Part shown: positions 1 through 64,000 of the stretch, piece after piece | Position numbering within the stretch: the first letter of the stretch is position 1 | How the letters are laid out: every line of letters begins with the position of its first letter | Origin: a virus | Strand: one strand, 5' to 3' | DNA length: 64,000 nucleotides | IMG/VR virus record: IMGVR_UViG_3300030060_002738 | Span: 34,041 to 98,040 of that record | Made by a program: the position numbers and the translations under genes | Notes under the pieces: generated by a model | Seen by the model: only the letters and a program-made list of their open reading frames with translations | Databases searched by the model: none | Told to the model about the DNA's origin: nothing

Positions 1-78
1 ATCTAACGGTCTCCAAGTAAATGCTTGCATCTCTTCAATAGATACAATACCGTTAGTAAATCGGATGTAGCCTTTCAT
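1..78 (-). CDS. Hypothetical protein, partial, runs off the left edge
   Basis: Leftward reading frame of 26 codons that begins with ATG at 78 and stays open to base 1. Its start overlaps the TGA stop of the upstream gene in an ATGA arrangement, the same coupling used by the next two gene junctions, which is the main reason to accept it. The visible part (begins MKGYIRFTNG) shows no recognisable domain. It looks like the fourth cistron of a leftward operon starting at 1098. Confidence 0.5.
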   Translation of the reverse strand, partial: MKGYIRFTNGIVSIEEMQAFTWRPLD

Positions 79-245
79 TCTTCTTCAATTCCATGCATTG
101 CCAACCACTCACCATAGTCAGGCTCACACCTACATAGACAAGGGACAGGTTCTTTCTCCCCATCTGCGGTTTGTAAAACTGCCGTTCCAGTTCCGTGACA
201 CACACTGCATATCTCTTCTTCTCTAGTTATCTTTACAATTCTCAT
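75..245 (-). CDS. Small zinc-ribbon-like protein (56 aa)
   Basis: A 56-residue leftward frame. ATG at 245 overlaps the stop of the 242-814 gene (ATGA), and its own stop overlaps the next start. It contains CSVCHGTG and, about 20 residues later, CLCRC, so two Cys pairs could hold one zinc ion. CxxCxGxG is the style of the DnaJ-type zinc centre, but there is only one such unit. Function unknown; a small zinc-stabilised accessory protein is an inference. Confidence 0.6.
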   Translation of the reverse strand: MRIVKITREEEICSVCHGTGTAVLQTADGEKEPVPCLCRCEPDYGEWLAMHGIEEE

Positions 246-814
246 ATTAATCCCAACCTCGTTAGGAAAGCATTGCTTTCTTGTTTATATTCAAACGACT
301 TTCTCAAGTAGTGGTCTTCAGGCCACCAACTCGGTTCTTCTCTTCTCTTCCAAGTAGCGAATCTCCACTTGTCATCAAGATAGTATTGACGATACTTCTC
401 GATAGTCGTCATGTCATCAAATCCATCTGCCTTTCTACACTCCATGTGAGGAGAGATAGCGATGGCGAATGTCGTCAACCCATCATCAGGAAGAAGCATC
501 TCTGCCTCATCCATCTGAGCGGAATAACGATTCATCTGAACTTCGACTTGATGGATTCGGTCATACCTGAGTGTATACTCACGACACAAAGCGTAAGTGT
601 GATTACGCAACCATCGGAAGTTCTGTCTTGTCTCCCTAGCCCAAATAGTGCAAGGGTGATTCAACATCACAGGTCTCCAACCTGCTTCCAAACCAAGGTA
701 GTCCACGATGGTAAACAGCATCTGCAAACTCTCAGTCGGCATCTTGACTACATGCTTATCCAACATCATCTCAGCACTCTTGGTAGGGCAATCATCTAAA
801 CAGAATATGTTCAT
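242..814 (-). CDS. Conserved tailed-virus protein of the MNIF-LD-DKHVVKM type
   Basis: 190 residues. The N-terminus (MNIFCLDDCP, then DKHVVKMPTES) and the C-terminal segment with WKRREEPSWW match the pattern of a family I know from marine and cyanobacterial tailed viruses. Such proteins start MNIF-LD, carry an invariant DKHVVKM block and end with a Trp-rich basic segment. NHPCTIWAR and NFRWL in the middle are also typical. The family is usually left hypothetical and I assign no reaction. The start overlaps the stop of the 811-1098 gene (ATGA), so it is the second cistron of the leftward operon. Confidence 0.75.
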   Translation of the reverse strand: MNIFCLDDCPTKSAEMMLDKHVVKMPTESLQMLFTIVDYLGLEAGWRPVMLNHPCTIWARETRQNFRWLRNHTYALCREYTLRYDRIHQVEVQMNRYSAQMDEAEMLLPDDGLTTFAIAISPHMECRKADGFDDMTTIEKYRQYYLDDKWRFATWKRREEPSWWPEDHYLRKSFEYKQESNAFLTRLGLI

Positions 815-1098
815 TGTTCTCTCCTTCCTGCATGTGGTAGGTCAACCTCGTTAATCTCCCAAACCTTCCAACCCAATGAGTCAAGTTCGACTTGTGAGAA
901 AGTTCCCCATTCATCATACATGCCCTGTACGAAACCATACCAAAGTGGCGCACCACCGTAGTCTCTTCTTTCCATCTTGGTTGCAAACCAATACCAACCA
1001 CTGTAAGATTCCCAACCTCTGAGAACTTCTCTCTTCGTTCCATCTGTCATTTCTATCATTAACTTGTTTTCTTCAGTTACCAGTTTTGTCATTTTCAA
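811..1098 (-). CDS. Hypothetical Trp-rich small protein (95 aa)
   Basis: First gene of the leftward operon; its stop overlaps the start of the next gene. ATG at 1098 is preceded by TAGGTGATTGAAA, a good Shine-Dalgarno match (GGTGAT), which supports this start over the Met two codons later. The product is rich in Trp, Tyr and Gly (GWESYSGWYWFATK, GGAPLWYGF), suggesting a compact beta domain. I do not recognise a family. Confidence 0.7.
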   Translation of the reverse strand: MKMTKLVTEENKLMIEMTDGTKREVLRGWESYSGWYWFATKMERRDYGGAPLWYGFVQGMYDEWGTFSQVELDSLGWKVWEINEVDLPHAGRREQ

Positions 1099-1542
1099 TC
1101 ACCTATTATTATTGTAGGAATGTAAACGCAGAGAAAGACATAGACTGCGAAATCTATACTACTAGAGTGTGAAGCATACGATACCGAACAATTCCAGCAT
1201 GTTTCGGATATCGCTTCTGTCTTTTTTATTTCATAGTAAAACTCTGCTCTTTGTGAGTGTGATTAGTAAGGTGAAAACTTTGTACCGCAACTGGTTTTCT
1301 CTTCATTAAGTTCTTATTGCCTCGTCAGGACTTACACAATTGAACGCCTTACTCTTGCGAGTGTGATATCGGATAAAAGCATGGGGGAGATGAGTCCCAT
1401 CACTGCTATTGATTTGCTTTTTTTACCGCAGTAAACCGATGTTTGAATAGAAAGGGGAAACGAGTAAGTGCTGTGCCTATACCAACGGGTAGGGAACAGC
1501 AACGTGGTAGAACACATTGCCAATATTAATTACTAGACCGGA
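1099..1542. other. Non-coding stretch with a repeated octamer and a hairpin
   Basis: About 440 bp with no convincing gene. GAGTGTGA occurs three times on the plus strand (1165-1172, 1255-1262, 1359-1366). The last two copies share flanks of the form CTCTT-N-GAGTGTGAT. A ten-pair hairpin with one bulge lies at 1179-1213 (arms CGATACCGAA and TTCGGATATCG), followed on the plus strand by a T-rich run, like an intrinsic terminator. A 63-codon leftward frame (1332-1523) has unconvincing composition. The stretch may be leader or regulatory DNA for the 1098 operon or hold an unannotated RNA. Confidence 0.4.
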
Positions 1543-1770
1543 TTATCCTGCTTTATTTTTTATAGCGCAAAGCCACTCAATTGTTCCCCGGATGGAATTT
1601 GACACACCGCTTCCCAATGGGTACAGTGAACCATCCTTATCTGAGCGAACCCGTTTTCCACAACTACTAATCTCATCGCTAGATTTGACGTTGGTTGCTT
1701 CTATCATAACCCTAGTATCTTTCTCGTTTTTTACTTCGGAAACCCCAAGTTTCTCCATGCTCGCCGTCAT
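1543..1770 (-). CDS. Possible hypothetical protein (75 aa)
   Basis: A leftward frame in the same orientation as its neighbours, 46 bp downstream of the 1817-2149 gene. Composition is plausible (charged N-terminal half, then LYPLGSGV and GTIEWLCAIKNKAG) but no family is recognised and no clear ribosome binding site precedes ATG 1770. The overlapping 123-codon plus-strand frame at 1517-1888 is rejected because it runs into the well-supported 1817-2149 gene. Confidence 0.35.
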   Translation of the reverse strand: MTASMEKLGVSEVKNEKDTRVMIEATNVKSSDEISSCGKRVRSDKDGSLYPLGSGVSNSIRGTIEWLCAIKNKAG

Positions 1771-1816
1771 CCCGCTAAAGATTCATGGCTCTACGAGCAT
1801 TGGTGGAGTGTTATGT

Positions 1817-2149
1817 TTACTCTTGACTCCTGTAAACAAGGAGCAGAGTCAGATATCCTATCAAGTCCTTGATGATATCATCATCTGATTCAAGTGAGTC
1901 ATTACCTTGAACAAGTCTATTCAACTTGTCATCGATTCTGACTTTGATTTGTTCTTCTTGGTCTGCATGAGAAAAGAACCTTGTTGGATTCAATACTGAA
2001 TCTCCATACTGCCTGTTCTTCTGAAGTAGCATGTCCCTCATCTCTTCACACATTGATGAAATCTGCAACTGTGATTCAGTCATCTCATCAACTAATTCTT
2101 CGTTATTGCTTGGTGTTTTTACACCCCATTTGTTCTTTTCTTCTGTCAT
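1817..2149 (-). CDS. DUF1599 / nucleotide-modification-associated domain 1 protein
   Basis: 110 residues. The core from about residue 38 (MLLQKNRQYGDSVLNPTRFF, then EQIKVRIDDKLNRL, then DDIIKDLIGYLTLL) follows the pattern of the DUF1599 family, with a K-N-x-x-YG-x-S block, an RIDDKL-x-RL helix and a final DLIGYL helix. The family is associated in viruses with modified-nucleotide metabolism and looks like an all-alpha, MazG-like nucleotide binder. No DNA-modifying enzyme is visible in the window, so which nucleotide it acts on is open. It is the first leftward gene beside the divergent AT-rich region. Confidence 0.75.
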   Translation of the reverse strand: MTEEKNKWGVKTPSNNEELVDEMTESQLQISSMCEEMRDMLLQKNRQYGDSVLNPTRFFSHADQEEQIKVRIDDKLNRLVQGNDSLESDDDIIKDLIGYLTLLLVYRSQE

Positions 2150-2173
2150 GTTATTTCCAACCTGTTTGTGCTT

Positions 2174-2415
2174 TTATCATTTATTATCATATATTATCAG
2201 TAGATGATAAAATACAACTTTAGAGCAGTGTTGCGTTTTTCGCATATTTTATCATTTTCTCAATTTTATCATGGTCTCCATAGGAGAGAGAGAGTAGTAT
2301 ATGTGACATATAGTAGTAGTATAGATGATGATAATAATGATAAAATGATAATATTCAATAAAATCAACAATTCTAGCAAGTATTCGCACATTTTAATTTT
2401 CTCACTCAATGATAA
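2174..2415. repeat. TTATCAT/ATGATAA repeat array, candidate replication origin or control region
   Basis: The heptamer TTATCAT, or its complement ATGATAA, occurs nine times exactly: 2174, 2184, 2249 and 2266 in one orientation, and 2204, 2328, 2337, 2345 and 2409 in the other. An imperfect copy lies at 2194. The region is very AT-rich and lies between the leftward genes ending at 2149 and the rightward genes starting at 2830. Directly repeated sites in AT-rich DNA between divergent gene blocks are typical of initiator-bound origins. Part of the density could simply reflect low complexity. Confidence 0.5.
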
Positions 2416-2764
2416 AATCAAGAAAATATGAGAATATCGGAATAGTTGTAAATGACACTAAGATATGCGATATGAATATACGTCATAAGATATCCATATG
2501 ACATATATGATATAATATACATATAGGGAGTGTCATTCACACCCTATTGCTCGTTAGTAGATTTAGGTATCAATAATTACGGACAACTAGCGATTGTCAA
2601 CTAAAAGCGGATATGGAATCTACTGTGCAAAAGAGAAGTTTCTCTTGAAAGTCCTCAGATGATTCTGAGCAACCTTCTACCCAAACATCACTACTTAAAG
2701 CGTCATCCACCCCACCTTACCACGCAAAAAAACTGCTGTTATGTGTAAAGTCAGACTTTATCAC
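2416..2764. other. AT-rich divergent intergenic DNA with a spaced inverted repeat
   Basis: No gene is seen here. AATGACACT (2452-2460) and AGTGTCATT (2528-2536) form an exact nine-base inverted repeat about 67 bp apart. They enclose a run of alternating AT-rich words such as ATATGACATATATGATATAATATAC in shortened form (for example CATATATGATATA). Such DNA melts easily and could form a stem. From about 2540 to 2760 the sequence is less biased and I see nothing definite beyond a small AAAGTCAGACTTT palindrome near 2746. Confidence 0.4.
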
Positions 2765-2807
2765 AACCATATGGTTAGACAACTTTGCTCGCTCTAACCT
2801 CATAAAG
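2765..2807 (+). promoter_or_regulatory. Compound operator copy 1 plus TATA-like box for the 2830 gene
   Basis: AACCATATGGTT (2765-2776) is a perfect palindrome. ACTTTG follows at 2782-2787, the same six-base spacing seen in two other copies. The left ACAAAGT arm is not recognisable in this copy. A TATA-like CTCATAAAG sits at 2800-2807, about 26 bp before ATG 2830, which allows a leaderless start. An operator upstream of the TATA box suits an activator, but this is inference from position. Confidence 0.5.
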
Positions 2808-2829
2808 CGATGATTTTTTGTAAGGCTAC

Positions 2830-2952
2830 ATGGAATATGATATGGAATGTGAAGGTTGTAAAGAGATAGTGACAATAACAGGTGCTTACCTCGGAGTTAT
2901 CGAAGACGCATGGTGCGAGTGCTGTGGTTGGGAAGGTGAGAATCTTGAGTGA
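2830..2952 (+). CDS. Small four-cysteine zinc-ribbon protein (40 aa)
   Basis: First gene of the rightward block. The 40-residue product has CEGC at residues 7-10 and CECC at 29-32, with a short beta-like stretch between (IVTITGAYLGVI): a minimal two-knuckle zinc ribbon. ATG 2830 lies about 26 bp from a TATA-like box, so the message may be leaderless. Its tail overlaps the next gene. A longer frame reading across it from 2882 is not a real N-terminus, because it begins inside this gene. Function unknown. Confidence 0.6.
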   Translation: MEYDMECEGCKEIVTITGAYLGVIEDAWCECCGWEGENLE

Positions 2953-3202
2953 TGTTTACGAATATACAATAGATGAGTGGTCAGTAGATACGAGGAAGTG
3001 GTTAGTCACTTCACCAAAGAAACTGACTTACGAACAAGTTGTAGGCTTGGCCTGTGACTTACCTGAACAGTCAATCGAGGTTCTTCTTGGTGATTCTGAG
3101 ATGCCCGGTCTTGAGGGAGTTGTTGTAAACTTCCTTGGAACAGAATATGGTGATGACTCACAACATGAGGTACTTGGAGATTTCAAGGGGGAAGAAGAAT
3201 GA
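2936..3202 (+). CDS. Hypothetical small acidic protein
   Basis: About 88 residues from GTG 2936 (MRILSDVYEYTIDEW). The frame is open further up to 2882, but the extra residues lie over the zinc-ribbon gene and look like a shadow, so I prefer GTG 2936. GGGAAG just upstream is a weak ribosome binding site. The product is acidic, with a KLTYEQVVGLACDLP helix and an acidic tail. No family recognised. Its stop overlaps the next start (ATGA). Confidence 0.6.
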   Translation: MRILSDVYEYTIDEWSVDTRKWLVTSPKKLTYEQVVGLACDLPEQSIEVLLGDSEMPGLEGVVVNFLGTEYGDDSQHEVLGDFKGEEE

Positions 3203-3426
3203 TTCTTACAAACACAATGGATGAAGGTCAACAGGAGGATACAGATAAACTCAAGCAACGTGCCGTTCATCCAAGCGTTGCTGACTTTATTCAATCTCTT
3301 GCTGAATGGGGCTTCAACCATGTAGACCATACGATGCTATGGGAAGCCATGTGTGCAGTTATTGAAGCGGGTGAGCGTGGCGACCTTGACGATATCATAG
3401 ATTATTATGAAGGTGATGAAGAATGA
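3199..3426 (+). CDS. Hypothetical small protein (75 aa)
   Basis: ATG 3199 overlaps the preceding stop in ATGA and its own stop overlaps the next start, so it is translationally coupled on both sides. The product is helical and acidic, with a segment around VADFIQSLAEWGFNHVDHTM and an acidic DDIIDYYEGDEE end. No recognised domain. Confidence 0.65.
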   Translation: MILTNTMDEGQQEDTDKLKQRAVHPSVADFIQSLAEWGFNHVDHTMLWEAMCAVIEAGERGDLDDIIDYYEGDEE

Positions 3427-3536
3427 GATGTAAAGTATGTCAAGAAGAACACCACGACACTTGCCCTTTGGTAGAGGGTTGTTCATGTTGTGAATGGACA
3501 ATGAAACAAGCACAAGGAGGAGAACTAGATGTATGA
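3423..3536 (+). CDS. Cysteine-rich microprotein (37 aa)
   Basis: ATG 3423 overlaps the previous stop. The 37-residue product contains MRCKVC, then CPLVEGCSCC, so six Cys plus several His (EEHHD) could form a zinc knuckle. Its end overlaps the next gene, whose start is supported by homology. Likely a small zinc protein of the early rightward operon; function unknown. Confidence 0.55.
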   Translation: MRCKVCQEEHHDTCPLVEGCSCCEWTMKQAQGGELDV

Positions 3537-3705
3537 GATAATTAGATTTAGATTTGATGGAAATCATAGAGTAATCAAGAGAGGGTTAACTCTTGAAGAA
3601 GCACAAGAACACTGCCTAGACCCCGAATCAAGTGGGAAAACCTGTTCGGATTTGAGTAAGCGTGGTAAGTGGTTTGATAAATATACGAAGGAGGAAGGAG
3701 AATGA
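3529..3705 (+). CDS. Conserved small tailed-virus protein (MYEIIRF...VIKRGLTLEEAQEHC)
   Basis: 58 residues. MYEIIRF, VIKRGLTLEEAQEHC, a DPESSGKTC segment and WFDKYTKE near the end match a very widespread small phage protein that I know by this exact pattern (MY-IIRF, RG-TLEEAQ-HC-DPE-SS, then WFDGY). Its role is not established. ATG 3529 overlaps the preceding stop, and the stop overlaps the next ATG (ATGA). Confidence 0.8.
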   Translation: MYEIIRFRFDGNHRVIKRGLTLEEAQEHCLDPESSGKTCSDLSKRGKWFDKYTKEEGE

Positions 3706-3911
3706 GAGACATAGAGAATCACATGGTAGCCCTACCACAACCGGAGTTGGAGTACGAACCTGAGTGCGACCATTCAGACATTCAACATCTAAATGTTGAG
3801 TGCTTTGGTGATGGAACATATATTGACTTCAGAATCAGATGTTGTGACTGTGGAGCCGAGGGTTATCGACTCTACACTATCAAAGAATGGTCAGATGACT
3901 TTGACAACTGA
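3702..3911 (+). CDS. Hypothetical protein with a Cys cluster (69 aa)
   Basis: Last gene of the 2830-3911 overlapping cluster; ATG overlaps the previous stop. It carries an acidic N-terminal half and then CCDCGAEGYRLY, with ECDHSDIQH further up. The Cys/His arrangement suggests a single zinc site. A UUCG-type hairpin follows the stop directly. No family recognised. Confidence 0.65.
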   Translation: MRDIENHMVALPQPELEYEPECDHSDIQHLNVECFGDGTYIDFRIRCCDCGAEGYRLYTIKEWSDDFDN

Positions 3912-3915
3912 AAGC

Positions 3916-3929
3916 CACCCTTCGGGGTG
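3916..3929 (+). terminator. Hairpin with TTCG tetraloop after the first small-gene cluster
   Basis: CACCC-TTCG-GGGTG is a perfect five-pair stem with a very stable UUCG loop. It starts five bases after the stop at 3911 and is followed by a CGTTTTAC stretch. It lies just ahead of the next operator and promoter, as expected for a transcript end. Confidence 0.5.
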
Positions 3930-3943
3930 CGCCGTTTTACTCT

Positions 3944-4000
3944 ACAAAGTTCTTACCATATGGTAGGGAAACTTTGTGGCGAAGCATCTACCCTATATAG
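3944..4000 (+). promoter_or_regulatory. Compound operator copy 2 plus TATA box (CCTATATAG)
   Basis: ACAAAGT (3944-3950), ACCATATGGT (3955-3964) and ACTTTGT (3971-3977) form a nested inverted repeat. CCCTATATAG at 3991-4000 is the archaeal-type TATA box, about 36 bp from the palindrome centre. The same ordered set recurs at 4611-4673. Confidence 0.65.
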
Positions 4001-4062
4001 TGATGGAAACGTGTATGGTTGTAGTCGTAGGGATGCGACACACTATAATGGAGATGAAATGA

Positions 4063-4536
4063 ATGGCGATGGAAAATTGGAATGAATTTAGCGAAACCGT
4101 AGTCGCATACTGCGACTCACCGAACGCCCAAGTGGATGAGTTCACTGCTGGAATGGCGAAGAACTTCATCGTAAAGGGAACTGAAGAGCCGAGGTCACAA
4201 GTAAGGCTATCGAGGACAATCAAGGATATCCTCTCTGCGTTTACTGACTCCCCTCTGAATGGTCGTGCATCCGGTAGCAGAAAGACCGGAGTACAGAGAC
4301 TATCCGAGAAAGCACAGGCACTTTGGGCAGACACTGTAAGCATGGAGACCGTTGACGGTATTACTACCATCACTCTCGATGCTGAAGCATATGAGTATCA
4401 CACAACCTTCGCAGGAAGGAAAGACGAAAACGGCGACCCCCTAACATCATGGGGTAGCAACGAAAATATGGTCGCTCACACCTTAATGAGCAAACTTGAG
4501 AGCGGATTCGTATCCGCCCACAAGGAGGACAACTGA
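4063..4536 (+). CDS. Hypothetical protein (157 aa), operator-controlled
   Basis: Single gene behind operator copy 2. The 157-residue product starts MAMENWNEFSETVVAY, is mixed alpha/beta in appearance and matches no family I know. The TATA box at 3991-4000 predicts transcription from about 4020, leaving a leader of about 40 bases with GGAG at 4050-4053 as the ribosome site. A short frame (ATG 4015, or in phase from 4003) encodes 15 residues (MVVVVGMRHTIMEMK) and stops at 4060-4062, directly abutting this start. It could be a leader peptide or chance. A strong hairpin follows the gene. Confidence 0.7.
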   Translation: MAMENWNEFSETVVAYCDSPNAQVDEFTAGMAKNFIVKGTEEPRSQVRLSRTIKDILSAFTDSPLNGRASGSRKTGVQRLSEKAQALWADTVSMETVDGITTITLDAEAYEYHTTFAGRKDENGDPLTSWGSNENMVAHTLMSKLESGFVSAHKEDN

Positions 4537-4562
4537 TTAGGTAGTCCTTGCATCCCTGCGAC

Positions 4563-4599
4563 TGCACTCTTAGGCCGATTTATCGGTCTTTGAGGTGCA
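4563..4599 (+). terminator. Long two-part hairpin downstream of the 4063 gene
   Basis: Outer arms TGCACTC and GAGGTGCA pair with one bulge. Inside them GGCCGA-TTTA-TCGGTC forms a six-pair stem at 4573-4588. It sits between the stop at 4536 and the next operator at 4611, as expected for a transcript end or a processing signal. Confidence 0.5.
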
Positions 4600-4610
4600 T
4601 CGTTCCGAAT

Positions 4611-4673
4611 ACAAAGTAATTACCACCATATGGTAGGGAAACTTTGTGCAATAAAATGGCGTACCCTATATAG
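4611..4673 (+). promoter_or_regulatory. Compound operator copy 3 plus TATA box, leaderless promoter
   Basis: ACAAAGT (4611-4617), ACCATATGGT (4625-4634) and ACTTTGT (4641-4647) are symmetric around 4629. CCCTATATAG lies at 4664-4673 and ATG 4694 is about 25 bp from its centre, the normal archaeal TATA-to-start distance for a leaderless message. Confidence 0.7.
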
Positions 4674-4693
4674 TGATGGGCAAAGTGAGGGGT

Positions 4694-4870
4694 ATGGAAC
4701 CACAATTAATGCCCACTAAGGTATATCAATACGAGATTGAACTAGGTCATGCTAAATCAGGTTCTGACCATGTTCTAATCATCAAGAGTCTCAAGGTTCG
4801 TGGTGATGACTTATCACTAGTCATGGCTGAACTCAAGGCAGGATTACAAAACATGCAGGAGGTGCTTTGA
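4694..4870 (+). CDS. Hypothetical small protein (58 aa), probably leaderless
   Basis: The frame is open from 4673, but ATG 4673 lies directly on the TATA box, so ATG 4694 (MEPQLMPTKVYQYEIEL) is chosen. The product is a short beta-rich protein ending in a helix (DDLSLVMAELKAGL). Its stop overlaps the next gene (TGATG). No family recognised. Confidence 0.6.
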   Translation: MEPQLMPTKVYQYEIELGHAKSGSDHVLIIKSLKVRGDDLSLVMAELKAGLQNMQEVL

Positions 4871-5127
4871 TGGGAGCAAAACATGAAGTTGAATATGGTG
4901 ATTTCGTTTATTCTGATGGTACAATAGAAAGAAGCACAAAAGTCTACTTCGATACTGATAAAGAATGGAGAGACTTCATCGAGGGATTGAACGGCGAGTA
5001 TCCTGAAGGATTCTGTGGAGGTACATCAACAACATTCACTAAATGTTGGGTTGTAATCGAAAGTAAGCGTGTGCCTGTCTCAGAGATGTTCGCTTATCAG
5101 CGAAGCCAAGAACAAGAAGAAGAGTAA
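4870..5127 (+). CDS. Hypothetical protein (85 aa)
   Basis: ATG 4870 (MGAKHEVEYGDF) overlaps the stop of the preceding gene as TGATG; a TTG one codon upstream is a less likely start. The product looks beta-rich with an acidic Glu-rich C-terminus. The two genes form a small operon under operator copy 3. No family recognised. Confidence 0.65.
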   Translation: MGAKHEVEYGDFVYSDGTIERSTKVYFDTDKEWRDFIEGLNGEYPEGFCGGTSTTFTKCWVVIESKRVPVSEMFAYQRSQEQEEE

Positions 5128-5140
5128 TACATAACAGGCA

Positions 5141-5254
5141 TTCACAAGGCTACTTGGGATGTAAGCCCTGACCACTCCACCCTTAAGGGGAAAGCGAGGT
5201 TTCACCAGCGAAGGTGATTCATGAGAATAGTTCGCAGTCTCAGCCTTGTTTGAA
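5141..5254 (+). ncRNA. Candidate structured RNA
   Basis: In the gap after the 5127 stop, TTCA-CAAGGCT (5141-5151) pairs with AGCCTTG-TT-TGAA (5242-5254) as an 11-pair closing stem with a two-base bulge. Inside it are CCC-TTAA-GGG (5180-5189), TCACC-AGCGAA-GGTGA (5202-5217), a weaker GGG/CCC hairpin (5156-5168) and a possible GCGA/TCGC pairing (5194-5197 with 5232-5235). This multibranched arrangement could be a small viral RNA. No known RNA family is recognised, and pairing was judged by eye only. Confidence 0.35.
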
Positions 5255-5321
5255 CAATGGGGATGATGGACAAACAGTTCGTTCGACATGCAAATATGTG
5301 CAGCAGCGTAATTAGTCTTAG

Positions 5322-5417
5322 ATGAAGCCGGAATACACTCTAAGCAATGAATCGGGTATGAATCCTTATCCATGCAACAACTGTCACTGTCCTGACTCCT
5401 CTCTGTTGATGAGGTAG
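5322..5417 (+). CDS. Possible cysteine-containing microprotein (31 aa)
   Basis: A 31-codon frame from ATG 5322 to TAG 5417 encodes a peptide with PYPCNNCHCPDSS, a CxxCxC cluster like those in neighbouring microproteins. It lacks a clear ribosome binding site and lies in otherwise non-coding DNA just upstream of operator copy 4, so support is weak. Confidence 0.25.
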   Translation: MKPEYTLSNESGMNPYPCNNCHCPDSSLLMR

Positions 5418-5431
5418 CAGTCGTTTCACTC

Positions 5432-5483
5432 ACAAAGTCCTACTACCATATGGTAACTAACTTTGTATGTTCACCTCATAGTG
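5432..5483 (+). promoter_or_regulatory. Compound operator copy 4 plus TATA-like box
   Basis: ACAAAGT (5432-5438), TACCATATGGTA (5444-5455) and ACTTTGT (5460-5466) are symmetric about 5449. The downstream CCTCATAGTG (about 5474-5483) resembles the CCTATATAGTG of copies 2 and 3 and lies about 25 bp from ATG 5504, again fitting a leaderless start. Confidence 0.6.
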
Positions 5484-5503
5484 TGATGGTTTTTCATAAG
5501 GTC

Positions 5504-5761
5504 ATGCGAGTACAGCACATGATAACCAAGAGCGGAAACCAAGCAATGAATCAATTTGAGGTATTTGATGAAAAGGGAAAGCACTTTCTTTCATATGGGG
5601 TTGAGGTAGCAACTATTAACGGCGATGAAGTCACCCTTAACGCTCCTTATTGGGACATGTATTCAACGACAACTAATTATTATCTTCTTCAGTTCCTGAA
5701 TGAACCCTCAATCAAGGACATAAGGCAAAAGGTCAACGATGGCCTTTATCAAACTCGATAG
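5504..5761 (+). CDS. Hypothetical protein (85 aa), operator-controlled
   Basis: The frame is open from 5450, but that start lies inside the operator. ATG 5504 (MRVQHMITKSGNQ) is about 25 bp downstream of the TATA-like box, so I choose it; ATG 5486 is an alternative. The product is beta-rich in appearance (FEVFDEKGKHFLSYGVEV) with a C-terminal helix. A strong terminator-like hairpin follows at 5844. No family recognised. Confidence 0.6.
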   Translation: MRVQHMITKSGNQAMNQFEVFDEKGKHFLSYGVEVATINGDEVTLNAPYWDMYSTTTNYYLLQFLNEPSIKDIRQKVNDGLYQTR

Positions 5762-5843
5762 GCTCAATAATCGAGTATAATGGGCAGGTTAAGAACGGCA
5801 GATTTGAAAGAAGCCTCTCATTATTGAGTTAATTGAATGAGGG

Positions 5844-5871
5844 GGCAGCCCCTACACCTTCAGGGGCTGTC
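5844..5871 (+). terminator. Strong GC-rich hairpin
   Basis: GGCAGCCCCT (5844-5853) pairs with AGGGGCTGTC (5862-5871): ten pairs with one G-T, an eight-base loop, then TTCTCT. It closes the transcript from operator copy 4 ahead of copy 5. Confidence 0.6.
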
Positions 5872-5898
5872 TTCTCTACCCTCAAGGTGTTTGTTTAT

Positions 5899-5961
5899 AC
5901 AAAGTTCTACCACCATATGGTAATACAACAAACATGGATTGTAAAATATGAGACTATATAA
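5899..5961 (+). promoter_or_regulatory. Compound operator copy 5 (degenerate right arm) plus TATA box
   Basis: ACAAAGT (5899-5905) and ACCATATGGT (5912-5921) match the other copies. The right arm is degenerate (ACAACAAAC). CTATATAA at 5954-5961 is a good TATA box. Transcription would start near 5983, upstream of the 6089 frame and the GNAT-like gene at 6311. From 5762 to 6088 I see no convincing gene, only the hairpin, this promoter and an AT-rich leader with a possible 18-codon hydrophobic frame at 6011. Confidence 0.55.
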
Positions 5962-6088
5962 ACTTCCGAACGTTTAATATTTTTACACCCTTAACAGAAA
6001 CTCCAACCATATGCCAAAATTTTTTTCCTGTTGTTTTTTAATCTCGTTAGTTAAAATAAACTACTAGGGTGTTATCCGCTCATACGTT

Positions 6089-6289
6089 ATGTCCCGTAAT
6101 AACCAACTTAAACGAAAATTTGTAAATTCGGGCGTTATACAAAAAGCGGCTTTTTATGCATTAACAGATACAAGTAAAAATGCATTATTTTGTAACAACA
6201 GACGATTTACAATTCCTTATCTTGGGAATAGAAAGAAAAAGACGAAAATAAATTCGCTAGTAGCGAAAAAATTCCGGGCCATTTTTTGA
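6089..6289 (+). CDS. Possible small basic protein (66 aa) in an AT-rich island
   Basis: The frame encodes a Lys/Arg/Asn-rich protein (MSRNNQLKRKFVNSG; later NRKKKTKINS). Codon choice (CGT, CGA, AAA, TTT) differs from the AGA/AAG/TTC preference of the surrounding viral genes. The AT-rich flank from about 5940 reinforces the impression of foreign or unconstrained DNA. It could be a recently acquired DNA-binding protein or a spurious frame in leader DNA. A TATA-like TTAAAATAAA lies about 30 bp upstream. Confidence 0.35.
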   Translation: MSRNNQLKRKFVNSGVIQKAAFYALTDTSKNALFCNNRRFTIPYLGNRKKKTKINSLVAKKFRAIF

Positions 6290-6310
6290 AAAAAGAAGGG
6301 GATAAACATA

Positions 6311-6784
6311 TTGCTACCTGTAAGAACCAACGAGAAGGGTGAATGGTTCTCAGGTTTTTTGAGAGAGAACGAAATTCAGGTCCGGTGGGGAGATGACTTC
6401 CTGACTGCTTTGGAAAAGGGATATCCTGAGCATGTCTGTGAGCGGTTGTTCGTTATTGGAAAGTTCGTAGATGACGAAGTTGTGGCCCACACATCGTTTG
6501 CTGATATGGGAAACTGGTACTTTATCGGTAACAACTACGTCAAACCGGGCCACAGGAAGAAGGGAATCCTGAAGGAAATGGTTTATCGAAGAAATCAGCG
6601 TTTGGCTCACTATCCTAAGATTGCAATCTTGAGACCGATAGAAGAAACAGTCCTAACTGAGTTAATTGGCTTCCTGCTGACCCTTGGATATTCAGAAGTA
6701 TTATCGTATGCCGATGTGTCGGATGTCATGCTAGAGTCCGAGTATGAGTTAATCTCAGACGAAGAACTATGGAGATGCGACTGA
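6311..6784 (+). CDS. GNAT-like acetyltransferase-fold protein
   Basis: 157 residues from TTG 6311, preceded by AAGGGGATAAACATA as ribosome site. The middle shows the GNAT pattern: a beta strand ending in VAHTSFADMGNWYFIGNNYV, then the loop and helix PGHRKKGILKEMVYRR in the place of the acetyl-CoA pyrophosphate loop (R-x-x-G), then PKIAILRPIEE and a C-terminal LGYSEVLSY strand. Substrate unknown. The 14510-14995 protein next to terminase has a comparable layout, so the virus encodes two. It heads the long rightward head-gene block. Confidence 0.6.
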   Translation: MLPVRTNEKGEWFSGFLRENEIQVRWGDDFLTALEKGYPEHVCERLFVIGKFVDDEVVAHTSFADMGNWYFIGNNYVKPGHRKKGILKEMVYRRNQRLAHYPKIAILRPIEETVLTELIGFLLTLGYSEVLSYADVSDVMLESEYELISDEELWRCD

Positions 6785-6849
6785 TGTATTACACGACTTC
6801 TTTTGATTTTGAGTTGCTATACAATCAGGGAGAGGTGTATCGAAAATGA
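6784..6849 (+). CDS. Coupled microprotein (21 aa)
   Basis: ATG 6784 overlaps the GNAT-like gene stop (TGATG) and its TGA overlaps the next ATG (ATGA at 6846), so the 21-residue peptide MYYTTSFDFELLYNQGEVYR-K exactly fills the gap. GGGAGAGGTG near its end is the ribosome site of the next gene, so it may act mainly as a coupling peptide. Support is positional only. Confidence 0.4.
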   Translation: MYYTTSFDFELLYNQGEVYRK

Positions 6850-7124
6850 GTTGGGAAGATGTATTGAAGAAACCACTTATTCCATCAGAAGAAGAGGTTG
6901 AAGAGATGCTCGATTTTATGAACGTCAGTCCTAGAATGAAGATGGCGAAGTTAGAACGTCAGATTCTAAGAGAGATTGAGAAGGAAGGAGGTGCTTTGGG
7001 AATGAAGAACCTGAAGCAGTTTGCTGATGAGGATAAGTTGAAAGAAGTTCTATCTAGCATGGAGAAAGAAGGCAAGATATTCATGCACAAGGATGGAGAC
7101 ATCTACACACATGAACCGAAGTGA
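6846..7124 (+). CDS. Head-block protein with N-terminal W-LK tag and winged-helix-like domain
   Basis: 92 residues beginning MSWEDVLKK, the first of many products with this N-terminal tag. After a short acidic linker, residues about 35-92 (ERQILREIEKEGG, then LKEVLSSMEKEGKIFMHKDG) look like a winged helix with a beta-hairpin wing, so DNA binding is possible. It precedes further tagged genes in tight spacing. I infer a protein destined for the prohead interior; the function itself is unknown. Confidence 0.65.
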   Translation: MSWEDVLKKPLIPSEEEVEEMLDFMNVSPRMKMAKLERQILREIEKEGGALGMKNLKQFADEDKLKEVLSSMEKEGKIFMHKDGDIYTHEPK

Positions 7125-7129
7125 TTTAG

Positions 7130-7444
7130 ATGAGTTGGGAAAAGATATTGAAAGGAAATGGTAAAGACCCGCAAAACCATACGTTTGCATTTGTTGTTGA
7201 ATGTGATGTTTACGATATGGATTCAGATGTTGTTGACTTTCATATGGAACAGGGCAGTGATTTGATAGAAAATATAGAAGATGCGATTGTTAAAGCATTA
7301 GACAAGAAGATAGGTGATGCCATATTTGACCTTCCTGTGGATATCAGTGGAATCGAAAGTGACATGGAAGAGTTAGAGATGGAAGGGTTTGACACTCTAG
7401 AAAACAGGGTTACCGTTTCTATTAGGGCTGTCGCAAAGAAGTGA
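7130..7444 (+). CDS. W-LK-tagged hypothetical protein (104 aa)
   Basis: Begins MSWEKILKG, then a single compact domain with alternating strands and helices (HTFAFVVECDVYDMDSD; then DLIENIEDAIVKALDKKIG; then VTVSIRAVAKK at the end). The beta-alpha-beta pattern is suggestive, but no family is recognised. Five bases separate it from the previous tagged gene. Confidence 0.65.
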   Translation: MSWEKILKGNGKDPQNHTFAFVVECDVYDMDSDVVDFHMEQGSDLIENIEDAIVKALDKKIGDAIFDLPVDISGIESDMEELEMEGFDTLENRVTVSIRAVAKK

Positions 7445-7449
7445 TTGAA

Positions 7450-7692
7450 ATGACATGGTTCGATGTTCTGAAACTCGACCCTTTGGAATACAACATGCGA
7501 ATGCGAGACAGGTTGGCTACCAAGCCTCCTTCAAAGCCAACAGCAGAGCCTTCACAAACCACTCCTACAAAACAACAGTGTGATGTCTGTGGGAGGATGA
7601 AACTAAACGTGAAGGAACGTGCTGATGGCTCTACTATCTGTTCAGTCTGTGAAGCAATGCAAAGGCGAAAAGATACTGAAGCAACAAGTTAA
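7450..7692 (+). CDS. W-LK-tagged zinc-ribbon protein (80 aa)
   Basis: I start it at ATG 7450 (MTWFDVLKLD) because this restores the tag at the N-terminus; GTG 7441 would add three residues. A Pro/Thr/Ser-rich linker leads to CDVCGRM and, 17 residues later, CSVCEAM, a standard two-knuckle zinc ribbon. Tag, flexible linker and small metal domain read like a modular cargo protein. Substrate or partner unknown. Confidence 0.65.
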   Translation: MTWFDVLKLDPLEYNMRMRDRLATKPPSKPTAEPSQTTPTKQQCDVCGRMKLNVKERADGSTICSVCEAMQRRKDTEATS

Positions 7693-7738
7693 TTAGAACA
7701 ATGTTTATTGTCCACAGTATATTCAGGAGGTTCAGGTT

Positions 7739-7933
7739 GTGTCATCAGCATACGATTCATCTTGGTTTAATATCCTGCGAGCGGAGGGCGCAGTTACATC
7801 AACCTCCCCCGGAACACAGGCACTATTCAATATAAGATTCGGGGGAAAAAGGAAGCATGGGAAAAAGAAAAGAAAGAAATCTAAAACCCATAAAGAAGGC
7901 AGAGATAGCACCCGGCTTGCCCGTAGACTTTGA
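7739..7933 (+). CDS. W-LR-tagged short basic protein, or N-terminal part of the next gene
   Basis: GTG 7739 follows CAGGAGGTTCAGGTT, a good ribosome site. The product starts MSSAYDSSWFNILRAEG, a tag variant seven residues in, and ends in a very basic stretch (GGKRKHGKKKRKKSKTHK). Its last third overlaps the 7857-8945 gene in another frame. A +1 shift within about 7836-7931 would fuse the tag to that 362-residue protein, which has no N-terminal tag of its own. Basic tails also occur in other tagged proteins here, so an independent 64-residue product is equally possible. Confidence 0.5.
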   Translation: MSSAYDSSWFNILRAEGAVTSTSPGTQALFNIRFGGKRKHGKKKRKKSKTHKEGRDSTRLARRL

Positions 7934-8945
7934 AGGCGAGATTCCTAACTTCGCTGCTCTTTACAATCGATGGGAGAAAAAGGCGGAGCAGTTCAAGATT
8001 GACTACACTGGTAGAACGAACACCAACGTTTTAGATTGGATTGGAAATATCGGACAGAAGGGAAGGGCCAAGCCTGATGGTTCGACTGGCACAGCAGTAG
8101 CCCCTCCTCAAGAGTACATCGACAGAGCCAAAGATGCTGGAACGAAGGATGAGTATTCTTCTGAGCAGATATCAGCGATAAAGCAACTTCAACAGTACCT
8201 CATAGAGAACAAGAACTCAACGACATCAGAGGTTAATCCTGCCAATATCAAATTCAACGACATTCGCTCTTTTGATAAGAGCGGGAAGATACTTTCTAGA
8301 AGGGATGTGTATGGTGATTTCAGAACCAAACAGTTTGTGAAGTATCAAGCAAGGCACAAGAAGAAGACCTTCGCACCTGCGGATACTCACTATCTTTCTA
8401 GACAGCCCGGTAAGGCAAGACCCCCTACTTGGCAAGCATTGTTTGGGAATACCAAAGATGTCGCTTTGGACTTCAATAGTCCTAGTCTTCTGATGATAGC
8501 CACTTTCACTCTCGATGCCTTTGCTAGTGGAAAGGCGAAGGGAAAAAACACCAAGGCAAGACCATTCAACCTAACTAGGGTTAGGCCAAGCATCAGGGGA
8601 GAGGCAGCGAAGTGGGCTTACGAGAACATAAGCGATTTGAAAACTTGGTTCGATAGCAAGATGAAGGACTCTTCATACCTTTACACGACTGGTAATCTGA
8701 ATGACAGAAAATTACACAGAGACATCAAGGAGAGACCCTTCAAGTTGACAGATAATGAATCCAAGAAATTGCTAGAGTGGGTAGGGGCAGATGTGAATGT
8801 CGATTTGGATAAGGTCTTCATCAATCTATCAAGAAGGCAACTTAGGAATATGGCAGAAATTGCTGGTTTTGAGAATCAAAAAGAAAAAGAGGAAGTGAAA
8901 AAGCACGATTCCTCGGATTGGAGAGAAATTGTAAAGGCGGTATAG
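7857..8945 (+). CDS. Hypothetical head-block protein with C-terminal W-VK motif (362 aa)
   Basis: 362 residues, basic N-terminus (MGKRKERNLKPIKKAE), mixed charged body, no recognised domain. The last residues are SSDWREIVKAV, so the tag-like motif occurs here at the C-terminus. AGGAAGC just before ATG 7857 could serve as a ribosome site; the alternative is expression as a frameshifted extension of the 7739 frame. Probably a virion or head assembly protein from its position. Confidence 0.6.
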   Translation: MGKRKERNLKPIKKAEIAPGLPVDFEGEIPNFAALYNRWEKKAEQFKIDYTGRTNTNVLDWIGNIGQKGRAKPDGSTGTAVAPPQEYIDRAKDAGTKDEYSSEQISAIKQLQQYLIENKNSTTSEVNPANIKFNDIRSFDKSGKILSRRDVYGDFRTKQFVKYQARHKKKTFAPADTHYLSRQPGKARPPTWQALFGNTKDVALDFNSPSLLMIATFTLDAFASGKAKGKNTKARPFNLTRVRPSIRGEAAKWAYENISDLKTWFDSKMKDSSYLYTTGNLNDRKLHRDIKERPFKLTDNESKKLLEWVGADVNVDLDKVFINLSRRQLRNMAEIAGFENQKEKEEVKKHDSSDWREIVKAV

Positions 8946-8948
8946 AAA

Positions 8949-9041
8949 ATGAAGTGTAGAGGAATAAAGGAAGTACACCATGATAATATGGCAATAACGA
9001 CATGTTGCCCGTATTGTTACACAAATTGTTGGGGTGGTTGA
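8949..9041 (+). CDS. Cysteine-rich microprotein (30 aa)
   Basis: ATG 8949 begins three bases after the previous stop. The 30-residue product has Cys at residue 3 and then CCPYCYTNC near the end, enough for one zinc site with HH at 10-11. It fills the gap before the 9043 gene exactly, with overlap of its stop region. Similar Cys-rich microproteins lie at 2830 and 3423. Confidence 0.45.
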   Translation: MKCRGIKEVHHDNMAITTCCPYCYTNCWGG

Positions 9042-9042
9042 A

Positions 9043-9228
9043 ATGGATTGGAAAAAAATTCTGAAAGAAGAGATGACTGAGGAAGAGAGAAAGAAGTACA
9101 TGAAGAGATTAGCAGAGTTGCAGCGATTGGAGGAAAACATGAAGCGAGACGTAGAAGGAACTGCTGAAGCATTCAGAGAAGGAGAATCTCTTGAACAGTA
9201 TAAGAAAAGAATGGGATACAACTTCTAG
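9043..9228 (+). CDS. W-LK-tagged helical protein (61 aa)
   Basis: Start ATG 9043 (MDWKKILKEEM) is chosen over GTG 9034 because it places the tag at the N-terminus. The rest is a continuous charged helix (ERKKYMKRLAELQRLEENMK) ending in ESLEQYKKRMGYNF, probably a coiled coil. A short helical cargo or scaffold-interacting protein is inferred. Confidence 0.6.
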   Translation: MDWKKILKEEMTEEERKKYMKRLAELQRLEENMKRDVEGTAEAFREGESLEQYKKRMGYNF

Positions 9229-9236
9229 GTGATTGG

Positions 9237-9893
9237 ATGATTACGAGAAAGCGGTGTCCTCTCTGTATGCATGAGGATAGAGCCATGTTTGAGAGTGACT
9301 TAGAGGAGATGAGTTACACCGCAGATGCTCTTGACCAACAAATGGGTTGGAAAAGTGGCACAACAGCAAAGCATCAGAGGAATCACATGGGAGGATATGT
9401 CGATTCTGCCAATCCAAGTTGTAATATCTGCACAAGTCCAATGAGAAACGAGTTAGAAGCCCAACTTCATGCCGGAGAACTTACTCCTTCGCAGGTTGGA
9501 GAGATGGTTGAGAGTTCAGAGGTGCAAGTAATGCGTCATATGGAGAAACATCTTAAGCCAATCGTGCAACAATCTGCGGCAAATCTGATTGCAGCGAGAG
9601 AAGTCGATGAAATTCAGACCTTGAGCGTCAACGTTCAGCGATTGGAGCAAAAAATTGATACACTTTTCTCTGAAGATTCGACAGACCCGAAATATATCGA
9701 CTCATTGACTAAATTAGCGAAGGAAGTTCGTGAATCTCTGAAGTATTTGCTAGAGTTCAAGGGCAAACTAGTGCATAAGAGACAAGATACCATCATCGTT
9801 CATCAGATGCAGGTCATCAAAGAGGTTCTAGCACAGAATCATCCTGAAGTTTGGTTGGATGTAAGAGACAAAATGCAGGAGAAGATGCAATGA
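9237..9893 (+). CDS. DNA-binding protein with two zinc-HTH-like repeats, candidate small terminase
   Basis: ATG 9237 follows TAGGTGATTGG. The 218-residue product has two similar units: CPLCMHEDRAMFESDL ending in KHQRNH, and CNICTSPMRNELEAQL ending in RHMEKH. Each couples a CxxC knuckle to a helix-turn-helix-like stretch and a closing HxxxH, so each probably binds one zinc and DNA. The C-terminal half (NVQRLEQKIDTLF onward) is a coiled coil for oligomerisation. DNA-binding plus oligomerisation domains upstream of terminase suit a small terminase or a late regulator. It lacks the W-LK tag. Confidence 0.5.
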   Translation: MITRKRCPLCMHEDRAMFESDLEEMSYTADALDQQMGWKSGTTAKHQRNHMGGYVDSANPSCNICTSPMRNELEAQLHAGELTPSQVGEMVESSEVQVMRHMEKHLKPIVQQSAANLIAAREVDEIQTLSVNVQRLEQKIDTLFSEDSTDPKYIDSLTKLAKEVRESLKYLLEFKGKLVHKRQDTIIVHQMQVIKEVLAQNHPEVWLDVRDKMQEKMQ

Positions 9894-11647
9894 GTTGGCA
9901 AGAGGTTCTCAAAGAAAAGAAGGTTGAAGCAAAACCTGTTGCTGAACCAATAAAGAAACAGGAAGTCAAGGACTTTCCAATAAAACCCGATTCAGCCACA
10001 TTCAAGATTTGGCAAGCAGCGTCTAAGGATGATACATGGGCGGATTACACAAAAGACGGTTTGACTTCTTCCCAAGTCCAATCTGTTCAGAAGGCAAAGA
10101 GACTTCTTCAAGGGGAAGTTGTGAACATCGGAGGAACTGACTTTCAGTTAAAGGACAGAGATGCGGTAGGTAATGTCAATGCGATTATTTCTAGATTGGA
10201 TAACATAACACCAAAGAAAACTAGTCTTACTGCGAAGAGAAGAAAGGTTAATGCCGATGTAAAACACTTCATTCAGAATGAGAAGTATGATGAACTTCTC
10301 AATCTACTAGAAGGTAGAGGACAAGACAAGTATGCAGGGAAGTTATCGAATGTTGCTCAAAGGGCAAGAAAAATAATTCAAGAGTCTAAGATACTGAAGA
10401 ACAAGATACTCAGTGGTGCTGAAGACAAGCATCCTGAGTTGGTTAGGATAAAGGAAATTCTAAAGATAGGAGGAGTTCCTCAGATTGAGATAAATCAGAC
10501 AATTCCCGAACCCACTGTTGTTTCTTACATCAAGAAGATAATGGCACTTAACTTCAGTAAGAACTCAAGGAACAAGACGGACTTCATCTATGAGGATGCA
10601 AACGACCAACTTGCTAGGAATATATTCGGACACACCAAGATTCTTCCTTCATTGGAGTTCATCTTGGATAACGAGGGACTGAATGAGAGCAACATACCAA
10701 CAGCCTACAAGAAGAGAAACGTGATTGAGAACATCGCTTTGCAGAAGTTGATTGCTGGTGTTCTATCAGAGGAGAACAAGGATGCTCAGAAATCCATCAA
10801 CAGTATCTACGACAAGTACAAGGAAGACATCGAGGCATTCTACGGGAGAGAGGGGGAGACTCCTGAAGAGGCAGAGAAAAGGCAGAAACTTCGTAATGAG
10901 AGCAGGGGGAAGTGGGATGCCATATCAAGGAAGGGCAACAAAGCAAGAAGGGACTTCTTCGCAGAGATTAGGGAAGATGATGACACCAATGCTTACTTTG
11001 AGGACTTGATGGCCGAAGTGACAGAGGACAAGACAAACAAGATGACATCGGAGATTAGAGATGAACTCGTAGAGGCGTTGCAGAACAGTGACCCCGATGA
11101 CTTCACAGCCTCTCTCAAAAAACTAGGAATCCAAGACACGTTTGATGACATGGAAGAGATTGATGAAAAGTTAGACGTTGACAAGACAATAGATGCTTTA
11201 GTGCAAATGAAGACATTGCCTAATGGTCTAGTAAGACCTGTTGCGGGAACAGAGGAGACTCTCAGATACTTTGACGAGCAGGAGATTGATGCTTGGTCTA
11301 TCTTAGAGGATGTGATAGATGATGACATCACAACTTTCGATGCAGGACAGACTGGAACACTAGACAAGATTGTTATCATACAGAAGAGACTTGGGGAACT
11401 GTATGATGTTGAGCCTGAGATAGATGAGGAGGATGTCGAGAACGGAGACATGACCAGCGAGGAGTTCAAGCAGTTGATTCTAGATACTTACAGCCCGATT
11501 CGTAAAGCGTTCCTTGAGGGCGTTGCAAAGAGGATGAAGGACATTAGTGCAGAAGGGAAGGTTCTAGGAAAGAAGATAAAGAGTTCACAAGGCGGTTTCG
11601 TTGAACCTGCCATTTGGATTCAGATACAATTAGGGGTGAGCGAGTGA
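9890..11647 (+). CDS. Large W-LK-tagged charged protein (585 aa)
   Basis: The frame extends to 9851, but ATG 9890 overlaps the previous stop (ATGA) and gives MSWQEVLKEKK, so it is the real start. After a Pro/Lys linker the protein is long, highly charged and mostly helical (for example KAKRLLQGEVVNI; KYAGKLSNVAQRARKI). No enzyme motif is visible. By size, tag and place before terminase I infer an abundant internal head or ejection protein. Confidence 0.6.
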   Translation: MSWQEVLKEKKVEAKPVAEPIKKQEVKDFPIKPDSATFKIWQAASKDDTWADYTKDGLTSSQVQSVQKAKRLLQGEVVNIGGTDFQLKDRDAVGNVNAIISRLDNITPKKTSLTAKRRKVNADVKHFIQNEKYDELLNLLEGRGQDKYAGKLSNVAQRARKIIQESKILKNKILSGAEDKHPELVRIKEILKIGGVPQIEINQTIPEPTVVSYIKKIMALNFSKNSRNKTDFIYEDANDQLARNIFGHTKILPSLEFILDNEGLNESNIPTAYKKRNVIENIALQKLIAGVLSEENKDAQKSINSIYDKYKEDIEAFYGREGETPEEAEKRQKLRNESRGKWDAISRKGNKARRDFFAEIREDDDTNAYFEDLMAEVTEDKTNKMTSEIRDELVEALQNSDPDDFTASLKKLGIQDTFDDMEEIDEKLDVDKTIDALVQMKTLPNGLVRPVAGTEETLRYFDEQEIDAWSILEDVIDDDITTFDAGQTGTLDKIVIIQKRLGELYDVEPEIDEEDVENGDMTSEEFKQLILDTYSPIRKAFLEGVAKRMKDISAEGKVLGKKIKSSQGGFVEPAIWIQIQLGVSE

Positions 11648-14505
11648 AACCAAGCGTAGATTTGAACAGGGCATTTGAGATTTTTATCAAAGAGGGGAAT
11701 GCTGGCCTGAAGGAATACATGAAGCGGTTGAACGACCAATACTTAGATGAAGAGGGCAATCCTACGACTCCTGACTCCAAAGTTGCAGAGCAACTGAATC
11801 CTGATGAGATGACATATGAAGCACTCATAGCAGAACTGAAGAGAAGGGGAATAGACAAGTATGTTCCAAAGAAAAAGAAAGTCAAGAGAAAGGACTACAA
11901 CCCTGATACTGGAAAATTGCAAGAGAAAGAAGTCGAGATAGAAGAGCCAGTACCTGCTAAGTTCAACAAGGAGGAGGCGATTGCTAGGCTCAAACAGGAG
12001 ATAGGAGAAGCCCCTGCACCAAAGGAGAGAGTGACTGAGAAACTGAAACTCATAGATATGAAAGAGTTCCCTGATGATGTTCTCTATACCTACTTGAGAA
12101 AGAACTTCAACTCAGAATCAGAGAACAAGACTGCAATCATGCAGGGAGAGACCTTCCAAGGAAGGCTTCTAGTCAACCCTGATGGCACTCCTAGAAGTGG
12201 AGCGGAAATCAGAAACAAGGTAGAAGACGAGTTGAGAGACAAGTTCCCAATCATCTTCAGACAAGACAGACCAAAGCAGTACATAGACGAACTAGTTCGA
12301 TTGGGATTGAGAAGTTTCACTAGCAGAGTCGCTGAAGATGCTTCTGCTCTAACTAGGATGTCGTCTACTCAAATCATAGATGAGGCCAAGGAAGACAGCG
12401 ACGTAAATGATATTCTAGGCATGTTCACTGAGAAGGGAAGGAAACTGAACTACAAGGTGTTTGAGTTATACTTCAGGCAGTTTGCCCCGAAGAGGGAAAC
12501 GAGAAGGAACATCAAATGGAACAACTACGTCAACAGGACATACAGGTTAGGCTTCACTAGAGAGAAAGTCGATGAGGCCATAGACATCTTGGAGAACAAG
12601 ATACCTGACTACTTCGTTCCGATTCTGTTTCCTTTCAAGGCAATGCTCGTAAGTCTGAAGGATAAGAAGGAAACAGGACAGGGACAATATAGAGTGTCAA
12701 GATTGAGAGCATCTCAGATTATCGGAAGAGTGGATACTAAACAGATAAAGAAGAGAGCGGAGATATACGGGTATTGGAAGGAGAAGTCAAAGGAGTTTGA
12801 GGAGTTCAAGACTGCTCACAATAATTTCATGGATGCTATGGACAAGTTGGATGGCGAGTATTCACCTGAGTTGGAGTCCACTTTCAAGGAATTCAAGGCT
12901 ATCAAGATTGACAATCTGAATTACATCCAACGACATGACAGGGTTGACTTTGAGGATATAGACAACATAGAGCAGAAGTCAGTCGCACTTCTTCGCAGTT
13001 TCCTGAGTGATATCAGACAGATGCCACCTAACAGGGTAATCTTCACTGATGAGGAAACAGGCAAGGATGATGTCAGTAGATACGGAGAGTTGGAAACCGA
13101 CAACGAACTAATCGATGAGGAGAGTGAGTTGAGGGCTAAGATTAATTCCCTATCGAACAAGAAGGTAGACCCTCTTTACGCATACGCATTGAAGGAGGGA
13201 TTCACAAACGAACTGTCTGCTGGTGCAGTTGCCTCCAAGCAACTTGGTGAAATAAAGAGAAGATTGAAGACTGGTCTAGTATTGATAGAGATGGAGAATC
13301 TCATACCTAGAATAGACTCCTTCATCAAAAACTTAGAGAAGATGGAATCAGGAAACCTGAAGGATTTGTTTCTTCCAGTGTCAGATGCTATTGAAGGATA
13401 TGAGGGTAGCAAGAAGATAAATGATGATGTTGCAGAGTACCTGAGTCTGTTTGCTGAGTTTATTGAATATGGTGATGACTTCGATAGACGTTCAAAGGAT
13501 GCATCATCAGTCGTTGGACAAGGAGAGAGAAAGGTAGGTGGCAAGACCGTCAGGGAAGCAGCCTCCCCTAGAGTAGCATTAGGTAGAAGAGGAAAAAGAA
13601 AGACGCATCTAACTGAATTCAAGGAGTTGGATATCGCTACTAAGTTCAACAGCCTACTAGAGCAGATAGTCAACTTCTTCATCGAGCCGAGTAGAAGCAA
13701 GTACAAACCAACTGATGAAGCACTCCCCTACATCAAGAAGGTTGGTAGTCGTAAGATTGAGAACATCGTAAGAGAACCCAAGGCTGGTGACAGTCCATTC
13801 ATACATCTCCTTAGAATGGAGAGCGATGATTGGAGACTATCGATGTCCGATTTGAAAAACATATCCAAGTTCATGCAACTTCTAACTTCGCTCAATGTCG
13901 GGTCAAAGCAGAAGGAACTAGTGAGCGAGACATTTGACTTGGCTGATATGATAGACGATTTGTTTGAGGGAGAAATGACAGAGATGGTCAATGTGGAATT
14001 TGGGAATTTCTTGAGTGGTCTCTTTGAGGATGCTAATCTAGGTGATGTGAAGTTCGGACTAGGAGGCAAGAAGAAAGATACGAAGGAGTGGGCAGAGGAC
14101 TACAAGGCATCTAAACTGTATCCGTTTGAGTCCATCTTCAATCACTTGGTTATGAACAAGGAGAAGTATAAGGAAATGCAGGGAGCAACCCAACTCATCG
14201 ATAGGATTCTAACAGCAGAGAATGACCTGAACATAACCAAGTCTGCTGAACAGCGACTCGTATTGAAGGCACATGATGAGATTAGAAAGATGATGGGCAA
14301 ACCAACTTACTATGGTCTTTCCAAAGTCGAAGATTACAATGCAGTATCAGAGGCGATTAACATAATGAATAGCAAATACAATGTTGATATTACTGCAATG
14401 GATGTAGAGAATATTGTCAAGGAGTTTGATTCGATGACTAGCATCGGAACAAAGTACGGCATTCCACAAGAGGGGGTCTATTTCCTCAAAGCGAACTTCA
14501 GGTGA
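11644..14505 (+). CDS. Very large charged helical protein (953 aa)
   Basis: GTG 11644 overlaps the previous stop (GTGA), which I prefer to TTG 11614. The product begins MKPSVDLNRAFEIFIKEG, which could hold a degenerate tag (FEIFIK). It runs through long acidic-basic helices with no recognised domain; RVSRLRASQIIGR and KRGKRKTHLTEF are basic patches. At 953 residues it is one of the largest head-block genes. Internal virion protein, DNA-ejection protein or structural tether are all possible; the sequence does not decide. Confidence 0.55.
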   Translation: MKPSVDLNRAFEIFIKEGNAGLKEYMKRLNDQYLDEEGNPTTPDSKVAEQLNPDEMTYEALIAELKRRGIDKYVPKKKKVKRKDYNPDTGKLQEKEVEIEEPVPAKFNKEEAIARLKQEIGEAPAPKERVTEKLKLIDMKEFPDDVLYTYLRKNFNSESENKTAIMQGETFQGRLLVNPDGTPRSGAEIRNKVEDELRDKFPIIFRQDRPKQYIDELVRLGLRSFTSRVAEDASALTRMSSTQIIDEAKEDSDVNDILGMFTEKGRKLNYKVFELYFRQFAPKRETRRNIKWNNYVNRTYRLGFTREKVDEAIDILENKIPDYFVPILFPFKAMLVSLKDKKETGQGQYRVSRLRASQIIGRVDTKQIKKRAEIYGYWKEKSKEFEEFKTAHNNFMDAMDKLDGEYSPELESTFKEFKAIKIDNLNYIQRHDRVDFEDIDNIEQKSVALLRSFLSDIRQMPPNRVIFTDEETGKDDVSRYGELETDNELIDEESELRAKINSLSNKKVDPLYAYALKEGFTNELSAGAVASKQLGEIKRRLKTGLVLIEMENLIPRIDSFIKNLEKMESGNLKDLFLPVSDAIEGYEGSKKINDDVAEYLSLFAEFIEYGDDFDRRSKDASSVVGQGERKVGGKTVREAASPRVALGRRGKRKTHLTEFKELDIATKFNSLLEQIVNFFIEPSRSKYKPTDEALPYIKKVGSRKIENIVREPKAGDSPFIHLLRMESDDWRLSMSDLKNISKFMQLLTSLNVGSKQKELVSETFDLADMIDDLFEGEMTEMVNVEFGNFLSGLFEDANLGDVKFGLGGKKKDTKEWAEDYKASKLYPFESIFNHLVMNKEKYKEMQGATQLIDRILTAENDLNITKSAEQRLVLKAHDEIRKMMGKPTYYGLSKVEDYNAVSEAINIMNSKYNVDITAMDVENIVKEFDSMTSIGTKYGIPQEGVYFLKANFR

Positions 14506-14509
14506 GGAA

Positions 14510-14995
14510 ATGGCAGACATACAAATCAAGGAAGTTTCTGAAGCAGAAGCAATCCGCATGTGGAACAGGGATAACCCCGATGACCCATTCTCAAGACAAG
14601 CACCTTCATGGTATGACATACGCAATTGGATAGTGAGAACCAATGATGGAGAAGTAGTCGCAATAGCAGGTTATACTGACATGGGAGACTATGCCATACT
14701 TGGAGGCATGAAGGCTAGGAGTAAAGACAAACCAAAAGGCGGAGGAAACTGGAAGGCTTTGTTGAACTATCGAAAGAACATACTTGGCAACAAGCCGAAG
14801 ATAGCAGGGTTTCGTGCAACGAAGATGCCACAGGCAAAATGGACTGCTATGAATGAGAGGGCAGGTTATCAGCGAAAGGACATGATGGGCATCCCACAGG
14901 AACTCACTGACAAGTTCACTGAACGCTATGGAGATGATTGGGGCATAATGAAGAACACATCATGGTTCTTCCCAATGATGAGGGGGCTAATTTAG
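14510..14995 (+). CDS. GNAT-like protein next to terminase
   Basis: 161 residues. The pattern VAIAGYTDMGDYAILGGMKA, then KGGGNWKALLNYRK, then KIAGFRATKMPQ and RAGYQRKDM follows a reduced GNAT fold: central strands, a Gly-rich turn and helix, a strand, and the closing aromatic AGYQ strand. Small GNAT-like genes of this type are common beside terminase in tailed viruses, without an assigned role. The end overlaps the start of terminase (TAGTG). Confidence 0.6.
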   Translation: MADIQIKEVSEAEAIRMWNRDNPDDPFSRQAPSWYDIRNWIVRTNDGEVVAIAGYTDMGDYAILGGMKARSKDKPKGGGNWKALLNYRKNILGNKPKIAGFRATKMPQAKWTAMNERAGYQRKDMMGIPQELTDKFTERYGDDWGIMKNTSWFFPMMRGLI

Positions 14996-16431
14996 TGCCT
15001 GAAATAGACAACTTAGATTTTGTATCTAGTATGGATATGGAGTTATCTAGAAACTCATTCCCATATTTCTTTCAGAACGTATTGGGTATGATGTATCCTG
15101 AATATATGAAAGAGTGGCTAGAGTCTATGGAGAAGACAGACAGGACAGTTATCGTTTGTAGCAGAGACCACGGAAAGTCCGTCTTCATGCATTGTTGGGT
15201 TGTATGGAATCTAGTATTCCAAGAGCCTCCCTTTCAGATGCTATACATATCATCGAACCAAAAGCAGACACTTGTTCACATGAGGGAGATTGACAGATAC
15301 TTCAATCTACCAGCGTTGAAACAATTCAAGCCTAGTCGTGGATGGGCAATTGGGAACATTCAACTTACCAACGGCAATGCGATTCTAGAGCGTTCCGTTG
15401 GTTCTCAGATTCGTGGTCTTCACCCACAGGAGATTATTATTGACGACCCCCTGAAGGAGTTCAGTCTCGCTGGTATTCAGAGAGTAACAGACTGGTTCTT
15501 CGGTGACATGATTCCGACTTTGCATCACACTTCCAAACTCAGGATGATTGGAACCCCGTTTACCTACACTGATATTTTTGCACAATTGGAAGAGAACGAG
15601 GCATATACTGTCACGAAATATCCATGTCTCAATGCATTGAATGAACCCCTTTGGGCTGAACGTTGGGACTTCGATGCACTCATGCAGAGGAAGGCAGAGA
15701 TAGGTTCTCTGAAGTTCACAAGAGAGTATCTGTGTGTTCCAATCTCCACCGGAACTGCTCTCTTCAATCCTGAGTTTATCGAGAAGTGTAAGAACAAGGA
15801 CTACATTTTGAAACTAGGTAATAGAAAAGACAAGGGCTACAAATACTATGTTGGTGTTGACCCTGCTATCTCAACTGATGGTGACTACAACGTAATCACG
15901 GTTTTAGAGGTGGATGAGAATAAGAACAAGGCAATCGTTCATGTTGATAGAGCGAAGAACATACAGTTCAGAGAGAACATAGAGAAGATACGTTTGATTG
16001 GTAAGGTGTTTGAGCCGGAGGAGATTCTGTTTGAGACCAACACCTTCGCAAAGGCATTCACACAGGAACTCAAGAATATGACAGATTTGAATGTCAGAGA
16101 CTTCAACACAACGAGAAAGAAGAAACAGGAGATAATTCTAAATCTTCAGATGAATATAGAGAATCAGAAGATAATTATGCCGTATGGTGATAATGCGAGT
16201 AGAAGGTTGACTGGTGCTTTGATTGAGGAACTGTCGATGTTCTCAATCACTACCAGTGGTAGGTTTGAGGGTGTCGGCGCACATGACGATTTAGTGATGA
16301 GTTTAGCATTGGCAAATGCTGCTGCACAGGGAACAGGAGAACAGTTCGTTTTACTTGATGACTTGGACATCTTTGATGAACCTACCACTACTCGGCGTAG
16401 TGTGTCAGGCGTGATGGGTATCAATTTCTGA
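14995..16431 (+). CDS. terL: Terminase large subunit (packaging ATPase-nuclease)
   Basis: ATP-driven motor that translocates viral DNA into the prohead through the portal and cuts the concatemer. Walker A is VCSRDHGKS. IIIDDPLKE fills the Walker B position, with Asp where Glu is often found. RMIGTPF is the coupling region. The RNase H-like nuclease has GVDPAISTDGD, ETNTF and HDDLVMSLALA, giving the expected acidic residues. About 478 residues is normal. GTG 14995 (MPEIDNLDFVSSMDM) overlaps the previous stop as TAGTG, so I prefer it to ATG 14938, which lies inside the GNAT-like gene. Confidence 0.9.
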   Translation: MPEIDNLDFVSSMDMELSRNSFPYFFQNVLGMMYPEYMKEWLESMEKTDRTVIVCSRDHGKSVFMHCWVVWNLVFQEPPFQMLYISSNQKQTLVHMREIDRYFNLPALKQFKPSRGWAIGNIQLTNGNAILERSVGSQIRGLHPQEIIIDDPLKEFSLAGIQRVTDWFFGDMIPTLHHTSKLRMIGTPFTYTDIFAQLEENEAYTVTKYPCLNALNEPLWAERWDFDALMQRKAEIGSLKFTREYLCVPISTGTALFNPEFIEKCKNKDYILKLGNRKDKGYKYYVGVDPAISTDGDYNVITVLEVDENKNKAIVHVDRAKNIQFRENIEKIRLIGKVFEPEEILFETNTFAKAFTQELKNMTDLNVRDFNTTRKKKQEIILNLQMNIENQKIIMPYGDNASRRLTGALIEELSMFSITTSGRFEGVGAHDDLVMSLALANAAAQGTGEQFVLLDDLDIFDEPTTTRRSVSGVMGINF

Positions 16432-16440
16432 GGTGACGAT

Positions 16441-17808
16441 ATGAGCGAAAAAGGAGACAAACTCAGGGAACAGGCGGCACTTTCTGAAGAAGCAGCAGAA
16501 CTCGCTGACCGAGAAGAAGAAGTCCAAGGGAGACAGCAGACTCTTACTGCTGAACTTGAGGTAACAAAGTATCAATGGTTAGAGGAGCAACCAATCAGCA
16601 GTCACTTTGAGATAGAAAAGAAATTCGCAGAGGAACACAACATCGGACTCTCGGAGGCTCGTAAAGCCATAAGAAACGACTTGAAGAAATATGAGATAGA
16701 GGGGAAGGACATCCCACTTATGATTAAGGAACTCAAGATGTATCGAAGAACTCTGAAGGGAGACCCGAAAGTAGCAGTGACGAAATCCATAGACAATCTC
16801 ATCAACGCATACTCATCACATTTGGATGAGAGCATCAACAAAATATACTGGATTAGAAAATACAAACCCGCTCTGAAGGACATGACATTATCAGAGGAGA
16901 ATATTATCAAACTCTCATTGATTCACGATGAGACAACACGCAGGGAAATTATAGATTCCCTGTGTAAGTATTGGGAGTGCAGATTGGATATTGACGGCAT
17001 GGCCTATGGTCAGGAGTTTGCTAAGTTGTCAAAGGAGATGACTAGCAGCAAGAGAGCAGTCAATAGCAAAATAAGAAAATACATTGTAAACATAGGGCCG
17101 AAGGAACTCATCAAGAGGCACATAGTAAAACTAGTCAGTGAAGAACAGGGAATCTCTGCAAGACAGGTACATGAGAGACTACCTGAGAATCTATTCAAGA
17201 AATCTTCTCCTTCTATGATTTCAAAGATGGCACGTTCTGCAAACGTAACGATAGTCGATGGTGCATTATACAAGATGAGTGATGACATCAAGAAAGACAT
17301 CTATGCTTACACTGCTGCATTCATTGATTCGGATGGATACATTACAATGGACAAGAATCACAACCCAAGAGTAGGATTAGTTGCAACGGGAGAAAGAGGA
17401 AAGGCATTCATGTTGGAGATGCATAAGTCTCTTGGATGTGGCAGACTACACTTAGACCAAAAATCACCACAGGATACCAAACCAATAAACAGATTAAACT
17501 TCTACTCTCGTAATGATGTCTCTGAAATACTAAGCAAGTGTATGCCCTTCTTCAAACTCAAGAAGAAGAACGCAGAAATATTGGTGGAACTGCTTCGCAT
17601 GAAGAAGAGTCACAAGAAAGCAACTTGGTATAATGCTCGTAAGGAAGAACTGTTCAAACTTATGAAGTACGAGAATCACAAAGATGACAAGAACTACGAT
17701 TTTGGCAAGTATAACATTGACATAGATACTGTTGCTAAATACTATGAGAATGACAAGACAACCGAGATGGATAAGTTAGAGGCCATCATTAAGAACGAGG
17801 TAGAATAA
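16441..17808 (+). CDS. Protein with C-terminal LAGLIDADG endonuclease domain, between terminase and portal
   Basis: 455 residues after an excellent ribosome site (GAGGTGACGAT). Residues 1-60 look coiled-coil. Residues about 215-280 (VSEEQGISARQVHERL onward) resemble a winged helix. From about 285, IYAYTAAFIDSDGYITMD is a LAGLIDADG motif with the catalytic Asp, followed by strands (PRVGLVATG) and a CMPFFKLKKKNAEIL segment typical of this fold. Only one such domain is visible, so it would act as a dimer. The intact neighbours and tight spacing suggest a fixed role, perhaps in DNA cutting during packaging. A free-standing homing endonuclease is the alternative. Confidence 0.7.
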   Translation: MSEKGDKLREQAALSEEAAELADREEEVQGRQQTLTAELEVTKYQWLEEQPISSHFEIEKKFAEEHNIGLSEARKAIRNDLKKYEIEGKDIPLMIKELKMYRRTLKGDPKVAVTKSIDNLINAYSSHLDESINKIYWIRKYKPALKDMTLSEENIIKLSLIHDETTRREIIDSLCKYWECRLDIDGMAYGQEFAKLSKEMTSSKRAVNSKIRKYIVNIGPKELIKRHIVKLVSEEQGISARQVHERLPENLFKKSSPSMISKMARSANVTIVDGALYKMSDDIKKDIYAYTAAFIDSDGYITMDKNHNPRVGLVATGERGKAFMLEMHKSLGCGRLHLDQKSPQDTKPINRLNFYSRNDVSEILSKCMPFFKLKKKNAEILVELLRMKKSHKKATWYNARKEELFKLMKYENHKDDKNYDFGKYNIDIDTVAKYYENDKTTEMDKLEAIIKNEVE

Positions 17809-17809
17809 A

Positions 17810-19444
17810 ATGGTAGAAGAAAAAAGACCCACCTTGTTTCAGCGTTTAACCCGCAGAACAACCCCGAAGCCCCAAGACAGAACGATATACAATCCGGGTA
17901 TACAAGAGAAGGACACATCCTATCTGATAACCGCCCCAATAATCTATCATGTCACATATCAATCTGTGATTGCTAGAACTTGTATCACCCAATTAAAGAA
18001 TGAGATATTCAGAAGAGGATATACTTGGGAGGAGAAGTTTACCGCTAAATGTGGTGATTGTGGAAAGGAACACAAGCGAGCAGTAACAGAGTGTGTGGAA
18101 TGTGAAAGTACAAATCTCATAAAACCTGATAGAGAACAACTAAAGTACATACAGAAATTACTGGATGGCTATGTGAACAAAGGCGAGCAGATGTTCGTTG
18201 ATGTTCTGAAAGAAATGGAAGACGACCTGAACATCATGGATGATGCATACATGGTCATGGTCAAGGAATACTTCGTTGATGGAAACGGAGATATCCGTAT
18301 GCATCGAATCAAAGAGGTCTATCGTGGAGACCCTGTTAGTATGCACATATACGCTGATGAGAATGGTGAAAGAGGACATGAAGGATTCACCTGTCTAAAT
18401 CATCGAAACTTCATCAGCAAGTCGATGACTGATTCATGCGAGATATGTGGTTCTGAGTTGCATCCTGTGCATTATGTCAACAGGGCAAATGGAAAGGAGC
18501 AGTATTTCATTGATGGAGAGGTTCTACATTTCAGCAAGTATGCACCATCGAGACTCTACGGCCAGTCTCCGATAATGACTCTATGGAATCACATCACCAC
18601 GCTCATCGCTATGGAGAACTACGTCAACTCGTCATACACCAAGGCTAGAATGCCAAGGGGAATACTAGCAGTTCAAACTAGAAACATGGAATCAATGAAG
18701 TCCTTTTGGCGTGGTGTCAAAGAGAAGATGGAGCAAGACCCGCACTTCATTCCAGTAATGGGTATAGAGGGTGATGGAAAATCAGGAGCAGTCGAATGGG
18801 TCAAGTTCATGGACAGTCTCAAAGAGATGGACTACATACAAGTCAAGGAAGACTTGAGAGATAGAATCGCTGCCTTCTATGGAGTTAGTAAAATCTTCAT
18901 GGCAGATAACTCTGCCAGTGGCGGTCTCAACAACGAGGGTATGCAGATACTTGTAACCAACAGAGCAGTTGAGATGGCACAGACGATTTGGAACGAGTAT
19001 GTTTTCCCCTTTATGACGAAGGAGTTTGGGATAACGGATTGGCAGTTGAAACTACCGCCTTCTGAAGAAGAGGATGAGATTGCCAAACTACGAAAGAGAG
19101 AAATTGAAGTTAACGTAGCAGCATCAATCAAGAATCTAGGCTTTGAAGTTGACATGGATGACGAGGGAAGATTCACTTTCAAGAAGCCTGAACCAAAGCC
19201 TGAGCAACAAGGGCCGAAAAAAGAGGGAGAGGAGAAAGTAGAAACTGACCCATACGCAGGAACAGATATCGATGCAAGTCAATTAGGTCAGTTGCAAGAA
19301 CAGCAATTGATGGGAGGTCAAGGTGGTGGAGAGACTAGAAACAAACCATCTATGGAGACTGGCCCTGATAAGAGATTCACAGGATTACCTAGAGAAGCAG
19401 GTAATGAGAATGTTGATTCACGGACAGAGAGGAGAGTAGGTTGA
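17810..19444 (+). CDS. Portal protein with two zinc-ribbon insertions
   Basis: 544 residues directly after the LAGLIDADG gene. Typical portal features are the early ITAPIIYHVTYQSVIARTCI helix region, YFIDGEVLHFSKYAPSRLYG, the long central helix with MENYVNSSYTKARMPRG, and RDRIAAFYGVSKIFM with NNEGMQILV near the end. Forms the dodecameric ring at the head vertex. Unusual are CGDCGKEHKRAVTECVEC near residue 80 and a second pair, CLNHRNF and CEIC, near 200, each able to bind zinc. The Gln/Gly/Pro-rich tail from about 460 is disordered. Confidence 0.9.
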   Translation: MVEEKRPTLFQRLTRRTTPKPQDRTIYNPGIQEKDTSYLITAPIIYHVTYQSVIARTCITQLKNEIFRRGYTWEEKFTAKCGDCGKEHKRAVTECVECESTNLIKPDREQLKYIQKLLDGYVNKGEQMFVDVLKEMEDDLNIMDDAYMVMVKEYFVDGNGDIRMHRIKEVYRGDPVSMHIYADENGERGHEGFTCLNHRNFISKSMTDSCEICGSELHPVHYVNRANGKEQYFIDGEVLHFSKYAPSRLYGQSPIMTLWNHITTLIAMENYVNSSYTKARMPRGILAVQTRNMESMKSFWRGVKEKMEQDPHFIPVMGIEGDGKSGAVEWVKFMDSLKEMDYIQVKEDLRDRIAAFYGVSKIFMADNSASGGLNNEGMQILVTNRAVEMAQTIWNEYVFPFMTKEFGITDWQLKLPPSEEEDEIAKLRKREIEVNVAASIKNLGFEVDMDDEGRFTFKKPEPKPEQQGPKKEGEEKVETDPYAGTDIDASQLGQLQEQQLMGGQGGGETRNKPSMETGPDKRFTGLPREAGNENVDSRTERRVG

Positions 19445-19545
19445 GCGACATACTTGAGTTTGTCAGGAAGTGGAAAGAAGAGATAGACAGACTCAATGCA
19501 GAAACAGATGAGAGACTAAAGAAATACTTGGAGGGAGAGAAGTGA
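19441..19545 (+). CDS. Coupled coiled-coil microprotein (34 aa)
   Basis: TTG 19441 overlaps the portal stop (TTGA) and its own stop overlaps the GTG of the next gene (GTGA), so it fills the gap exactly. The product is one amphipathic charged helix (MSDILEFVRKWKEEIDRLN onward). It may be a small helical head protein or simply a coupling frame. Confidence 0.45.
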   Translation: MSDILEFVRKWKEEIDRLNAETDERLKKYLEGEK

Positions 19546-20342
19546 GTTGGTTTGACGCTATCAAGGAAGAATCAAAGTTCACTCCTGAGAATCTATCCGA
19601 AGAGAAGAGAAGACTGTTTGAGTCTGAGCCATCCTTTGAGGTAGACTTCCCTGATTATGAGCATCCTGATAATGAAGAGGAACTGCCAAAAGTCATCGCC
19701 ATGATGAAGAATAATGGTATTGACGAGGATGAGATGGAGGACTTAGACCAAAACAATATCGAGATGATGTTGGAGATTGTCGGTGAGGAGAAGGAAGACA
19801 GGGAGGATTTGATTGAAGATATTGATATTCACACAATCAAACTCAAAGTCAAGTATGGCAGACCAAGACCATACGAAATATCAGATGAGATAGAATCCAC
19901 AACTGATACGGATGACAGTCCATCTTTTCCAAGCGGTCATGCGATGGAGGCTTATGCTTTAGCGAAGATTCTAGGAAAACAGTATCCTGATAAGGAAGAG
20001 GAGTTGATGAAACTTGCCGGAAAGATATCACTATCTAGAGTAAGAATGGGAAATCATTATCCAAGTGACATAGAGGTTGGGAAGAAAGCAGGACTTCTAA
20101 TTGCTGATGCGTATCTATCTGAGTCAAAGATTGAGAAGTGGCAAGATATCCTGCACAAGAAAAGGAAAAGCAAGTCCAAGGTAAATCAGGCAGGAAACTA
20201 CACAAAGCCCGGTATGAGAAAGAGGATGTTTCAGAGAATCAAAGCGGGTAGCAAAGGTGGCCCTGCTGGTAAGTGGTCAGCGAGGAAGGCACAGTTGCTT
20301 GCTCAAAGATACAAGAAAGCAGGTGGTGGTTATCGTGGCTGA
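19542..20342 (+). CDS. PAP2-superfamily phosphatase with W-LK tags at both ends of the catalytic region
   Basis: GTG 19542 gives MSWFDAIKEE, then an acidic linker to residue 95. The catalytic set of the PAP2/haloperoxidase superfamily is complete: K102-x6-R109-P110, P130-S-G-H133, and S165-R166-x5-H172-x3-D176, so phosphatase activity through a phospho-His intermediate is likely. No membrane helices flank it, unlike lipid phosphatases, so the substrate may be soluble. Residues 199-206 (KWQDILHK) repeat the tag, followed by a basic tail with GKWSARKAQLLAQRYKKAGGGY, a motif known from other viral proteins. Between portal and capsid genes, it looks like an enzyme packaged in the virion. Confidence 0.75.
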   Translation: MSWFDAIKEESKFTPENLSEEKRRLFESEPSFEVDFPDYEHPDNEEELPKVIAMMKNNGIDEDEMEDLDQNNIEMMLEIVGEEKEDREDLIEDIDIHTIKLKVKYGRPRPYEISDEIESTTDTDDSPSFPSGHAMEAYALAKILGKQYPDKEEELMKLAGKISLSRVRMGNHYPSDIEVGKKAGLLIADAYLSESKIEKWQDILHKKRKSKSKVNQAGNYTKPGMRKRMFQRIKAGSKGGPAGKWSARKAQLLAQRYKKAGGGYRG

Positions 20343-20607
20343 TTGGTTTGATTTTCTAAAGGCCAAGTCAAAGTCTCAGAGGTCTCTGTCAACTTGGACA
20401 GATGAGGAGTGGGGGAGTCAAGAACAGCATCGTGCAAAAGAGAAGGGAAAAAAAGCACCTTCCAAAACCAAAGGAAGATACATGCCAAAGGCCACATACA
20501 AAAGAACCCCAAAGAAGACATTGGACTATCAAGACAGAAAGAAAAGGAAGGGTCGTAAGAAAGGAAAGCAACATGTCCCAACAGGAAGGAAGTTCTCTCA
20601 GAAGTGA
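20335..20607 (+). CDS. W-LK-tagged, extremely Lys-rich basic protein (90 aa)
   Basis: GTG 20335 gives MADWFDFLKAKSKSQ; the open frame further upstream is a shadow of the PAP2 gene. After the tag almost a third of the residues are Lys or Arg (KKAPSKTKGRYMPK; RKKRKGRKKGKQHVPTGRK). Such composition is expected of a protein that neutralises packaged DNA, comparable in idea to the basic internal proteins of T4. No fold is predicted. Confidence 0.65.
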   Translation: MADWFDFLKAKSKSQRSLSTWTDEEWGSQEQHRAKEKGKKAPSKTKGRYMPKATYKRTPKKTLDYQDRKKRKGRKKGKQHVPTGRKFSQK

Positions 20608-20612
20608 TTATC

Positions 20613-21020
20613 ATGCCAATTCGTAAAGTCAAAGGAGGATACAAGTGGGGCAAGAAGGGCAAGGTCTATCGAAGTCGTAAAGGTGCTGAGAGACAAGCAG
20701 CCGCCGCTTATGCTTCAGGCTACAAGAAGTCAATGAATTGGTTTGATACTCTAAAGAGAGACAAGAAAGACATGAGAGTTGGTACTGTTTATCCTTCAGA
20801 TAGAGAAGGTAAGAAAATTATGATGCTAACCCATGAAGGAAAGAAGATTCATGCTGGTGCTAAAGGCTACGGTAATTACAAGAGAAAGGGTAAGAATCGT
20901 GGAGGTGGAACACACAAAGACCCTGCTAGGAGAAAGAATTTCAGAGCAAGGCATAACTGTGACCAATGTAAAGGTAGAATTACTACCCCTAAGTGCCTAG
21001 CATGTAAAAAACTGTGGTGA
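20613..21020 (+). CDS. Two-module basic protein with an internal W-LK motif
   Basis: ATG 20613 (MPIRKVKGGYKWGKKGKVY) matches a short module common in phage proteins (GGYKWG-GK-Y-x-R-AE-QAAAAYASGY); GTG 20604 is an alternative start. Immediately after YASGYKKS comes MNWFDTLKRD, the tag, then a second basic module ending in DPARRKNFRARHNCD, also a known phage motif, and CDQCKG-CLACKKLW, a zinc pair. The tag thus sits exactly between two modules. This could mean a processed precursor or an internal start at ATG about 20734; no strong ribosome site is visible there. Confidence 0.65.
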   Translation: MPIRKVKGGYKWGKKGKVYRSRKGAERQAAAAYASGYKKSMNWFDTLKRDKKDMRVGTVYPSDREGKKIMMLTHEGKKIHAGAKGYGNYKRKGKNRGGGTHKDPARRKNFRARHNCDQCKGRITTPKCLACKKLW

Positions 21021-21025
21021 GAGAG

Positions 21026-21202
21026 ATGAATTGGAAAGAGACATTGAAGAAACAAACAGAGAACGAACCTAAAATGGTTGACCCTGCTCAACAAGAGGAG
21101 ATGGACAAGGCACTTGTTGGAGGTCAGAAGGAACTCGACAAAGACAAGGATGGAGACATTGATGCTAAAGATTTCAAACAACTAAGGGAGGAAAGGAAAT
21201 GA
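21026..21202 (+). CDS. W-LK-tagged single EF-hand microprotein (58 aa)
   Basis: ATG 21026 gives MNWKETLKKQTE; the preceding stop is at 21018-21020. After a short linker the loop DKDKDGDIDAKDF has Asp at EF-hand positions 1, 3, 5, 7 and 12, Gly at 6 and Ile at 8, which is a canonical calcium-binding loop. A single EF-hand usually needs a partner or dimer. Calcium sensing during assembly or entry is an inference. Confidence 0.65.
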   Translation: MNWKETLKKQTENEPKMVDPAQQEEMDKALVGGQKELDKDKDGDIDAKDFKQLREERK

Positions 21203-21429
21203 CAGAGAAAAAGAAAGGAGTAAGAGAATTGGAAAGAGAACTAGCAGAAGCAAGAGCAGAGCAATACGCTCACCACAGTAGAAGTGTGACAAAGAACAGG
21301 GACTTCTCTGTTGGGGGTGTTGACCCTAATGCTGTGAAGAAGGAGAGACCTGATACAGCAGATGTTCCTGATGCAATCCTACTACCTAAGAAAAAGAGGT
21401 CAAGAACACCGAACAACCCTTGGGGATGA
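21199..21429 (+). CDS. Hypothetical charged protein (76 aa)
   Basis: ATG overlaps the previous stop (ATGA) and its stop overlaps the next ATG. The N-terminal half is a charged helix (VRELERELAEARAEQYAHH), the rest extended and Pro-rich (ILLPKKKRSRTPNNPWG). It has no tag, unlike its neighbours. Function unknown. Confidence 0.6.
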   Translation: MTEKKKGVRELERELAEARAEQYAHHSRSVTKNRDFSVGGVDPNAVKKERPDTADVPDAILLPKKKRSRTPNNPWG

Positions 21430-22517
21430 TTCAGATGGCGCAGGATTTCATGGATATCTTGCGTAAGAAGAAGGATGAAGATTTCTTTACTGGCGAGGAG
21501 GATATCACTGATTTCCAAAGAGATGTCGAACAGGACACTGATGAGGGAACGACTGACACCATGATGGGCAGGTTGGATAGAGATACTAGACAAGGGATAA
21601 GCGGTGCAGAGGCAGCAGACGAACTAGATGCGAAGAGAAAGAAGAAGTTGCAGGAAAAGGCAGTTAGTGCGAAGAACCTACAAATGTGGGGAAGGATACT
21701 AGAAACCTTCAGTAAAAACCCTGACATCACGGCTAATGAAATACGGGATGCAGTAAAGGAGTTCAGTAAATCTTTCTTGATTCCAAGAAATAGAAGCAAA
21801 GATAAGATAAACAGATTCTATCAGAGTATAATAACACAACAAGCAGACCCTAAACTCTTGAACTTGTTTTTTGCCAAGCCTGAAGATAAAGGCATACAAG
21901 TTTCAGGAGATGTAGAAGCACTTGGCTTCGACCTCTCAGAAGTAGAAAGGGAATATAATGGACAAGAATCGCTTGATATTCTAAGAGAGTTCTTTGAAGC
22001 AACTGCTGATATGCCTAGAGATTTGCTTACTGGTAAGAAGATGACGAGGAGTAAATTGGACAGGTTAGAAGCCATGCTCATAAACACAGCAAAAATGGAT
22101 ACCGATAATCTCCCTAAAGACCCTAAGCAGATACTGAAACTTTTCAGAGAAATAGTATTGACTCTTGATAGATACAAGGAAAATGAACAGTCTAAACTTA
22201 GCAAAGAAGACTCGACTATTGATAGTAAGGATAGAAATTGGGAAATGAAAGTCGAACCCGGTGAGTTTTCCTATCAAACAGAGACAGAAGTATTCGATAT
22301 AAATCCCTCTGTTCTAGGTAGTGTAGAGGTTCTACTAGACAATCTTGAGAACATGATGAACGATGTAACACAAAGAAAAACTAACTCTGATGATACAGAT
22401 GAAGTAGATAGTTTGGATAAACTGCTGAAGCAGATGAAGAGTTTAATTAAAGTAACAATAGGAGATTACAAATTCAAACTCTCAGATGATGAAACAAGGG
22501 CAATTAAAATTAACTGA
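21426..22517 (+). CDS. Helical head-block protein with F-variant tag (363 aa)
   Basis: ATG 21426 overlaps the previous stop. The N-terminus MIQMAQDFMDILRKKKDEDF has the tag pattern with Phe in place of Trp. The remainder is acidic and helical, with paired segments such as LQMWGRILETFSK and KQILKLFREIVLTLDRY. No family recognised. Position and tag variant suggest a head-internal or assembly protein. Confidence 0.6.
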   Translation: MIQMAQDFMDILRKKKDEDFFTGEEDITDFQRDVEQDTDEGTTDTMMGRLDRDTRQGISGAEAADELDAKRKKKLQEKAVSAKNLQMWGRILETFSKNPDITANEIRDAVKEFSKSFLIPRNRSKDKINRFYQSIITQQADPKLLNLFFAKPEDKGIQVSGDVEALGFDLSEVEREYNGQESLDILREFFEATADMPRDLLTGKKMTRSKLDRLEAMLINTAKMDTDNLPKDPKQILKLFREIVLTLDRYKENEQSKLSKEDSTIDSKDRNWEMKVEPGEFSYQTETEVFDINPSVLGSVEVLLDNLENMMNDVTQRKTNSDDTDEVDSLDKLLKQMKSLIKVTIGDYKFKLSDDETRAIKIN

Positions 22518-22538
22518 GCATACACAGGAGGCAACCAC

Positions 22539-22868
22539 ATGACATGGCAGGAGATACTGAAAGCCTCCGAGTTTCTAGAGAAACTAGAGCCAAAACAGAA
22601 GAAGAAGATAAAGAAACTTCTTCAGTCAACACAGCCAACTGAGTACATGGGACAAGAGATGACGAAGTTAGAAGATGTCATTAAGGAGATGGAAGACCTC
22701 GATTTAGTAAAAACAGACAAACTACTCACAAAGAAGATGAAGTCCTTCCGTGAGAAGAATCTAGACATACTCGCAAGTGCTGCTGAACTTCGCAAAGATT
22801 ATCAAACGCTCTATGACCAAATCAGGAGCGTAGCATACCCAAAGGGTGACAAGGAGGAAAAGAAATGA
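22539..22868 (+). CDS. W-LK-tagged helical protein (109 aa)
   Basis: ATG 22539 follows ACAGGAGGCAACCAC (GGAGG ribosome site) and begins MTWQEILKASEF. Charged and helical throughout, including KKKIKKLLQSTQ and VIKEMEDLDLVKTDKLL. Its stop overlaps the next start (ATGA). No enzymatic motif. Confidence 0.65.
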   Translation: MTWQEILKASEFLEKLEPKQKKKIKKLLQSTQPTEYMGQEMTKLEDVIKEMEDLDLVKTDKLLTKKMKSFREKNLDILASAAELRKDYQTLYDQIRSVAYPKGDKEEKK

Positions 22869-23191
22869 ATTGGTTTGACATAATGAAAATATACGGCAAT
22901 GAAGAGGAGAATAATCTACCTAGAGAAATACTTGACCTTCTTGAGAAGTTAGAAGAAATAGAAACAGACTACAATGCTAAGGTGGATGAATTTGATTACG
23001 AGTTAAGCGAAACATGTGAAAAGATACTTGACTTTGTACAGAATGATGCAAATTTGGAAGGTAAGAATAAAAATGTCCTAATAAACATAACTAGAGAACA
23101 TCAGAGGAAGTCAGTTTCAGAAAGTGACTATGAAACAGTATATCACTATTTCACAGATATCTATACCGAATTAAACGAGGTGGAAGAGTGA
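22865..23191 (+). CDS. W-MK-tagged acidic helical protein (108 aa)
   Basis: Begins MNWFDIMKIYGNEEE, then acidic helices (EILDLLEKLEEIETDY; ETCEKILDFVQND) and a final YHYFTDIYTEL helix. Coupled on both sides by overlapping start and stop. No recognised family; assigned to the tagged head-block group. Confidence 0.65.
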   Translation: MNWFDIMKIYGNEEENNLPREILDLLEKLEEIETDYNAKVDEFDYELSETCEKILDFVQNDANLEGKNKNVLINITREHQRKSVSESDYETVYHYFTDIYTELNEVEE

Positions 23192-23367
23192 GTTGGTTTG
23201 AAACACTAAAGGGAGATTGTGGCACAGAGAAGTCAGATGAGATGGCAAGAGTTACAACAACAGCCTCCACCGGACAAGACAAAGAAGCGGCCAAGAGGAC
23301 TGAGGATAAAGAAGCAGAACTATTGGCTATGATACGTGAGAGAAACAAGAAAGCGAGGGGAAATTAA
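23188..23367 (+). CDS. W-LK-tagged microprotein (59 aa)
   Basis: GTG 23188 overlaps the previous stop (GTGA) and encodes MSWFETLKGDCGTEK, then a Thr/Ala-rich linker and a charged helix (EAELLAMIRERNKKARGN). Its stop at 23365-23367 abuts the next ATG at 23368. The tag and perfect packing between neighbours are strong support despite its size. Confidence 0.65.
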   Translation: MSWFETLKGDCGTEKSDEMARVTTTASTGQDKEAAKRTEDKEAELLAMIRERNKKARGN

Positions 23368-23685
23368 ATGACATGGCATGACATACTAAAAGCACCTCCA
23401 ATAAGAAACCCTAGAGAATCAGAGTTTGATGATAGAAGTAATGACAATCTATCATTGCCTGAGTATGTTGATTTGTTCAGAGAGAAAGTAGACCCAATAA
23501 TAAGAGAAGCAGGTGAAAGGGAAGAAAAGTATGCAACCATTAAACTCACTGACTTGAAAATGACACGGACAAAGGCACAAGAAATAGCAAGGGAACTATA
23601 TAGGGACAAAGGCTACGCCGCAATATTTGCTGGTTCAGATGGTGAATTAACATTCAAACTAGAAGGGGAACAAAGGAAGTATTAA
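23368..23685 (+). CDS. W-LK-tagged protein with small alpha/beta domain (105 aa)
   Basis: Begins MTWHDILKAPPIRNP. After a disordered stretch come helices (EYVDLFREKVDPIIREAGE; KAQEIARELYRDKGY) and a terminal hairpin (AAIFAGSDGELTFKLEG). ATG directly follows the stop of the 23188 gene. Family unknown. Confidence 0.65.
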   Translation: MTWHDILKAPPIRNPRESEFDDRSNDNLSLPEYVDLFREKVDPIIREAGEREEKYATIKLTDLKMTRTKAQEIARELYRDKGYAAIFAGSDGELTFKLEGEQRKY

Positions 23686-23687
23686 AG

Positions 23688-23912
23688 ATGAGCAAAAAAG
23701 AAGAAAAAGACGAAATGTTACTATTAATGAAAGAACTTGTGAACAAGGTCAACGCCTTGGAGCAAGCAGTATACAACAAGGACAACCTACTGATGAAGTC
23801 AGGATATGTTGTTCGTGAGACTCCAACACCAGTTATGAACAATACACAAGTTCCTGATGGTGGTCAAATGTCTTGGGATGAGATTCGCAAGATGACGGAG
23901 AAAATGGGGTGA
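23688..23912 (+). CDS. Coiled-coil protein with C-terminal W-RK motif (74 aa)
   Basis: The N-terminal half is a coiled coil (MLLLMKELVNKVNALEQAVY). The C-terminus reads MSWDEIRKMTEKMG, the tag motif placed at the end rather than the start. The scaffold at 28257 ends in a similar MSWGDIHNLARK. A coiled-coil adaptor presenting the motif is an inference. Confidence 0.6.
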   Translation: MSKKEEKDEMLLLMKELVNKVNALEQAVYNKDNLLMKSGYVVRETPTPVMNNTQVPDGGQMSWDEIRKMTEKMG

Positions 23913-23917
23913 GATGA

Positions 23918-24409
23918 ATGCCTGAGAGAGTTACGAAAGAAGAGAAAATAGTTGAATTAGCAATACTGAAAGCCAAAGAGATTCTACAAGAGGCAGGACA
24001 TCTTGGAAGATTGAAACTCGATGAGGATGTCATGGGAGAGGAGATGAAAGTCAAGAAACCCAAGAAGAACCCATCAGAGGTTAAGATGGGAGATATGAGC
24101 AACATCGATGGCAAGGAGGATAAGACCAATGATGGAACTATGAAAAAGTTCGATGCTCTATGTGATGAGATTAGAAAACAGTTTGCTGAAGGAAGTATAG
24201 AGCAACGGCAATCTGATGCATTATCAGGACATAAAAATATGCTAGAAGAACTACTTAATGAACTACAAGAAAAGTTCCGCCAAGCACCCCCTGACAAGAG
24301 AACTAAGATAGAAAATGATATGCGAGCAATGATTAGGGAAATGAAGACTGTTAGAGATGTTCAACCTGCTGACCTTGCAAAACCCCCTATGGCACGAAGG
24401 TTTGGATAA
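23918..24409 (+). CDS. Hypothetical charged protein (163 aa)
   Basis: Starts MPERVTKEEKIVELAILKAK, which holds an ILKAK string without Trp. A Lys/Pro-rich linker (KKPKKNPSEVKMGD) separates it from a C-terminal helical part (HKNMLEELLNELQEKFRQ) ending in PPMARRFG. No family recognised. It lies just before the ligase gene, with a three-base gap. Confidence 0.6.
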   Translation: MPERVTKEEKIVELAILKAKEILQEAGHLGRLKLDEDVMGEEMKVKKPKKNPSEVKMGDMSNIDGKEDKTNDGTMKKFDALCDEIRKQFAEGSIEQRQSDALSGHKNMLEELLNELQEKFRQAPPDKRTKIENDMRAMIREMKTVRDVQPADLAKPPMARRFG

Positions 24410-24412
24410 GGG

Positions 24413-26977
24413 ATGAAAACATCAGGCGTATCCTTTGAAAAGGAAACTAAGGCTCTATCAAAAAGAGTTCTAGATTTCTTTGAGAGGGTGCGTTACGCAT
24501 ACCTATCTGCAAAGGAGAACCCGAAGGAGTACGGTAAGAACTGGAAGGCAACCGTCAAATCCATCCGTGAAGAGTATGATGGGCTAGGAGAGTTCGCTAG
24601 TGAACTGAAAGAGAACGTCAAGGAGAAGGAACTCTTTGACGACAAGGTGTATGATGCTGAGAGTCTACTTGCTAGAAGGGTGTATGAAGACATAAAGAGA
24701 ATGCGATTTGAGTCAAAGGGAGCGGCAGACCCGTTTTCAGAACAACTAGGAAATAAGGTCTTAGAAGTCCTATTAGACGACAAGGCTACTTTCGCTGCAT
24801 TCATTCACTATGCTTTGAGAAGTCACTCCAACCCACTGCCTAAGAAAGCATGGAAAGAGAGCAAACTAAAGCCTGACGAAATAACTCAGGGATACATGGG
24901 ATTGGACTTAGAAGAGAGAGATATTCCTCTATACATCATTGAGCATTATGGTGATGATAAGGACTCTAGGAGAGTGCAAGGAAAGTTCAAAGAAGCACTT
25001 GGTATTTTAGAGGAAGTATACAACAGCAGTTATACAGAAGACAAGTGGGAAGCCTTGAGAGATATCGATATCGCAAAGTCCGAGGAAATGAAAGAGGACA
25101 TTGATTTCATCATACCCAACAAACCGATGTATAGAATCTTTGAGTTAGATGACATGAAAGACATCAAGGGGCTGAGTGGAGAGTATGTCGTACAAGAGAA
25201 GTATGATGGAATGAGAATACAAATCCAAAAGGTCAACAAGGACATCAAGATATACTCATACAATGAAAAGGACATCACGGATAAATGTCCTGAGATTGTA
25301 GAGAAGATGCAGAAAAAGGGGATTGGTGACTGCGTTCTAGATGGCGAACTACTACTGTTTCAAGGAGACGATGCACTACACAGAGCGAGTGTGATAACTC
25401 ACATCTTCAAGAAGAAGATACCCGATACAAGACTAAGAGCGCATGTCTTTGATGTTATGAAGCACGAAGGTAAGGACTTGATGGATGAACCTCTAAGAGA
25501 AAGGATAAACATTCTATTCTATCAATACTCGCAACACTCATCAGATGAATTGGCTTTCCCTTCCAAGAAGGATACAAGGATTGCTGACTCTATGGAGGAA
25601 GTCGGAGAGTATGCAGAGAAGATAATGGAGATGCCAACCTCGGAAGGTGTTGTCATCAAGGACATCGAATCTACATACTACATGGGTAGGAAGAAGAACC
25701 CTAAGTGGATTAAGTGGAAGAAGTTCGTGGATTTAGATGTCATAGTCCTAGAAGACAGGAAGACCAAAAGCGGTTTGCATTCATACACTATGGGAATAGG
25801 GCCATTGACTGCTGAACAGACTAGAGAGATGAAGACAATTGAACTCGATGATAAGAACTACCTCCCTGTTGGTAAGGCATTGAATACCAAAGTAGAGGTT
25901 GATATTGGAGATATCATTCGTGTCAAGGTTGATGAGGTTACTAAGAAGGGCAAGGGATTCAGTCTCTACTCTGCTAAAGTCATAGAGTTGCCTGAAGTAG
26001 AAGAGTCAGACAAGTTGGAGACATTGGAGCAACTAGCCACTAAGACGAAGAAAGCCCTGATACCGAAACATCCTTTCATCAGACCATCTGATTTGACTAG
26101 CCCTCTCACAGTCATATCAGAATTACAGAGAGAAAAGAAGAACAAGAGGAGGATAAAGAAATATCTTGTTACCGATTATGTTCATGGTGAAGCAGAGATA
26201 ATCTGTAAGCATGAACTAGAGGGGTTCACAATCTATGGGTTCGATGGTGATTCCCTAATGCAGAAGAATGCACTTTACAATATGGATGAATGGAGAGGAC
26301 AACTAGAGAAACTAATGAAGTCTCGGAAGTCCAAACTCAGAGTTGCAATTAGAAAAATCATAGAGGAGAATCAGAAACCCGTAGATTTCGATGAGTTAGA
26401 TGAGAAACTGAGAATTACCGAGGAAGATGCATATGATGAAATCTTTGAGGGCAAACCAAAGAACCTCTTGGCATGGATGAAGAATCAAGATGCTTTCATC
26501 TTTATTTCTCCTGACAAGTTTGATGTTTCTCCTGAGAATATAGAGAAGGATGAGGATAAGGAATTAACAGGAGAGTTTGAAGTCAGACAGCGTGAGGATG
26601 GAAACTTAGATTTCATAATAGAGACTGATAACAAGAGAATGGCTTGGTTAATTGACCTAGAAAAGCCTGAAGATATCTTTGATTTATTTGGTAAGTCAGG
26701 AAAGTTCCCTGCTATGGTATCAGAGAAGATAGACAGCACAAAAGTCATTGATAGCGGAGAACTGTTGTTTGGTGTTCAACGAGATGGTTATCATGAATAT
26801 CGAATGGAAGGAGATAAGTTCCAAACTAGAATACACTTCAGAGTTGTTCCACTAGATGAGAAAAAGTCTTGGATAGTATTTACAGGCAAGAAACAGGACA
26901 TGTTAGAAGATACTTCTGATGAAGGAATCATCGATATTAGAAAAGACAAGTTTAGTAATTTACAACTACCTGAATAA
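24413..26977 (+). CDS. ATP-dependent DNA ligase with a long C-terminal extension (854 aa)
   Basis: Seals nicks in DNA using ATP. Nucleotidyltransferase motifs are in order: I K263-YDG-MR (adenylated Lys), III D310-GEL, IIIa VFDVM near 345, IV E411-GVVIK, and V KWIKWKK around 431-437. An OB-like segment follows (DLDVIVLEDRKTKSG). The 250-residue helical N-terminus suits the DNA-binding domain of archaeal-type ligases. The last 300 residues exceed the usual 550-600 length, with no assigned function. It lies among head genes, not replication genes, but lacks the W-LK tag. Confidence 0.85.
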   Translation: MKTSGVSFEKETKALSKRVLDFFERVRYAYLSAKENPKEYGKNWKATVKSIREEYDGLGEFASELKENVKEKELFDDKVYDAESLLARRVYEDIKRMRFESKGAADPFSEQLGNKVLEVLLDDKATFAAFIHYALRSHSNPLPKKAWKESKLKPDEITQGYMGLDLEERDIPLYIIEHYGDDKDSRRVQGKFKEALGILEEVYNSSYTEDKWEALRDIDIAKSEEMKEDIDFIIPNKPMYRIFELDDMKDIKGLSGEYVVQEKYDGMRIQIQKVNKDIKIYSYNEKDITDKCPEIVEKMQKKGIGDCVLDGELLLFQGDDALHRASVITHIFKKKIPDTRLRAHVFDVMKHEGKDLMDEPLRERINILFYQYSQHSSDELAFPSKKDTRIADSMEEVGEYAEKIMEMPTSEGVVIKDIESTYYMGRKKNPKWIKWKKFVDLDVIVLEDRKTKSGLHSYTMGIGPLTAEQTREMKTIELDDKNYLPVGKALNTKVEVDIGDIIRVKVDEVTKKGKGFSLYSAKVIELPEVEESDKLETLEQLATKTKKALIPKHPFIRPSDLTSPLTVISELQREKKNKRRIKKYLVTDYVHGEAEIICKHELEGFTIYGFDGDSLMQKNALYNMDEWRGQLEKLMKSRKSKLRVAIRKIIEENQKPVDFDELDEKLRITEEDAYDEIFEGKPKNLLAWMKNQDAFIFISPDKFDVSPENIEKDEDKELTGEFEVRQREDGNLDFIIETDNKRMAWLIDLEKPEDIFDLFGKSGKFPAMVSEKIDSTKVIDSGELLFGVQRDGYHEYRMEGDKFQTRIHFRVVPLDEKKSWIVFTGKKQDMLEDTSDEGIIDIRKDKFSNLQLPE

Positions 26978-26978
26978 C

Positions 26979-27009
26979 CACCTACTTCTTATAGTAAGAG
27001 AAATAGGTG
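26979..27009 (+). terminator. Hairpin between ligase and protease genes
   Basis: CACCTA (26979-26984) pairs with TAGGTG (27004-27009), and within it TCTTA (26987-26991) pairs with TAAGA (27095-equivalent at 26995-26999) around a TAG loop. The right arm overlaps the region before GTG 27016. It could attenuate transcription, mark RNA processing, or modulate the protease start. No T-run follows. Confidence 0.35.
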
Positions 27010-27015
27010 CAGTGA

Positions 27016-28257
27016 GTGTTTGCTGAACAGGAGGTATTGATTAGACAAGAGAGTGCTAGTGATTTTACTATTCTCAAGTCAGATAATCTAGTAATTGGAG
27101 GATATGCTTCAATAGAAATAGTAGATAAACAGAATGACTTGATTACACTAGAAGCACTTGAAAAAGCCGTTAAAGATTTCATGAGTGAGAAGTCTTACAG
27201 AAACGTCATGTCAAATCATTCCAACGTTCAGGTAGGAGAGGTGATAGAGCAATACCGTGATTCCAATGGTACATTACACAAGACAGGTGTAGATGGTGTC
27301 GGATTCTATGTGGTTATCAAAATGAGAGATGACATAGAAAAGGCAAAAGAGATTAACAGAGGAATCAGAAAAGGCTCACTACGCTCTTTCAGTATTGGTG
27401 GACAAGCGATATCAAAGAGAGAGAGAAAATCGGAGGAATACGGGGAATACAACGAGATTGACAACTTAGAGTTGCATGAAGTTACTATATGTGAGAAAGG
27501 AATAAACCCTGAAGCGAAATTCGACATTTTAAAAGCGAAAGGAGGTAAAGAAATGACGGAAAAATTGACGAAAGCATTGGAAGAACTCAACGGTCTGCTA
27601 ACACAGGTTCGTGAAGTTACTGGTGAAACAGTCGCAAAAGAAGATGAATTGGAGACAATGGAAATGAAAGAAGATGAAAAAATGATGACCGAAAAGGAAG
27701 AAGTTGAGAGTATGGACATGGATGAAGATAAAATGTCTATGAAGGAAGACGAAGTTGAGAGCATGGATATGGAAGAGAAGGCTCTTGATGAAGACTCGAC
27801 TAGAGACTATGAGGCTGGCGAGAACGTTGTAGTAAACGGAAAGCCAGTGGCAGCACCTGCTGCACTATCAGTCTCTAAGGGTCTAGAAGGTACTGACTTC
27901 ACGACTCTCGACCTAAGTGCCGAGAATGTAGAGAAGGCTTACGAGGCTTACAAAGCAGAGCAACTAGAGGCAATGGCTTACGATAACCTATCGAAGCAAT
28001 TTGCTGACAGATTTGCTGCTGAACTTGAAGTCAAGAAATCAGCCGCAGAGAGAGCAGAATACGATGCTTCAACAGAAGTAGCCGCTCTCAAAGAGGAGTT
28101 TGCAGAACTACGCAAGTCTCTTACTGCAAAGGATGATGAGATAAGGAAAGCAACAGAAGTCGCTTTCTCTCTACCTGAAGGATTCCCAACCACTGCTGAC
28201 GCAATGGCTGAGATGTCATGGGGAGACATACACAACCTCGCAAGGAAGGTGAACTAA
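27016..28257 (+). CDS. Prohead maturation protease fused to acidic scaffold
   Basis: 413 residues from GTG 27016. Residues about 20-165 form a herpesvirus/HK97-type serine protease (S78/U35-like): strand region LVIGGYASIEIVDKQND, likely catalytic His68 in VMSNHSN, and the Ser region SLRSFSIGG (Ser124 or 126). Residues 169-175 (FDILKAK) mark the junction, followed by a very acidic, Met-rich segment with a repeated EVESMDM (230-252) and a helical coiled-coil scaffold. The C-terminus MSWGDIHNLARK (400-411) repeats the tag pattern seen across the head block. It cleaves scaffold and other proteins in the prohead before DNA packaging. Confidence 0.8.
   Translation: MFAEQEVLIRQESASDFTILKSDNLVIGGYASIEIVDKQNDLITLEALEKAVKDFMSEKSYRNVMSNHSNVQVGEVIEQYRDSNGTLHKTGVDGVGFYVVIKMRDDIEKAKEINRGIRKGSLRSFSIGGQAISKRERKSEEYGEYNEIDNLELHEVTICEKGINPEAKFDILKAKGGKEMTEKLTKALEELNGLLTQVREVTGETVAKEDELETMEMKEDEKMMTEKEEVESMDMDEDKMSMKEDEVESMDMEEKALDEDSTRDYEAGENVVVNGKPVAAPAALSVSKGLEGTDFTTLDLSAENVEKAYEAYKAEQLEAMAYDNLSKQFADRFAAELEVKKSAAERAEYDASTEVAALKEEFAELRKSLTAKDDEIRKATEVAFSLPEGFPTTADAMAEMSWGDIHNLARKVN
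27553..28257 (+). CDS. Nested in-frame scaffold protein (predicted internal start)
   Basis: Inside the protease-scaffold gene, AAAGGAGGTAAAGAA directly precedes ATG 27553. GGAGGT is a full Shine-Dalgarno match at the ideal six-base spacing, and the frame is the same. The product would be the 234-residue scaffold alone (MTEKLTKALEELNG onward), made in excess of the protease fusion. This is the arrangement of lambda C and Nu3. Seen: the site and frame. Inferred: its use. Confidence 0.6.
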   Translation: MTEKLTKALEELNGLLTQVREVTGETVAKEDELETMEMKEDEKMMTEKEEVESMDMDEDKMSMKEDEVESMDMEEKALDEDSTRDYEAGENVVVNGKPVAAPAALSVSKGLEGTDFTTLDLSAENVEKAYEAYKAEQLEAMAYDNLSKQFADRFAAELEVKKSAAERAEYDASTEVAALKEEFAELRKSLTAKDDEIRKATEVAFSLPEGFPTTADAMAEMSWGDIHNLARKVN

Positions 28258-28258
28258 A

Positions 28259-29620
28259 ATGAGTGGATATATTAACACAGTAAAAGACTTAGAAGCAGCC
28301 ACCTACGGCTATGCTGGCGCATCAGGTAACGCCCTGTTGAAAGCGGCTGGTGTCGTTGGTGGTTTCGGAACGCCCCACGATGCAGGAAGCAACCCGTTTT
28401 CTGCTGCTAGTGGGTTGGGAGACCTATACAATGTTCTCTATGGACAGAAAGTATGGTCTATGCTAAACCAAGAGGTTAACCCTCTTGCTATGCTTGCAAA
28501 GAGACCCTACACATCCAGTGGATGGAGAGTCCTAAAGAGCAGAGCGCAGGGTGGCTCAGGTTCTGCATTCGGTATTGGAACTGGTTCAGAGGGTTCAGAC
28601 ACACCAAGAGCAGACAAGATTGGTGGTGTTGGTGAGAACGCAACTCTAGGAACTGGAAACGATATCCCACCGATTGCACCTCAGTATGAGAAACTATACG
28701 TCAGTCCAAAGACGATTGCTCACTTGTTTGAGTTCTCGGAACTTGGTATGGAACTTGCTGCTATTGATGACGGTGTTGGTGACATTCGTGCAATCGTTAG
28801 AGAGGACATGGGTAAACTACACGCAGAGACTCAGAGCAAGATGCTAGTAATGCCTCTTGAGAGGTATGATGACGGAACTGCAACAACCATCGAGCGCAAC
28901 TACACTTCTCTACTGAAGATAGTTTCCTCTGCTGGTGAGATTGCTGCTATGTATAACGCAAACCTATTGGACACTGGTGCTAACAACGGAGACAACTCCG
29001 CAGTTGTTGCAGATGTAGTAAGGCTATTCGGTACTTCCCGAACTGTCTCTGTATCGAGCAACGCCGCAACTGGAACTGCTTCCTTCTTGGATGCAGAGGT
29101 TGACTTCGGTGCAGGATATGCTTCCGGTGATGCTAGGGTTCTAACCCTGACCATGCTTAATGACATGATTAGGAGAATCAGGCAGAACGGCGGAAACCCC
29201 AAGGTTATCTTAACTGGCTACGACACTGTTCAGCACCTTGCTGACCTTCTACAAAGCCAAGAGAGATTCATGGACAGGAAGGAGATTGTGCCTACCCACA
29301 ACGGAGTTCGTGGAGTTAAGGGACAGGAAGTTGGATTCAGAGTTGCAACATACTACGACATCCCAATTATCCCAACCAAGGACATGCCATCCACTGGTGC
29401 AAACACAACCAACACTCTGAGTGACTTGCTCATCCTAGACACAGACCATCTGTGGCTATCAGTGATGAAGCCTACTCAATACTTTGAGGATGGTATCACT
29501 AGCGGAAACCCATTCGGTGTTGGCAAACTTGGAAACCAAGGGATGTACCGAACGATGGGTGAAACCGGATGTTCGTTCTTCAAGGGACAAGGAAAGATAA
29601 CCAACATCAAGAGTGCTTGA
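28259..29620 (+). CDS. Major capsid protein, HK97 fold
   Basis: 453 residues right after the protease-scaffold gene, with TAATG-like spacing (stop 28255-28257, ATG 28259) and AAGGTGAAC as ribosome site. The helical N-terminal arm with NALLKAAGVVGG (about 24-35) may be a delta-type segment. The core has LAMLAKRPYTSSGWRVLKSR and IAHLFEFSELGMELAAIDD (spine helix region). Near the end, LLILDTDHLWLSVMKPTQYF is the typical P-domain strand set. It forms the icosahedral shell. LLKA near residue 27 resembles the LKA of the tag, so cleavage there is conceivable. Confidence 0.85.
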   Translation: MSGYINTVKDLEAATYGYAGASGNALLKAAGVVGGFGTPHDAGSNPFSAASGLGDLYNVLYGQKVWSMLNQEVNPLAMLAKRPYTSSGWRVLKSRAQGGSGSAFGIGTGSEGSDTPRADKIGGVGENATLGTGNDIPPIAPQYEKLYVSPKTIAHLFEFSELGMELAAIDDGVGDIRAIVREDMGKLHAETQSKMLVMPLERYDDGTATTIERNYTSLLKIVSSAGEIAAMYNANLLDTGANNGDNSAVVADVVRLFGTSRTVSVSSNAATGTASFLDAEVDFGAGYASGDARVLTLTMLNDMIRRIRQNGGNPKVILTGYDTVQHLADLLQSQERFMDRKEIVPTHNGVRGVKGQEVGFRVATYYDIPIIPTKDMPSTGANTTNTLSDLLILDTDHLWLSVMKPTQYFEDGITSGNPFGVGKLGNQGMYRTMGETGCSFFKGQGKITNIKSA

Positions 29621-29631
29621 GGTGATTAGAG

Positions 29632-29967
29632 TTGACACACGCAGTTACTCTAGTTGCTGACCATAAGGGCGTAACTGCCCCAAAGGTCGCAGGTGACGAG
29701 TATGTAGTTGATGCAATAGTCAACATAACTGCATACGTTCAGGGTGGAATAACCCTGACTGCTGCTGAATTGGGTCTGTCTTCCCTACACTGTGTTCTAA
29801 TAACAGGTGTAGAGGAGATTGGACACAGTGCAAGGGCCGTCATCAGTACCGCAGGAGCATACGAGTCAGGAACAAGTGTCAAACTTATCCTGTCAACTGG
29901 CTCTGCACAACAATCAGGTACATCGGATGAAGGCATGGTGAGAGTCCGTGCCTACGGTAATCTCTGA
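29632..29967 (+). CDS. Probable capsid decoration or stabilisation protein (111 aa)
   Basis: TTG 29632 follows GAGGTGATTAGA, a perfect ribosome site. The product is a small all-beta protein (THAVTLVADHKGVTAPKV; YVVDAIVNITAYVQGGITL), rich in Val, Thr and Gly. It sits directly after the capsid gene, where decoration proteins usually lie. A very strong hairpin follows. Assignment rests on position and beta character. Confidence 0.5.
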   Translation: MTHAVTLVADHKGVTAPKVAGDEYVVDAIVNITAYVQGGITLTAAELGLSSLHCVLITGVEEIGHSARAVISTAGAYESGTSVKLILSTGSAQQSGTSDEGMVRVRAYGNL

Positions 29968-29995
29968 AATAACAATGATTAAGTGATAACGTAAA

Positions 29996-30033
29996 GTAGT
30001 AGCCTCTGCCCGTAATAGGGCAGGGGTTACTAC
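29996..30033 (+). terminator. Sixteen-pair hairpin after the capsid and decoration genes
   Basis: GTAGTAGCCTCTGCCC (29996-30011) pairs fully with GGGCAGGGGTTACTAC (30018-30033), with two G-T pairs, closing a six-base GTAATA loop. It is the strongest hairpin I found. It lies 30 bases after the stop and is followed by an A-rich, not T-rich, tract, so it may stabilise the upstream capsid message or partly stop transcription. Confidence 0.6.
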
Positions 30034-30056
30034 CAACAAAAAAATAAGGTGTTATT

Positions 30057-30551
30057 ATGGCAAAAGTAAAGTTAGCAAGACATAGAGTATCCGGCCCTCT
30101 TCTGCTTAGAAGGGCTGGCAATACATACGCATTAACAGCGCAAGAAGATACTGTTGTTCCTTTGGGAATAGCAATAGGAATGCTAGGAGACGAAGGGCTT
30201 CTAGTTGAACTGGATTCTACTGATTCAACAGATGTTCTCGGTTTGAACGAGTACAACTTAACGTTACTCAAGAGGGAGTTTGGTCTAGAGGGAGATGCTA
30301 AGGCAGTCAAGGCTGCATTGTTCCCACCAGCCAAGAAGACCTTCATTCCTAATCTCATCAAGGAGACTCCCGTAGAGGAGACTCCCGTAGTAGAAGAGCC
30401 AGTAGCAGAAGAACCTGAAGAGGTTGAAGAAGAGGCTATTGACTACTCGCAATATACAGTGAAACAACTGAAAGAAATGCTTGAGGAAAAGGGACTATCT
30501 ACTGATGGCAAGAAAGCCGACCTAGTAGAGAGGATGTCGGGGGCAGAGTGA
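30057..30551 (+). CDS. Head protein with C-terminal SAP domain (164 aa)
   Basis: The N-terminal 90 residues are beta-rich (MAKVKLARHRVSGPLLL; NTYALTAQEDTVVPLGI). A repetitive acidic linker follows (ETPVEETPVVEEPVAEEP). The C-terminus YTVKQLKEMLEEKGLSTDGK and then KADLVERM is a SAP helix-loop-helix, usually a DNA- or RNA-binding fold. A virion head protein that contacts packaged DNA through SAP is an inference. GGTGTTATT precedes the ATG. Confidence 0.65.
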   Translation: MAKVKLARHRVSGPLLLRRAGNTYALTAQEDTVVPLGIAIGMLGDEGLLVELDSTDSTDVLGLNEYNLTLLKREFGLEGDAKAVKAALFPPAKKTFIPNLIKETPVEETPVVEEPVAEEPEEVEEEAIDYSQYTVKQLKEMLEEKGLSTDGKKADLVERMSGAE

Positions 30552-30847
30552 TGTCATCACCTACCTGCAACAGCACAGGAGTTCTTTCTACAAGCACCGT
30601 TGCAGTAAAGCATCACTGCAAGATAATGAGCGTTCATGCTACATCAACAGCAAACGCTGTAATGACTGTCAAGATATGGGACAGTGACGATTCATCCACA
30701 TCAGGCAAGAAGGAGGTTGCCCGACTAGTTCTACACGCCGGAGGAACTGCTCAGACCATTGAGCAAGACCTACATGGTGTTCTTGTAGCAAATGGAATAT
30801 ACGTTCAGATTACAGGAACTGGAACTTGTTCAGTCAACTTTGCTTGA
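30551..30847 (+). CDS. Small beta-rich virion protein (98 aa)
   Basis: ATG 30551 overlaps the previous stop (TGATG). The product alternates short strands (STVAVKHHCKIMSVHATS; AVMTVKIWDSDDS; GIYVQITGTGTCSVNFA), a jelly-roll or Ig-like pattern common in capsid-binding or adaptor proteins. No specific family recognised. Confidence 0.55.
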   Translation: MSSPTCNSTGVLSTSTVAVKHHCKIMSVHATSTANAVMTVKIWDSDDSSTSGKKEVARLVLHAGGTAQTIEQDLHGVLVANGIYVQITGTGTCSVNFA

Positions 30848-30857
30848 GGTGATTAAG

Positions 30858-31289
30858 ATGCCAAGTATAGATACAGATACTAGACTAATAATGACTGTTC
30901 TTTTTGTTGGAGCAGTTAGCGGAGTCAACGTTTACTTCTTCTCACAATACGGTACAACATTTGTCAATGCATACGGACCTTATCCAGTGGCTATGATATT
31001 TGGCGTACTCACGGTTGGGGGCATTGTTATATTGAAAGCGTTGTTTGATTTGATGATTAATGATTACATAGAGGACTTCCTACTTCAAAGACAGATAAAC
31101 TCGTATTGGAACAGAAAGGCAAGAGATGAGGAGAACCGTAAGAGAGTTAGGGAGTCATTTAGAGGCTTCCAACAGCAGTTTGGTACAACGCCAACAATAT
31201 ATGGCGACCAAAACCTTCCAATGATGCCACCACCATCACAGGAAGTACAAACGGTTAGTCCTACTTTCCTAACAGGTTTCAATGAGTGA
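30858..31289 (+). CDS. Membrane protein with two predicted transmembrane helices (143 aa)
   Basis: ATG 30858 (MPSIDTDTRLIMTVLFVG) follows GAGGTGATTAAG; the upstream open frame is a shadow. Two hydrophobic segments, about residues 11-27 (LIMTVLFVGAVSGVNVYFF) and 40-62 (VAMIFGVLTVGGIVILKALF), are followed by a charged helical region (RQINSYWNRKARDEENRK) and a Pro-rich tail. Two helices and a polar tail could be a holin-like protein, a membrane anchor, or an injection channel component. First gene of the membrane/GTPase cassette. Confidence 0.65.
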   Translation: MPSIDTDTRLIMTVLFVGAVSGVNVYFFSQYGTTFVNAYGPYPVAMIFGVLTVGGIVILKALFDLMINDYIEDFLLQRQINSYWNRKARDEENRKRVRESFRGFQQQFGTTPTIYGDQNLPMMPPPSQEVQTVSPTFLTGFNE

Positions 31290-31294
31290 TTTAG

Positions 31295-31516
31295 ATGGTA
31301 AGTGAAATCCTATTTGGGATGGATGAATCCACTCTCGCATATGATTTACAACGAGCGCATTCGGCTGACGTTTGGTTTCTAAGAGCAAGATTTTGGCTTT
31401 GGGGAACGTTTGCATCTATTGCAAGTTTCTTCGTAGGTCATGCTATTTCTCTTTGGGGAATTAATTTGTATGAAGTTGGATGGCATGTACTCAGTTCCCT
31501 TTGGGGCGGTCATTAA
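31295..31516 (+). CDS. Small membrane protein (73 aa)
   Basis: Five bases after the previous gene. It has an amphipathic N-terminus (LAYDLQRAHSADVWFLR), a hydrophobic segment around residues 30-52 (FWLWGTFASIASFFVGHAI) and a second weaker one (LYEVGWHVLSSLWGGH). Probably one or two membrane passes. It lies between the two-helix protein and the GTPase, so the three may work together. Confidence 0.6.
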   Translation: MVSEILFGMDESTLAYDLQRAHSADVWFLRARFWLWGTFASIASFFVGHAISLWGINLYEVGWHVLSSLWGGH

Positions 31517-31570
31517 CTTCTCAACCATTTTAATGCTCTTCGACATCCGACTCACTGACGAGGTGATAGT

Positions 31571-32242
31571 GTGTCGGTAATGGCAGGTTTCGCAATACTC
31601 ATTGTAGAAGCCATGAACAAGTTGTATAACCGTCTTCATGCTATCAATTTCGGCATCTATGGTGCGAGTCAAGCAGGTAAGACTACCCTGCATAAGCAAT
31701 TGATGACTAGGGGAGAAGTACCTGAGATACAAAAGCGTACAGTAGGCAGACACAGGGCTACTCGTAAGTTCGTAAAACTAGATGGTGATGCACATACCGT
31801 GAAGACTGCTGACATAGGTGGGCAGACTGTATATTGGGAGGAATGGGTTAGAGATATGCGAGGAAGACATGTCAAATATATCATCTTCATGTTTGATGAC
31901 AGGCATCTTAGCAAGCACTATGATATAGAGCAACAATTGTCTTGGACATTTCTAGTTGATACTATCTGCAACCCGTATTGGACAATTGGTGGTAGAAAGA
32001 AGAAGAAGCAAGAACATGATTATCCTTTGGCTGTCGGACTTTGGGCAAACAAGTATGACTTATGGAAAGACAAGTATCCCTACGATGGAAAAATAGAAGA
32101 CCACCCAATCTTTGAATCTTTCAAGCCCGGATTACAGAAGTTGAATGAGACTGGCATACCATGTCACAAATACATCGTAAGTGCAAAGTCTGATTCAGAA
32201 ATGGTTTACCGTGGAATATTAACAATGATAAAAGACTACTGA
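31571..32242 (+). CDS. Arf/Ras-like small GTPase (223 aa)
   Basis: GTG 31571 after GAGGTGATA. All five GTPase motifs are present: G1 G31-ASQA-GKT38, G2 Thr57 in KRTVGR, G3 D81-IGGQ85 (Arf-style D-x-GGQ), G4 N160-KYD163 and G5 S204-AK206. The first 24 residues (MAGFAILIVEAMNKLYNRLH) form a hydrophobic or amphipathic helix, as in membrane-associated Arf proteins. A 20-residue insert with KKKK lies before G4. GTP-dependent switching at a membrane is the family role; in a tailed virus, between membrane proteins and connector genes, it is very unusual. Acquisition from an archaeal host is likely. Confidence 0.85.
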   Translation: MSVMAGFAILIVEAMNKLYNRLHAINFGIYGASQAGKTTLHKQLMTRGEVPEIQKRTVGRHRATRKFVKLDGDAHTVKTADIGGQTVYWEEWVRDMRGRHVKYIIFMFDDRHLSKHYDIEQQLSWTFLVDTICNPYWTIGGRKKKKQEHDYPLAVGLWANKYDLWKDKYPYDGKIEDHPIFESFKPGLQKLNETGIPCHKYIVSAKSDSEMVYRGILTMIKDY

Positions 32243-32302
32243 TACGTCAGATTAGTCAGGTCTTACCGCAGGGTAGACTTGGATTGATAGGAGAAACAGA
32301 AA

Positions 32303-32983
32303 ATGTCTATGCAATTTAACCCCCCTAGTTTGATAGGAGCAACGAACGCAACAGTGAACAGTGGTACTAATCCATTCATGGATAGAACAACTGCTGCAAG
32401 AGCAGCAGGGCCGATAATGCCATATGAATATAAATCTATGAAACCAAAGAAACAATTGAAAGAAATTGTTAAAGTTTTGAAACCTGAAAAGAAAACCTTT
32501 CTCAAAGTGCCTTACAGTTTCAAATACAACATAAATGATAGATGTGTAATATGTGGAACGCAAAAGGTATGGACTGCTAACGATAGCAGAAGACCCCCAC
32601 TTCCACTGCACAAGGTTCGCAAGGGATACCCAATGAGAGGAACGTACTGTGAGAAACACGCAGCCATACACATGCAATATGAGATGCTAGAGCAACAGAT
32701 ACTAGCAGAAGAACACGGACTTTCGTTTAGTGCTTACATACCATCTGCTAGAAGTTTAAATCCAGTGAATCTAGTAAAGTCAGGACCGATAACACAACTG
32801 AAGCAAGAGGACATCAATTCTCTCACTTCATTAGGTTGGAACATTACTCCTCCGGCAAATGAAAACTCATCAAAAGAAGAGCAGTTGTATGCTTTGATGA
32901 TAGAGAATACAGCCATGTCTGCTAAGATTAAATCTTTATTGACCGAAGGCGTTAAGATTGAGACACAGGAAGGTGGCGAGTGA
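32303..32983 (+). CDS. Hypothetical zinc-binding head/connector-region protein (226 aa)
   Basis: Disordered N-terminus, then a Lys-rich helix (KKQLKEIVKVLKPEKK) and CVICGTQKVW with CEKHAAIH about 45 residues later, a CxxC...CxxH zinc site. The rest is helical (EMLEQQILAEEHGLSF) with an acidic tail. Its stop overlaps the next ATG. Function unknown; expected in the virion by position. Confidence 0.6.
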   Translation: MSMQFNPPSLIGATNATVNSGTNPFMDRTTAARAAGPIMPYEYKSMKPKKQLKEIVKVLKPEKKTFLKVPYSFKYNINDRCVICGTQKVWTANDSRRPPLPLHKVRKGYPMRGTYCEKHAAIHMQYEMLEQQILAEEHGLSFSAYIPSARSLNPVNLVKSGPITQLKQEDINSLTSLGWNITPPANENSSKEEQLYALMIENTAMSAKIKSLLTEGVKIETQEGGE

Positions 32984-33693
32984 TGGGTGTATTCGGAACG
33001 AGCAACTCGGCCTTATCTTCTCAGATTAATACAATGGGGCAAGCCAACTTTAAAATGACTAACAATCTCTTAACTTTGCAAGAGAATCATGTGGAAGAAT
33101 TCTTTCAGTATCACGGAGAACCATTCCTAAGTGCATTTGAAAAGATGATGGAAGATGTGATGACGAGAGTTGTCAGTGAAATGCTTGTCAAGATGAAATT
33201 TGTATCTAACACTAATGGTGATTTAGAAATACATCCTGATTCCTTGTCAGAATTTACAAGCATCACACAAGAAAACATAGACTTGGACATTGTGAATCTA
33301 CTGGCGACTGCTGTTAATTCGGAAGTCATTATGCAGAGAAGAATGGCTAAACAACAATATCTAGAATCACAAGGCTTTACCTCACCTTCACAAGAATCAC
33401 AGATGGGTGCTGTGCAGCAACAAGGAATGTCACAGGCAATGCCACAAGCCGCATCTCCTAACATACAGGGCGCACCTGCTATGGGAGGAATGAACCAGCA
33501 GATGATGCAACAACAGATGGCCCTCAACAATCAATCAGGATATCCTATTCCACCTGCTGGATATGACCAATACAATAACCCGTATTGGATAGACCCCAAT
33601 ACTGGTCAACCATCATACACCCCACCAACTAGTGGTCTTGGACTGGCTGGTGCTTTGAGTAAAGGGGTTGCTTGGGCGAAGTGGTTAGCATAG
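32983..33693 (+). CDS. Hypothetical protein with Gln/Met/Pro-rich region (236 aa)
   Basis: ATG 32983 overlaps the previous stop (TGATG). Residues 1-125 are helical (EEFFQYHGEPFLSAFEKMM). The middle is low-complexity Gln/Met/Ala/Gly/Pro (QQGMSQAMPQAASPN; MNQQMMQQQMALNNQ). The end has YDQYNNPYWIDPNTGQPSY and a hydrophobic Gly/Ala helix (LGLAGALSKGVAWAKW). It may attach to membranes or to the virion; no family recognised. Confidence 0.6.
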   Translation: MGVFGTSNSALSSQINTMGQANFKMTNNLLTLQENHVEEFFQYHGEPFLSAFEKMMEDVMTRVVSEMLVKMKFVSNTNGDLEIHPDSLSEFTSITQENIDLDIVNLLATAVNSEVIMQRRMAKQQYLESQGFTSPSQESQMGAVQQQGMSQAMPQAASPNIQGAPAMGGMNQQMMQQQMALNNQSGYPIPPAGYDQYNNPYWIDPNTGQPSYTPPTSGLGLAGALSKGVAWAKWLA

Positions 33694-33707
33694 GTGGAAT
33701 TTAATGT

Positions 33708-35144
33708 ATGAGTCTGACTATCAGCAACAAGAATGATAGTAGGCTTTCAAGAACTTTCAACCTTGATGACTCACAAGTAAATGCTGCGGAAATAGGAACA
33801 GACAGTGATGCAGGAGTATTGCTGAAGATTCTAGTCCTAAAGATGCTACAACCTAAGATGAAAGACCTCGGTAACTTCAAAATTAAGTCTGTCAAAAGAG
33901 ACTTCAGGGTTCTGACATCTTTAACGAAAGAGGACTTTGAGAATGCTGAAGACTTTGAGAAGTACGAAGAATACATGAAGAAACTAATAAAAAAAGCGTT
34001 GGGATTACCTGTCGCTTCTACTGTTGAGAAACTAGAGGACAACCTGAAAGGAAAGAAAGGTGCTGCTCTCTTTGAGATATTTGGAGAAAAGAAGAAGGAT
34101 AGCATCTTAGAGAACATTATTGACAAGAAGGTAACTTTTGAGCAACTTCTCCTACCTGCATACTTAGGACAATCATACGAAGGAATAGCAGGAAAGCCAT
34201 CTAAGATAATGGATGTTGCAGACAAGGGGGGAAGCCTGTATGACTATACCAAACTTAAGCCATACATCAAGGCAGACGATAAAGAAGGAAAGAAGGGTGC
34301 AGATATTTTCGTTCGTGTCTCATGGGATTTGAAGGCATTTCTAATGTCCTTGCTAAAAGAAGAAGGCTGGCTACAACAGGAATCTTTCGACCTCCCACAA
34401 ATGGAAGATGTAGGTGAGCATCTCAGAGTTATTCCAAATAAAAAGGAGGAAAGCGATACCATCAATGTGAAACTTGGCAATCGTATGCTTACAGGCAAAG
34501 ATGAGTTGAAACTAACCGTAAAGACTTCAATGCAACAAAGCAGAGAATTACAGGATAAATTCTCCGGCAGAATGCAAACAGTGTCAGAAGAGAAAATAGC
34601 GGGTTTTGAGATATATGGTGACGGTTCTACACCAATAGAACAACAAGACGCATCTCCTGAAGGCAGGAGAGCCATGATGAAGTATATCGAAGATATGTTG
34701 GATGTGGATGATAAAATGAAAGAGAGGATGAGTGAGACTCTAATCAAAGGGTCTAACTTCCTAAAGCCCAAGAGAACCAAGAACATTGCAACTAAGGGAA
34801 GAGGGGGCAGAGTGGGTGGCACAGATAGAGAACCCACGGTTTCAGAACTAAGTAGAAATTACCTAGACCTAGATATTGGGACTATGCATTTTGAGGTATC
34901 TCTCAAGTCAGACGTAGAGCAACTGGTGGAACAACAGACTGAAACCAACAAAGGAATAAAGGAAGGAAAAGACCCTACTTGGGATATCTTTGACTATACA
35001 GTTGAGTTGGAGAAAGAAGGAGAGTTACGGCTTGCAGAAGAAGGTGCGTTCGTTGTTGCTGATAGGGACAAGGTAGAGGGTATATCTGATATACTCAAGG
35101 GTATTAAGACCTTCATGGGCAAGACCCGAAAATTAAGGAGTTGA
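33708..35144 (+). CDS. Hypothetical structural-region protein (478 aa)
   Basis: Charged alpha/beta protein without recognised motifs. Segments include FNLDDSQVNAAEIGTDSD, DIFVRVSWDLKAFLMSLL and a Gly/Arg patch (KGRGGRVGGTDREP). It lies between head and connector genes, so it is probably a virion or assembly protein. Strings such as SWDLKAFLM and SDILKG resemble the tag only loosely and are treated as chance. Confidence 0.55.
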   Translation: MSLTISNKNDSRLSRTFNLDDSQVNAAEIGTDSDAGVLLKILVLKMLQPKMKDLGNFKIKSVKRDFRVLTSLTKEDFENAEDFEKYEEYMKKLIKKALGLPVASTVEKLEDNLKGKKGAALFEIFGEKKKDSILENIIDKKVTFEQLLLPAYLGQSYEGIAGKPSKIMDVADKGGSLYDYTKLKPYIKADDKEGKKGADIFVRVSWDLKAFLMSLLKEEGWLQQESFDLPQMEDVGEHLRVIPNKKEESDTINVKLGNRMLTGKDELKLTVKTSMQQSRELQDKFSGRMQTVSEEKIAGFEIYGDGSTPIEQQDASPEGRRAMMKYIEDMLDVDDKMKERMSETLIKGSNFLKPKRTKNIATKGRGGRVGGTDREPTVSELSRNYLDLDIGTMHFEVSLKSDVEQLVEQQTETNKGIKEGKDPTWDIFDYTVELEKEGELRLAEEGAFVVADRDKVEGISDILKGIKTFMGKTRKLRS

Positions 35145-35148
35145 ATAA

Positions 35149-36225
35149 ATGTCAAAACTATCCTCCCCAAGTGACTTTACAAACATCAATCCAAACTACT
35201 CGCAAGGGAGAGGGTTCTACACTACGCATAGTGATGTGTCACAGTTATTGCAGATAGCAGCATTCAGTTCATCTACCACTCCTTCAATCGCTGAAGTGGG
35301 TACTCTAATCAAAAGAGCAGAGGAAAGAGTAGATGATGTAGTTGGACACTCTTATCGACCAGTAATCTATCACCATGAGTTTCATGGGTTTGAGGCTTTC
35401 AAGATGGGTGCTTATCCAGTAAACAGGTTCAAGGATTACATTGGCTTTGTTCAACTAGAGAGACCTGATGTTCAGAAGATTGTGAGGCTAGAGGTATGGC
35501 AGGGAACTGAGTATGTTGACTTGGCATCTGCCTCTGCTAAGGTAAAAGTTCCATCGAGTCCCACAGGAGGCTCTTGGGTTATCGCTCTAGGTGTAGGAGC
35601 ATACACATTCAACATAACGAAGGGAACTGATTTCTTCGACAACTATGGCCCAAAGACAACTGCGAGTCAAATAGCAGATGCAATTAACGAGGTCTTCCCA
35701 CACAAGACTGCGAAGTTCACTGGTGAGACTTCTGCTAAGTCTGTTACTGCAAACGGTGCGCCTACTGTGAACATATCTGATTTCTTCTATGCCACAACGG
35801 ATAGTGAAGCAGGAGACACAGTTGTAATCTCCTCTCTCTTGATGGGAGAGGATGGTTCTGCTTGTACGATATCATCAACAGTTGGCACAGTGACTCAGTT
35901 CACAGATAACCAAGACCAAAGAAGGTTAGGAGATTACTGGACAATTGGCAAGGATGGTAAGATATTCTTCTTGAAGAACTACCCATTCCTACATTCACAT
36001 TCTGTTCGTGTCACATATGTCAGTGGGGAAAAGAGAGTACCCGCTACGATACATGATGCTGCTACAAAACTGGTTGCAGCCGAAGTCATAAGACATGATG
36101 ACAACTCCATACTCATTGCTGAAACAGGCTCTAACATAGACCTGAAGACCAAGCACGACATACTTCTTGAAGAGGCTAATAAAATACTGAATGGAAAGAA
36201 GGATGTCATACATTTCATTGACTAG
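35149..36225 (+). CDS. Head-tail connector (adaptor, gp6-like) with inserted beta domain (358 aa)
   Basis: The first 80 residues form the helical bundle start of connector proteins (IAEVGTLIKRAEERVDDVVG, then SYRPVIYHHEF). The C-terminus returns to helices (IHDAATKLVAAEVIRHDD; HDILLEEANKIL), as in HK97 gp6-type adaptors that bind under the portal. Between them is a Ser/Thr/Val-rich beta insert of about 150 residues. Position ahead of the tail-end genes supports the assignment. Confidence 0.65.
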   Translation: MSKLSSPSDFTNINPNYSQGRGFYTTHSDVSQLLQIAAFSSSTTPSIAEVGTLIKRAEERVDDVVGHSYRPVIYHHEFHGFEAFKMGAYPVNRFKDYIGFVQLERPDVQKIVRLEVWQGTEYVDLASASAKVKVPSSPTGGSWVIALGVGAYTFNITKGTDFFDNYGPKTTASQIADAINEVFPHKTAKFTGETSAKSVTANGAPTVNISDFFYATTDSEAGDTVVISSLLMGEDGSACTISSTVGTVTQFTDNQDQRRLGDYWTIGKDGKIFFLKNYPFLHSHSVRVTYVSGEKRVPATIHDAATKLVAAEVIRHDDNSILIAETGSNIDLKTKHDILLEEANKILNGKKDVIHFID

Positions 36226-36232
36226 TGATACT

Positions 36233-36427
36233 ATGAGTGCAAGAGCCAAGTTCATCGAGATTCTGAGAAAGGAACAGGAAAGGAATGAACTTCTAAAAGA
36301 AATGGAAGACATTGTTGGTTTTGATATTAGTTTCTCTGATGAAATGGTTATGCAAAATGCTAGAGATGCGTTTGCTAAAGCATATGACAAGGAATTGAAG
36401 GAGAAGATAAAAATATGGATGAAGTAA
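36233..36427 (+). CDS. Small helical protein with F-variant LRK motif (64 aa)
   Basis: ATG 36233 (MSARAKFIEILRKEQERN) is chosen over the longer frame from 36191, which overlaps the connector gene. KFIEILRK resembles the tag with Phe for Trp, outside the main tagged block, so it may be chance. The rest is two charged helices. Its last codons overlap the next gene start. Confidence 0.55.
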   Translation: MSARAKFIEILRKEQERNELLKEMEDIVGFDISFSDEMVMQNARDAFAKAYDKELKEKIKIWMK

Positions 36428-36945
36428 CTTTAATCATCAGGCTTCTACAAGATAACTGGTCTTCATCAGCGTCTGCTTTAGTCAGTGCTGGCACTATTAC
36501 AGCAAATCACAATGCCACTCCTAAGTTCATTGATATTCGCTCAATCGAACCACAAGAAGGAAGGAGAGTTGACATCGACTCTGAATCAGTGATTGTAGTG
36601 TTTGAAGATAGTTCCGCTACCAGTTATCCTACAATTGATTATTCTGCTAGAAACGAGGACTTTGCCTTCACTCTACATCTCCGTGTTTTACATCGAAGAG
36701 ATATGACTAGTAACACGTTTTCTAGGGACAGGTTAGAGTCACTATACAAGATAGTCAGATACATCTTTGAAAACAATGCTTTTAGGCCAACTGTCTATGC
36801 AACACCCGCCGATAACACTTCGGCGGCTTTGGGAGATGCAGATTTAGTACGAATAACGTCAAGAAATGAAGCCAATGATAGAGGGAAAAGACTATTGGGA
36901 TATAAGATTGGAGTCGAGATGAAGAGGTTTGCTAGAGCAACATGA
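36415..36945 (+). CDS. Probable tail completion/terminator protein (176 aa)
   Basis: Overlaps the previous gene by 13 bases. An initial helix (VTLIIRLLQDNWSSSASALV), central strands (ESVIVVFEDSSATSYPTID; FAFTLHLRVLHRRD) and a helix (RLESLYKIVRYIFENN) followed by a strand (KRLLGYKIGVEMKRFA) give the alpha/beta layout of tail terminator or neck proteins. It lies directly before the tail tube gene, the usual place. Assigned by context and topology. Confidence 0.6.
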   Translation: MDEVTLIIRLLQDNWSSSASALVSAGTITANHNATPKFIDIRSIEPQEGRRVDIDSESVIVVFEDSSATSYPTIDYSARNEDFAFTLHLRVLHRRDMTSNTFSRDRLESLYKIVRYIFENNAFRPTVYATPADNTSAALGDADLVRITSRNEANDRGKRLLGYKIGVEMKRFARAT

Positions 36946-36956
36946 GGGATTAGAAA

Positions 36957-38498
36957 ATGGCAAGTAATGAAGTATTCGTAGGCGCAAATGCACAAGTAGG
37001 AATGAGTCCTGAGTTGGACTTGTATTTTCAGGATGCTGTTCTCTCAAGCAGTACAACTCTAACACTATCAAGCGGTCAGCAAACCCTAGTTCATTTAGTC
37101 CCTGATTTGTATATCGGCTGCACCGTGAAGATTGGAGCATTGGCTTCAAACGATGCAACTTCATATCGAACTATCGTAGATAACACTACCACAACCATAG
37201 TCATAGATTCCGCACCAGTTGACTCCAACGGCAGTGCAGTAACTTCAGGAACTATGGATGCGACTATACTCTCGTTTGGCGCACCTCTCTATGCTTCTAG
37301 AGATGGCGGTACTAATCCTAGAATACACTCTGATAGTTGGCTAGGGCTAGTTAACACATTCACACCACCAAGCGTAGAGGTGGAGATGAAGCAACTCAAC
37401 CTTGCTGCCGCAGGTGGTAGGAACTTCGACTATCAGTACAAAGGAGCAGAGACAGTAAGCGGAGGCTCGTTAGATGTCTCTCTCAACAACGGCTCTTGGC
37501 TCTACTACGCACTAGGTAAACTATCCTACACCCTGTCAGGAACACATGCTACTCTAAGCACATCAAATGGAGAGAATGCAATTGCTGTCAATGCATCAGC
37601 AAACAGGATACTTAGGTCTTACGAACACAACAACTACCCTGAGATAGATGGTGGTGGTTCTGACTTGGCTATCAGTAACTTGCAGGTATACAATGGCTCA
37701 GACATGTTCAACTACACTTTCAGTGAAGCAGACGATGATGTTCTTCCATCCTTCGCTCTTGATGTAGTATACAGGAAAGCAGGACAGAGCAACTCGACTG
37801 CACTAGATTCCCTATCACCTAACGAGAACATGTACTCTAGAATCTTCACAGGATGTCAGATAAACACTCTCACTCTGAACTTTGAAGAAGGTCAGGAACT
37901 AAAGTGTTCAATGGATTTGGTTTCAAGAAGGGCTTTCGACCCTCCTGCTAACTATGTTCCCCTTGGTGGAAATGCATCCTTGACTTCTCTAAGCGATGCT
38001 GAGAATGGTAGGGGAATAGTCAATTACAGTTCCACGCTAACAGACAACTACCCCTTCCTATTCTCCGATGGAGACATCACATTGTTCGGTCAGTCCTTGG
38101 GTAAGGTGAAGGGCGGTTCTCTTGTAATTAACAACAACTTGCTACCACAGAGGTTCATTGGCAACTACAACAGACAGATTGCATCTGCTCATCTACCCGG
38201 TCAGAGAACGTATGAGTTGACTTTGACCATGTTGATAACAGACACGAAACTATGGGATGAGTTAAGGAATGACAACGAATCTAGCGGTGCTTTGAGATTG
38301 AAGTTCACAAAGGACTCAGGCGAGGAGATAGACATTCAACTTGCTGACTATCTAATTAATGCGGTTACTGTGCCTTTCCCTGAAGACAAAGGGCCAGTAG
38401 AGGTAGAGGCTTCCATAACAGCAAGAACGCTCACAACTGCTACCTACACAGGTAAGTGGGCAATCATGACTCTTGGCGGTAGTGCAACAGGTAATTAG
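36957..38498 (+). CDS. Major tail tube protein (513 aa)
   Basis: Forms the stacked rings of the non-contractile tail. NTLTLNFEEGQELKCSMDLV followed by SRRAFDPP is characteristic of large tail-tube proteins with an intact beta core, as is the late FGQSLGKVKGGSLVINNN strand pair and the C-terminal GPVEVEASITARTL. At 513 residues it is long for a tube protein, implying extra surface domains in the first 350 residues. No sheath gene follows, supporting a siphovirus-type tail. Confidence 0.75.
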   Translation: MASNEVFVGANAQVGMSPELDLYFQDAVLSSSTTLTLSSGQQTLVHLVPDLYIGCTVKIGALASNDATSYRTIVDNTTTTIVIDSAPVDSNGSAVTSGTMDATILSFGAPLYASRDGGTNPRIHSDSWLGLVNTFTPPSVEVEMKQLNLAAAGGRNFDYQYKGAETVSGGSLDVSLNNGSWLYYALGKLSYTLSGTHATLSTSNGENAIAVNASANRILRSYEHNNYPEIDGGGSDLAISNLQVYNGSDMFNYTFSEADDDVLPSFALDVVYRKAGQSNSTALDSLSPNENMYSRIFTGCQINTLTLNFEEGQELKCSMDLVSRRAFDPPANYVPLGGNASLTSLSDAENGRGIVNYSSTLTDNYPFLFSDGDITLFGQSLGKVKGGSLVINNNLLPQRFIGNYNRQIASAHLPGQRTYELTLTMLITDTKLWDELRNDNESSGALRLKFTKDSGEEIDIQLADYLINAVTVPFPEDKGPVEVEASITARTLTTATYTGKWAIMTLGGSATGN

Positions 38499-38586
38499 GA
38501 GGCGTGACCAAATTAGGTAACGCTATCCTTTTTTCGATTCCACCAACACGTTTGTTTGTTGGTATATTAGTTAGGTGGAAAGAAAA
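38499..38586 (+). promoter_or_regulatory. Intergenic segment with T-run and short hairpin
   Basis: A TTTTTT tract near 38529 follows the tube gene stop and could end transcription. CCAACA and TGTTGG then pair around a short loop (about 38543-38561). TTAGGTGGAAAG at the end supplies the ribosome site of the chaperone gene at 38587. Confidence 0.35.
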
Positions 38587-38955
38587 ATGACAGAAAGAAA
38601 AATTGTAAGTGATAAGACTAGGCTGTTCGCAAGAACGGCAACCGAATGCCATCAGATTAGGGTAGCCTCTGACTCTGATGAATACCTCCAAGTGTGGATT
38701 AAAGAACCAACTTGGTTACAGGTAGAACAGGCGTTATCGTCTGTGATGGATATGGATGCTCAGGGTCAGACTATGGGCATCAATCTAAACAAGATGTATA
38801 GATACATGGTTGAGAACTTCGTAGAGAAGACTGAGCCTCAACTATCTACTACTGACTTAATTAGACTCAATCCCTATATTGGTTCACAACTGAAAGACAT
38901 ACTCCCCAATCCGTTCGTGGATGTAATGGGAGATGATAAGGGAAACGAAAACTAA
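38587..38955 (+). CDS. Tail assembly chaperone, short (G-like) product
   Basis: ATG 38587 (MTERKIVSDKTRLFA) lies nine bases after AGGTGG; the GTG at 38575 is the ribosome site itself. The 122-residue product (VWIKEPTWLQVEQALSS; LIRLNPYIGSQLKDI) is in the place of lambda G between tube and tape measure. It binds the tape measure during tail assembly. A slippery GGGAAAC occurs at 38940-38946, seven bases before its stop, allowing a longer fusion. Confidence 0.75.
   Translation: MTERKIVSDKTRLFARTATECHQIRVASDSDEYLQVWIKEPTWLQVEQALSSVMDMDAQGQTMGINLNKMYRYMVENFVEKTEPQLSTTDLIRLNPYIGSQLKDILPNPFVDVMGDDKGNEN
38940..38946 (+). other. Predicted -1 ribosomal frameshift site GGGAAAC
   Basis: Read in frame as AAG-GGA-AAC, the heptamer fits X-XXY-YYZ exactly. 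After a -1 slip the frame (AAA-CGA-AAA) is open through the former stop and continues to 39155. Lambda uses GGGAAAG at the same gene position. The site and open frame are seen; slippage is inferred from the family. Confidence 0.75.
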
Positions 38956-39155
38956 TCCGTAGGGCTTTGAAAGGGGGAAAGGTTAGCAGTGAGGTTGGGA
39001 TGAAGATTATGCTTTACACCTACTGCACTACTTTCTCGATAAATCCTATGGAGGCTTATGATACACCAGTATCGGTAGTGAAGGAAATGTTGGAAATACA
39101 TGGAGAGATAAAGAAACTGGAATCGGAGGCAATTAAAGAAGGAAGTAAGAAGTGA
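38946..39155 (+). CDS. Tail assembly chaperone extension (T-like), expressed by -1 frameshift
   Basis: Frame -1 to the chaperone gene. After the slip it adds 69 residues (RKLIRRALKGGKVSSEVGMK onward, ending LESEAIKEGSKK), giving a fusion of about 189 residues. TTG 38967 is only the first start-like codon and has no role if the fusion model holds. The T-like part normally recruits tube protein onto the tape measure. The tape measure starts seven bases later. Confidence 0.7.
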   Translation, partial: RKLIRRALKGGKVSSEVGMKIMLYTYCTTFSINPMEAYDTPVSVVKEMLEIHGEIKKLESEAIKEGSKK

Positions 39156-39161
39156 TTTGTA

Positions 39162-41153
39162 ATGTCAACACAGGATGATATCAAAGAAATCCGTGAGGAA
39201 TTTGAGCGTGTTGACCTAGCCATTATCGATGGCGCAAAGAACATGAGAACACTTCAAGCATCATTAAGCAGAACAAATGCGATAATGGGTTCAAAGAATT
39301 GGGAGGTTTTCTCTCGATTCATATCAGGAACAGGACTTTGGAGAGTACAGAACAGAATCAAGGCTACTGTCATCCTTCTCAATGAGATGGCTAGTTCGAC
39401 AGAGCGAAGAAGACTAGAGGAAGTAAAGCAACTCAAGGTCTATGCAGAGATTGCAGAACAATCAGAAGAAATACAAAAAATACAGGCTAACTTAGAGAAA
39501 GCAGAATCGGGAACAGGTAAAGTCAGAGAAAAGGCTTTGAAAGATTTGAAGGGACAATCAAAGATTTTTGGTGGTTTATTATTCCAATATCAAGACCAAA
39601 ATAAAGCCCTAAAAGAAATGGGTAAATTGATGACAAAACAAGTTAAGGATATGGAAACACTTGAGAGAACCGCTACGAGAACCGCAAGAAGAAGACGGGA
39701 AGGACTCATTGCTAATTCATTGACTATCAAATTATTAACGGCAATTAAAAAGAAAGGGGATGGAATCTTCAAAACACAGAAAGATATTGCTACCACTAAA
39801 ATGACCGAAGGCATGGAAAAACTCAAGGGTCAATTTGATGAATATTTTGGCAATACAATGTCAAAAGACCTCAAAGACCAATTTGCTAATTTAGGAAAGG
39901 GTTTCACAGGAGAAGAGGAATTTGAAGCAGCAGACCCTACTAAAAGTAAAAGCAGGAATAGAATTGCTGGAAAGATGGTAGATAAAAAAACATTTGCTGA
40001 ATTCAAGAAACTGAGAGAAAAGGTCGAAAGTGAAAAGGATGCAAAAAAGGGAAGACGGTCACTTCTCAAGATGGCAAAGGTCGTTACAACACCTGTGACT
40101 AATATGGCTAAGTTTCTAGGAAGAATAGCGAAAGGAATTGCTCTTGTCGTTAAGAGTATGCTAATTGCCGCAGGATACCTGCTTCTTGTAATGTTAATTC
40201 TAACATTGTTGAAGAGTATTTTTGATGAAACGAAAGATGAGTTGATTCTTGGGTTTAACAAAATAAAGGAAGTATTCTCAATTGGAATGGCTATGGTTTC
40301 TTCGGGATTAGCAGATGCAAAGAGTGCTATACAAGCAATATTTACTGCATTCAAAGAAGGTGATTTAGTTGGTGTCGTTTTTGGGGTGGGTGAATTACTG
40401 TTAGCGGGGCTTAAAGTTCTAGGCGGTTTGTTGGTTGCCACACTAGGGGCAGTTTTCGCTGGCATTGGGACATATTTCCTTGAATTAGGTAGAACAGGAT
40501 ATGACGCTATATTCAAGGCAACTGGTAATGCTAAAGCGGCTTTCGTAGGGGGAGCATTGAAAATAATAAGTGTTGTTATGAGAGTAGTAGCAGCAGTGGC
40601 TTTCCTCGCTGTATTCTTTGGTGGGGGTTGGATTGCAGTGTTAGTTGGAGCAGTTGCTGTGGTATTGTATAAGATAGCAGAAACCATCTATGATAATCTA
40701 GATAAGATTTTCTTTTCCATTTCATTACTGAAAGTATTTGCTTCTTCAATAATAAACATATTAGAAGGAATACCTGAACAAATTGGTAATTTTATTGGTG
40801 ATAAGTTCAAGGAAGCAATGGATGTTGGCGGTAATGTCAAGGATAAAGTCGGAGGAGCATTTAGTAGTGCTAAGAACTTTATTGGATTAGCAGAAGGTGG
40901 AAGAGTCAGCCGAAGCGGTCTTGCTATTGTTGGAGAACGTGGGCCTGAACTGGTGCAACTACCAAGAGGAGCGCAAGTTCATTCTAACACTGCATCTAAG
41001 GCTATGTCTTCCTCAGTTACTAATCACATAACAGTACAAGTAACCGGAAGAGTCGGTGCTTCTGATACTGAGATAAAGGACATAGCAAACAAGGTAGCAA
41101 GAGAGATAAACTCAAGAATGAATAGGACAGCAACATCGGTGGTGAAATTCTAA
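39162..41153 (+). CDS. Tail tape measure protein (663 aa)
   Basis: Sets tail length and fills the tube. Residues 1-300 are helical and coiled coil (FERVDLAIIDGAKNMRTLQ). Residues about 325-500 contain several hydrophobic stretches (LIAAGYLLLVMLILTLLKS; VVAAVAFLAVFFGGGWIAVL) expected to insert in the host membrane. Near the end FIGLAEGGRVSRSGLAIVGE and GPELVQLPRGAQV is the signature of many tape measures. At 663 residues a tail near 100 nm is expected by the usual scaling. Confidence 0.85.
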   Translation: MSTQDDIKEIREEFERVDLAIIDGAKNMRTLQASLSRTNAIMGSKNWEVFSRFISGTGLWRVQNRIKATVILLNEMASSTERRRLEEVKQLKVYAEIAEQSEEIQKIQANLEKAESGTGKVREKALKDLKGQSKIFGGLLFQYQDQNKALKEMGKLMTKQVKDMETLERTATRTARRRREGLIANSLTIKLLTAIKKKGDGIFKTQKDIATTKMTEGMEKLKGQFDEYFGNTMSKDLKDQFANLGKGFTGEEEFEAADPTKSKSRNRIAGKMVDKKTFAEFKKLREKVESEKDAKKGRRSLLKMAKVVTTPVTNMAKFLGRIAKGIALVVKSMLIAAGYLLLVMLILTLLKSIFDETKDELILGFNKIKEVFSIGMAMVSSGLADAKSAIQAIFTAFKEGDLVGVVFGVGELLLAGLKVLGGLLVATLGAVFAGIGTYFLELGRTGYDAIFKATGNAKAAFVGGALKIISVVMRVVAAVAFLAVFFGGGWIAVLVGAVAVVLYKIAETIYDNLDKIFFSISLLKVFASSIINILEGIPEQIGNFIGDKFKEAMDVGGNVKDKVGGAFSSAKNFIGLAEGGRVSRSGLAIVGERGPELVQLPRGAQVHSNTASKAMSSSVTNHITVQVTGRVGASDTEIKDIANKVAREINSRMNRTATSVVKF

Positions 41154-41154
41154 A

Positions 41155-41904
41155 ATGGCAACAAGTGACAGTTACAGCAACTTCAGCGTTTTTCTAGAAC
41201 TGCAAAGAAGGAATGAGATAGGCGGAGACAGGGCAGTGAATAGAATACCACTGTTCGTGACGGAGATAGGAATCAACACAAGCAAGACAGTTCCCACTCT
41301 ACCAGTTCCCTTTGCTACTATGGCAACCGGAAAGTCAGAGACTCTTGCCTTTGACATGGGTATAGCGAACAAGGCGATAAGCCTCACAGGAACGCTCCTG
41401 AATCAAAGAATATCCAAAGACACAGGAGAAGGAAGTGATTCTGCTAAGGAGAGGATACTAACACCATTTGAGATGGCTCAATTGATACATTCCTATGTTG
41501 ATAGCAGTGCGGCACAGGATGACCAGTCAATGAACAGACTTATCATTCTGATGCCTAGCAGAATCGATACGAACTTTAACTATCACACAACAGATGACGA
41601 AACAAATGACATGTCAGACTTACCACTCATTCCATTCACCTATGAGAATAGAAGATACGATGAGAGATTTAAGAGAGCGGCAAACGATTTCATAGACTCG
41701 ACAACAGGAGTTTCTGATTTGATTGACATCTCTCCTCTCTCAGCATTCTCAGATGTTTCAGATGTTGATGAGATAACAGGAATGTCAGGATTCATACGCT
41801 CCTTCAACACCACCTTCGCAGGTGAGCAAGCAAACGCTGTACCATTCACCTTGGAGTTTGAGGTTGCTAAGGTTCTAGCAGAAAACCCAATCAACAACAT
41901 GTAG
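41155..41904 (+). CDS. Probable distal tail protein (249 aa)
   Basis: Starts two bases after the tape measure stop. Beta-rich N-terminal half (SVFLELQRRNEIGG; RIPLFVTEIGINTSKT; ISLTGTLLNQ) followed by a region with LIILMPSRIDTNF and a closing VPFTLEFEVAKVLAENP strand pair. A first gene after the tape measure with an N-terminal beta-sandwich suits a Dit-like baseplate ring protein. Assigned by position; no strong motif. Confidence 0.5.
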   Translation: MATSDSYSNFSVFLELQRRNEIGGDRAVNRIPLFVTEIGINTSKTVPTLPVPFATMATGKSETLAFDMGIANKAISLTGTLLNQRISKDTGEGSDSAKERILTPFEMAQLIHSYVDSSAAQDDQSMNRLIILMPSRIDTNFNYHTTDDETNDMSDLPLIPFTYENRRYDERFKRAANDFIDSTTGVSDLIDISPLSAFSDVSDVDEITGMSGFIRSFNTTFAGEQANAVPFTLEFEVAKVLAENPINNM

Positions 41905-41912
41905 GTGAATGA

Positions 41913-44393
41913 ATGGCAACAACAGCACATGTAGGAGATACAAGGGCATTGGTATTTCCTGTAATGTGCGATGGACATCTGAAGATAGAGTATGATGACT
42001 ACAACAGCAACGACTTGACTGGAAGCAATACGATAGACGAGTCAAGACATCCTCTATGGGATTACGGAGGGCCATTCAGTATCGAAGCGATAGTCACACC
42101 CTATGATGTGAATGGGGTTGGTCATAGAACATCAGGACAAGGAAGGCTCGATAGCACAAAGACTCCTCCTAGTCCAAACCTATCACTAGACGACCAAGCA
42201 GATACCACATCCAACTATGAGAGTGTCAGTTACTTCGGAGCAGGTAGAGGAACTCATAAGATGATGATATTCTGCAATGACTACCTAAAGTTCTACTTGC
42301 AGAACACAACATCCTCCAACTTCAATCAGCCAGCAGAATACAAAATGGTAGTAGAATTGACTGATTCAGTAGGTACACCAATAGCACATACTGTTGCGAG
42401 TGAGCCAGTATTCGTGTCTAAGAAATCACTGATTGGATACTACGACTCTGATGGTCTTTACAGTGGCATAACAACAGACAAGACGAAAATAACCAGTAGT
42501 GCAACAGGCTCTCTCCCCATTGCAACGGCACAAGTAACAGGTAACTTGGCTAGTTTCACAAACACTGCTGAAGTACAGGGTACTGCCACATTCACTGTGG
42601 ATGATGTTCCCGGTTCTTCCCATCTAGATACTGCGGCAGGTTCAGGAACTGAACCAACCGGGTCAGTAGTATTCAGTAGTATTGCTGATGAGGAGTGCTT
42701 TCATCCCGGAGCGTCATATGCTGATAACGCTGCCTTTACTGCTGCCATAGATAATTCGTCATTCAGAGTATTCAACGATGGCACTACTTCGGCTGATACT
42801 CTGATGATAGTGTGTATTGCTGACCAAAATTTTCCCGGTTCAACAAAGAATGGAGAGACTCTGATGGCTCTATTGAATGCGGGTGGGGTAAACGACATTG
42901 GCAATTATATTGGCACTGGCTTCGGACAAGCATTATGTTTGTCAATAACAGGAACTACCACTACTGATGCGGCTAATCTAAGAAATCTTATTGGAACACA
43001 CGCAACCACAAACATAAGCGGTTTTGACTTACGAGCATTAACCGTGGGTAGTGCTAGTCCCACTGTTAGCATAACAACGACAACTGGTGTATCTAGCACA
43101 ACTCTTGCTAACTATAACCAAACCATAACAAAGGGAAGTAATCTATCTGCACTTTCTGTTTCGGGGATGTCGGGAGGAGTGAATGCATCATCGGGAAGTA
43201 ATGTAAACTATTACATGACAGTCAGATTGCGAAACTCAAATGGTTCTTTAACGGCTGCTAAATACTTCAAGTTCTTTAGTGGTACTTTTACAAATGGAGC
43301 ATTGGATACTAACAGCACGACAAGCGTTAGTCCTGTTCACAAGGTTCTGATAGGCGGTAATGAGAGTGTCACTGCTACTTATTTAGCAGGAGCAATCAAT
43401 GCTGCATTCACAGGAACTGGCTTTGGGGGAACTGAGGCAGCAGCCAGTGGGAGCGTAGTCACAGTAACTTCCCCAAGCAATGCAGCCCAATCAAGCCAAT
43501 TTTTATCAAGAGTAAGTGGTTATTCTAGTATTATCACAGTGAGTGGCAGTCAGTTTTCCAACTACTCTGCTGCAAGTACACCAACCGCATTCATCACTCT
43601 AGAGGACAGTGCTGGTCTCGTCAAGAAGTACAAGCCAACCAAAGGAGATAACAGCGAGACCAATGGTTCTACTGCAACAGAAGGAAGCAATGATGTTGTC
43701 TTCTTTACAAATGTAGTTGGTAACACGCAGACGACTGCTCAGAATCTACGAACAGCGATTAATGGAAGTTCAGGACATAATGGCTCTCTCACAGTATCTA
43801 GAAGTGGTAGTACGCTAACAATAGTAGCCGCATCAGCAGGAGACCAAGCAATTAGCAATACAGGAATAAGTTCGGGTTTGACAATAGGAGCATTCAGCAC
43901 CAATGTCAATGACATCAATGTAGGGTCAGGTGAAGCAGATGGAATAGGTGCTGGTAATGAGATATACAACAATGTCGGGACACTCATAGGAACTGTCTCT
44001 TCAGTAAGCGGAAACACGATTACACTTGCATCTGCTCCTGCTACAACAGTCACAGGAACGATATACAGGGAACAGCAGAAGGAGGCTCTGTATTTGGAGC
44101 AACCAAGTAAAGTTGGCATGTCCTTTGATGGGAATACCATCACCTTGTATCTGAATAATCAACCAGTGAAGAGAGCAAAGGTAAACATCGGTAAGTTCAG
44201 ATTGGATACGAGTCCGGGTGACTGCTTCATAGGACAGAATGGAACTCTATCTGCTACTGCTAGAAAGGCCACTCAATTCATGGGAGAACTCTATGAGATT
44301 GCGTTTCACAAGTCTGCTACTCCTTGCCCTACCATCACGACCCTTACTCCTAATTACAGTGATACTCTATTCTACTACTCTTTTGGTGATTGA
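41913..44393 (+). CDS. Tail protein with LamG/concanavalin-like domain (826 aa)
   Basis: The N-terminus (PLWDYGGPFSIEAIVTPYDV, later HKMMIFCNDYLKFYLQNT) and C-terminus (SFDGNTITLYLNNQPVKRAK; GELYEIAFHKSATPCP) together carry strands typical of a concanavalin/LamG sandwich, split by a 500-residue insert. The insert is Ser/Thr/Gly-rich with repeated beta units (LTVSRSGSTLTIVAAS; NTQTTAQNLRTAINGSSG). Sugar binding at the tail tip is a reasonable inference. Its stop lies three bases before the next start. Confidence 0.6.
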   Translation: MATTAHVGDTRALVFPVMCDGHLKIEYDDYNSNDLTGSNTIDESRHPLWDYGGPFSIEAIVTPYDVNGVGHRTSGQGRLDSTKTPPSPNLSLDDQADTTSNYESVSYFGAGRGTHKMMIFCNDYLKFYLQNTTSSNFNQPAEYKMVVELTDSVGTPIAHTVASEPVFVSKKSLIGYYDSDGLYSGITTDKTKITSSATGSLPIATAQVTGNLASFTNTAEVQGTATFTVDDVPGSSHLDTAAGSGTEPTGSVVFSSIADEECFHPGASYADNAAFTAAIDNSSFRVFNDGTTSADTLMIVCIADQNFPGSTKNGETLMALLNAGGVNDIGNYIGTGFGQALCLSITGTTTTDAANLRNLIGTHATTNISGFDLRALTVGSASPTVSITTTTGVSSTTLANYNQTITKGSNLSALSVSGMSGGVNASSGSNVNYYMTVRLRNSNGSLTAAKYFKFFSGTFTNGALDTNSTTSVSPVHKVLIGGNESVTATYLAGAINAAFTGTGFGGTEAAASGSVVTVTSPSNAAQSSQFLSRVSGYSSIITVSGSQFSNYSAASTPTAFITLEDSAGLVKKYKPTKGDNSETNGSTATEGSNDVVFFTNVVGNTQTTAQNLRTAINGSSGHNGSLTVSRSGSTLTIVAASAGDQAISNTGISSGLTIGAFSTNVNDINVGSGEADGIGAGNEIYNNVGTLIGTVSSVSGNTITLASAPATTVTGTIYREQQKEALYLEQPSKVGMSFDGNTITLYLNNQPVKRAKVNIGKFRLDTSPGDCFIGQNGTLSATARKATQFMGELYEIAFHKSATPCPTITTLTPNYSDTLFYYSFGD

Positions 44394-44395
44394 TA

Positions 44396-47300
44396 ATGGC
44401 GAAGACAAACGGAACTATTCTCTATCCCCTGAAATCAGGAATCAATGAGGCTGATGCCAATGAAGCGTATGCCAGTATGACTACTGAGTTCTCCACTGGA
44501 AAGGCATTCAAGGATGTATCAGTCAATCCTGTATTTAAAGCGACATATGTTGAGTCTGAGACTAGTGGGACTGGAACTGCTACGTCTGATGTAGTTGCAT
44601 CTGTTATATTCACCGAGATTAGAAAGGGGTCTCATGGTGGCTCTATATCAAATGACAAGGCTGACCAAATAGGAAATAGGCTTCTCCCTAAGAACAAGAC
44701 CATCGCTAATTATGCTACGACCAAGGAGACAACTCCTCCTTTCAAAATAAAGGCATTCGATACTAGTGTTAGCACAGGCGAGACAAATAGAAAGTTTGTA
44801 TATGCAGATACCTCGTTGGGCGCATCTGTCATTGACTACCCTGCCACTGATGTTGTGGCATTGGACATAGAGAACTATGATTACTTTATTCTCCTAAACC
44901 CTGAGATATTTGACTCTTCTACACAATCAGATATTGCAAGACCACACTTCGCTAAGATAACTAGAATATCAACATTTGATGAAGTAGGTGATGGATTGGA
45001 GTTTAGTCCAAAGTATCATGCACCAATCCCAAAGGGAACTAACTTTGAGGTCTTCAAAGGGCCATCAAAGACAGATACTGATATCATGGCTGTAAGTTAT
45101 GGTCTTCGTGGTGACAATCAGGCTTCGACAGACAACTATGATGTGCTAAACAGAGTCGATAGACCAACGTTCTACTTCTACAATGACAGGTTGGAACAGG
45201 ATGACCAATTGGACTACATGGAGAAATACACCGTCACTAGATTGAGATGGTGGGATTACAATCATGGGGCCGGAAACCAAAATCAAGTAGGATTTCTGAA
45301 TACAAGTAATGCTTACTCAGCGTTTGAAGAAGGTAGTTCATCAAAAAAACTATTCGTTGGCACTGGCAGTTATTCGACTTTTATGAATACAGTCTTTCAA
45401 GGAATGTCATTATTCGATGATGCCACGGATGATTTTGTGGGAAATGTGAAAACAATCAATACTAGTGATAACTCTATTGAATTGGATTTCTCTAGACAAG
45501 CATCGTCATCTACATGGAATGCTAGTGGAGGAGGATTTGTTCTTCGTTATGGTAAAGGAGTACAGAATATAGTATTCCGAACAGAAGCAAAGCAAAAGGG
45601 AGTGATATCCAATATCGGTAGAGGGAAACTAGATGCAACTCTTGTGGATAATCTAAGGGCAACTGACGATGGTGATGGCAACTTTAATCCCATCCTTTGG
45701 CACAAGGCATTCCCAAACATGAAGAGACATACCTCTGATAGTACATCAGCAACATCATCGACTCTTGACGGTAATCGCACTGGCCCTTCACGATACATAA
45801 CAGCAGACCCTAGACCCCGCAGGAATGATGTGATTCCACTTACTACTGATGTCATCGTCAACAGTCCTCAGAACAAGATGAGCAAGATGTTCAAGACTAT
45901 GGCTATGAATAACTCAGGTATGTTGCCTTTCAAGATAAGACAGGGGCAGACATTGAAGGCAATGAAAACGGCTTTCAGTGACAAGGTATCATTCAAGCCT
46001 CTTCCATTTAAGGCATCCAAGGTAGATGGTGCGAATGAGATTCGATTCACAGATATGTTAGATACGCACGATTACAATCTCTCAGATAAACTCCCTACAA
46101 ATTCGATACTCAGGATAGATGGGTATTACTATGTGGTAAATGAACAACAGGTTGTATCTTCAGGAACACAAGATATCACAGTAAAAGCGAACAAAACGCT
46201 CAATGCTACTTCCTTCACTGTCGCTGCAACGGTGCATGAGTTCGATAACGCAGATGTGGAGATTGCTTCTTGGACTGGTGTTTTGAATACAGAGAACTTC
46301 GATTCAGATACACAGGTCGTTTATGCTGATGGTAATAGATTAACTGTATCGGGAACAACGATACCCAAAGAGCAGTCTAAGTTCTTCGATAGCAAAGTGG
46401 TATTTACCTCTCTAAGTGGTCATCAGAATCATGTGGACTACATCGATAAGGACATGGAGTATGTGAAGTTCCAAGATGCTAGTAGGAAGTTCTATCAGAA
46501 TACCAGCATTCCTAGATTCTACTATTATAATGATGGGTATAGTCTGCAAGAAGAGGTGTTTGACGGTATTGTGGAACTCACCGAAACAAAAGCCGAGAAC
46601 GGGCTTTCAACACTGGTTGTAGAAGGAAGAGACAGCAATGCATCTCTACTAAACACCCTGATAGACAAGAATCTGTTATTCTCCGAGGATATGGCATACA
46701 GCACATTGAATCCGATTGTTCCAGCGTTGAATGAGGCAACTATGGATATAAGTGGCGTGAGTGACAAGGTTATCCATCACGCTGCGATAACCGATTGGAA
46801 TACTACTGCTTTAGCAAGAACCTTGTTGTTTACTAGAAGTACCACTGAAGCAAACAATATGATTTTCATTGGAGAGGTAGCATCAGTAGCAGGAAACAAC
46901 CAATCTACAACTCTAACTCATAAGCCGTTAGTGAATCTGTCAATAAGTGCAGACACTGACATCTATTACTATGACCCTCATGCTGAAGCAACATACTTTT
47001 CAGGCAAGAAGGCAATTGGTAGTAATCCCTCTATAAGCACCTCTGCTACTGACTTCTCAAGAGTAAGCGATAAGGGATTGGTCTTCTCTGACTCGTTCTC
47101 CTTTGATAGAACAGGAACTAGAACTAGATTAGAATCTACATCGAATACCGCTTCATTCGCAGAAGATAGAACGTTAGGATACAATATATCTAATCCAATA
47201 AGCATCAACTCCTTGAACACAAGCACGTTAGATGCAGACTCGTCTTTCGCCATACAGTTATCAAAGGAGACAGGAGTATCGACAACCAAGATTAACAAGA

Positions 47301-50300
47301 TGACATATGCCTCTGAGATGTTTGATGTGATTGAAACCATATCAAAGGATGATGGAGGATTCGTATTATCGATAGCACCAATCTGCCCTATTGTCATGGG
47401 AAGAATAGAGGACAATAGTAGCGAGAGTAGAACCAACGTTCATTCGCTTTATCTAGTAAACAACAACGTCAACTCAGGTGGTTTCATTCACAGAGCAGAT
47501 ACGCAAGCAGGTAGTACAGGTACTAGTGCTACTAATACAGAGCAACTGGATTTCATAGGAGCAGATGCCTTCTATACTCCTAGAGACACATACAGATATT
47601 GGGACTTACAGAAATTAAACGAAGGAACTCTTACGAAATCAGATGCTGGAATATACAAGAGTGCCACGCACCCTCAATCAATAACAGGATATGCAGCAGC
47701 GTATCCAGTCAAAGGCAATGGTATAGCACCTAGTTCACCGACTTATTCCACTGAGTCGAAACCACTCTTAGGAAGCAATATGCTAGATGACAACTACACT
47801 TACAGGTTTGATACTGGAAGTCCGTTTGCAAGCCTATCAGGAACGGATAAGTTGCCAAAGCATGTAGTCAACAAGGAAGGTGGCATAGCGGCTAACTCGG
47901 CTAGAAAGGAAGACATTGGCAAGTTGCTTCATCATGCTCCGAAAGCACAGAACTACGAACTACTTGCAACAGGAGACTTATTCCCATATTCTAAACTAAG
48001 ATACAACAACATTGGAAACTCGACATTGAACTTTGAAGACTTTGCCTGTCTAGTAGAATCAGATGGTTCACAGTCATCTACACAAGTTTCTCACTCAGGA
48101 TACTCAGGAAAATCACTCATGTCAGATAAGAGAGATAACAACTTTGAAAGAGTCAGTATCAAATCTGCAAATAAGACCACTAATCAAATCAAGAGATTCG
48201 GAATAGCAAGATTAGTCGAAGCCACATTCGATTGGCATTTCAATCCCATAGACCCCGACTCTATGCCTTCTCCATCTAATACGCTAGTCGATATGGCAGG
48301 ATACCAAATGGTCAGGGAAATTGATACTACATTACATGGTAATAGCCCATCAGTGACCATAGGAAGTTCAGGCAGTAGTAGGTCAATAACATTCAGTGGT
48401 GGTGGAAACCTAAGTCTAGCAGCAGGTGATGCTTTCTTTAGGAAGGATACAGGAGACTTGGTATTCATAGTCAATGCGACTATTACGAATATGACTAGTG
48501 GTTCAAACCAGTCTGCTTTAGTCAATCTAACTGGAAGCACAGCCGATTTGAATACCCCATGTTATCTCATACGAGAGTATCAGCAGTTGTCGTTCAAAGT
48601 GACTAAATTCCTAGATGACAGCCTCCAAGATGTATTTACTTTCGCAAGTGCAGGTAATGCTACATCTCCACCAAAGGTAGAGTTCCCTTCAGTATACCTA
48701 ACTAGACCACCGATACTGACATCAAGTTCTACCTTCGGAAGTGGTTTTGAATATGCACTTCTTGAGGATGCAGGAGGGGATGAGTTCAATCCTCCTAACG
48801 TATTCCTGCCTCTGTTATTCCAATGTAAGAACAACGCTTCAACCAATTCCAGTCTAGCCACGCAGAGTCCATACCATAGAACGCCAACTTGGAATACAGA
48901 TAACGGCTTGACTACTAATTTCACATACTACAACACATCTAGAGTGATTGCTGGCTTAGTTCATGGTGCATTAACTAACAACGCACAGAGATATGGACTA
49001 GAGGCAGATGACCATATCTATGACAATTGCATAGGAGTATTTCGCAATATGAGAAAGGTCACGAAAGACGGCCCTGATGTTCCAGAGAACCAATTCCAAA
49101 CTAGTGCAGTTTTAGGTTCTAATGATGAAGTTAGTAACTTCTCTGACTTTGATGCAACATCAGCATTCTCCTTCGGCGGTGGTGGAAACAACAATGACCA
49201 ACACTCCCCTAATCTAATGCTTCTCAAAAACGGTAGTAGCAACGTAGCCAAAACCTTCGCATTAGCAGGGACTCATACTAGAACTGGAACGAATAGCAAT
49301 AGCAACGACACGACTTCTAACGGTGCTGGATTTGCTGATTTAGGAGCGAGATACTTCCTTGAAAACAAAGAAGGAGATGCTATGGCTACCACTAGAAAGG
49401 CTTTTCATGAGGAAATAGCCACAACTGATGATACGACAGGAGGAGGAATATACAGAGCGCAGATGCTCATAAAACCAGTATTGGATATCAGTTCCAGTGC
49501 AGTATCCGCAAGTGGTAAGACTATCACTGTCACATTGAACACCACTGCTAATACCTCGCAAACAGACCATGCGTGGCTAAACTTCGTGCCGAACCTAACA
49601 GGCTACTACTTAGTATGTGAGAGGCAGCAAGAGGAGTCATCTGATATCAACCTTGGAGATGTATCAGGAGTGAACTCGGCATACAACGATATGCACCCTA
49701 ATGCGTTCTATCACTCATCAGGAGGAAACATAGGATACATCTCTAAGATATTGAGTCACAGCACCAATCAAACACAAACAAACTCAACTTCCGTGATACA
49801 CACAATTACCCTAGATATCGATATTCCAGCAGAGGAGACATCAGGAAGTTTCAGTACAGGTCTTAGACCTAGATACAGATTGATGAAACTATCTGAGACC
49901 ACATTTAGAGATACACCAAATGAGATTATTCTAAATCGCCTACATGCAACAGGGTTAGATTACACTGAGACATCATCTAACTTCACAACAGGGGGATTGG
50001 AGAGCAGAAGAGGTTCTTCAACATTCAACGAGAACCATATGAGTGAGGGTGTATTCAGTGCCTATGTTCTGATGAATCTAGATGTAGCCCCTAGTGGAAC
50101 TCAAAGAATCGTACCTTCATCAAACGCAGAGTCGTTCAGTAACTTGCCATATGCTCATGGTGACACCTTCGACTGCTTCATTACTGATGGCACTAATACA
50201 ACAAGAAAAACAATGACAGTATCAAATGTTGCTAAGAGCATCCCCAACTCTATCAGAAGAGATGAGTTCAAACTGACATACGAAGGAACTCTCACTGGAA

Positions 50301-51520
50301 ATGGTGTTGTATCCTTTGGTGAAGTGATAGACTTAGAGTTGTCTAGAAAACCTGACTTGGACAAGATATCCAAATGTCACATTGGCACTAGTATGATTAT
50401 CGGTGAAGAGGTAGAGACAGAGATTGAGCGTATCATAAAAGAAGCGGGTCTCGATGTTGATATGGTTCAAACTCAAGCAGAGTTCACTGGAAACATCGTG
50501 AGTTCTGTCTCCAATAATGTCATTACTTGCAAAGCCACAGTAGAGAACATTGTAGCAGGAGATACTATATTTACACATGAAGGATATCCAATTGGTGTTG
50601 TTGCTTCCACTCCTAGTGGAACTACTATCACTGTTAATGATGTAGATACTACTGATACAGATGTCGATTTATGGTTCGTTCCTCTTGTTAATGATGAGAT
50701 AATTAAGTTCAACAAGAAAACATTCGTTTCTACCGATAATTTCGTTCAGGCATCTGCTTTCCAAATGTTAAACAAATTAGCAGGAAAGAAGAACTTAGAT
50801 TTTCGTGTCAATAACAAAAAAGTGGTATTTCGTGACTTAAACTCTGCACCCTTATTGAGAAAACAGGCAATTTCCTATCGAAGTCATAGAGTCTTCTCTG
50901 TAAAGAAGAATAGTTCTCTTTTTGCAAAAGCCAATAAAGTCACTGTTATTGGTGATAGAATCAAGACAAGTGTTTCTAGTGATGACGCTGGAACTCACAT
51001 TAAATTCGTTGATGCTAACATCAGAAGCATTACAGATGCTAAGGTGAAAGCGATTGAACTTCTAGAACTCCACTCATCTGATGCTAGAAAGATAACATTG
51101 AATGTTGAGAAGAAAGGACTTGAAACACTAGAGGCAGGAGACGTTGTTTTCCTAGACTTCCCACAATATGACATCCCCCCTGATGACTACATCATATTTG
51201 AGATAGAGAACGTTCTAACACCGACACTAACCATGACAGTAGGCACATTCGACAAGACGATAGCAGAAAGGCTATCTGAAATCGGCACACAACAGAGTGC
51301 TTCAAGTTCCACGCTATTTAGTAGAAACTCACAACAGGTTTCCACTGGAAAAACGATAACCGACTCTATATCGTTAAAGACTACATTGGTGCAGTACACA
51401 ATCACAGGAACAGGTGAGACAGCCAACATGGGCTTTGATGACCTGTTTGGATTTGGTGAGACATTAGGATTTGAGACAACAGCAGGACAGGTTATAGGAT
51501 ATTACACAAGTGAGGATTGA
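44396..51520 (+). CDS. Giant tail hub/baseplate protein (2374 aa)
   Basis: ATG 44396 follows GGTGATTGATA. The C-terminal 450 residues look like a tail hub: KKNLDFRVNNKKVVFRDLN, AKANKVTVIGDRIKTSVSS, KITLNVEKKGLETLEAGDVV and DDYIIFEIENVLTPTLTM fit the prophage tail-protein (gp44/gp27-like) core. The first 1900 residues are beta-rich with many Asn/Ser/Thr-rich stretches, probably adsorption or spacer domains. At 2374 residues it is several times the size of a plain hub. No catalytic motif recognised. Confidence 0.6.
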   Translation: MAKTNGTILYPLKSGINEADANEAYASMTTEFSTGKAFKDVSVNPVFKATYVESETSGTGTATSDVVASVIFTEIRKGSHGGSISNDKADQIGNRLLPKNKTIANYATTKETTPPFKIKAFDTSVSTGETNRKFVYADTSLGASVIDYPATDVVALDIENYDYFILLNPEIFDSSTQSDIARPHFAKITRISTFDEVGDGLEFSPKYHAPIPKGTNFEVFKGPSKTDTDIMAVSYGLRGDNQASTDNYDVLNRVDRPTFYFYNDRLEQDDQLDYMEKYTVTRLRWWDYNHGAGNQNQVGFLNTSNAYSAFEEGSSSKKLFVGTGSYSTFMNTVFQGMSLFDDATDDFVGNVKTINTSDNSIELDFSRQASSSTWNASGGGFVLRYGKGVQNIVFRTEAKQKGVISNIGRGKLDATLVDNLRATDDGDGNFNPILWHKAFPNMKRHTSDSTSATSSTLDGNRTGPSRYITADPRPRRNDVIPLTTDVIVNSPQNKMSKMFKTMAMNNSGMLPFKIRQGQTLKAMKTAFSDKVSFKPLPFKASKVDGANEIRFTDMLDTHDYNLSDKLPTNSILRIDGYYYVVNEQQVVSSGTQDITVKANKTLNATSFTVAATVHEFDNADVEIASWTGVLNTENFDSDTQVVYADGNRLTVSGTTIPKEQSKFFDSKVVFTSLSGHQNHVDYIDKDMEYVKFQDASRKFYQNTSIPRFYYYNDGYSLQEEVFDGIVELTETKAENGLSTLVVEGRDSNASLLNTLIDKNLLFSEDMAYSTLNPIVPALNEATMDISGVSDKVIHHAAITDWNTTALARTLLFTRSTTEANNMIFIGEVASVAGNNQSTTLTHKPLVNLSISADTDIYYYDPHAEATYFSGKKAIGSNPSISTSATDFSRVSDKGLVFSDSFSFDRTGTRTRLESTSNTASFAEDRTLGYNISNPISINSLNTSTLDADSSFAIQLSKETGVSTTKINKMTYASEMFDVIETISKDDGGFVLSIAPICPIVMGRIEDNSSESRTNVHSLYLVNNNVNSGGFIHRADTQAGSTGTSATNTEQLDFIGADAFYTPRDTYRYWDLQKLNEGTLTKSDAGIYKSATHPQSITGYAAAYPVKGNGIAPSSPTYSTESKPLLGSNMLDDNYTYRFDTGSPFASLSGTDKLPKHVVNKEGGIAANSARKEDIGKLLHHAPKAQNYELLATGDLFPYSKLRYNNIGNSTLNFEDFACLVESDGSQSSTQVSHSGYSGKSLMSDKRDNNFERVSIKSANKTTNQIKRFGIARLVEATFDWHFNPIDPDSMPSPSNTLVDMAGYQMVREIDTTLHGNSPSVTIGSSGSSRSITFSGGGNLSLAAGDAFFRKDTGDLVFIVNATITNMTSGSNQSALVNLTGSTADLNTPCYLIREYQQLSFKVTKFLDDSLQDVFTFASAGNATSPPKVEFPSVYLTRPPILTSSSTFGSGFEYALLEDAGGDEFNPPNVFLPLLFQCKNNASTNSSLATQSPYHRTPTWNTDNGLTTNFTYYNTSRVIAGLVHGALTNNAQRYGLEADDHIYDNCIGVFRNMRKVTKDGPDVPENQFQTSAVLGSNDEVSNFSDFDATSAFSFGGGGNNNDQHSPNLMLLKNGSSNVAKTFALAGTHTRTGTNSNSNDTTSNGAGFADLGARYFLENKEGDAMATTRKAFHEEIATTDDTTGGGIYRAQMLIKPVLDISSSAVSASGKTITVTLNTTANTSQTDHAWLNFVPNLTGYYLVCERQQEESSDINLGDVSGVNSAYNDMHPNAFYHSSGGNIGYISKILSHSTNQTQTNSTSVIHTITLDIDIPAEETSGSFSTGLRPRYRLMKLSETTFRDTPNEIILNRLHATGLDYTETSSNFTTGGLESRRGSSTFNENHMSEGVFSAYVLMNLDVAPSGTQRIVPSSNAESFSNLPYAHGDTFDCFITDGTNTTRKTMTVSNVAKSIPNSIRRDEFKLTYEGTLTGNGVVSFGEVIDLELSRKPDLDKISKCHIGTSMIIGEEVETEIERIIKEAGLDVDMVQTQAEFTGNIVSSVSNNVITCKATVENIVAGDTIFTHEGYPIGVVASTPSGTTITVNDVDTTDTDVDLWFVPLVNDEIIKFNKKTFVSTDNFVQASAFQMLNKLAGKKNLDFRVNNKKVVFRDLNSAPLLRKQAISYRSHRVFSVKKNSSLFAKANKVTVIGDRIKTSVSSDDAGTHIKFVDANIRSITDAKVKAIELLELHSSDARKITLNVEKKGLETLEAGDVVFLDFPQYDIPPDDYIIFEIENVLTPTLTMTVGTFDKTIAERLSEIGTQQSASSSTLFSRNSQQVSTGKTITDSISLKTTLVQYTITGTGETANMGFDDLFGFGETLGFETTAGQVIGYYTSED

Positions 51521-51522
51521 AG

Positions 51523-51879
51523 ATGACAGTAGTAAACGAAGGAGCAAATGCAGTAGCGACACTAATAGCGGGACAATACAATGTTATTGCCATAGGAGAT
51601 GGTGGAGATAGCACATCAGCAAGCCAAACAGGATTGAACAACTTCTTCTTTCAGAAGACTGGTCAGACCCCAACAGTTGTCGGTTCTACTCTGATATACA
51701 ATGTCGATTTTACAGGAGCGCAGATTCCTCCTTCCGGTGCTTCTGAAATAGGCATCTTTGTCACAGGAACAACAAACGGAAACGGCACGTTATTGAGCCG
51801 AGTCACTTTCACAAATACTGGTGTTGTAGCCAGTGGAGATACGGTTTCGTTTACAATACGAGTAGAGGTGGGTAACTAA
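51523..51879 (+). CDS. Small baseplate/fibre-attachment protein (118 aa)
   Basis: ATG 51523 (MTVVNEGANAVATLIAG) is chosen over TTG 51517. Short beta protein with VIAIGDGGDSTSASQTGLN and SEIGIFVTGTTNGNGTLLSRV, a pattern found in small tail-tip or fibre-connecting proteins of marine viruses. The stop overlaps the fibre start (TAATG). It probably links hub and fibre. Confidence 0.55.
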   Translation: MTVVNEGANAVATLIAGQYNVIAIGDGGDSTSASQTGLNNFFFQKTGQTPTVVGSTLIYNVDFTGAQIPPSGASEIGIFVTGTTNGNGTLLSRVTFTNTGVVASGDTVSFTIRVEVGN

Positions 51880-54800
51880 TGACGACAAATCCGGGTATAA
51901 TTTCAACACTAGCAACCAACCCGTCTAGCACACAACTGAAGGATAACACAGACAATATACACTCAGGAATCATCAAGGCACTACACGCTGCTACGGGTGA
52001 GAACCGAGGAATAGATGGATTCGGACTAACACAAGTCGATGGAGGAACAACCAGTTCATTCCAAGTAGCAGCAGGTAAGGTTCTAAGAGATGGTAAGTTA
52101 GTAAGCATATCAGGTGCTACTCTAACAACCACTGCTTCTACTATTGCTCCTAACTCTAATGATTGGTATGGTTTGATTGTAGTAAACTCATCAAATGTCT
52201 TGGCATGGAGACATGGTGCTGTTACTGGAAAGGCAACTACTGGTGCGGCCACTGTTGCAGAACTAGCAGCAGGAGACATACCATTGATTGTGATAAAGGT
52301 AGATACAGCAGATGCAAACGATGCTACTGATAGACTACATCAGTTCCTATTCTATCCACAATCAGATAGAGCGTTCTCAGCGATAGCCACCAGTACAGAA
52401 ACACTTAGGATAAAAACTGATGGAACTGTTGTAAAAGCAGGAAACACTGGTGCAATATCTTTCCCTAGTGTTGGTAGCAGTGCTAGAACACTTGCAACTA
52501 CAAATGATATTAATAATCTAGGGACTAGCAACTTAGCAGATGATGCAGTAACTGCGGCTAAGTTAGCATCCAGTGCTGTTGTTACGGCAAGCATCGTTGA
52601 CTCAAACGTAACAACTGCTAAGATTGCAGATGGAAATGTGACGACTGCTAAGATTGCAAGTGACGCAGTAACCTATGATAAGATACAAGACATTGGTACA
52701 GCAAACCGAGTCTTAGGGAAGGCATCCACTGGAACAGTCGAAGAAGTACAGGTCACATCAGCCATGATAGCAGATGGAACAATCGCAACAGCAGATGTGG
52801 CTAATGATGCAATCACATACGCCAAGATGCAGAATGTATCTGCTACAAATCGAATACTAGGAAGAGACTCCTCCGGTGCTGGAAACATCGAGGAAATAAG
52901 CCCTGCTAATGTTGTGACAATGCTAGGCATTGAAGCAAATGCAGATGTGACAGATACAACGAATGTAAAGGCTGCTTTGAATAGTGTGAGTCTAGGAACT
53001 TTCAGCCTTGGTGATTCAAACGATAATATTAGTGTAGGAAACCTGACTATCGGTGGCGACCTGACTGTTAGTGGGACCACAACTACTACACTTTCCAACA
53101 CTGTCAACATAGGAGATAGCATAATCACTCTAAACTCAGATGAGACAGGCTCACCATCACAAGATGCTGGTATAGAAGTAGAGAGAGGAAACCAAACCAA
53201 CAAGACACTGTTTTGGGATGAGAGTGCAGGAAGATGGACAGTTGGCTCAGAGACATTCGTTGCAGGTACATTCATTGGTAATCTAACGGGAACTGTATCA
53301 TCTGCCACTGCTTTAGCGAACGCTAGGAACTTCGCATTATCAGGTGATGTAACCGCTAGTGCTGTTTCTTTCGATGGTTCAGGAAACGTCACGCTATCTA
53401 CTGCGATTGGTGCAAATACAATCGGTGCAACTGAGATACAAAGTGCATCAGTAGGCACTACACAACTAGCAAATCTAAGTGTAACAACTGGTAAGATTGC
53501 AGATTCTGATGTTACTACTGCTAAACTAGCAAATGATGCTGTGACCTCCGCTAAGATTGCAGACGATGCAATTCTAACTGCTCACATTTCAGATGACCAA
53601 ATCACGGCTGCTCTTATGGCAAACAATGCAGTAGGCACTGCTGTCATAGTTGATAGTGCAGTTACGAATGCAAAACTAGCAGGAAGTATTGCTCAGTCCA
53701 AGATAACAAACCTGACTTCAGACCTAGCAGGAAAACAAGCGAGTCTAACCTTTGGCTCAGGATTGTCTAACTCAGGAGCAACAATAAACGTAGATATCAC
53801 TGAACTAAGCACTGAGAATGGAATACACAAGACAAATGACTTCCTGATGTATAACGACACTGGTAGCGGATTGAAGAAAATCAACCTGTCGAATGTGTTT
53901 GCTCAGATAGCAGCATCTGACATACCAAACCTAGCAGCAAGCAAGATAACTAGTGGGACATTCGCAGATGCTCGCATTCCTAGTCTTGCTACAAGCAAGA
54001 TTACGAGTGGCACATTTGCCACCGCAAGAATAGCAGATGATGCTGTTACATTTGACAAGATACAGAACGTAGACTCAGGAGTTGTACTTGGTAGAACTAG
54101 TAGTAACGCTGGCTCTGTTGAGACTCTCTCAGCGTCTGCTGCTAGGAGTCTCCTGCAAGTAGATGTCAGTGGAACAGACAACTCAACAAATGTCACGTTA
54201 GCAGGAAGCAGGGACTATCTAACTCTGAATGGTCAACAGATTACAGTAGGTGAGATAGACATATCAGATGATACCAATCTAGTTGCAGGAAGTCGTATTT
54301 CATTGAGCGGTGACACACTAAACGTAGATGGAGACTTGGCTAACTATGACAACTCAAACAGTGGATTCCTTACAGGACACCCCACGATTTCCGGTGCAGC
54401 CAGCAGTGTTGACAACTCAGGAAGTAGAACCTACATTCAGTCAATAACCTTGGATTCAAATGGACACATAACCAATCTGACATCAGCAACAGAAACAGTC
54501 ACTGATACAACATACAGCGTTGGTGATGGTGGTCTAACACAGAACAACTTCACAAACACATTGAAATCCAAGTTAGATGGGATAGAGGCGAATGCCAACA
54601 ACTTCAATCTCGCCAATGCCTCGGCATCTACCCTTGGTGGAATAAAGGTAGGTAGCAACCTAACAATCAACGCAGTTACAGGAGTTCTGTCTGCCGATAG
54701 CCAATCAGATGTTAACTTTACATCTGCCTTGAATACCAAGTTAGCAGGGATAGAAACTAGTGCAACAGCAGGTGCTAACTTCGCAACTAACGTTAGCAAC

Positions 54801-57800
54801 ATTTCAGTTACCAATGCTCAACTAGCCGGAAGCATAGCAAACAGTAAACTCGCTAACTCATCTGTAACGGTCAACGGAAGTACAGTTGCTCTAGGTGGTA
54901 GTATCACACTAACGACTGCTAACGTTGCAGAAGGTGCTAATCTATACTTCACAGAAGAGAGAGTAGATGATAGAGTCAATGCGCTCATTGTAGATGGAGA
55001 AGGAATCACAACTACATACAACGACAGTGGTGGCACTCTCACAATAGACGCAGAAGAAGCCACTGCATCGAACAAGGGAGTTGCATCATTCGCAAGTGCT
55101 GACTTTGACGTTAGTAGCGGAGCAGTCACAGTGAAATCCGGTGGTATAAGCAATACACAACTTGCTGGTTCTATTGCGAATGACAAACTGTTGGCTATCG
55201 CACAGAGCAAAGTCACAGGATTGACAACTGCATTGAGTGCTAAGATAGAGAGCCTTAGTGACCTAAGTGTTACTGCCTCTGCCGCAGAGATAAACATACT
55301 AGATGGAGTAACAGGGGTATCTGCTGCTGAGATTAGTCATCTCGATGGAGTGACATCTTCTATACAGACGCAACTCAATGCAAAGCAAGCGGCGGGTAAT
55401 TATCTAACTACATCTGCTACTATCGCAGACCTTGCTGGAATAACTGCTTTAGATACAGATATCACTGCTGTAAGTGGTAGCCATGATACTATCCCATCTG
55501 CTAGGGCTGTGAAAGCGTATGTTGATTTAACTTCGTTCGATGCGAATGATACTCAGTATGCATTTACTGTTGAGGATGGCAGTTCAAATTCAAAGAGGCT
55601 GAAACTCACAGGAACAGACGGTAGTTCTACTTCTGTAAACTTTGAAGGTAGCGGAAACATTAGTGTGACTAGAATCAATGAGAGAATCATAATCGATTCG
55701 TCAGCAAAACCAACCTCAAGTCTAGCATTCAGTGAAGGGACATTAACTTTAACAAAAACAGATAGCACAACAATATCTGCTACACTACCTGATGCTACTA
55801 CATCTGCTCATGGATTGATGACTGACACCCAATTTGATAAACTGGCAGCAATTGAGGCTGGTGCTACTGCTGACCAAACTGCGGCAGAAATCAGAACACT
55901 AGTCGAGTCTGCCTCTGACTCAAACGTATTCACAGATGCTGACCACACGAAACTAAACGGTATTGCTGCTAGTGCTAACAACTACTCAATCTCCTCTGAC
56001 TTACTAGATGAGGATAACATGGCATCTAACTCAGCAACAAAGGTAGCCAGCCAACAGTCAATAAAAGCATATGTTGACGCAGAAGTGGCAGGAGTAATTT
56101 CCTCTGCTCCTGCCGCACTCGATACGTTAAATGAACTAGCGGCTGCTCTTGGTGATGACGCTAACTTTGCTACGACTACTTCAACAGCACTAGGTAACAG
56201 ACTCAGAGTAGATACTAGCAGTCAGGGACTAACTGCTACACAACAAGGAAATGCAATAACAAACTTGGGAATAACTGCAAGTCTAGCAGAGATAAACATA
56301 CTAGATGATGGGCTTTCTGCAAGCGATATACCAAGTCTCGCTGCTTCCAAGATAACAAGCGGTACTTTAGGCACAGCAAGGATACCAAGCCTTGCTACAA
56401 GTAAAATCACTTCAGGAACATTTGCTAATGCAAGGATATCTGAGGGAAGTGTAACTCAACACCAAGCAGCGTTATCAATCACTGAATCACAGATAAGCGA
56501 TTTGGATGCATACATTACTGCTGTAAGAACAGTTACCGCAGGTGGTAACACTCTAGCAGGTAGTGAGACACTTGCATTCACTGCTGGTTCTAACATATCT
56601 ATATCTGAGAGTGGAGGGGCAGTTACGATTGCATCTACTGACACTAATACCCAACTCACAACAGAACAGGTACAAGATATAGTTGGGGCTATGGTAGGTA
56701 GTAACACTGAAACTAATATCTCGGTGACATATGATGACACAGGTGGAAAACTAAACTTTGCAAGCACTGATACACAATTAACTCAAGAGCAAGTAGAGGA
56801 CTTCGTTAACGGTGTGATTGTCGCTGGTTCAAACATAACCAAAACGTATGATGACGCAAGCGGTACACTAACAATAGCATCCACAGATACGAACACTCAG
56901 TTAACAACAGAACAGGTAGAAGATATCGTAGGTGCTATGGTAAGCAGTAATACTGAGACCAACATGACTGTAACTTATGATGACACAAACGGTAAGTTGG
57001 ATTTCAGTTCTACTAATACTAATACACAACTGTCTCAAGAACAGGTCGAAGACTTTGTTGGAGGTATGCTTGATGGAACTGAGACCTTCATTAGCGTATC
57101 ATATGATGACACTGATGGCAACATAGACTTCGTAGTTCCCGTATTGGATGAAGACAATATGGCTACTAATTCAGCAAGTCACCTCGCTACTCAACAATCA
57201 ATCAAGGCGTATGTAGATAGTGAAGTAGCAGGATTAGTTGATTCTGCTCCGGGTGCTTTGAATACGCTTAACGAATTAGCAGCCGCAATAAATGATGATG
57301 CTACTTTCTCTAGTACCGTTACAACTGCATTAGGTAACAGATTGAGAGTGGACACTGCTTCACAGGGACTTAGTGGAACACAGCAATCTAATGCTAGAAC
57401 CAATTTGAATGTTGATGTCGCAGGAACTGATAACTCAACGAATGTGACTCTTGCAACTGTATCAAACAACTATCTCAGTTTATCAGGTCAGGCGATTACT
57501 GCCGGAACAGTGCCTGTTTCACTGGGAGGAACCGGGGCTACTTCGGCATCTGCTGCAAGAACTGCTTTAGGTGTTGATGCTGCTGGAACAGATAACTCAA
57601 CAGATGTCACATTGACTGGTAGTGGAAACTACCTGAGTATCAGTGGACAAGCCATCACAGTTGACCCGATAGACATCTCAGATGATACTAACCTAACTGC
57701 TGGAACCGGATTGACGTTAAGTGGCGATACACTGAACGTAGATGCGGCACAATCAGGAATAACAAGCGTTGGGACACTATCTTCACTTACTGTATCAGGT

Positions 57801-58238
57801 GATATGACAGTTGATACGAATGCATTACACGTTGACTCCACGAATACAAGAGTAGGTATTGGAACAACCTCACCCGGATTCAAACTACAAGTAAATGGTT
57901 CATTCGGTGCTACCACCAAGTCTTTCGTTATACCACACCCAACCAAACAAGGAAAGACACTACAACATGGTTCTCTTGAAGGACCGGAACATGGGGTGTA
58001 TTATAGGGGCAGATTAGAAGGAGATGTAATACAACTTCCTGAGTATTGGACAGAGTTGGTTGATGAAAATACAATAACAGTACAATTGACTCCGAACGGC
58101 GATTTCCAAATGCTTTTCGTAGAAAAGATAGAAGACAACCAAGTGTTCGTGGCTAATGCAGCAGATGAGGGCATTGACTGCTTCTACATAGTACACGGTG
58201 AAAGAAAAGACGTTGGAAAGATGGAGGTTGAATACTAA
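51879..58238 (+). CDS. Giant tail fibre 1 (2119 aa)
   Basis: Receptor-binding fibre. The N-terminal 200 residues form an attachment domain (SFQVAAGKVLRDGKLVSISG). The shaft has many short repeats of type DAVTTAKIAD and SKITSGTFADARIPSLATSK, and two copies of a QQSIKAYVD-EVAG-LNELAAA module also common in cyanophage and pelagiphage fibres. The last 115 residues (SFVIPHPTKQGKTLQHGSLE; EYWTELVDENTITVQLTPNG) are a conserved fibre C-terminal domain that may assist trimer folding. No enzyme motif. Confidence 0.75.
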   Translation: MTTNPGIISTLATNPSSTQLKDNTDNIHSGIIKALHAATGENRGIDGFGLTQVDGGTTSSFQVAAGKVLRDGKLVSISGATLTTTASTIAPNSNDWYGLIVVNSSNVLAWRHGAVTGKATTGAATVAELAAGDIPLIVIKVDTADANDATDRLHQFLFYPQSDRAFSAIATSTETLRIKTDGTVVKAGNTGAISFPSVGSSARTLATTNDINNLGTSNLADDAVTAAKLASSAVVTASIVDSNVTTAKIADGNVTTAKIASDAVTYDKIQDIGTANRVLGKASTGTVEEVQVTSAMIADGTIATADVANDAITYAKMQNVSATNRILGRDSSGAGNIEEISPANVVTMLGIEANADVTDTTNVKAALNSVSLGTFSLGDSNDNISVGNLTIGGDLTVSGTTTTTLSNTVNIGDSIITLNSDETGSPSQDAGIEVERGNQTNKTLFWDESAGRWTVGSETFVAGTFIGNLTGTVSSATALANARNFALSGDVTASAVSFDGSGNVTLSTAIGANTIGATEIQSASVGTTQLANLSVTTGKIADSDVTTAKLANDAVTSAKIADDAILTAHISDDQITAALMANNAVGTAVIVDSAVTNAKLAGSIAQSKITNLTSDLAGKQASLTFGSGLSNSGATINVDITELSTENGIHKTNDFLMYNDTGSGLKKINLSNVFAQIAASDIPNLAASKITSGTFADARIPSLATSKITSGTFATARIADDAVTFDKIQNVDSGVVLGRTSSNAGSVETLSASAARSLLQVDVSGTDNSTNVTLAGSRDYLTLNGQQITVGEIDISDDTNLVAGSRISLSGDTLNVDGDLANYDNSNSGFLTGHPTISGAASSVDNSGSRTYIQSITLDSNGHITNLTSATETVTDTTYSVGDGGLTQNNFTNTLKSKLDGIEANANNFNLANASASTLGGIKVGSNLTINAVTGVLSADSQSDVNFTSALNTKLAGIETSATAGANFATNVSNISVTNAQLAGSIANSKLANSSVTVNGSTVALGGSITLTTANVAEGANLYFTEERVDDRVNALIVDGEGITTTYNDSGGTLTIDAEEATASNKGVASFASADFDVSSGAVTVKSGGISNTQLAGSIANDKLLAIAQSKVTGLTTALSAKIESLSDLSVTASAAEINILDGVTGVSAAEISHLDGVTSSIQTQLNAKQAAGNYLTTSATIADLAGITALDTDITAVSGSHDTIPSARAVKAYVDLTSFDANDTQYAFTVEDGSSNSKRLKLTGTDGSSTSVNFEGSGNISVTRINERIIIDSSAKPTSSLAFSEGTLTLTKTDSTTISATLPDATTSAHGLMTDTQFDKLAAIEAGATADQTAAEIRTLVESASDSNVFTDADHTKLNGIAASANNYSISSDLLDEDNMASNSATKVASQQSIKAYVDAEVAGVISSAPAALDTLNELAAALGDDANFATTTSTALGNRLRVDTSSQGLTATQQGNAITNLGITASLAEINILDDGLSASDIPSLAASKITSGTLGTARIPSLATSKITSGTFANARISEGSVTQHQAALSITESQISDLDAYITAVRTVTAGGNTLAGSETLAFTAGSNISISESGGAVTIASTDTNTQLTTEQVQDIVGAMVGSNTETNISVTYDDTGGKLNFASTDTQLTQEQVEDFVNGVIVAGSNITKTYDDASGTLTIASTDTNTQLTTEQVEDIVGAMVSSNTETNMTVTYDDTNGKLDFSSTNTNTQLSQEQVEDFVGGMLDGTETFISVSYDDTDGNIDFVVPVLDEDNMATNSASHLATQQSIKAYVDSEVAGLVDSAPGALNTLNELAAAINDDATFSSTVTTALGNRLRVDTASQGLSGTQQSNARTNLNVDVAGTDNSTNVTLATVSNNYLSLSGQAITAGTVPVSLGGTGATSASAARTALGVDAAGTDNSTDVTLTGSGNYLSISGQAITVDPIDISDDTNLTAGTGLTLSGDTLNVDAAQSGITSVGTLSSLTVSGDMTVDTNALHVDSTNTRVGIGTTSPGFKLQVNGSFGATTKSFVIPHPTKQGKTLQHGSLEGPEHGVYYRGRLEGDVIQLPEYWTELVDENTITVQLTPNGDFQMLFVEKIEDNQVFVANAADEGIDCFYIVHGERKDVGKMEVEY

Positions 58239-61200
58239 TGGCTAACTCAGACAAGGATATTCTAATTACACCAAACACAGGACAGAGTGCTAAACCAAAG
58301 ATAGAGGTAACTGGTGCTGATAACTCGACTAAGACTATCTCAATCAATGATGATGGTACTCTATCATTCGATTCCACAATAGCAGCAACATCAGGCTCAG
58401 TTGCTAATGGTAATGCAAACCTAGTTACTGGTGATGCGGTTTTCGATTACATAGCAGCACAGAACTTCGCTACTTCGGGGGCATCTACCTTCGCTGTGGG
58501 GGATATCACTGGTCAAACCGCATTGACAAGTGGGCTTGCCTCCACTGATGAGTTGGTTCTCAGTGATGCTGGTGCATTGAAGAGAATGGATGTCAGTGTA
58601 CTGCAATCATATATGCAGAGCAATCTTACCTTTACTAGTATCTCAGCAGGAACTAATATTTCATTAAGTGGAAGTACGTTGAATGTAGATGATGCTTTCT
58701 TAAAAAACGATGCTAATGACACTACATCAGGAACACTGACTGCTGCTAACTTCGTAACAGCAGGAGATGTTCAAGCAGGAACAATGACAGTAGAGACATC
58801 TATATTCCATGAAGGAGATACGAACACAAAAATTGGATTTACTCCTGATGTGATAACACTTGGTACAGGTGGAGCAACCAAACTCACAATAAATAATAGC
58901 GGGGTTAAGTTAGGAAGTGGTGAAACAGTCACACAAATTGTAGATGAAGATGATATGGCTTCTAACTCTGTTGACCATCTTTCCACTCAGCAATCGATTA
59001 AGGCTTATGTTGATGCAGAAACACGAACAGATGAGCAGATACAAGACGTTGTTGGTGCAATGTTTTCCAGTAACACGGAGACCGGAATCACTGCTACTTA
59101 CCAAGACAGTGACGGTACAGTGGACTTAGTGGTTGGTACATTAAACCAAGATACTACTGGAAATGCAGCAACTGCAACTGCTTTAGAGACTGCAAGAACA
59201 ATAGGAGGGACATCCTTCGATGGAACAGCCAATATAACTCCTGCAAACGCAACTCTAGCAGCGACAGTTACGGTATCTGACAGCACTGCTAACACGAACT
59301 TTCCCGTTGTATTTCACGATGAATCCAATGCATTACTAGACGACACAGGAGCATTACGATACAACCCTTCTACTGGAACTCTGCTTGTTCCTAATTTGAA
59401 TGTAGCAGGAACTACCACACAGGTAAATACTGTTACAATGGAAGCGGCGAATGCTGTTGTGTTTGAAGGAGCGACATCAGATGCACATGAGACAACGCTT
59501 ACCATAACTGACCCGACAGCAGATAGAACGATTACACTTCCAAACGCTTCAGGAACAGTAGCAGTGTCAGCATCAGGAGGAGTGGCATTATCCTCTGCTG
59601 GTGATATTAGTGCAAATTTATCTGCATCACACATACCAAGTCTAGCAACTAGTAAAATAACATCAGGGACTTTCGCAGATGCACGAATTGCCTCTTCTAA
59701 CGTCACTCAACATCAAGGTGATATTACTTCATTGGGTACTTTGACTAGCCTAACAGTAGATAACGTTAGTGTCAATGGTACAACAATAGGTCACACAGAT
59801 GATACAGATTTGATGACTTTGGCCGATGGCTTACTTACAGTAGCAGGAACACTACAAGCACAACAATTTAGGTTTAACACCAATCTCAGAATTGGAAACC
59901 CTGCTACTAATCAGATGGCAATCTTTACTGCGGGTAGTGAACGAATGCGATTTGACGCTTCGGGTAATGTCGGAATAGGCACTACGAGTCCGATATCTCC
60001 GCTTCATGTTAGTGGCGGTGATTTGAATATATACAATGGAACATCTGAATCCCACCTTGTATTGAGAAGAAATGCAACAGGGCAGAATTATGGCTCATCT
60101 GTTAGGTTTGAGTTTGGAGATTCGGATAGTGCTTCTTCGGGTCATCTCTATGCTAGAATGGTCGGTGCAATACAGGACTCGACGAATGGCTCGGAAGACG
60201 GGTATCTCAAATTCGATACTTCACAGGATGGGACTCTCACAGAACAGATGAGGATTACTTATGATGGTAAGGTAGGAATAGGCACTACAAGTCCTGCAAC
60301 TGAGTTAGATGTTAGTGGTAGCATAACACTAGCAGACGATATTATTCACAGTGGAGATACTAACAACAAAATCGCATTCGGAACAGATACGCAGTCTTTC
60401 CAAACAGGAGGAACTGCTAGGTTCAATATCAGTGATTCAGGATTACAGATTGGAAGTGGGGCGAGAGTAACCACCGTTCTAGATGAGGATGATATGGCTT
60501 CTAATTCTGCCACAGCACTAGCAACACAGCAGTCAATCAAAGCGTATGTAGATTCAGAGGCGGGTGGTGGTGGTGCTGTAAGAACCGTTACAGCAGGTGG
60601 CAATACACTTGCAACTAGCGAAACTCTTGCATTCACGGCAGGTACTAATATAGCAATCAGTGAAAGTGGTGGTGCAGTAACAATTGGTTCTGCCGCAGGT
60701 AATGTAACACTTGCTAATAGTATTGAATTAAAAGGTGATACAGCAAACAGTCTCTCAGTTAAAACGGGGGCAGGAGCAAGTAATGGTATATCTCTTTTAT
60801 TCAGTGGTAGTAGCAACAATGCTATTGGTCAAATTCAAATAAATAATGATGGATACTATTTTTCAAGAACCTATGGTGGTGTATCAAACCTAATCTTTGA
60901 GGGTGATACTTCTAACAGTTTTGAGACTACCCTAGACATAGCAGACCCAACTGCCGATAGAACGATTGTACTGCCTGATGCAAGTGGTACTATCTCACTT
61001 ACAGATACCAACACGCAACTCTCTAATGAGCAAGTACAGGACATCGTAGGAGCGATGTTCAGTTCAAACACCGAGACAAGAATATCAGCCACTTATCAAG
61101 ACGGAGATGGTACTATCGACTTGGTAGTGGATGACATGACGGCTAACACTAACCAACTCACAACATTCACCCTAACAGGAGATTCAGGAACTAACCAAAC

Positions 61201-64000
61201 AATAGCACATGGAAATACACTAGACATCGCTGGTGGAGATGGTATAGCAACCGTTGTGGGGTCATCAGACACAGTAACAGTTGGTCTAGACATAGATGGT
61301 ATGACGGATATCAACGCAGCATTAGTTGACGCTGATTTGATGATTGTAGATGACGGAGCAGGAGGAACGAATCGCAAAGCAACAATGAGTAGACTGAAAA
61401 CCTACATGCAAAATAACCTGACATTTACAACCAACACTAATACTCAATTAAGCACAGAACAGGTTCAAGACATAGCAGGTGGAATGTTTAGTAGCAACAC
61501 TGAAACGGGTATTACAGCAACCTATCAAGATGCAGACGGCACAATAGACTTGGTTGTAGGAACTCTGAATCAAGATACATCAGGTAACGCAGCCACTGCA
61601 ACCGCACTTGAAACAGCAAGAAACATCGGTGGTGTCAGTTTCGATGGAACAGCAAACATAAATCTACCCGGAGTTAACACTGCTGGTAATCAGAATACTA
61701 GCGGAACTGCCGCAGTAGCAACAACTGTAACTGTAACAGATAGCACTGCGAATACTAACTTCCCTGTTGTATTCCATAATGAGTCAAATGGTTTGCTAGA
61801 TGACACTGGTGCTTTGAGATACAACCCAAGCACAGGCACTCTTCTAGTTCCCAACCTGAATGTCGCTGGTACTACAACAGTTGTTGACACAGTAACTATG
61901 AACGCAGCAAACGCAATAGTGTTTGAGGGTGCTACTTCTGATAGTAATGAGACAACACTAACTATTACTGACCCTACTACCGATAGGACAATTACTCTAC
62001 CGGATGCTACTGGAACAGTTGCTCTGACCAGTCAGTTATCTGATACGCAGTTGTCTACGGAACAAGTTCAAGATATAGTTGGGGCTATGTTTAGTTCTAA
62101 TACTGAGACTAGAATAAGTGCGACTTACCAAGACGGTGATGGTACGATAGACTTAGTTGTAGATGATATGACTGCTAATACGAACACCAACCAATTGACT
62201 ACATTCACATTGACAGGTGATTCCGGTACTAACCAAACCATCGCTCATGGCAACACATTGGACATAGCGGGTGGTGACGGTATTGCCACAGTAGTAGGCT
62301 CTTCTGATACTGTCACTGTTGGTTTAGATATTGATGGAATGACCGACATCAATGCAGCGTTAGCAGATGCTGACCTAATGATAGTTGACGACGGTGCAGG
62401 TGGCACTAATAGAAAGGCAACAATGTCTAGACTAAAGACATACATGCAGAATAATCTAACGTTCACGACAAACACGAATACACAGTTATCGGATGAGCAA
62501 GTTCAGGATATTGTAGGGGCTATGTTCTCTAGTAATACCGAGACAAATATTACCGCTACATATCAGGATGGAGATGGAACGATTGACTTAGTTGGAAGTC
62601 AAATGACATTCATTTTAGAGGATGACGATGGTACTGAGGTCTCTATATCAAATGCTGAAGAGATTAAGTTCCACAGTGGAGATACGAGTGTAGACATCAA
62701 CTACTCTGATACATCTACGGGTTCAGATTCTGACCCATTCGACTTGGATTTCAGAACGATACACGCTCCTTATCTACGCACATCAGATGATAGAGACTTT
62801 GCTCCTGAAGATTTAACCACTAGCCAAAGACAAATATTCGGATTGTTCTCATCAAAGACAGGGTTGGAAGACGGTTCAACTGCTGGCTCTGATTATACTG
62901 ATACTCTAGTATTCGATACTTACACAAGTGGCTCAGGTGGAGATGCTAACCTACTAGCACTATCTAAGACTAGCACAAAAAGAATCTACCATTATCGTGC
63001 TGCTAGAGATGCTACTGATTGGGGAACTGCCTCTACTGTTGCATACACAAGTGATATTCCAACAAACAACAACCAACTAACAAATGGTGCAGGTTTCATC
63101 ACTTCAAGACTGGCTGCATCAGATATCACAGGTGCAACTGCACTTACAAGTGGTCTAGCATCAACTGATGAATTAGTATTGAGTGACGCTGGAACTCTGA
63201 AGAGAATGGATGTATCTGTTCTTCAGTCGTACATGCAGAGCAATCTCGCCTTTACCAACAACGCAGGAGATATTACAGGTGTTGATTTAACAGTTACATC
63301 GCCGATAACAATAGCGAGCGAAACGAACACAGGCTCAGGGTCTTACTCTGCTACATTAGGATTAGCCGACCCTGCTAATTTAAATCAACTAACAGAATCA
63401 ACCGATGCTACTGATGATAAAATACTCCTTTGGGATGAATCTGCTTCTTCATGGAAATACATGACCTTGGATAATTTACAAGATTCAATTGATACCACTG
63501 GTGGTGGAGGTGGAATGTCTGACTTGGTAGATGATACATCTCCACAGTTAGGTGCTAATTTAGATGTCAATGGAAATAAAATTGTATCTGCCTCAAATGC
63601 AGATGTCACAATAGAGCCTCATGGTACTGGTGATATTCTACTTTATGCTGATAAACTAGTTGTAGGTGATTCCTCTGCTGATTTTACGATACAACATAGA
63701 ACGACAACGAACTCCATACTAAAGTTTCAAGCAGGAGGCAATACACAACTTACTTCTGATGGGCCTATATTCTTGAACGCTGATGAAGCAGGTGATGGTG
63801 GTACTGACAGTAAAATAAGACTCAATGCCAATATAGTCCAAGTTGGAAAGGCCAATAATAATCATGAATTAACCACACAGGGAACAGGCGACTTAACCCT
63901 AAGCACAAATGCTGGTACAAACTCTGGAACGATTGTTATTGCTGATGGTGCAAATAACGATATATCAATTACACCAAATGGTTCAGGTAATATTGTATTG
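58238..64000 (+). CDS. Giant tail fibre 2, partial, runs off the right edge
   Basis: ATG 58238 overlaps the fibre 1 stop (TAATG), and I follow the frame to base 64000 without a stop, at least 1921 residues. Modules: an opening domain with ITPNTGQSAKPKIEVTGADN; five copies of EQVQDIVGAMFSSNTET with ATYQD-DGTIDLV; two copies of STDELVLSDAG-LKRMDVSVL (near 58550 and 63170); VGIGTTSP segments; and late phrases such as VTIEPHGTGDILLYADKLVV. Some repeats run over 140 residues. Shares modules with fibre 1. Probably a second host-binding fibre or a fibre tip. Confidence 0.7.
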   Translation, partial: MANSDKDILITPNTGQSAKPKIEVTGADNSTKTISINDDGTLSFDSTIAATSGSVANGNANLVTGDAVFDYIAAQNFATSGASTFAVGDITGQTALTSGLASTDELVLSDAGALKRMDVSVLQSYMQSNLTFTSISAGTNISLSGSTLNVDDAFLKNDANDTTSGTLTAANFVTAGDVQAGTMTVETSIFHEGDTNTKIGFTPDVITLGTGGATKLTINNSGVKLGSGETVTQIVDEDDMASNSVDHLSTQQSIKAYVDAETRTDEQIQDVVGAMFSSNTETGITATYQDSDGTVDLVVGTLNQDTTGNAATATALETARTIGGTSFDGTANITPANATLAATVTVSDSTANTNFPVVFHDESNALLDDTGALRYNPSTGTLLVPNLNVAGTTTQVNTVTMEAANAVVFEGATSDAHETTLTITDPTADRTITLPNASGTVAVSASGGVALSSAGDISANLSASHIPSLATSKITSGTFADARIASSNVTQHQGDITSLGTLTSLTVDNVSVNGTTIGHTDDTDLMTLADGLLTVAGTLQAQQFRFNTNLRIGNPATNQMAIFTAGSERMRFDASGNVGIGTTSPISPLHVSGGDLNIYNGTSESHLVLRRNATGQNYGSSVRFEFGDSDSASSGHLYARMVGAIQDSTNGSEDGYLKFDTSQDGTLTEQMRITYDGKVGIGTTSPATELDVSGSITLADDIIHSGDTNNKIAFGTDTQSFQTGGTARFNISDSGLQIGSGARVTTVLDEDDMASNSATALATQQSIKAYVDSEAGGGGAVRTVTAGGNTLATSETLAFTAGTNIAISESGGAVTIGSAAGNVTLANSIELKGDTANSLSVKTGAGASNGISLLFSGSSNNAIGQIQINNDGYYFSRTYGGVSNLIFEGDTSNSFETTLDIADPTADRTIVLPDASGTISLTDTNTQLSNEQVQDIVGAMFSSNTETRISATYQDGDGTIDLVVDDMTANTNQLTTFTLTGDSGTNQTIAHGNTLDIAGGDGIATVVGSSDTVTVGLDIDGMTDINAALVDADLMIVDDGAGGTNRKATMSRLKTYMQNNLTFTTNTNTQLSTEQVQDIAGGMFSSNTETGITATYQDADGTIDLVVGTLNQDTSGNAATATALETARNIGGVSFDGTANINLPGVNTAGNQNTSGTAAVATTVTVTDSTANTNFPVVFHNESNGLLDDTGALRYNPSTGTLLVPNLNVAGTTTVVDTVTMNAANAIVFEGATSDSNETTLTITDPTTDRTITLPDATGTVALTSQLSDTQLSTEQVQDIVGAMFSSNTETRISATYQDGDGTIDLVVDDMTANTNTNQLTTFTLTGDSGTNQTIAHGNTLDIAGGDGIATVVGSSDTVTVGLDIDGMTDINAALADADLMIVDDGAGGTNRKATMSRLKTYMQNNLTFTTNTNTQLSDEQVQDIVGAMFSSNTETNITATYQDGDGTIDLVGSQMTFILEDDDGTEVSISNAEEIKFHSGDTSVDINYSDTSTGSDSDPFDLDFRTIHAPYLRTSDDRDFAPEDLTTSQRQIFGLFSSKTGLEDGSTAGSDYTDTLVFDTYTSGSGGDANLLALSKTSTKRIYHYRAARDATDWGTASTVAYTSDIPTNNNQLTNGAGFITSRLAASDITGATALTSGLASTDELVLSDAGTLKRMDVSVLQSYMQSNLAFTNNAGDITGVDLTVTSPITIASETNTGSGSYSATLGLADPANLNQLTESTDATDDKILLWDESASSWKYMTLDNLQDSIDTTGGGGGMSDLVDDTSPQLGANLDVNGNKIVSASNADVTIEPHGTGDILLYADKLVVGDSSADFTIQHRTTTNSILKFQAGGNTQLTSDGPIFLNADEAGDGGTDSKIRLNANIVQVGKANNNHELTTQGTGDLTLSTNAGTNSGTIVIADGANNDISITPNGSGNIVL
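59032..59570 (+). repeat. Fibre 2 long repeat unit I, copy A (copy B at about 61450-62027)
   Basis: Both copies encode the same order: SSNTETGITATYQD, DTTGNAATATALETAR, then STANTNFPVVFH, RYNPSTGTLLVPNLNVAGTT, VVFEGATSD and ETTLTITDPT. Protein sequence is nearly the same while many codons differ. Boundaries are approximate. Confidence 0.6.
61016..61448 (+). repeat. Fibre 2 long repeat unit II, copy A (copy B at about 62048-62486)
   Basis: Both copies encode about 140 matching residues, including NQTIAHGNTLDIAGGDGIAT, VTVGLDIDGMTDINAAL, LMIVDDGAGGTNRKATMSRL and KTYMQNNLTF. Copy B has two extra codons (NT) early on. DNA identity is much lower than protein identity because synonymous positions differ widely. 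Confidence 0.7.

Follow-up and report, generated by a model that had tools for sequence, protein, structure and literature searches.

The window analysed here is a stretch of 64,000 nucleotides (positions 34,041 to 98,040) from the 98,040-bp IMG/VR virus record IMGVR_UViG_3300030060_002738. It carries an array of small genes separated by a repeated palindromic core, CCATATGG, with five copies in the record, all between window positions 2767 and 5920 (Table 1). The extended palindrome ACCATATGGT was located at 2766-2775, 3955-3964, 4625-4634, 5445-5454, and 5912-5921, the five places given in the initial annotation, and the full form ACAAAGT-N-ACCATATGGT-N-ACTTTGT was confirmed at 3944-3977, 4611-4647, and 5432-5466. 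A scan of the full record revealed no further copy, including in the other 34 kb outside the window. ACCATATGGT is the sole palindromic 10-mer with at least four copies in the record (5 against 0.11 expected), and when one mismatch was allowed the window held 7 matches where 1.65 would be expected, a number that 0 of 100 shuffles reached. The site had been described as confined to the array; it is indeed absent from the rest of the window, but a sixth, degenerate core, CCATATGCC followed by AAAATTTTTTT, had been overlooked at 6007-6026. This agrees with the array-end signature of the relatives, where a T-tract of T6 or longer was found near 15 of 43 last cores and near 6 of 392 others. The fifth and sixth cores mark the end of the array.

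Table 1. Predicted features of the array, in window coordinates.
Feature	Position	Strand	Evidence or remark
Core 1, CCATATGG; array left end, left half degenerate	2767..2774	.	Boundary also seen in relative L019
Right stem-loop of core 1, GGTTAG-ACAACTTTGCTCGCT-CTAACC	2773..2799	+	Compensatory stems across relatives
Cassette 1 TATA-like box, CTCATAAAG	2799..2807	+	Position rule
Cassette 1 first gene, 40 aa, cysteine-rich	2830..2952	+	Start 60 bp from core centre
Remainder of cassette 1: small ORFs ending 3202, 3426, 3705 (cluster C4), 3911	2951..3911	+	
Left stem-loop of core 2 (+ strand reads CAAAG)	3926..3957	-	Family evidence
Core 2	3956..3963	.	
Right stem-loop of core 2, GGTAG...CTACC with CTTTG between	3962..3992	+	
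Cassette 2 TATA box, CCTATATAG	3992..4000	+	
Cassette 2 gene, cluster C0, 157 aa	4063..4536	+	
Left stem-loop of core 3	4594..4627	-	
Core 3	4626..4633	.	
Right stem-loop of core 3	4632..4665	+	
Cassette 3 TATA box; ATG at 4694, 29 bp downstream	4665..4673	+	
Cassette 3 genes, C1 (4694-4870) and C11 (4870-5127)	4694..5127	+	
Left stem-loop of core 4	5413..5447	-	
Core 4	5446..5453	.	88% homology to L019 stops here
Right stem-loop of core 4	5452..5475	+	
Cassette 4 TATA-like box, CTCATAGTG; ATG at 5504, 29 bp downstream	5475..5483	+	
Cassette 4 gene, C15	5504..5761	+	Cassette between cores 4 and 5 absent in L019
Left stem-loop of core 5	5886..5914	-	
Core 5, right half degenerate; no gene between it and core 6	5913..5920	.	
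TATA-like box after core 5	start 5953		
Degenerate core 6 and T-tract (CCATATGCCAAAATTTTTTT); array end, terminator-like	6007..6026	+	

As had been suggested, the sites mark out a group of small genes that mostly point the same way (145 co-directional, 22 opposite). Each has an archaeal TATA promoter in a fixed position downstream of its site, and a scan of relatives found this set of site, promoter, and gene in many related viruses. The TATA-like boxes start about 26-37 bp from the core centres, near the 30-41 bp first proposed; the accompanying statement that each site precedes a gene or operon does not hold for the fifth (5913), which has a TATA-like box and no clear gene. Typically the TATA box starts about 29 bp away from the centre of the core, and where the gene is leaderless, 28 nt separate the TATA start from the ATG (IQR 28-29, n=36). 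The predicted link between core and promoter is thereby well supported. The array genes may be expressed early. The first gene of cassette 1 has 80-88% nucleotide matches in four related loci. The most frequent array gene is C0, often present as two paralogues per array. It had no Pfam or PHROG match and none in phage records, and its AlphaFold model (pLDDT 79) gave no fold match better than E=0.57; with no supporting family, fold, or phage-record match, this hub protein was rejected as a DNA-binding regulator. C5, which adjoins the array, was likewise rejected as an HTH regulator: its shared domain differs, and an HTH-like extension was seen by eye in some members only.

In several respects the virus is like the magroviruses, which are tailed viruses of Poseidoniales: it carries PolB and an ATP-dependent ligase, falls within 90-110 kb, and has replication and morphogenesis modules in opposite directions (compared with PMC12999244). 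It is probably a magrovirus-like archaeal tailed virus, and by this likeness its host would belong to the Poseidoniales. In 29 related IMG/VR records, each CCATATGG core listed falls inside one 3-7 kb array per record, and the reversed pattern gave 1 site, in 1 of the 29. The loci were collected with CCATATGG as the search key, so the exact conservation of the core is partly a selection effect. A scan of 84,980 prokaryotic genomes returned a single match, in Clostridium, and a host regulon was rejected on this ground. The first 50 kb of HVTV-1, among the nearest named relatives by portal protein, contain no clustered palindrome. Known RNA families were sought and none was found except a tRNA in the related locus L011. 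No report of the element was found in the literature searched, nor was there anything relevant among the listed papers mentioning CCATATGG.

Each half of a site is predicted to be an independent stem-loop, with the pattern GGT-N-(R)CTTTG(Y)-N'-ACC. The arm gaps vary (mostly 3-10), and the gap lengths on the two sides of a half-site correlate (r=0.58). The stem bases adjoining GGT/ACC pair in 71/53/48% of cases against 42/29/34% when permuted, with all four Watson-Crick types occurring. Variable stem bases compensate even inside a single virus: in 72 of 73 loci, native pairing was better than pairing with mismatched partners drawn from that virus (t=22). The initial annotation had read the nested symmetry as the operator of a dimer or dimer of dimers. 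This was not borne out: the two halves of a site are no more alike than chance, the spacers co-vary within each half, and the arms correspond to the loop regions of two separate stem-loops having the central palindrome in common. One long palindrome was also ruled out, as left and right spacers are unrelated. CTTTG is missing from about a quarter of half-sites, and a few viruses have cores wholly without promoter stem-loops. The stems are short and imperfect, and their folding is a prediction from sequence. Among tolerated mismatches, the left stem-loop favours the antisense strand (G.T, G.A over A.C, T.C) and the right one the sense strand. Most likely, the stem-loops form as folded DNA strands.

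Homology between related viruses frequently ends at the edge of the core. Breakpoints lie within 40 bp of a core in 57% of cases, against 16% at random, and when the alignment ends near cores shared in register were placed (n=265), 88 fell at +4/+5 and the interval from -47 to +2 held none. A smaller share of the breakpoints is located within genes or at start codons. We identified 24 insertion/deletion junctions, which are pairwise, not all independent, and in some cases share loci, as well as 10 pairs with mixed relative orientation; clean insertions, deletions, and inversions of cassettes occur at partner cores. These partner cores have a median of 10 bp in common and resemble each other no more than cores paired at random. 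The absence of cassette 4 from L019, with a homology boundary at core 4, is an example within the window. Terminal-inverted-repeat transposon units were considered and rejected, since the variable parts of the two ends of a cassette were no more similar to each other than shuffled ones (0.512 against 0.507). We propose, with a probability of roughly three in four, that CCATATGG is the joint between exchangeable promoter-gene cassettes in marine archaeal viruses and not a simple protein-binding switch.

In the proposed mechanism, the element would be the junction of exchangeable cassettes in the small-gene array that occupies the divergent centre of these tailed viruses. A cassette would run from one CCATATGG core to the next, neighbours sharing one palindromic core. 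It would start with ATGGT and a stem-loop with CTTTG, followed by a TATA box driving a gene or small operon that has a short leader or none, and its far end would be a mirror-image stem-loop that closes at ACCAT. Cassettes would be joined at the core by recombination, either between two viruses or inside a single one; the palindromic symmetry of the core permits loss, gain, or inversion of a cassette, which would retain its own promoter and end structures after exchange. The stem-loops may act in promotion and in insulation or termination, and possibly expose the core for exchange.

What carries out the exchange can be proposed only tentatively. Integron integrase acting on attC and Cre acting on a symmetric loxP spacer are site-specific parallels. 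A virus or host recombinase or nuclease could similarly cut the palindromic core, with the folded arms perhaps as its guide, and we regard this as a serious possibility, somewhat short of an even chance: the crossover is resolved to the core between partners without extra flanking homology, both deletions and inversions occur, and the core is retained where promoter arms are lost. However, tyrosine recombinase (PF00589) was detected in 0 of 21 records, with 14 of 14 controls positive, and serine recombinase and Y1 transposase domains were also absent from the 21 records, so these three were rejected as exchange agents; moreover, the variable arm spacing is unsuited to an enzyme of the Cre or Xer kind. 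Annealing of short homologies at the core, or template switching by a polymerase there, without a dedicated enzyme, is plausible to a similar degree; stem-loops would stall replication, and selection would keep intact promoter-gene cassettes. That partner cores share just about 10 bp fits such annealing, as do the XPF-like nuclease and AAA_24 ATPase carried by 18 and 16 of 21 viruses, respectively, but it leaves unexplained why viruses so diverse retain one and the same palindrome and why breakpoints are totally lacking in the adjacent inner stem-loop. It is also conceivable, a little better than one chance in three, that an undescribed archaeal-virus recombination system is at work, in which the CCATATGG core, and perhaps also the folded opposite-strand arms, would be recognised by an enzyme without kinship to known recombinases that shuffles self-contained promoter-gene cassettes. 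If so, this would be an integron-like or natural symmetric-lox system that creates a fast-evolving arsenal of small host-takeover genes.

A compound operator of an early-gene regulon, with a viral or host dimeric activator bound to CCATATGG and its arms just upstream of TATA, is unlikely. The core is strictly palindromic and at a fixed position upstream of the TATA box, and 22 of 29 records encode their own TFB-like factor. Yet half-sites of an operator should have fixed spacing and vary independently, whereas here the arms lie at variable distances with no fixed helical phase and the variation is paired, spacers co-varying as base pairs within each of two unrelated halves; in addition, some viruses keep cores without arms or promoter at unit boundaries, and the breakpoints fall at the core. 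A core-binding protein may nevertheless coexist with the cassette joint. Paired hairpins at mRNA 3' ends, acting as terminators or stabilisers with the shared sequence incidental, would suit elements lying between stop codons and the next promoters and the T-tract at the array end, but are quite improbable, as a T-tract is nearly absent after inner sites and the opposite strand preferences of left and right mismatches cannot both be easily explained by sense RNA.

Magroviruses are described, in PMC10160649, as infecting Poseidoniales, among the most abundant surface-ocean microbes, and have so far been known through metagenomics only (PMC12999244). The cassette joint places their accessory gene array with base precision and provides a simple sequence signature for finding such array genes in any metagenome. 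It also raises the question of which agent cuts or joins DNA at a palindrome of 10 bp, given that no recombinase is recognisable in these viruses.

Several known systems share parts of this organisation. The symmetric 8-bp core of loxPsym (SCRaMbLE, synthetic yeast) permits deletion and inversion, as does the symmetric core here; unlike loxPsym, the element is natural, its arm spacing is variable, and no Cre-like recombinase was found. Integrons are arrays of small, mostly co-directional genes with structure-conserved, sequence-variable stem-loops at their borders, exchanged as units. The array resembles them in its small, mostly co-directional genes bounded by compensatory stem-loops and exchanged as units, single-strand use being an analogy, but no integrase was found, each cassette has its own promoter, and crossover takes place in a palindrome flanked by two stem-loops instead of in an R-box, with inversion possible. 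Early promoters of the N4 virion RNA polymerase are DNA hairpins with a 3-base loop, in which variable stem bases are free while pairing is kept; their position is -17 to -5 on the template strand, and the enzyme that reads them is T7-like (PMC4496689). The stems here also combine conserved and variable bases with covariation, the inner stem next to CTTTG being weak, but differ in position and strand, with the stem-loop upstream of the TATA box. A search for an N4-type virion single-subunit RNA polymerase found no Pfam domain in the two giant ORFs and no such enzyme among the first 25 of the families listed.

Finally, the closest known system is the PeSLs (promoter early stem-loops) of T4-like phages, presented in PMC4503421 (citing Arbiol 2010 and Comeau 2014) as composite promoter and stem-loop motifs between small genes that mediate gene shuffling among related phages. 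As in PeSLs so described, the repeat pairs a promoter motif with a stem-loop in intergenic DNA between small genes, flanks regions that vary in gene content among related viruses, and accompanies shuffling between related viruses. Unlike PeSLs, it has archaeal TATA geometry instead of a phage early sigma-70 promoter, and each joint holds two opposed stem-loops with a palindromic core in common. This core narrows the crossover down to 8-10 bp, and cassettes also occur inverted. The element would work like a PeSL, probably without being a member by descent, and a relation in sequence is not expected. The finding suggests that archaeal viruses independently evolved a promoter/stem-loop strategy of gene shuffling resembling the one in T4-like phages.

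The five CCATATGG-centred sites of the initial annotation are all present, and its observation that the site is confined to one stretch holds for the entire 98,040-bp record, where these are the only copies of CCATATGG. ACCATATGGT is the sole palindromic 10-mer that the record contains at least four times (5 copies, with 0.11 expected). These palindromes form the cores between small gene cassettes. The array closes at a degenerate sixth core followed by a T7 tract. T-tracts are frequent at array ends, following 15/43 last cores against 6/392 others; CTTTG directly abuts 17/43 last cores and 2/392 others.

Each core is flanked by half-sites consisting of GGT, a spacer, CTTTG, a spacer and ACC, the left one as mirror image. 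In 569 non-redundant sites, CTTTG is mostly separated from the core by 3-10 bases, and the distal ACC shifts together with it, the two spacer lengths being correlated (r = 0.58). The spacers are complementary: the gapped pairing score was 4.15, and permuting the 3' arms among half-sites of equal gap lowered it to 2.85 (sd 0.044). Watson-Crick pairing of the bases adjoining GGT/ACC reaches 71, 53 and 48%, compared with 42, 29 and 34% after permutation, and all four pair types occur. Within single viruses, native arms outpair arms exchanged within their locus in 72/73 loci. The stem is weaker close to CTTTG, where the flanking pair alone (A..T or G..C) clearly exceeds the permuted value. Within a site, the left half resembles the right half no more than expected by chance. 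The nested symmetry previously described is thus present, but the complementarity within halves and the lack of relation between them argue that it is two independent predicted stem-loops set back to back, with the palindrome common to both between them. Mismatches tolerated in each stem-loop are biased towards its TTT-loop strand (G.T over A.C, G.A over T.C), which is the sense strand on the right and the antisense strand on the left; we read this bias, a moderate rather than strong test, as pointing to a DNA-level structure.

Cores can persist without promoter stem-loops: one related locus (L008) has fourteen CCATATGG cores in 2.5 kb; nearly all of them lack CTTTG arms, and the DNA separating them contains no sizeable ORF. 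Three other related viruses have many gene-less core-to-core units carrying long hairpins, with an about 20-bp stem, a small apical hairpin and then an 11-nt bulge resembling AATCTAAATGT or AGCCTAAGCGG. These point outward from the cores in both directions, and 29 of the 59 half-units found belong to these three viruses; Rfam gave no match in L011 or L046.

In arrays oriented according to gene direction, TATA starts about 29 bp from the core centre, in agreement with the placement upstream of a TATA-like box noted initially; an opposite-side TATA-like box is about half as common (43 vs 78 of 234). Start codons lie about 52-60 or 85-118 bp from the core centre. In the nearer group the TATA start precedes the ATG by 28 nt (IQR 28-29, n = 36), as expected for archaeal leaderless promoters; in two window promoters the distance is 29 bp. 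The array genes may be early, judging by position and gene type only.

The order of array gene clusters differs between viruses, for example C1-C9-C0-C3 in one locus (L009) and C1-C0-C9-C3 in another (L032). When all array loci were compared pairwise by Blast, 57% of alignment ends without continuation lay at most 40 bp from a core centre, compared with 16% of random positions. For 265 ends, a core shared in register lay no more than 60 bp away. Of these ends, 70 were at +4, where CCATATGG has its last base, and 18 at +5; the interval from -47 to +2 contained none, and a second peak at +13 to +15 corresponds to the shared CTTTG. These positions indicate that the inner stem-loop belonging to the cassette always lies within the homology, which most often ends at the far edge of the core. 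The 88% homology between the window and L019 breaks off at core 4 and starts again at core 5, so cassette 4 (gene C15) is absent from L019. We identified 24 insertion/deletion junctions, counted pairwise and in part not independent. In 10 pairs both relative orientations occurred, corresponding to inverted cassettes.

The two parental cores have a median of 10 identical bases in common, and their flanks are no more alike than those of random core pairs from the same array (0.415 vs 0.416). Short-homology exchange and a dedicated but unknown enzyme are about equally likely as the agent. Tyrosine recombinases, Y1 transposases and serine recombinases were not detected in 21 records, with positive controls; an XPF-like nuclease and an AAA_24 ATPase are conserved in 18/21 and 16/21, and nothing connects either with the cores. 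Chimeric assembly is unlikely, as assembly word lengths exceed 10 bp.

With the core itself as search key, the strict motif was found in 42 IMG/VR stretches and the relaxed motif in at least 119. Exact ACCATATGGT occurs 5-13 times per record in 29 records searched whole, the reversed control pattern once in one of them; among the places listed (a dozen records), ACCATATGGT is confined to one 2-7 kb segment per record. A host regulon using the element is unlikely, since 84,980 prokaryotic genomes yielded a single matching stretch, in a Clostridium.

The window, positions 34,041-98,040 of its IMG/VR record, encodes a portal, an SU10-like capsid protein, a tail tube, two ATP-dependent ligases, PolB in two pieces (two separate ORFs in L004), a clamp loader, ribonucleotide reductase, a pyrimidine-dimer glycosylase and a TFB-like protein with a TFIIB zinc ribbon, the last present in 22/29 array-bearing records (305 aa in L005). 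Genes on the left point leftward and those on the right rightward. Ten rightward-module ORFs share the N-terminal tag M-[STND]-W-x-x-[IVTA]-[LIM]-K, exactly at residue 2 (e.g. MSWEDVLKK, MTWQEILKA), which recalls a signal for encapsidation or targeting, for instance the T4 capsid-targeting sequence. About 700 bp without a clear gene, flanked by leftward ORFs, contain repeated GAGTGTGA-like words and short parts 84-94% conserved across several relatives. Among named viruses, Druskaviridae (HVTV-1, HCTV-5) have the closest portal proteins, at about 28% identity. These features agree with what is described for magroviruses, tailed viruses of 90-110 kb that infect Poseidoniales (PMC12999244), making Poseidoniales the putative host.

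Positions of features in the window and in IMG/VR array loci (L, numbered within each stretch)
Feature	Stretch	Positions	Position in record
CCATATGG copies	window	2767-5920	
Core 6 and T7 tract	window	6007-6026	
TATA starts	window	4665, 5475	
Corresponding ATG	window	4694, 5504	
Tagged ORF starts	window	6846, 7130, 7450, 9043, 9890, 19542, 21026, 22539, 22865, 23368	
Internal tag	window	20613-21020	
Gene-poor region	window	1100-1850	
TFB-like protein	L005	10263-11180	27266-28180
Split PolB	L004	10902-13850	
Fourteen cores	L008	94-2528	
Gene-less units	L011	228-4400	
Gene-less units	L021	206-4550	
Gene-less units	L046	3200-7600	

By the features tested, the element belongs neither to the PeSLs of T4-like phages nor to the N4 early promoters. 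It may share a conserved-plus-compensatory hairpin with the latter (PMC4496689). PeSLs are promoter and stem-loop cassettes that mediate gene shuffling (PMC4503421), and the array cassettes, combining promoter, stem-loop and gene shuffling, function in a similar way.

Follow-up and report, generated by a model that had tools for sequence, protein, structure and literature searches.

An eight-residue tryptophan motif on head-block proteins of a magrovirus-type virus as a candidate procapsid-docking peptide

Many otherwise different proteins in the head block of a virus related to the magroviruses, which infect abundant uncultured archaea of the ocean, bear the same eight residues, roughly Met-Ser-Trp-x-Asp-Ile-Leu-Lys (consensus M-[STND]-W-x-[DEN]-[IV]-[LIV]-K). 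Since a near-identical motif ends the shell-building protease, the tag most likely serves as an address label for loading into the shell. Judged from sequence, the motif is quite probably a portable helical procapsid-docking peptide of magrovirus-type viruses, which would anchor the protease/scaffold protein as well as cargo, probably on the major capsid protein (MCP). No description of this W tag motif was found in the literature. New here are the C-terminal motif of the protease and of a coiled-coil protein, full tags at C-terminal and internal positions, tagless phage homologues of tagged proteins, the joint absence of tag and protease motif from haloarchaeal relatives, and the sharing of the motif at the protein level.

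The window, a stretch of 64,000 nucleotides, comes from a 98-kb virus record (IMGVR_UViG_3300030060_002738), and this length falls within the range of magrovirus-type genomes (about 90-100 kb). A description of the magrovirus family is available (PMC10768690). The head genes of the virus are nearer to those of the haloarchaeal Druskaviridae than to those of bacteriophages, and among named phages its MCP and portal find matches only in haloarchaeal and methanogen-associated viruses. By its genes it appears to be a related, magrovirus-type archaeal tailed virus.

The tag and its bearers in the window

The window was scanned for ATG or GTG followed by 1-3 amino acids and W-x-x-[IVLTFAM]-[LIMVF]-[KR]. 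Exactly 13 sites were found, all on the plus strand (6846, 7130, 7450, 9043, 9890, 19542, 20335, 20733, 21026, 22539, 22865, 23188 and 23368); an order-1 Markov control, run 30 times, averaged 1.3 sites and never exceeded 3. The strict DNA pattern ATGNNNTGGNNNNNNNTNNTNAAR occurs nine times versus 0.11 expected, and 0/100 shuffles reach nine; one of the nine matches, at 11145, is out of frame. All tags named in the sequence-only reading are present, and the observation proved larger than had been noted.

All tagged genes of the window are read from the plus strand. The series opens with 6846..7124 (MSWEDVLK), a possible winged helix by a weak match to Pfam PF22560 (E 0.013), 7130..7444 (MSWEKILK), which is without a Pfam match, and 7450..7692 (MTWFDVLK), a possible zinc ribbon (weak, E 0.07-0.1). 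In the Lys-rich peptide of 7739..7933 the tag is set back from the N-terminus, as had been noted, with W-F-N-I-L-R at residues 9-14. N-terminal tags follow on 9043..9228 (MDWKKILK) and on the long gene 9890..11647 (MSWQEVLK). The gene 19542..20342 starts with GTG and encodes an N-tagged PAP2 phosphatase (MSWFDAIK; PF01569, 7e-15; phrog_17747), which bears another copy of the tag internally, WQDILHK at residue 200 (nt 20139-20159), ahead of a fused basic domain. The Lys-rich gene 20335..20607, likewise with a GTG start, is N-tagged with M-ADWFDFLK. Two phrog domains are encoded by 20604..21020; MNWFDTLK (nt 20733), which separates them, is probably an internal tag because it lies inside this longer open frame. 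An EF-hand-like stretch, DKDKDGDID, is found in the N-tagged product of 21026..21202 (MNWKETLK), and the long coiled-coil gene 21420..22517 carries an F-type tag, QDFMDILRKKK (8 sequences). Further N-tagged genes are 22539..22868 (MTWQEILK), the most widely conserved tagged family with 44 loci, 22865..23191 (MNWFDIMK), 23188..23367 (MSWFETLK, GTG start) and 23368..23685 (MTWHDILK).

Few functions emerged when the tagged bodies were scanned against Pfam and PHROGs, so no common cargo function is claimed. The PAP2 assignment is solid; those of winged helix and zinc ribbon are weak, as are acetyltransferase, zinc-ribbon and Lar-like matches among tagged bodies in general.

The tag had initially been described as N-terminal only, and this has to be corrected. 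C-terminal copies are present in 7857-8945, 23688-23912 and 27016-28257, and internal copies exist too. The first of these genes, 7857..8945, ends with a full tag, DWREIVKAV, which is retained in most homologues.

Protease, coiled-coil and capsid genes

The small coiled-coil head gene at 23688..23912 (plus strand) has the C-terminus MSWDEIRKMTEKMG, which corresponds to the motif. It stands at the C-terminus of all homologues found (44/44, and 35/35 in a deeper relative lineage). The Peptidase_S78 prohead protease/scaffold fusion at 27016..28257 (plus strand) ends with MSWGDIHNLARKVN, the motif being encoded at nt 28213-28233. Every relative examined has it (46/46, and 43/43 in the deeper lineage allowing A at +3), and W402 of the protease/scaffold is present in 60/60. 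Thus, the protease and another internal protein have one conserved C-terminal motif in common: both ends share the core M-S-W-x-D-I with H or R as the next residue, and Met at -2 is retained in the C-terminal copies. At +4, L, I or V in the N-terminal tag stands against H or R in the C-terminal motif, and because of this difference the two might bind different sites.

The HK97-type MCP (28259..29620, plus strand) is the favoured candidate receptor and probably binds the motif. The Foldseek matches support only the HK97 fold. By AlphaFold, at low confidence, the motif is a separate terminal helix after the scaffold helices of the protease; models of protease and capsid protein, also of low confidence, located no receptor. 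The capsid N-terminus GYINTVKDLE was considered as a degenerate tag and rejected, its likeness being too weak.

A loading signal could also be received by a scaffold or core hub (the 23688 coiled coil, or the 23918 or 21420 protein) instead of the capsid protein. The head block does contain several conserved coiled-coil genes. However, two of the hub candidates themselves bear the motif or the F-type tag and therefore seem to be ligands rather than the site, and a hub receptor is considered possible with rather low probability. It would be a variant of the docking explanation that still involves loading; the internal proteins of T4 are core-associated.

As K is found at +5 in 97% of the N-terminal tags (the search required K or R) and processed N-terminal leaders occur in T4 and SPN3US heads (PMC5694885, PMC10052503), the motif might mainly be a cleavage signal of the prohead protease, with the leader as a propeptide cut after I-L-K. 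This is unlikely, since the C-terminal protease copies are without K at +5, a cut after K in DWREIVKAV would leave the C-terminal tag in place, and the W and the common M at -2 would not be explained by cleavage alone. Cleavage may occur on top of docking. F-x-I-L-K-like stretches are found twice in the protease, but they seem to be conserved elements of its protease domain and were discarded as I-L-K cleavage sites.

Distribution among related viruses and origin of the tag

In the window a terminal tag occurs, by a conservative count, in 17/26 head-block versus 0/21 tail-block genes (Fisher p = 1.3e-6). Across 17 long virus records there are 145 matches of the strict DNA pattern versus 2 of the reversed pattern, and 144/145 are on the strand of the capsid gene. 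In a first set of viruses 265 tagged starts precede the capsid gene, as opposed to 3 that follow it and 6 antisense ones. The deeper lineage has 166 sense and 0 antisense tagged starts, and many of its tagged genes follow the capsid gene. Beyond the window, the minus strand carries a tagged gene (MSWFSILK; G000:3006-3710) outside the structural cluster. The view that W tags are absent from the tail module was therefore upheld for the tail block, but their restriction to the region before the capsid gene does not extend to the minus-strand gene and the deeper lineage.

The gene outside the structural cluster would suit a host-directed role of the tag (membrane, chaperone or host-factor binding, or a degron) in place of a head signal. 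Given that the tag is nearly confined to the structural gene cluster and that the motif is also found on the C-termini of the prohead protease and the coiled-coil head protein, this is marginally less likely even than a cleavage signal.

The tag is portable. It is the sole common feature of ~108 families in the first set and of 154 BLAST clusters (about 150 families) once the deeper lineage is added, and marine bacteriophage homologues of two tagged cargos (few independent lineages) are tagless. The haloarchaeal virus relatives HVTV-1 and HCTV-1 have neither N-terminal tags nor the protease motif.

Ser2 is encoded by AGT in 74.2/74.3 cluster-weighted tagged cases versus 33/64 untagged Met-Ser genes, as would be expected if ATGAGTTGG at the 5' end helped late-gene translation or regulation and the peptide were a by-product. 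Such a nucleotide-level signal is very improbable, because the serine of the C-terminal motif copies is mostly encoded by TCN codons, the I, V, L and K codons of the tag vary synonymously, S is replaced by T, N or D, and fused and internal copies lie away from gene starts. The different serine codons of most C-terminal copies argue for sharing of the motif at the protein level. Least probable of all is one old family with a kept N-terminus and bodies diverged beyond recognition, for although the uniform AGT points to a single origin of the leader DNA, the bodies are as unrelated as first stated (4% mean column identity) and include a PAP2 enzyme and relatives of tagless bacteriophage proteins.

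A capsid-loading signal, as originally suggested, is the best explanation in view of the motif on protease and coiled coil, the tagless homologues, the joint haloarchaeal absence and the placement at either terminus; of that suggestion the N-terminal-only detail was dropped.

Known loading systems and the proposed mechanism

In phage T4 a short N-terminal leader, the capsid-targeting sequence (CTS), brings several different proteins into the prohead and suffices for foreign proteins (PMC9024508, PMC5694885). The CTS of the internal proteins and Alt and the magrovirus tag are alike as short N-terminal leaders common to different head proteins. Unlike in T4, one strict W motif is here found on about 150 families and is common to the protease, and it is not bound to N-termini, as seen from the C-terminal tags of the 7857 family and the internal copies. 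T4 leaders comprise 10-20 residues and are removed by the protease. The tagless bacteriophage homologues of cargos would be compatible with a magrovirus tag that likewise suffices for foreign proteins. The N-terminal 30 residues of P1 DarB suffice to package a reporter (PMC9024508); the P1 Dar proteins have no common N-terminal consensus by BLAST, in contrast to the strong magrovirus consensus. In SPN3US and other giant phages many head proteins have processed N-terminal leaders with a proposed targeting role, and gp53 and gp54 of SPN3US share 15 identical N-terminal residues (PMC5694885). The SPN3US propeptides are mostly >100 residues long (PMC10052503), and those of the giant phages are, unlike the magrovirus tag, without a common eight-residue consensus.

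The C-termini of the herpesvirus protease and scaffold bind the MCP (PMC8539031). As in the magrovirus-type viruses, protease and a second internal protein have a common C-terminal end, but tethering to the shell, established there, is only proposed here, and the herpesvirus pair derives from overlapping genes, whereas the magrovirus pair derives from separate genes and its motif is also found on cargo. The P22 scaffolding protein has a C-terminal coat-binding helix-turn-helix (residues 268-303) needed for capsid assembly (PMC9962691). It is similar in being helical and in forming the C-terminus of an internal assembly protein, but it is a larger domain and not known as a tag common to other proteins. 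Encapsulin targeting peptides are short and load cargo into an HK97-fold shell (PMC10960027, PMC11866011). An encapsulin is a compartment of the cell and takes few cargos, in contrast to this tailed virus with its protease and many proposed cargos, and membership among these shells without portal, terminase and tail was rejected since portal, terminase, protease and tail genes are all found in the virus. The nearest likeness of the proposed docking peptide is a combination of herpesvirus scaffold C-termini with T4 and P1 capsid-targeting sequences.

In the proposed mechanism the protease/scaffold fusion and the small coiled coil would be tethered to the shell by the core M-S-W-x-D-I-H/R at their C-termini. 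In each genome the tag is borne, usually N-terminally, by about 4 to 15 further proteins, which would be loaded via the same kind of site. This cargo would be packed alongside the DNA and would probably enter the next host cell. A new gene would turn into cargo on gaining the eight-residue leader, and some such genes have marine bacteriophage relatives. We lean towards one address code, in which a single helical motif at either end would both tether the protease/scaffold and recruit a fast-changing cargo (up to about 15 per genome) to the same shell site.

As a new cargo would consist of a captured gene plus eight grafted residues, packaged and presumably injected proteins may be readable from sequence. 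If true, this would provide a sequence rule predicting head-carried proteins of abundant uncultured ocean archaeal viruses, and a natural case in which a single short peptide both attaches scaffold/protease and loads cargo. In addition, the tag would be a compact candidate for trial loading of proteins into HK97-type shells, and it could be tested directly what accompanies the DNA injected by archaeal tailed viruses.

Head gene module and distribution of the tag

The source record has a length of 98,040 bases, of which the window covers positions 34041-98040. The head genes of the window encode the terminase (14938), the portal (17810), a major capsid protein of HK97 type (MCP, 28259) and a prohead protease (Peptidase_S78) with a fused scaffold-like region (27016). 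The only named-phage matches of MCP and portal are haloarchaeal Druskaviridae and methanogen-associated viruses (21–29 % identity), and MCP relatives are encoded by 576 IMG/VR stretches. Magroviruses of marine Poseidoniales archaea are uncultured, 90–100 kb in size and distant kin of the Druskaviridae (PMC10768690); judged by sequence, the window virus fits this group as its predicted affiliation. Three contigs of the same virus group (L084, L085, L086) are found within bacterial MAGs labelled Maricaulis and Altibacter and are probably misbinned.

The module contains further genes. The gene that separates terminase and portal (16441-17808) encodes 455 aa, and the C-terminal part of its product matches an HNH-endonuclease family (phrog_5046, E 5e-6). 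An ATP-dependent DNA ligase gene (24413-26977) adjoins the prohead protease in the relatives examined, and most copies possess W-[KR]-x-[TI]-V-K around residue 44, a candidate internal tag. Directly after the capsid gene, gene 30057-30551 ends with a SAP domain (PF02037, E 4e-10), which is usually DNA-binding. The capsid and GTPase genes are separated by two small genes (30792-31516) that have membrane-like hydrophobic stretches, and this order is kept in relatives. The Ras/Arf-like small GTPase itself (31571-32242; Roc E 5e-5, under the Pfam cut-off; Walker A GASQAGKTT), located between capsid and tail genes, is conserved in the relatives examined and unusual for a virion gene module.

The tag comprises about eight residues, M-[STND]-W-x-[DEN]-[IV]-[LIV]-K, counted from W as position 0. 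Scanning for a start codon followed by one to three residues and W-x-x-[IVLTFAM]-[LIMVF]-[KR] gave 13 sites in the window, all on the plus strand from 6846 to 23368, compared to an average of 1.3 in Markov sequences; the recurrent N-terminal tag noticed in the sequence-only reading therefore holds. A strict DNA pattern of the tag occurs 9 times in the window (0.11 expected) and 145 times in 17 long virus records (2 for the pattern read backwards), 144 of the 145 being on the capsid-gene strand. By a conservative count 17 of 26 head-block genes carry a terminal tag and none of 21 tail-block genes (p = 1.3e-6), which confirms its absence from the tail module.

Confinement to the region before the capsid gene applies in part. 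Across 82 capsid-centred loci, 265 tagged starts precede the MCP in sense orientation, 3 follow it in sense orientation and 6 are antisense. However, in a deeper lineage retrieved with an MCP 46 % identical to that of the window (166 sense, 0 antisense), many tagged genes are located downstream of the MCP, so the tag tracks the structural gene cluster and has no fixed position. One exception in the window's own genome is a minus-strand tagged gene outside the window and far from the head block (positions 3006-3710 of the whole record, G000/L002; MSWFSILK, 235 aa), for which a Pfam search gave no match. The tag is shared across the virus group, beyond the single genome.

Bodies behind the tag

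After removal of the tag, 325 unique tagged proteins of a first set formed 111 clusters, 3 of them spurious (BLAST at 1e-4, some very divergent homologues being counted apart). Representatives, one per cluster, align over MSWxxILK only, with a mean column identity of 4 % and an invariant W imposed by the search; the proteins are thus unrelated, as had been claimed. Both lineages together comprise 154 clusters, a few spurious, and only 7 are common to both. Cargo families turn over quickly and the tag persists.

The tag is portable. Most members of the 7857 family, among them many divergent ones, have the full tag at the C-terminus. The PAP2 enzyme (19542) is tagged at its N-terminus and once more, by WQDILHK at residue 200, ahead of a fused basic domain which occurs elsewhere as a separate tagged gene. 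At 20604-21020 the tag is located between two phrog domains, and the 21420 family has an F-type tag. Portability shows most clearly in the comparison with marine bacteriophages: two tagged cargos have bodies about 57–78 % identical to tagless proteins encoded by phages of Celeribacter, Lentibacter, Roseobacter, Synechococcus, Pelagibacter and Puniceispirillum.

C-terminal copies and origin of the motif

The protease/scaffold fusion of the window (27016-28257) ends with MSWGDIHNLARKVN. The motif is present at the protease C-terminus in 46 of 46 unique magrovirus sequences and in 43 of 43 of the deeper-lineage set (A at +3 permitted); W402 is the same in all 60 aligned sequences, much of the stretch before it being variable. 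The small head gene 23688, which encodes a coiled coil, ends with MSWDEIRKMTEKMG, and its homologues contain the motif in 44/44 and 35/35 cases, a few of the 35 being protease sequences retrieved via the same motif. When the ends of all ORFs are scanned blindly, these two families dominate the matches (283 sense vs 9 antisense cases). N-tag and C-terminal logos agree in M(−2), S/D(−1), W(0), D/E(+2) and I(+3). At +4 they diverge: N-tags have L/I/V, the protease has H and the coiled coil H/R. Met at −2 is kept in 85–98 % of the copies at C-termini; since it does not act as initiator there, it belongs to the motif. The description as N-terminal is thus too narrow in detail, the motif being also C-terminal in the protease, the coiled coil and the 7857 family.

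Ser2 of the N-tags is encoded by AGT in 74.2 of 74.3 cluster-weighted cases, essentially all, compared to 30 % within gene bodies and to 33 of 64 untagged Met-Ser genes, and the following codons vary synonymously. This pattern suggests that the N-terminal leaders descend from one source and were copied from gene to gene; less probably, AGT uniformity would reflect a preference for these nucleotides at gene starts. At the C-termini of protease and coiled coil, serine is mostly encoded by TCN, and these ends therefore have a separate origin or history, agreeing with the N-tags at the protein level only.

Putative role in capsid docking and cargo loading

Neither N-tags nor the protease motif occur in HVTV-1 and HCTV-1, two relatives whose hosts are in culture, and the protease-like protein of vir519 is without the motif. 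In the lineages compared, which offer few independent comparisons, both are jointly present or jointly absent. Head-block proteins of the haloarchaeal viruses have a different common terminal module, approximately [RK]VYI-x-[SDN]-[PL]-x-EAP-x-x-V-x-V (HVTV-1, L087: 3023-6169, 7416-11357, 11350-11811; HCTV-1, L088: 2523-5663, 8621-12253), which may correspond in Druskaviridae to the tag of the magroviruses.

The tag would work like a capsid-targeting sequence (CTS). Since it is found at C-termini too and its removal would be hypothetical, it is not classed as a T4 CTS. The sequence-only reading knew of no description of the motif, and a search of open papers on capsid targeting, on N-terminal motifs of head proteins and on magroviruses found none.

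In a short helix, W (0), I (+3) and L (+4) would share one face; a low-confidence AlphaFold model shows the motif of the protease as a helix of its own (402-412) that follows the scaffold helices. The protease/scaffold C-terminus may bind the capsid protein as simplest partner. In herpesviruses scaffold and protease attach to the MCP through their C-terminal ends (PMC8539031), and the P22 scaffold possesses a helix-turn-helix at its C-terminus that is essential (PMC9962691). Cargo that carries this motif would dock at the same kind of site and become enclosed, for which T4 is a precedent (PMC5694885); in P1, 30 N-terminal residues of DarB are sufficient for reporter packaging (PMC9024508). As putative receptor, the capsid protein is favoured over a scaffold hub. 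Cargo loading, as first proposed, is strengthened by the protease and coiled-coil C-termini with the same motif, the tagless phage homologues and the joint absence in haloarchaeal viruses. The motif and its distribution are observed, docking and receptor deduced; a function of the tag in capsid docking and cargo loading is quite probable.

Follow-up and report, generated by a model that had tools for sequence, protein, structure and literature searches.

A small GTPase linked to two membrane proteins in a five-gene cassette of the head operon of magrovirus-like viruses

Why would a tailed virus place a small GTPase and two membrane proteins among the genes that build its head? This question is raised by a 64,000-nucleotide stretch of DNA (the window), which corresponds to positions 34041-98040 of a virus record of 98,040 bases. 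The prohead protease and the major capsid protein (MCP) of the window both match PHROG families, and the MCP is 25-28% identical to the capsid proteins of Haloarcula tailed viruses. On the opposite strand, the record encodes a PolB split over two genes, an RFC small subunit, a TFIIB-type zinc ribbon, a B12-dependent RNR and a ThiF protein. Judged from the published descriptions, the record thus displays the hallmarks of the Magrovirales, i.e. split PolB, RFC, TFB, an HVTV-1-like MCP, a genome of 90-110 kb and opposed modules (PMC10768690, PMC12999244), and this resemblance fits a magrovirus-like virus. As magroviruses are associated with Poseidoniales (PMC10768690, PMC12999244), the carriers of the cassette described below are probably a large group of ocean viruses with archaeal hosts, the host assignment following from resemblance to magroviruses and not from direct host evidence.

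The original prediction, made from the letters of the window, described a two-helix membrane protein, a second small membrane protein and a GTPase in one compact run between decoration and connector genes. Both membrane proteins were recovered: M1 has two hydrophobic segments and a charged C-tail, and M2 has one clear hydrophobic segment and possibly a short second one. The flanks likewise stood, on the right by homology to HVTV-1 gp125 (E 1e-8) and on the left by position only, but the extent of three genes had to be revised to five, with the run reaching position 33693 (Table 1). The cassette lies between capsid genes upstream and the connector homologue downstream, M1, M2 and the GTPase gene are mostly spaced by short gaps or overlaps, and gene order and strand are invariant across relatives. 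The protein in the left flank has no sequence match to HVTV-1 gp123, and its gene is also kept in cassette-less relatives. In some relatives, one or two extra small genes are found between M2 and the GTPase (L260 5221-5772, L278 5221-6059, L303 5221-5772, L308 5209-6152), which carry the N-terminal tag discussed below and include a recurring gene of 173-211 aa; since the cassette around them is intact, this junction accepts cargo genes.

Table 1. Coordinates of the cassette, its neighbours and the N-terminal tag in the window.
Feature	Position	Strand	Basis
Major capsid protein (MCP), basis of family tree	28259..29620	+	PHROG major head protein 1.2e-25; HVTV-1 MCP 28% identity
Left flank: small protein in HVTV-1 gp123 slot, decoration-like by position only	30548..30847	+	synteny with HVTV-1
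M1, 143 aa, predicted 2-TM hairpin	30858..31289	+	hydrophobicity, 25-row alignment
M2, 73-aa membrane protein	31295..31516	+	hydrophobicity, alignment of both clades
Small GTPase, 223 aa, GTG start, G1-G5 complete	31571..32242	+	motifs, AlphaFold2 model m489127993569, VIA-align, dN/dS
Fourth gene, 226 aa, conserved CxxC...CxxH, predicted zinc site	32303..32983	+	alignment; constant companion of GTPase
Fifth gene, 237-aa helical protein	32980..33693	+	alignment; constant companion of GTPase
Right flank: HVTV-1 gp125 homologue, connector-like by position	35149..36225	+	BLASTP E 1e-8
N-terminal tag, window	6846, 7130, 7441, 9034, 9851 (internal start), 22539, 22865, 23368		
N-terminal tag, other loci	L260, L303, L308, L323, L326, L340		

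A survey of relatives bore out the predicted linkage of the three genes, for which a GTPase isolated from the membrane genes would have been the counterexample: wherever the sequence upstream of a distinct GTPase locus was long enough, M1 and M2 were present (229 of 229) and, conversely, wherever it was long enough downstream of a distinct M2 locus, the GTPase was present (219 of 219). When every fetched locus that spans MCP to connector was counted (many loci of the survey being partial contigs), this slot contained all five genes in 297 loci (180 distinct), none of them in 31 (26 distinct) and a partial set in 0. In an MCP tree of 73 rows, all 46 cassette rows fall on one side and all 25 cassette-less rows on the other, corresponding to a single change, a value as low as which was reached in 0 of 500 label shuffles. 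Since the branch that parts the two sets has a support of 89/89, a single origin of the cassette is favoured rather than proved. No loss of the GTPase was seen inside the cassette clade. In the cassette-less viruses the decoration-slot gene is directly followed by a large gene for 790-1026 aa and then by the connector homologue, and a search of 16 such records (several of them fragments) with the small_GTP model revealed no small GTPase elsewhere, the same search giving a match in 3 of 3 cassette-bearing control records. As to PolB (G000:C1:10902-13850, minus strand; G017, G018, G019), it spans two neighbouring genes in those cassette-bearing viruses that were sampled and is in one piece in the cassette-less records with PolB.

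Outside this group, tblastn gave no match in annotated phages at E up to 0.01, and the databases and literature searched contained no such unit in other tailed viruses, in agreement with the earlier remark that no comparable cassette is known in head-tail viruses; this result is bounded by those collections, and the supplements of the 2017 and 2025 magrovirus papers may mention this GTPase. A genome scan for cellular homologues yielded only two viral-looking contigs in one bacterial MAG, and because it was run with virus-specific patterns it does not show their absence from cells. The two contigs (L157, L158, from a Maricaulis MAG) carry the cassette together with viral head genes and look like virus contigs that were misbinned.

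The GTPase of the window bears the motifs GASQAGKTT, RTVG, DIGGQ, NKYD and SAK, and every one of 222 distinct sequences retains G1, the G2 Thr, G3, G4 (NKxD) and G5 (SAK). All five predicted G motifs are therefore present and conserved, which excludes a chance reading frame. Two AlphaFold2 models of moderate confidence (pLDDT 65) agree on the order of elements of a small GTPase (antiparallel beta2-beta3, with five helices surrounding the sheet), and comparison with small GTPases gave a Foldseek probability of 1.00 and VIA-align Z scores of 14-17. The top VIA-align matches were Arf1/Arf6 (Z 16.9, rmsd 2.5 Å over about 161 residues; Z 16-17 for Arf1/Arf6/Arl as a set), with which G-alpha (Z 16.4) and Gtr/Rag (Z 16.2) are tied under the tie rule of the tool (1). 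The predicted structure is thus inside the TRAFAC fold, as the original prediction required. The NCBIfam small_GTP model matches 47 of 47 members below its cut-off (for the window protein, best E 2.5e-6 and 27.4 bits where 42.5 would be needed), and the Pfam models MMR_HSR1, Roc, SRPRB and Arf match the window protein below cut-off as well. By motifs and fold the protein is a small-GTPase-like member of the TRAFAC small GTPase superfamily that stays under the cut-offs of the curated families. As neither an isolated GTPase nor a fold outside TRAFAC was found, the linkage of M1, M2 and the GTPase into one unit is real.

The label "Arf-style" in the original prediction, on the other hand, was too specific. 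Arf/Arl/Sar (PF00025) provide the best structural matches and also have a helix ahead of the G domain; the viral GTPase differs from them in its score below the Pfam cut-off and in three sequence features. First, Gly2 is the myristoylation site of Arf proper, and in the viral alignment of 47 rows Met1 and Ser2 are invariant. Second, the WDxGGQ form of G3 seen in Arf is absent, as DxGGQ occurs in 48 and DxGGE in 174 of the 222 sequences, with no W. Third, G5 reads SAK, as in Ras/Rab, in place of the CAT or SAT of Arf. Membership in Arf was rejected on the absence of Gly2, WDxGGQ and CAT. The residue after DxGG, i.e. the catalytic position, is only ever Glu or Gln, with six changes between them on the tree. 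Because Glu is the residue of the large majority and also stands at the midpoint root, the Arf-like GGQ of the window is probably a secondary state. The N-terminal helix, predicted as hydrophobic or amphipathic, comprises residues 3-22 of the AlphaFold2 model and turned out to have both characters, residues 2-12 being hydrophobic throughout and residues 10-22 amphipathic. It is too short for a normal TM segment and would be suited to insertion into one leaflet or to docking on M1/M2. Comparison of the GTPase profile with the M1 profile revealed no meaningful similarity.

The cassette is under strong purifying selection of different degrees, with median dN/dS values of 0.084 for the GTPase (the lowest of the module), 0.133 for M1, 0.195 for the fifth protein, 0.209 for the zinc-motif protein and 0.228 for M2. 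The corresponding values are 0.21 for the MCP and 0.43-0.76 for the small head proteins whose genes separate it from M1. This constraint rules out that the GTPase is a chance or decayed gene; conservation within the module is highest for the GTPase, at a mean pairwise identity of 0.71 versus 0.66 for the MCP. In M1, the K/R-rich C-tail ends in a conserved FLT motif, and no family match was found in Pfam, PHROG, NCBIfam or PADLOC. M2 begins with a segment containing RAHSAD, invariant in the alignment of both clades, which is followed by the TM segment. The M1 C-tail and the M2 RAHSAD segment are the most conserved non-membrane parts and are predicted to be cytosolic (topology from hydrophobicity, sidedness from the K/R count), so that the GTPase or capsids might be held there. 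The fourth protein has a conserved CVxCG...GTYCxKH (46 aligned rows) with no match to a Pfam family, and the fifth features NLLxLQxNHVExFFQYHG, a Gln/Pro-rich linker and a conserved AWAKWL C-terminus. A defence system was rejected as a candidate, there being no PADLOC match at E up to 1.

What might these five genes do together? A precedent is the vesiculation operon ArvABC (OapABC) of Haloferax and other archaea, in which haloarchaeal ArvA is a small GTPase whose N-terminal helix is amphipathic, and the Zn-ribbon partner in the operon, ArvC, has been suggested to act as a GAP (PMC10927574). ArvA is needed for vesicle formation: loss of this small GTPase abolishes the formation of RNA-carrying vesicles, and overexpression leads to hypervesiculation (PMC10927574). 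With a confidence that falls just short of even, we propose that the viral cassette encodes a GTPase switch docked at the membrane, which serves virion morphogenesis and/or exit and is expressed late to judge from its position in the head operon. M1 (a 2-TM hairpin with cytosolic tail) and M2 (a cytosolic RAHSAD segment plus TM) would form a membrane platform on which the GTPase would dock via its N-terminal helix, cycling between its GTP and GDP states. Regulation would fall to the CxxC..CxxH protein, which might act as a GAP in the way suggested for ArvC, and the fifth protein would connect the switch with capsids, the linkage of the genes suggesting that their products form a complex. Such a switch might bring proheads or virions together at the membrane, or it might deform or open the membrane to let particles out, membrane remodelling by the cassette being what we infer. 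This assembly or exit model is supported by the absolute linkage, the one change on the MCP tree, the place in the head operon, the invariant order and strand, the mostly close spacing of M1, M2 and the GTPase, the dN/dS values, the intact G motifs with only Gln or Glu at the catalytic position, the small-GTPase fold, the N-terminal helix and the ArvA precedent. It is weakened by the relatives with similar capsids that manage without the cassette, by the lack of an ArvB match and by the lack of a Pfam match for the zinc-motif protein.

The original prediction had left open whether the locus serves membrane remodelling, exit, entry or host interference, of which a structural or egress role is the part that we favour. 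If M1/M2 and the GTPase were instead packaged, they could function at the membrane of the host while the genome is being delivered, and both the head and connector genes on either side of the cassette and a constraint equal to that of core virion genes are in line with such a virion-borne entry device. We consider it unlikely, as integral membrane proteins would be unusual in an unenveloped tailed virion and as the five proteins do not have the N-terminal MxWxxILK tag, a possible targeting signal, of many other late proteins. The tag, M-[ST/N/D]-W-x-x-[IVL]-[LM]-K (MSWEDVLK, MTWQEILK, MNWFDIMK), opens many otherwise unrelated late proteins; it is found in 8 of 76 ORF N-termini versus 0 of 510 internal 30-residue pieces, in relatives both with and without the cassette. 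The internal proteins of T4 carry a capsid-targeting signal, and by analogy the tag is possibly a signal of this kind.

A lysis cassette, in which M1 is a holin-like hairpin, M2 its partner and the GTPase times the opening, strikes us as rather unlikely. By hydrophobicity and K/R count, M1 does resemble a class II holin (two TM, both ends cytosolic, charged C-tail), and a 2015 review knew of no membrane-disruption mechanism for archaeal lytic viruses (PMC4456609). Against this, M1 is among the most constrained genes whereas holins usually diverge fast, the cassette genes are inside the head operon and no known holin family was matched. Moreover, we know of no GTPase-gated holin. Finally, the ArvA-type vesiculating GTPases that occur in many archaea (PMC10927574) make a viral competitor of a host small-GTPase, vesicle or polarity pathway conceivable, but we regard such interference as improbable because all catalytic motifs are intact, the cassette sits in the late head operon with obligatory partners, and it is never lost across the clade, whereas a gene of this type is expected to be patchy.

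Taken as a switch for assembly or exit, the cassette hints that tailed viruses may act at the host cell membrane in a manner not described so far. More tentatively still, marine archaeal tailed viruses may have evolved their own small-GTPase membrane machine, a counterpart of Arf/ArvA remodelling, for assembly at, or exit through, the membrane of the host. If so, egress or assembly would be driven by GTP along a pathway that is not known for any member of the Caudoviricetes, and the cassette would show that small-GTPase membrane switches in archaea extend beyond cellular genomes. A GTPase-membrane cassette that is never lost and strongly constrained offers five concrete genes to test. While the GTPase superfamily is already known, we found no described family or system that matches the unit as a whole in its setting.

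The top matches with a name that the GTPase has in a set of predicted viral structures were GTPases of giant eukaryotic viruses. These Rab/Ras-like proteins are also small GTPases encoded by viruses, but they belong to an unrelated virus lineage with eukaryotic hosts and are stand-alone genes captured from the host; to our knowledge, giant viruses have no membrane-protein cassette in a head operon. The head module of HVTV-1 (Druskaviridae) shares a homologous MCP, the connector-like gp125 and, in the corresponding slot, the 1-TM protein gp124, but has no counterpart of the GTPase, the zinc-motif gene or the fifth gene among its annotated genes. HVTV-1 gp124 (L082 8199-8531) is an unannotated single-TM protein between the decoration-slot gene and gp125, and hhalign (0.1%) gave no support for M1 as its relative. 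As to ArvABC, the virus adds two small membrane proteins absent from the description of that operon and carries its genes in a head operon. The 98 kb record gave no match to ArvB (PF09846; the control matched in Haloferax volcanii) and the viral zinc-motif protein no Pfam match such as the DUF2072 Zn-ribbon of ArvC; with these partners missing, membership in ArvABC was rejected. We therefore liken the cassette to ArvABC by its working rather than file it as a member, and retain ArvABC as a working analogue, with which the viral cassette shares a small GTPase with a hydrophobic/amphipathic N-terminal helix, a fold with Arf among its nearest matches and tightly linked partners, one of them with a zinc motif.
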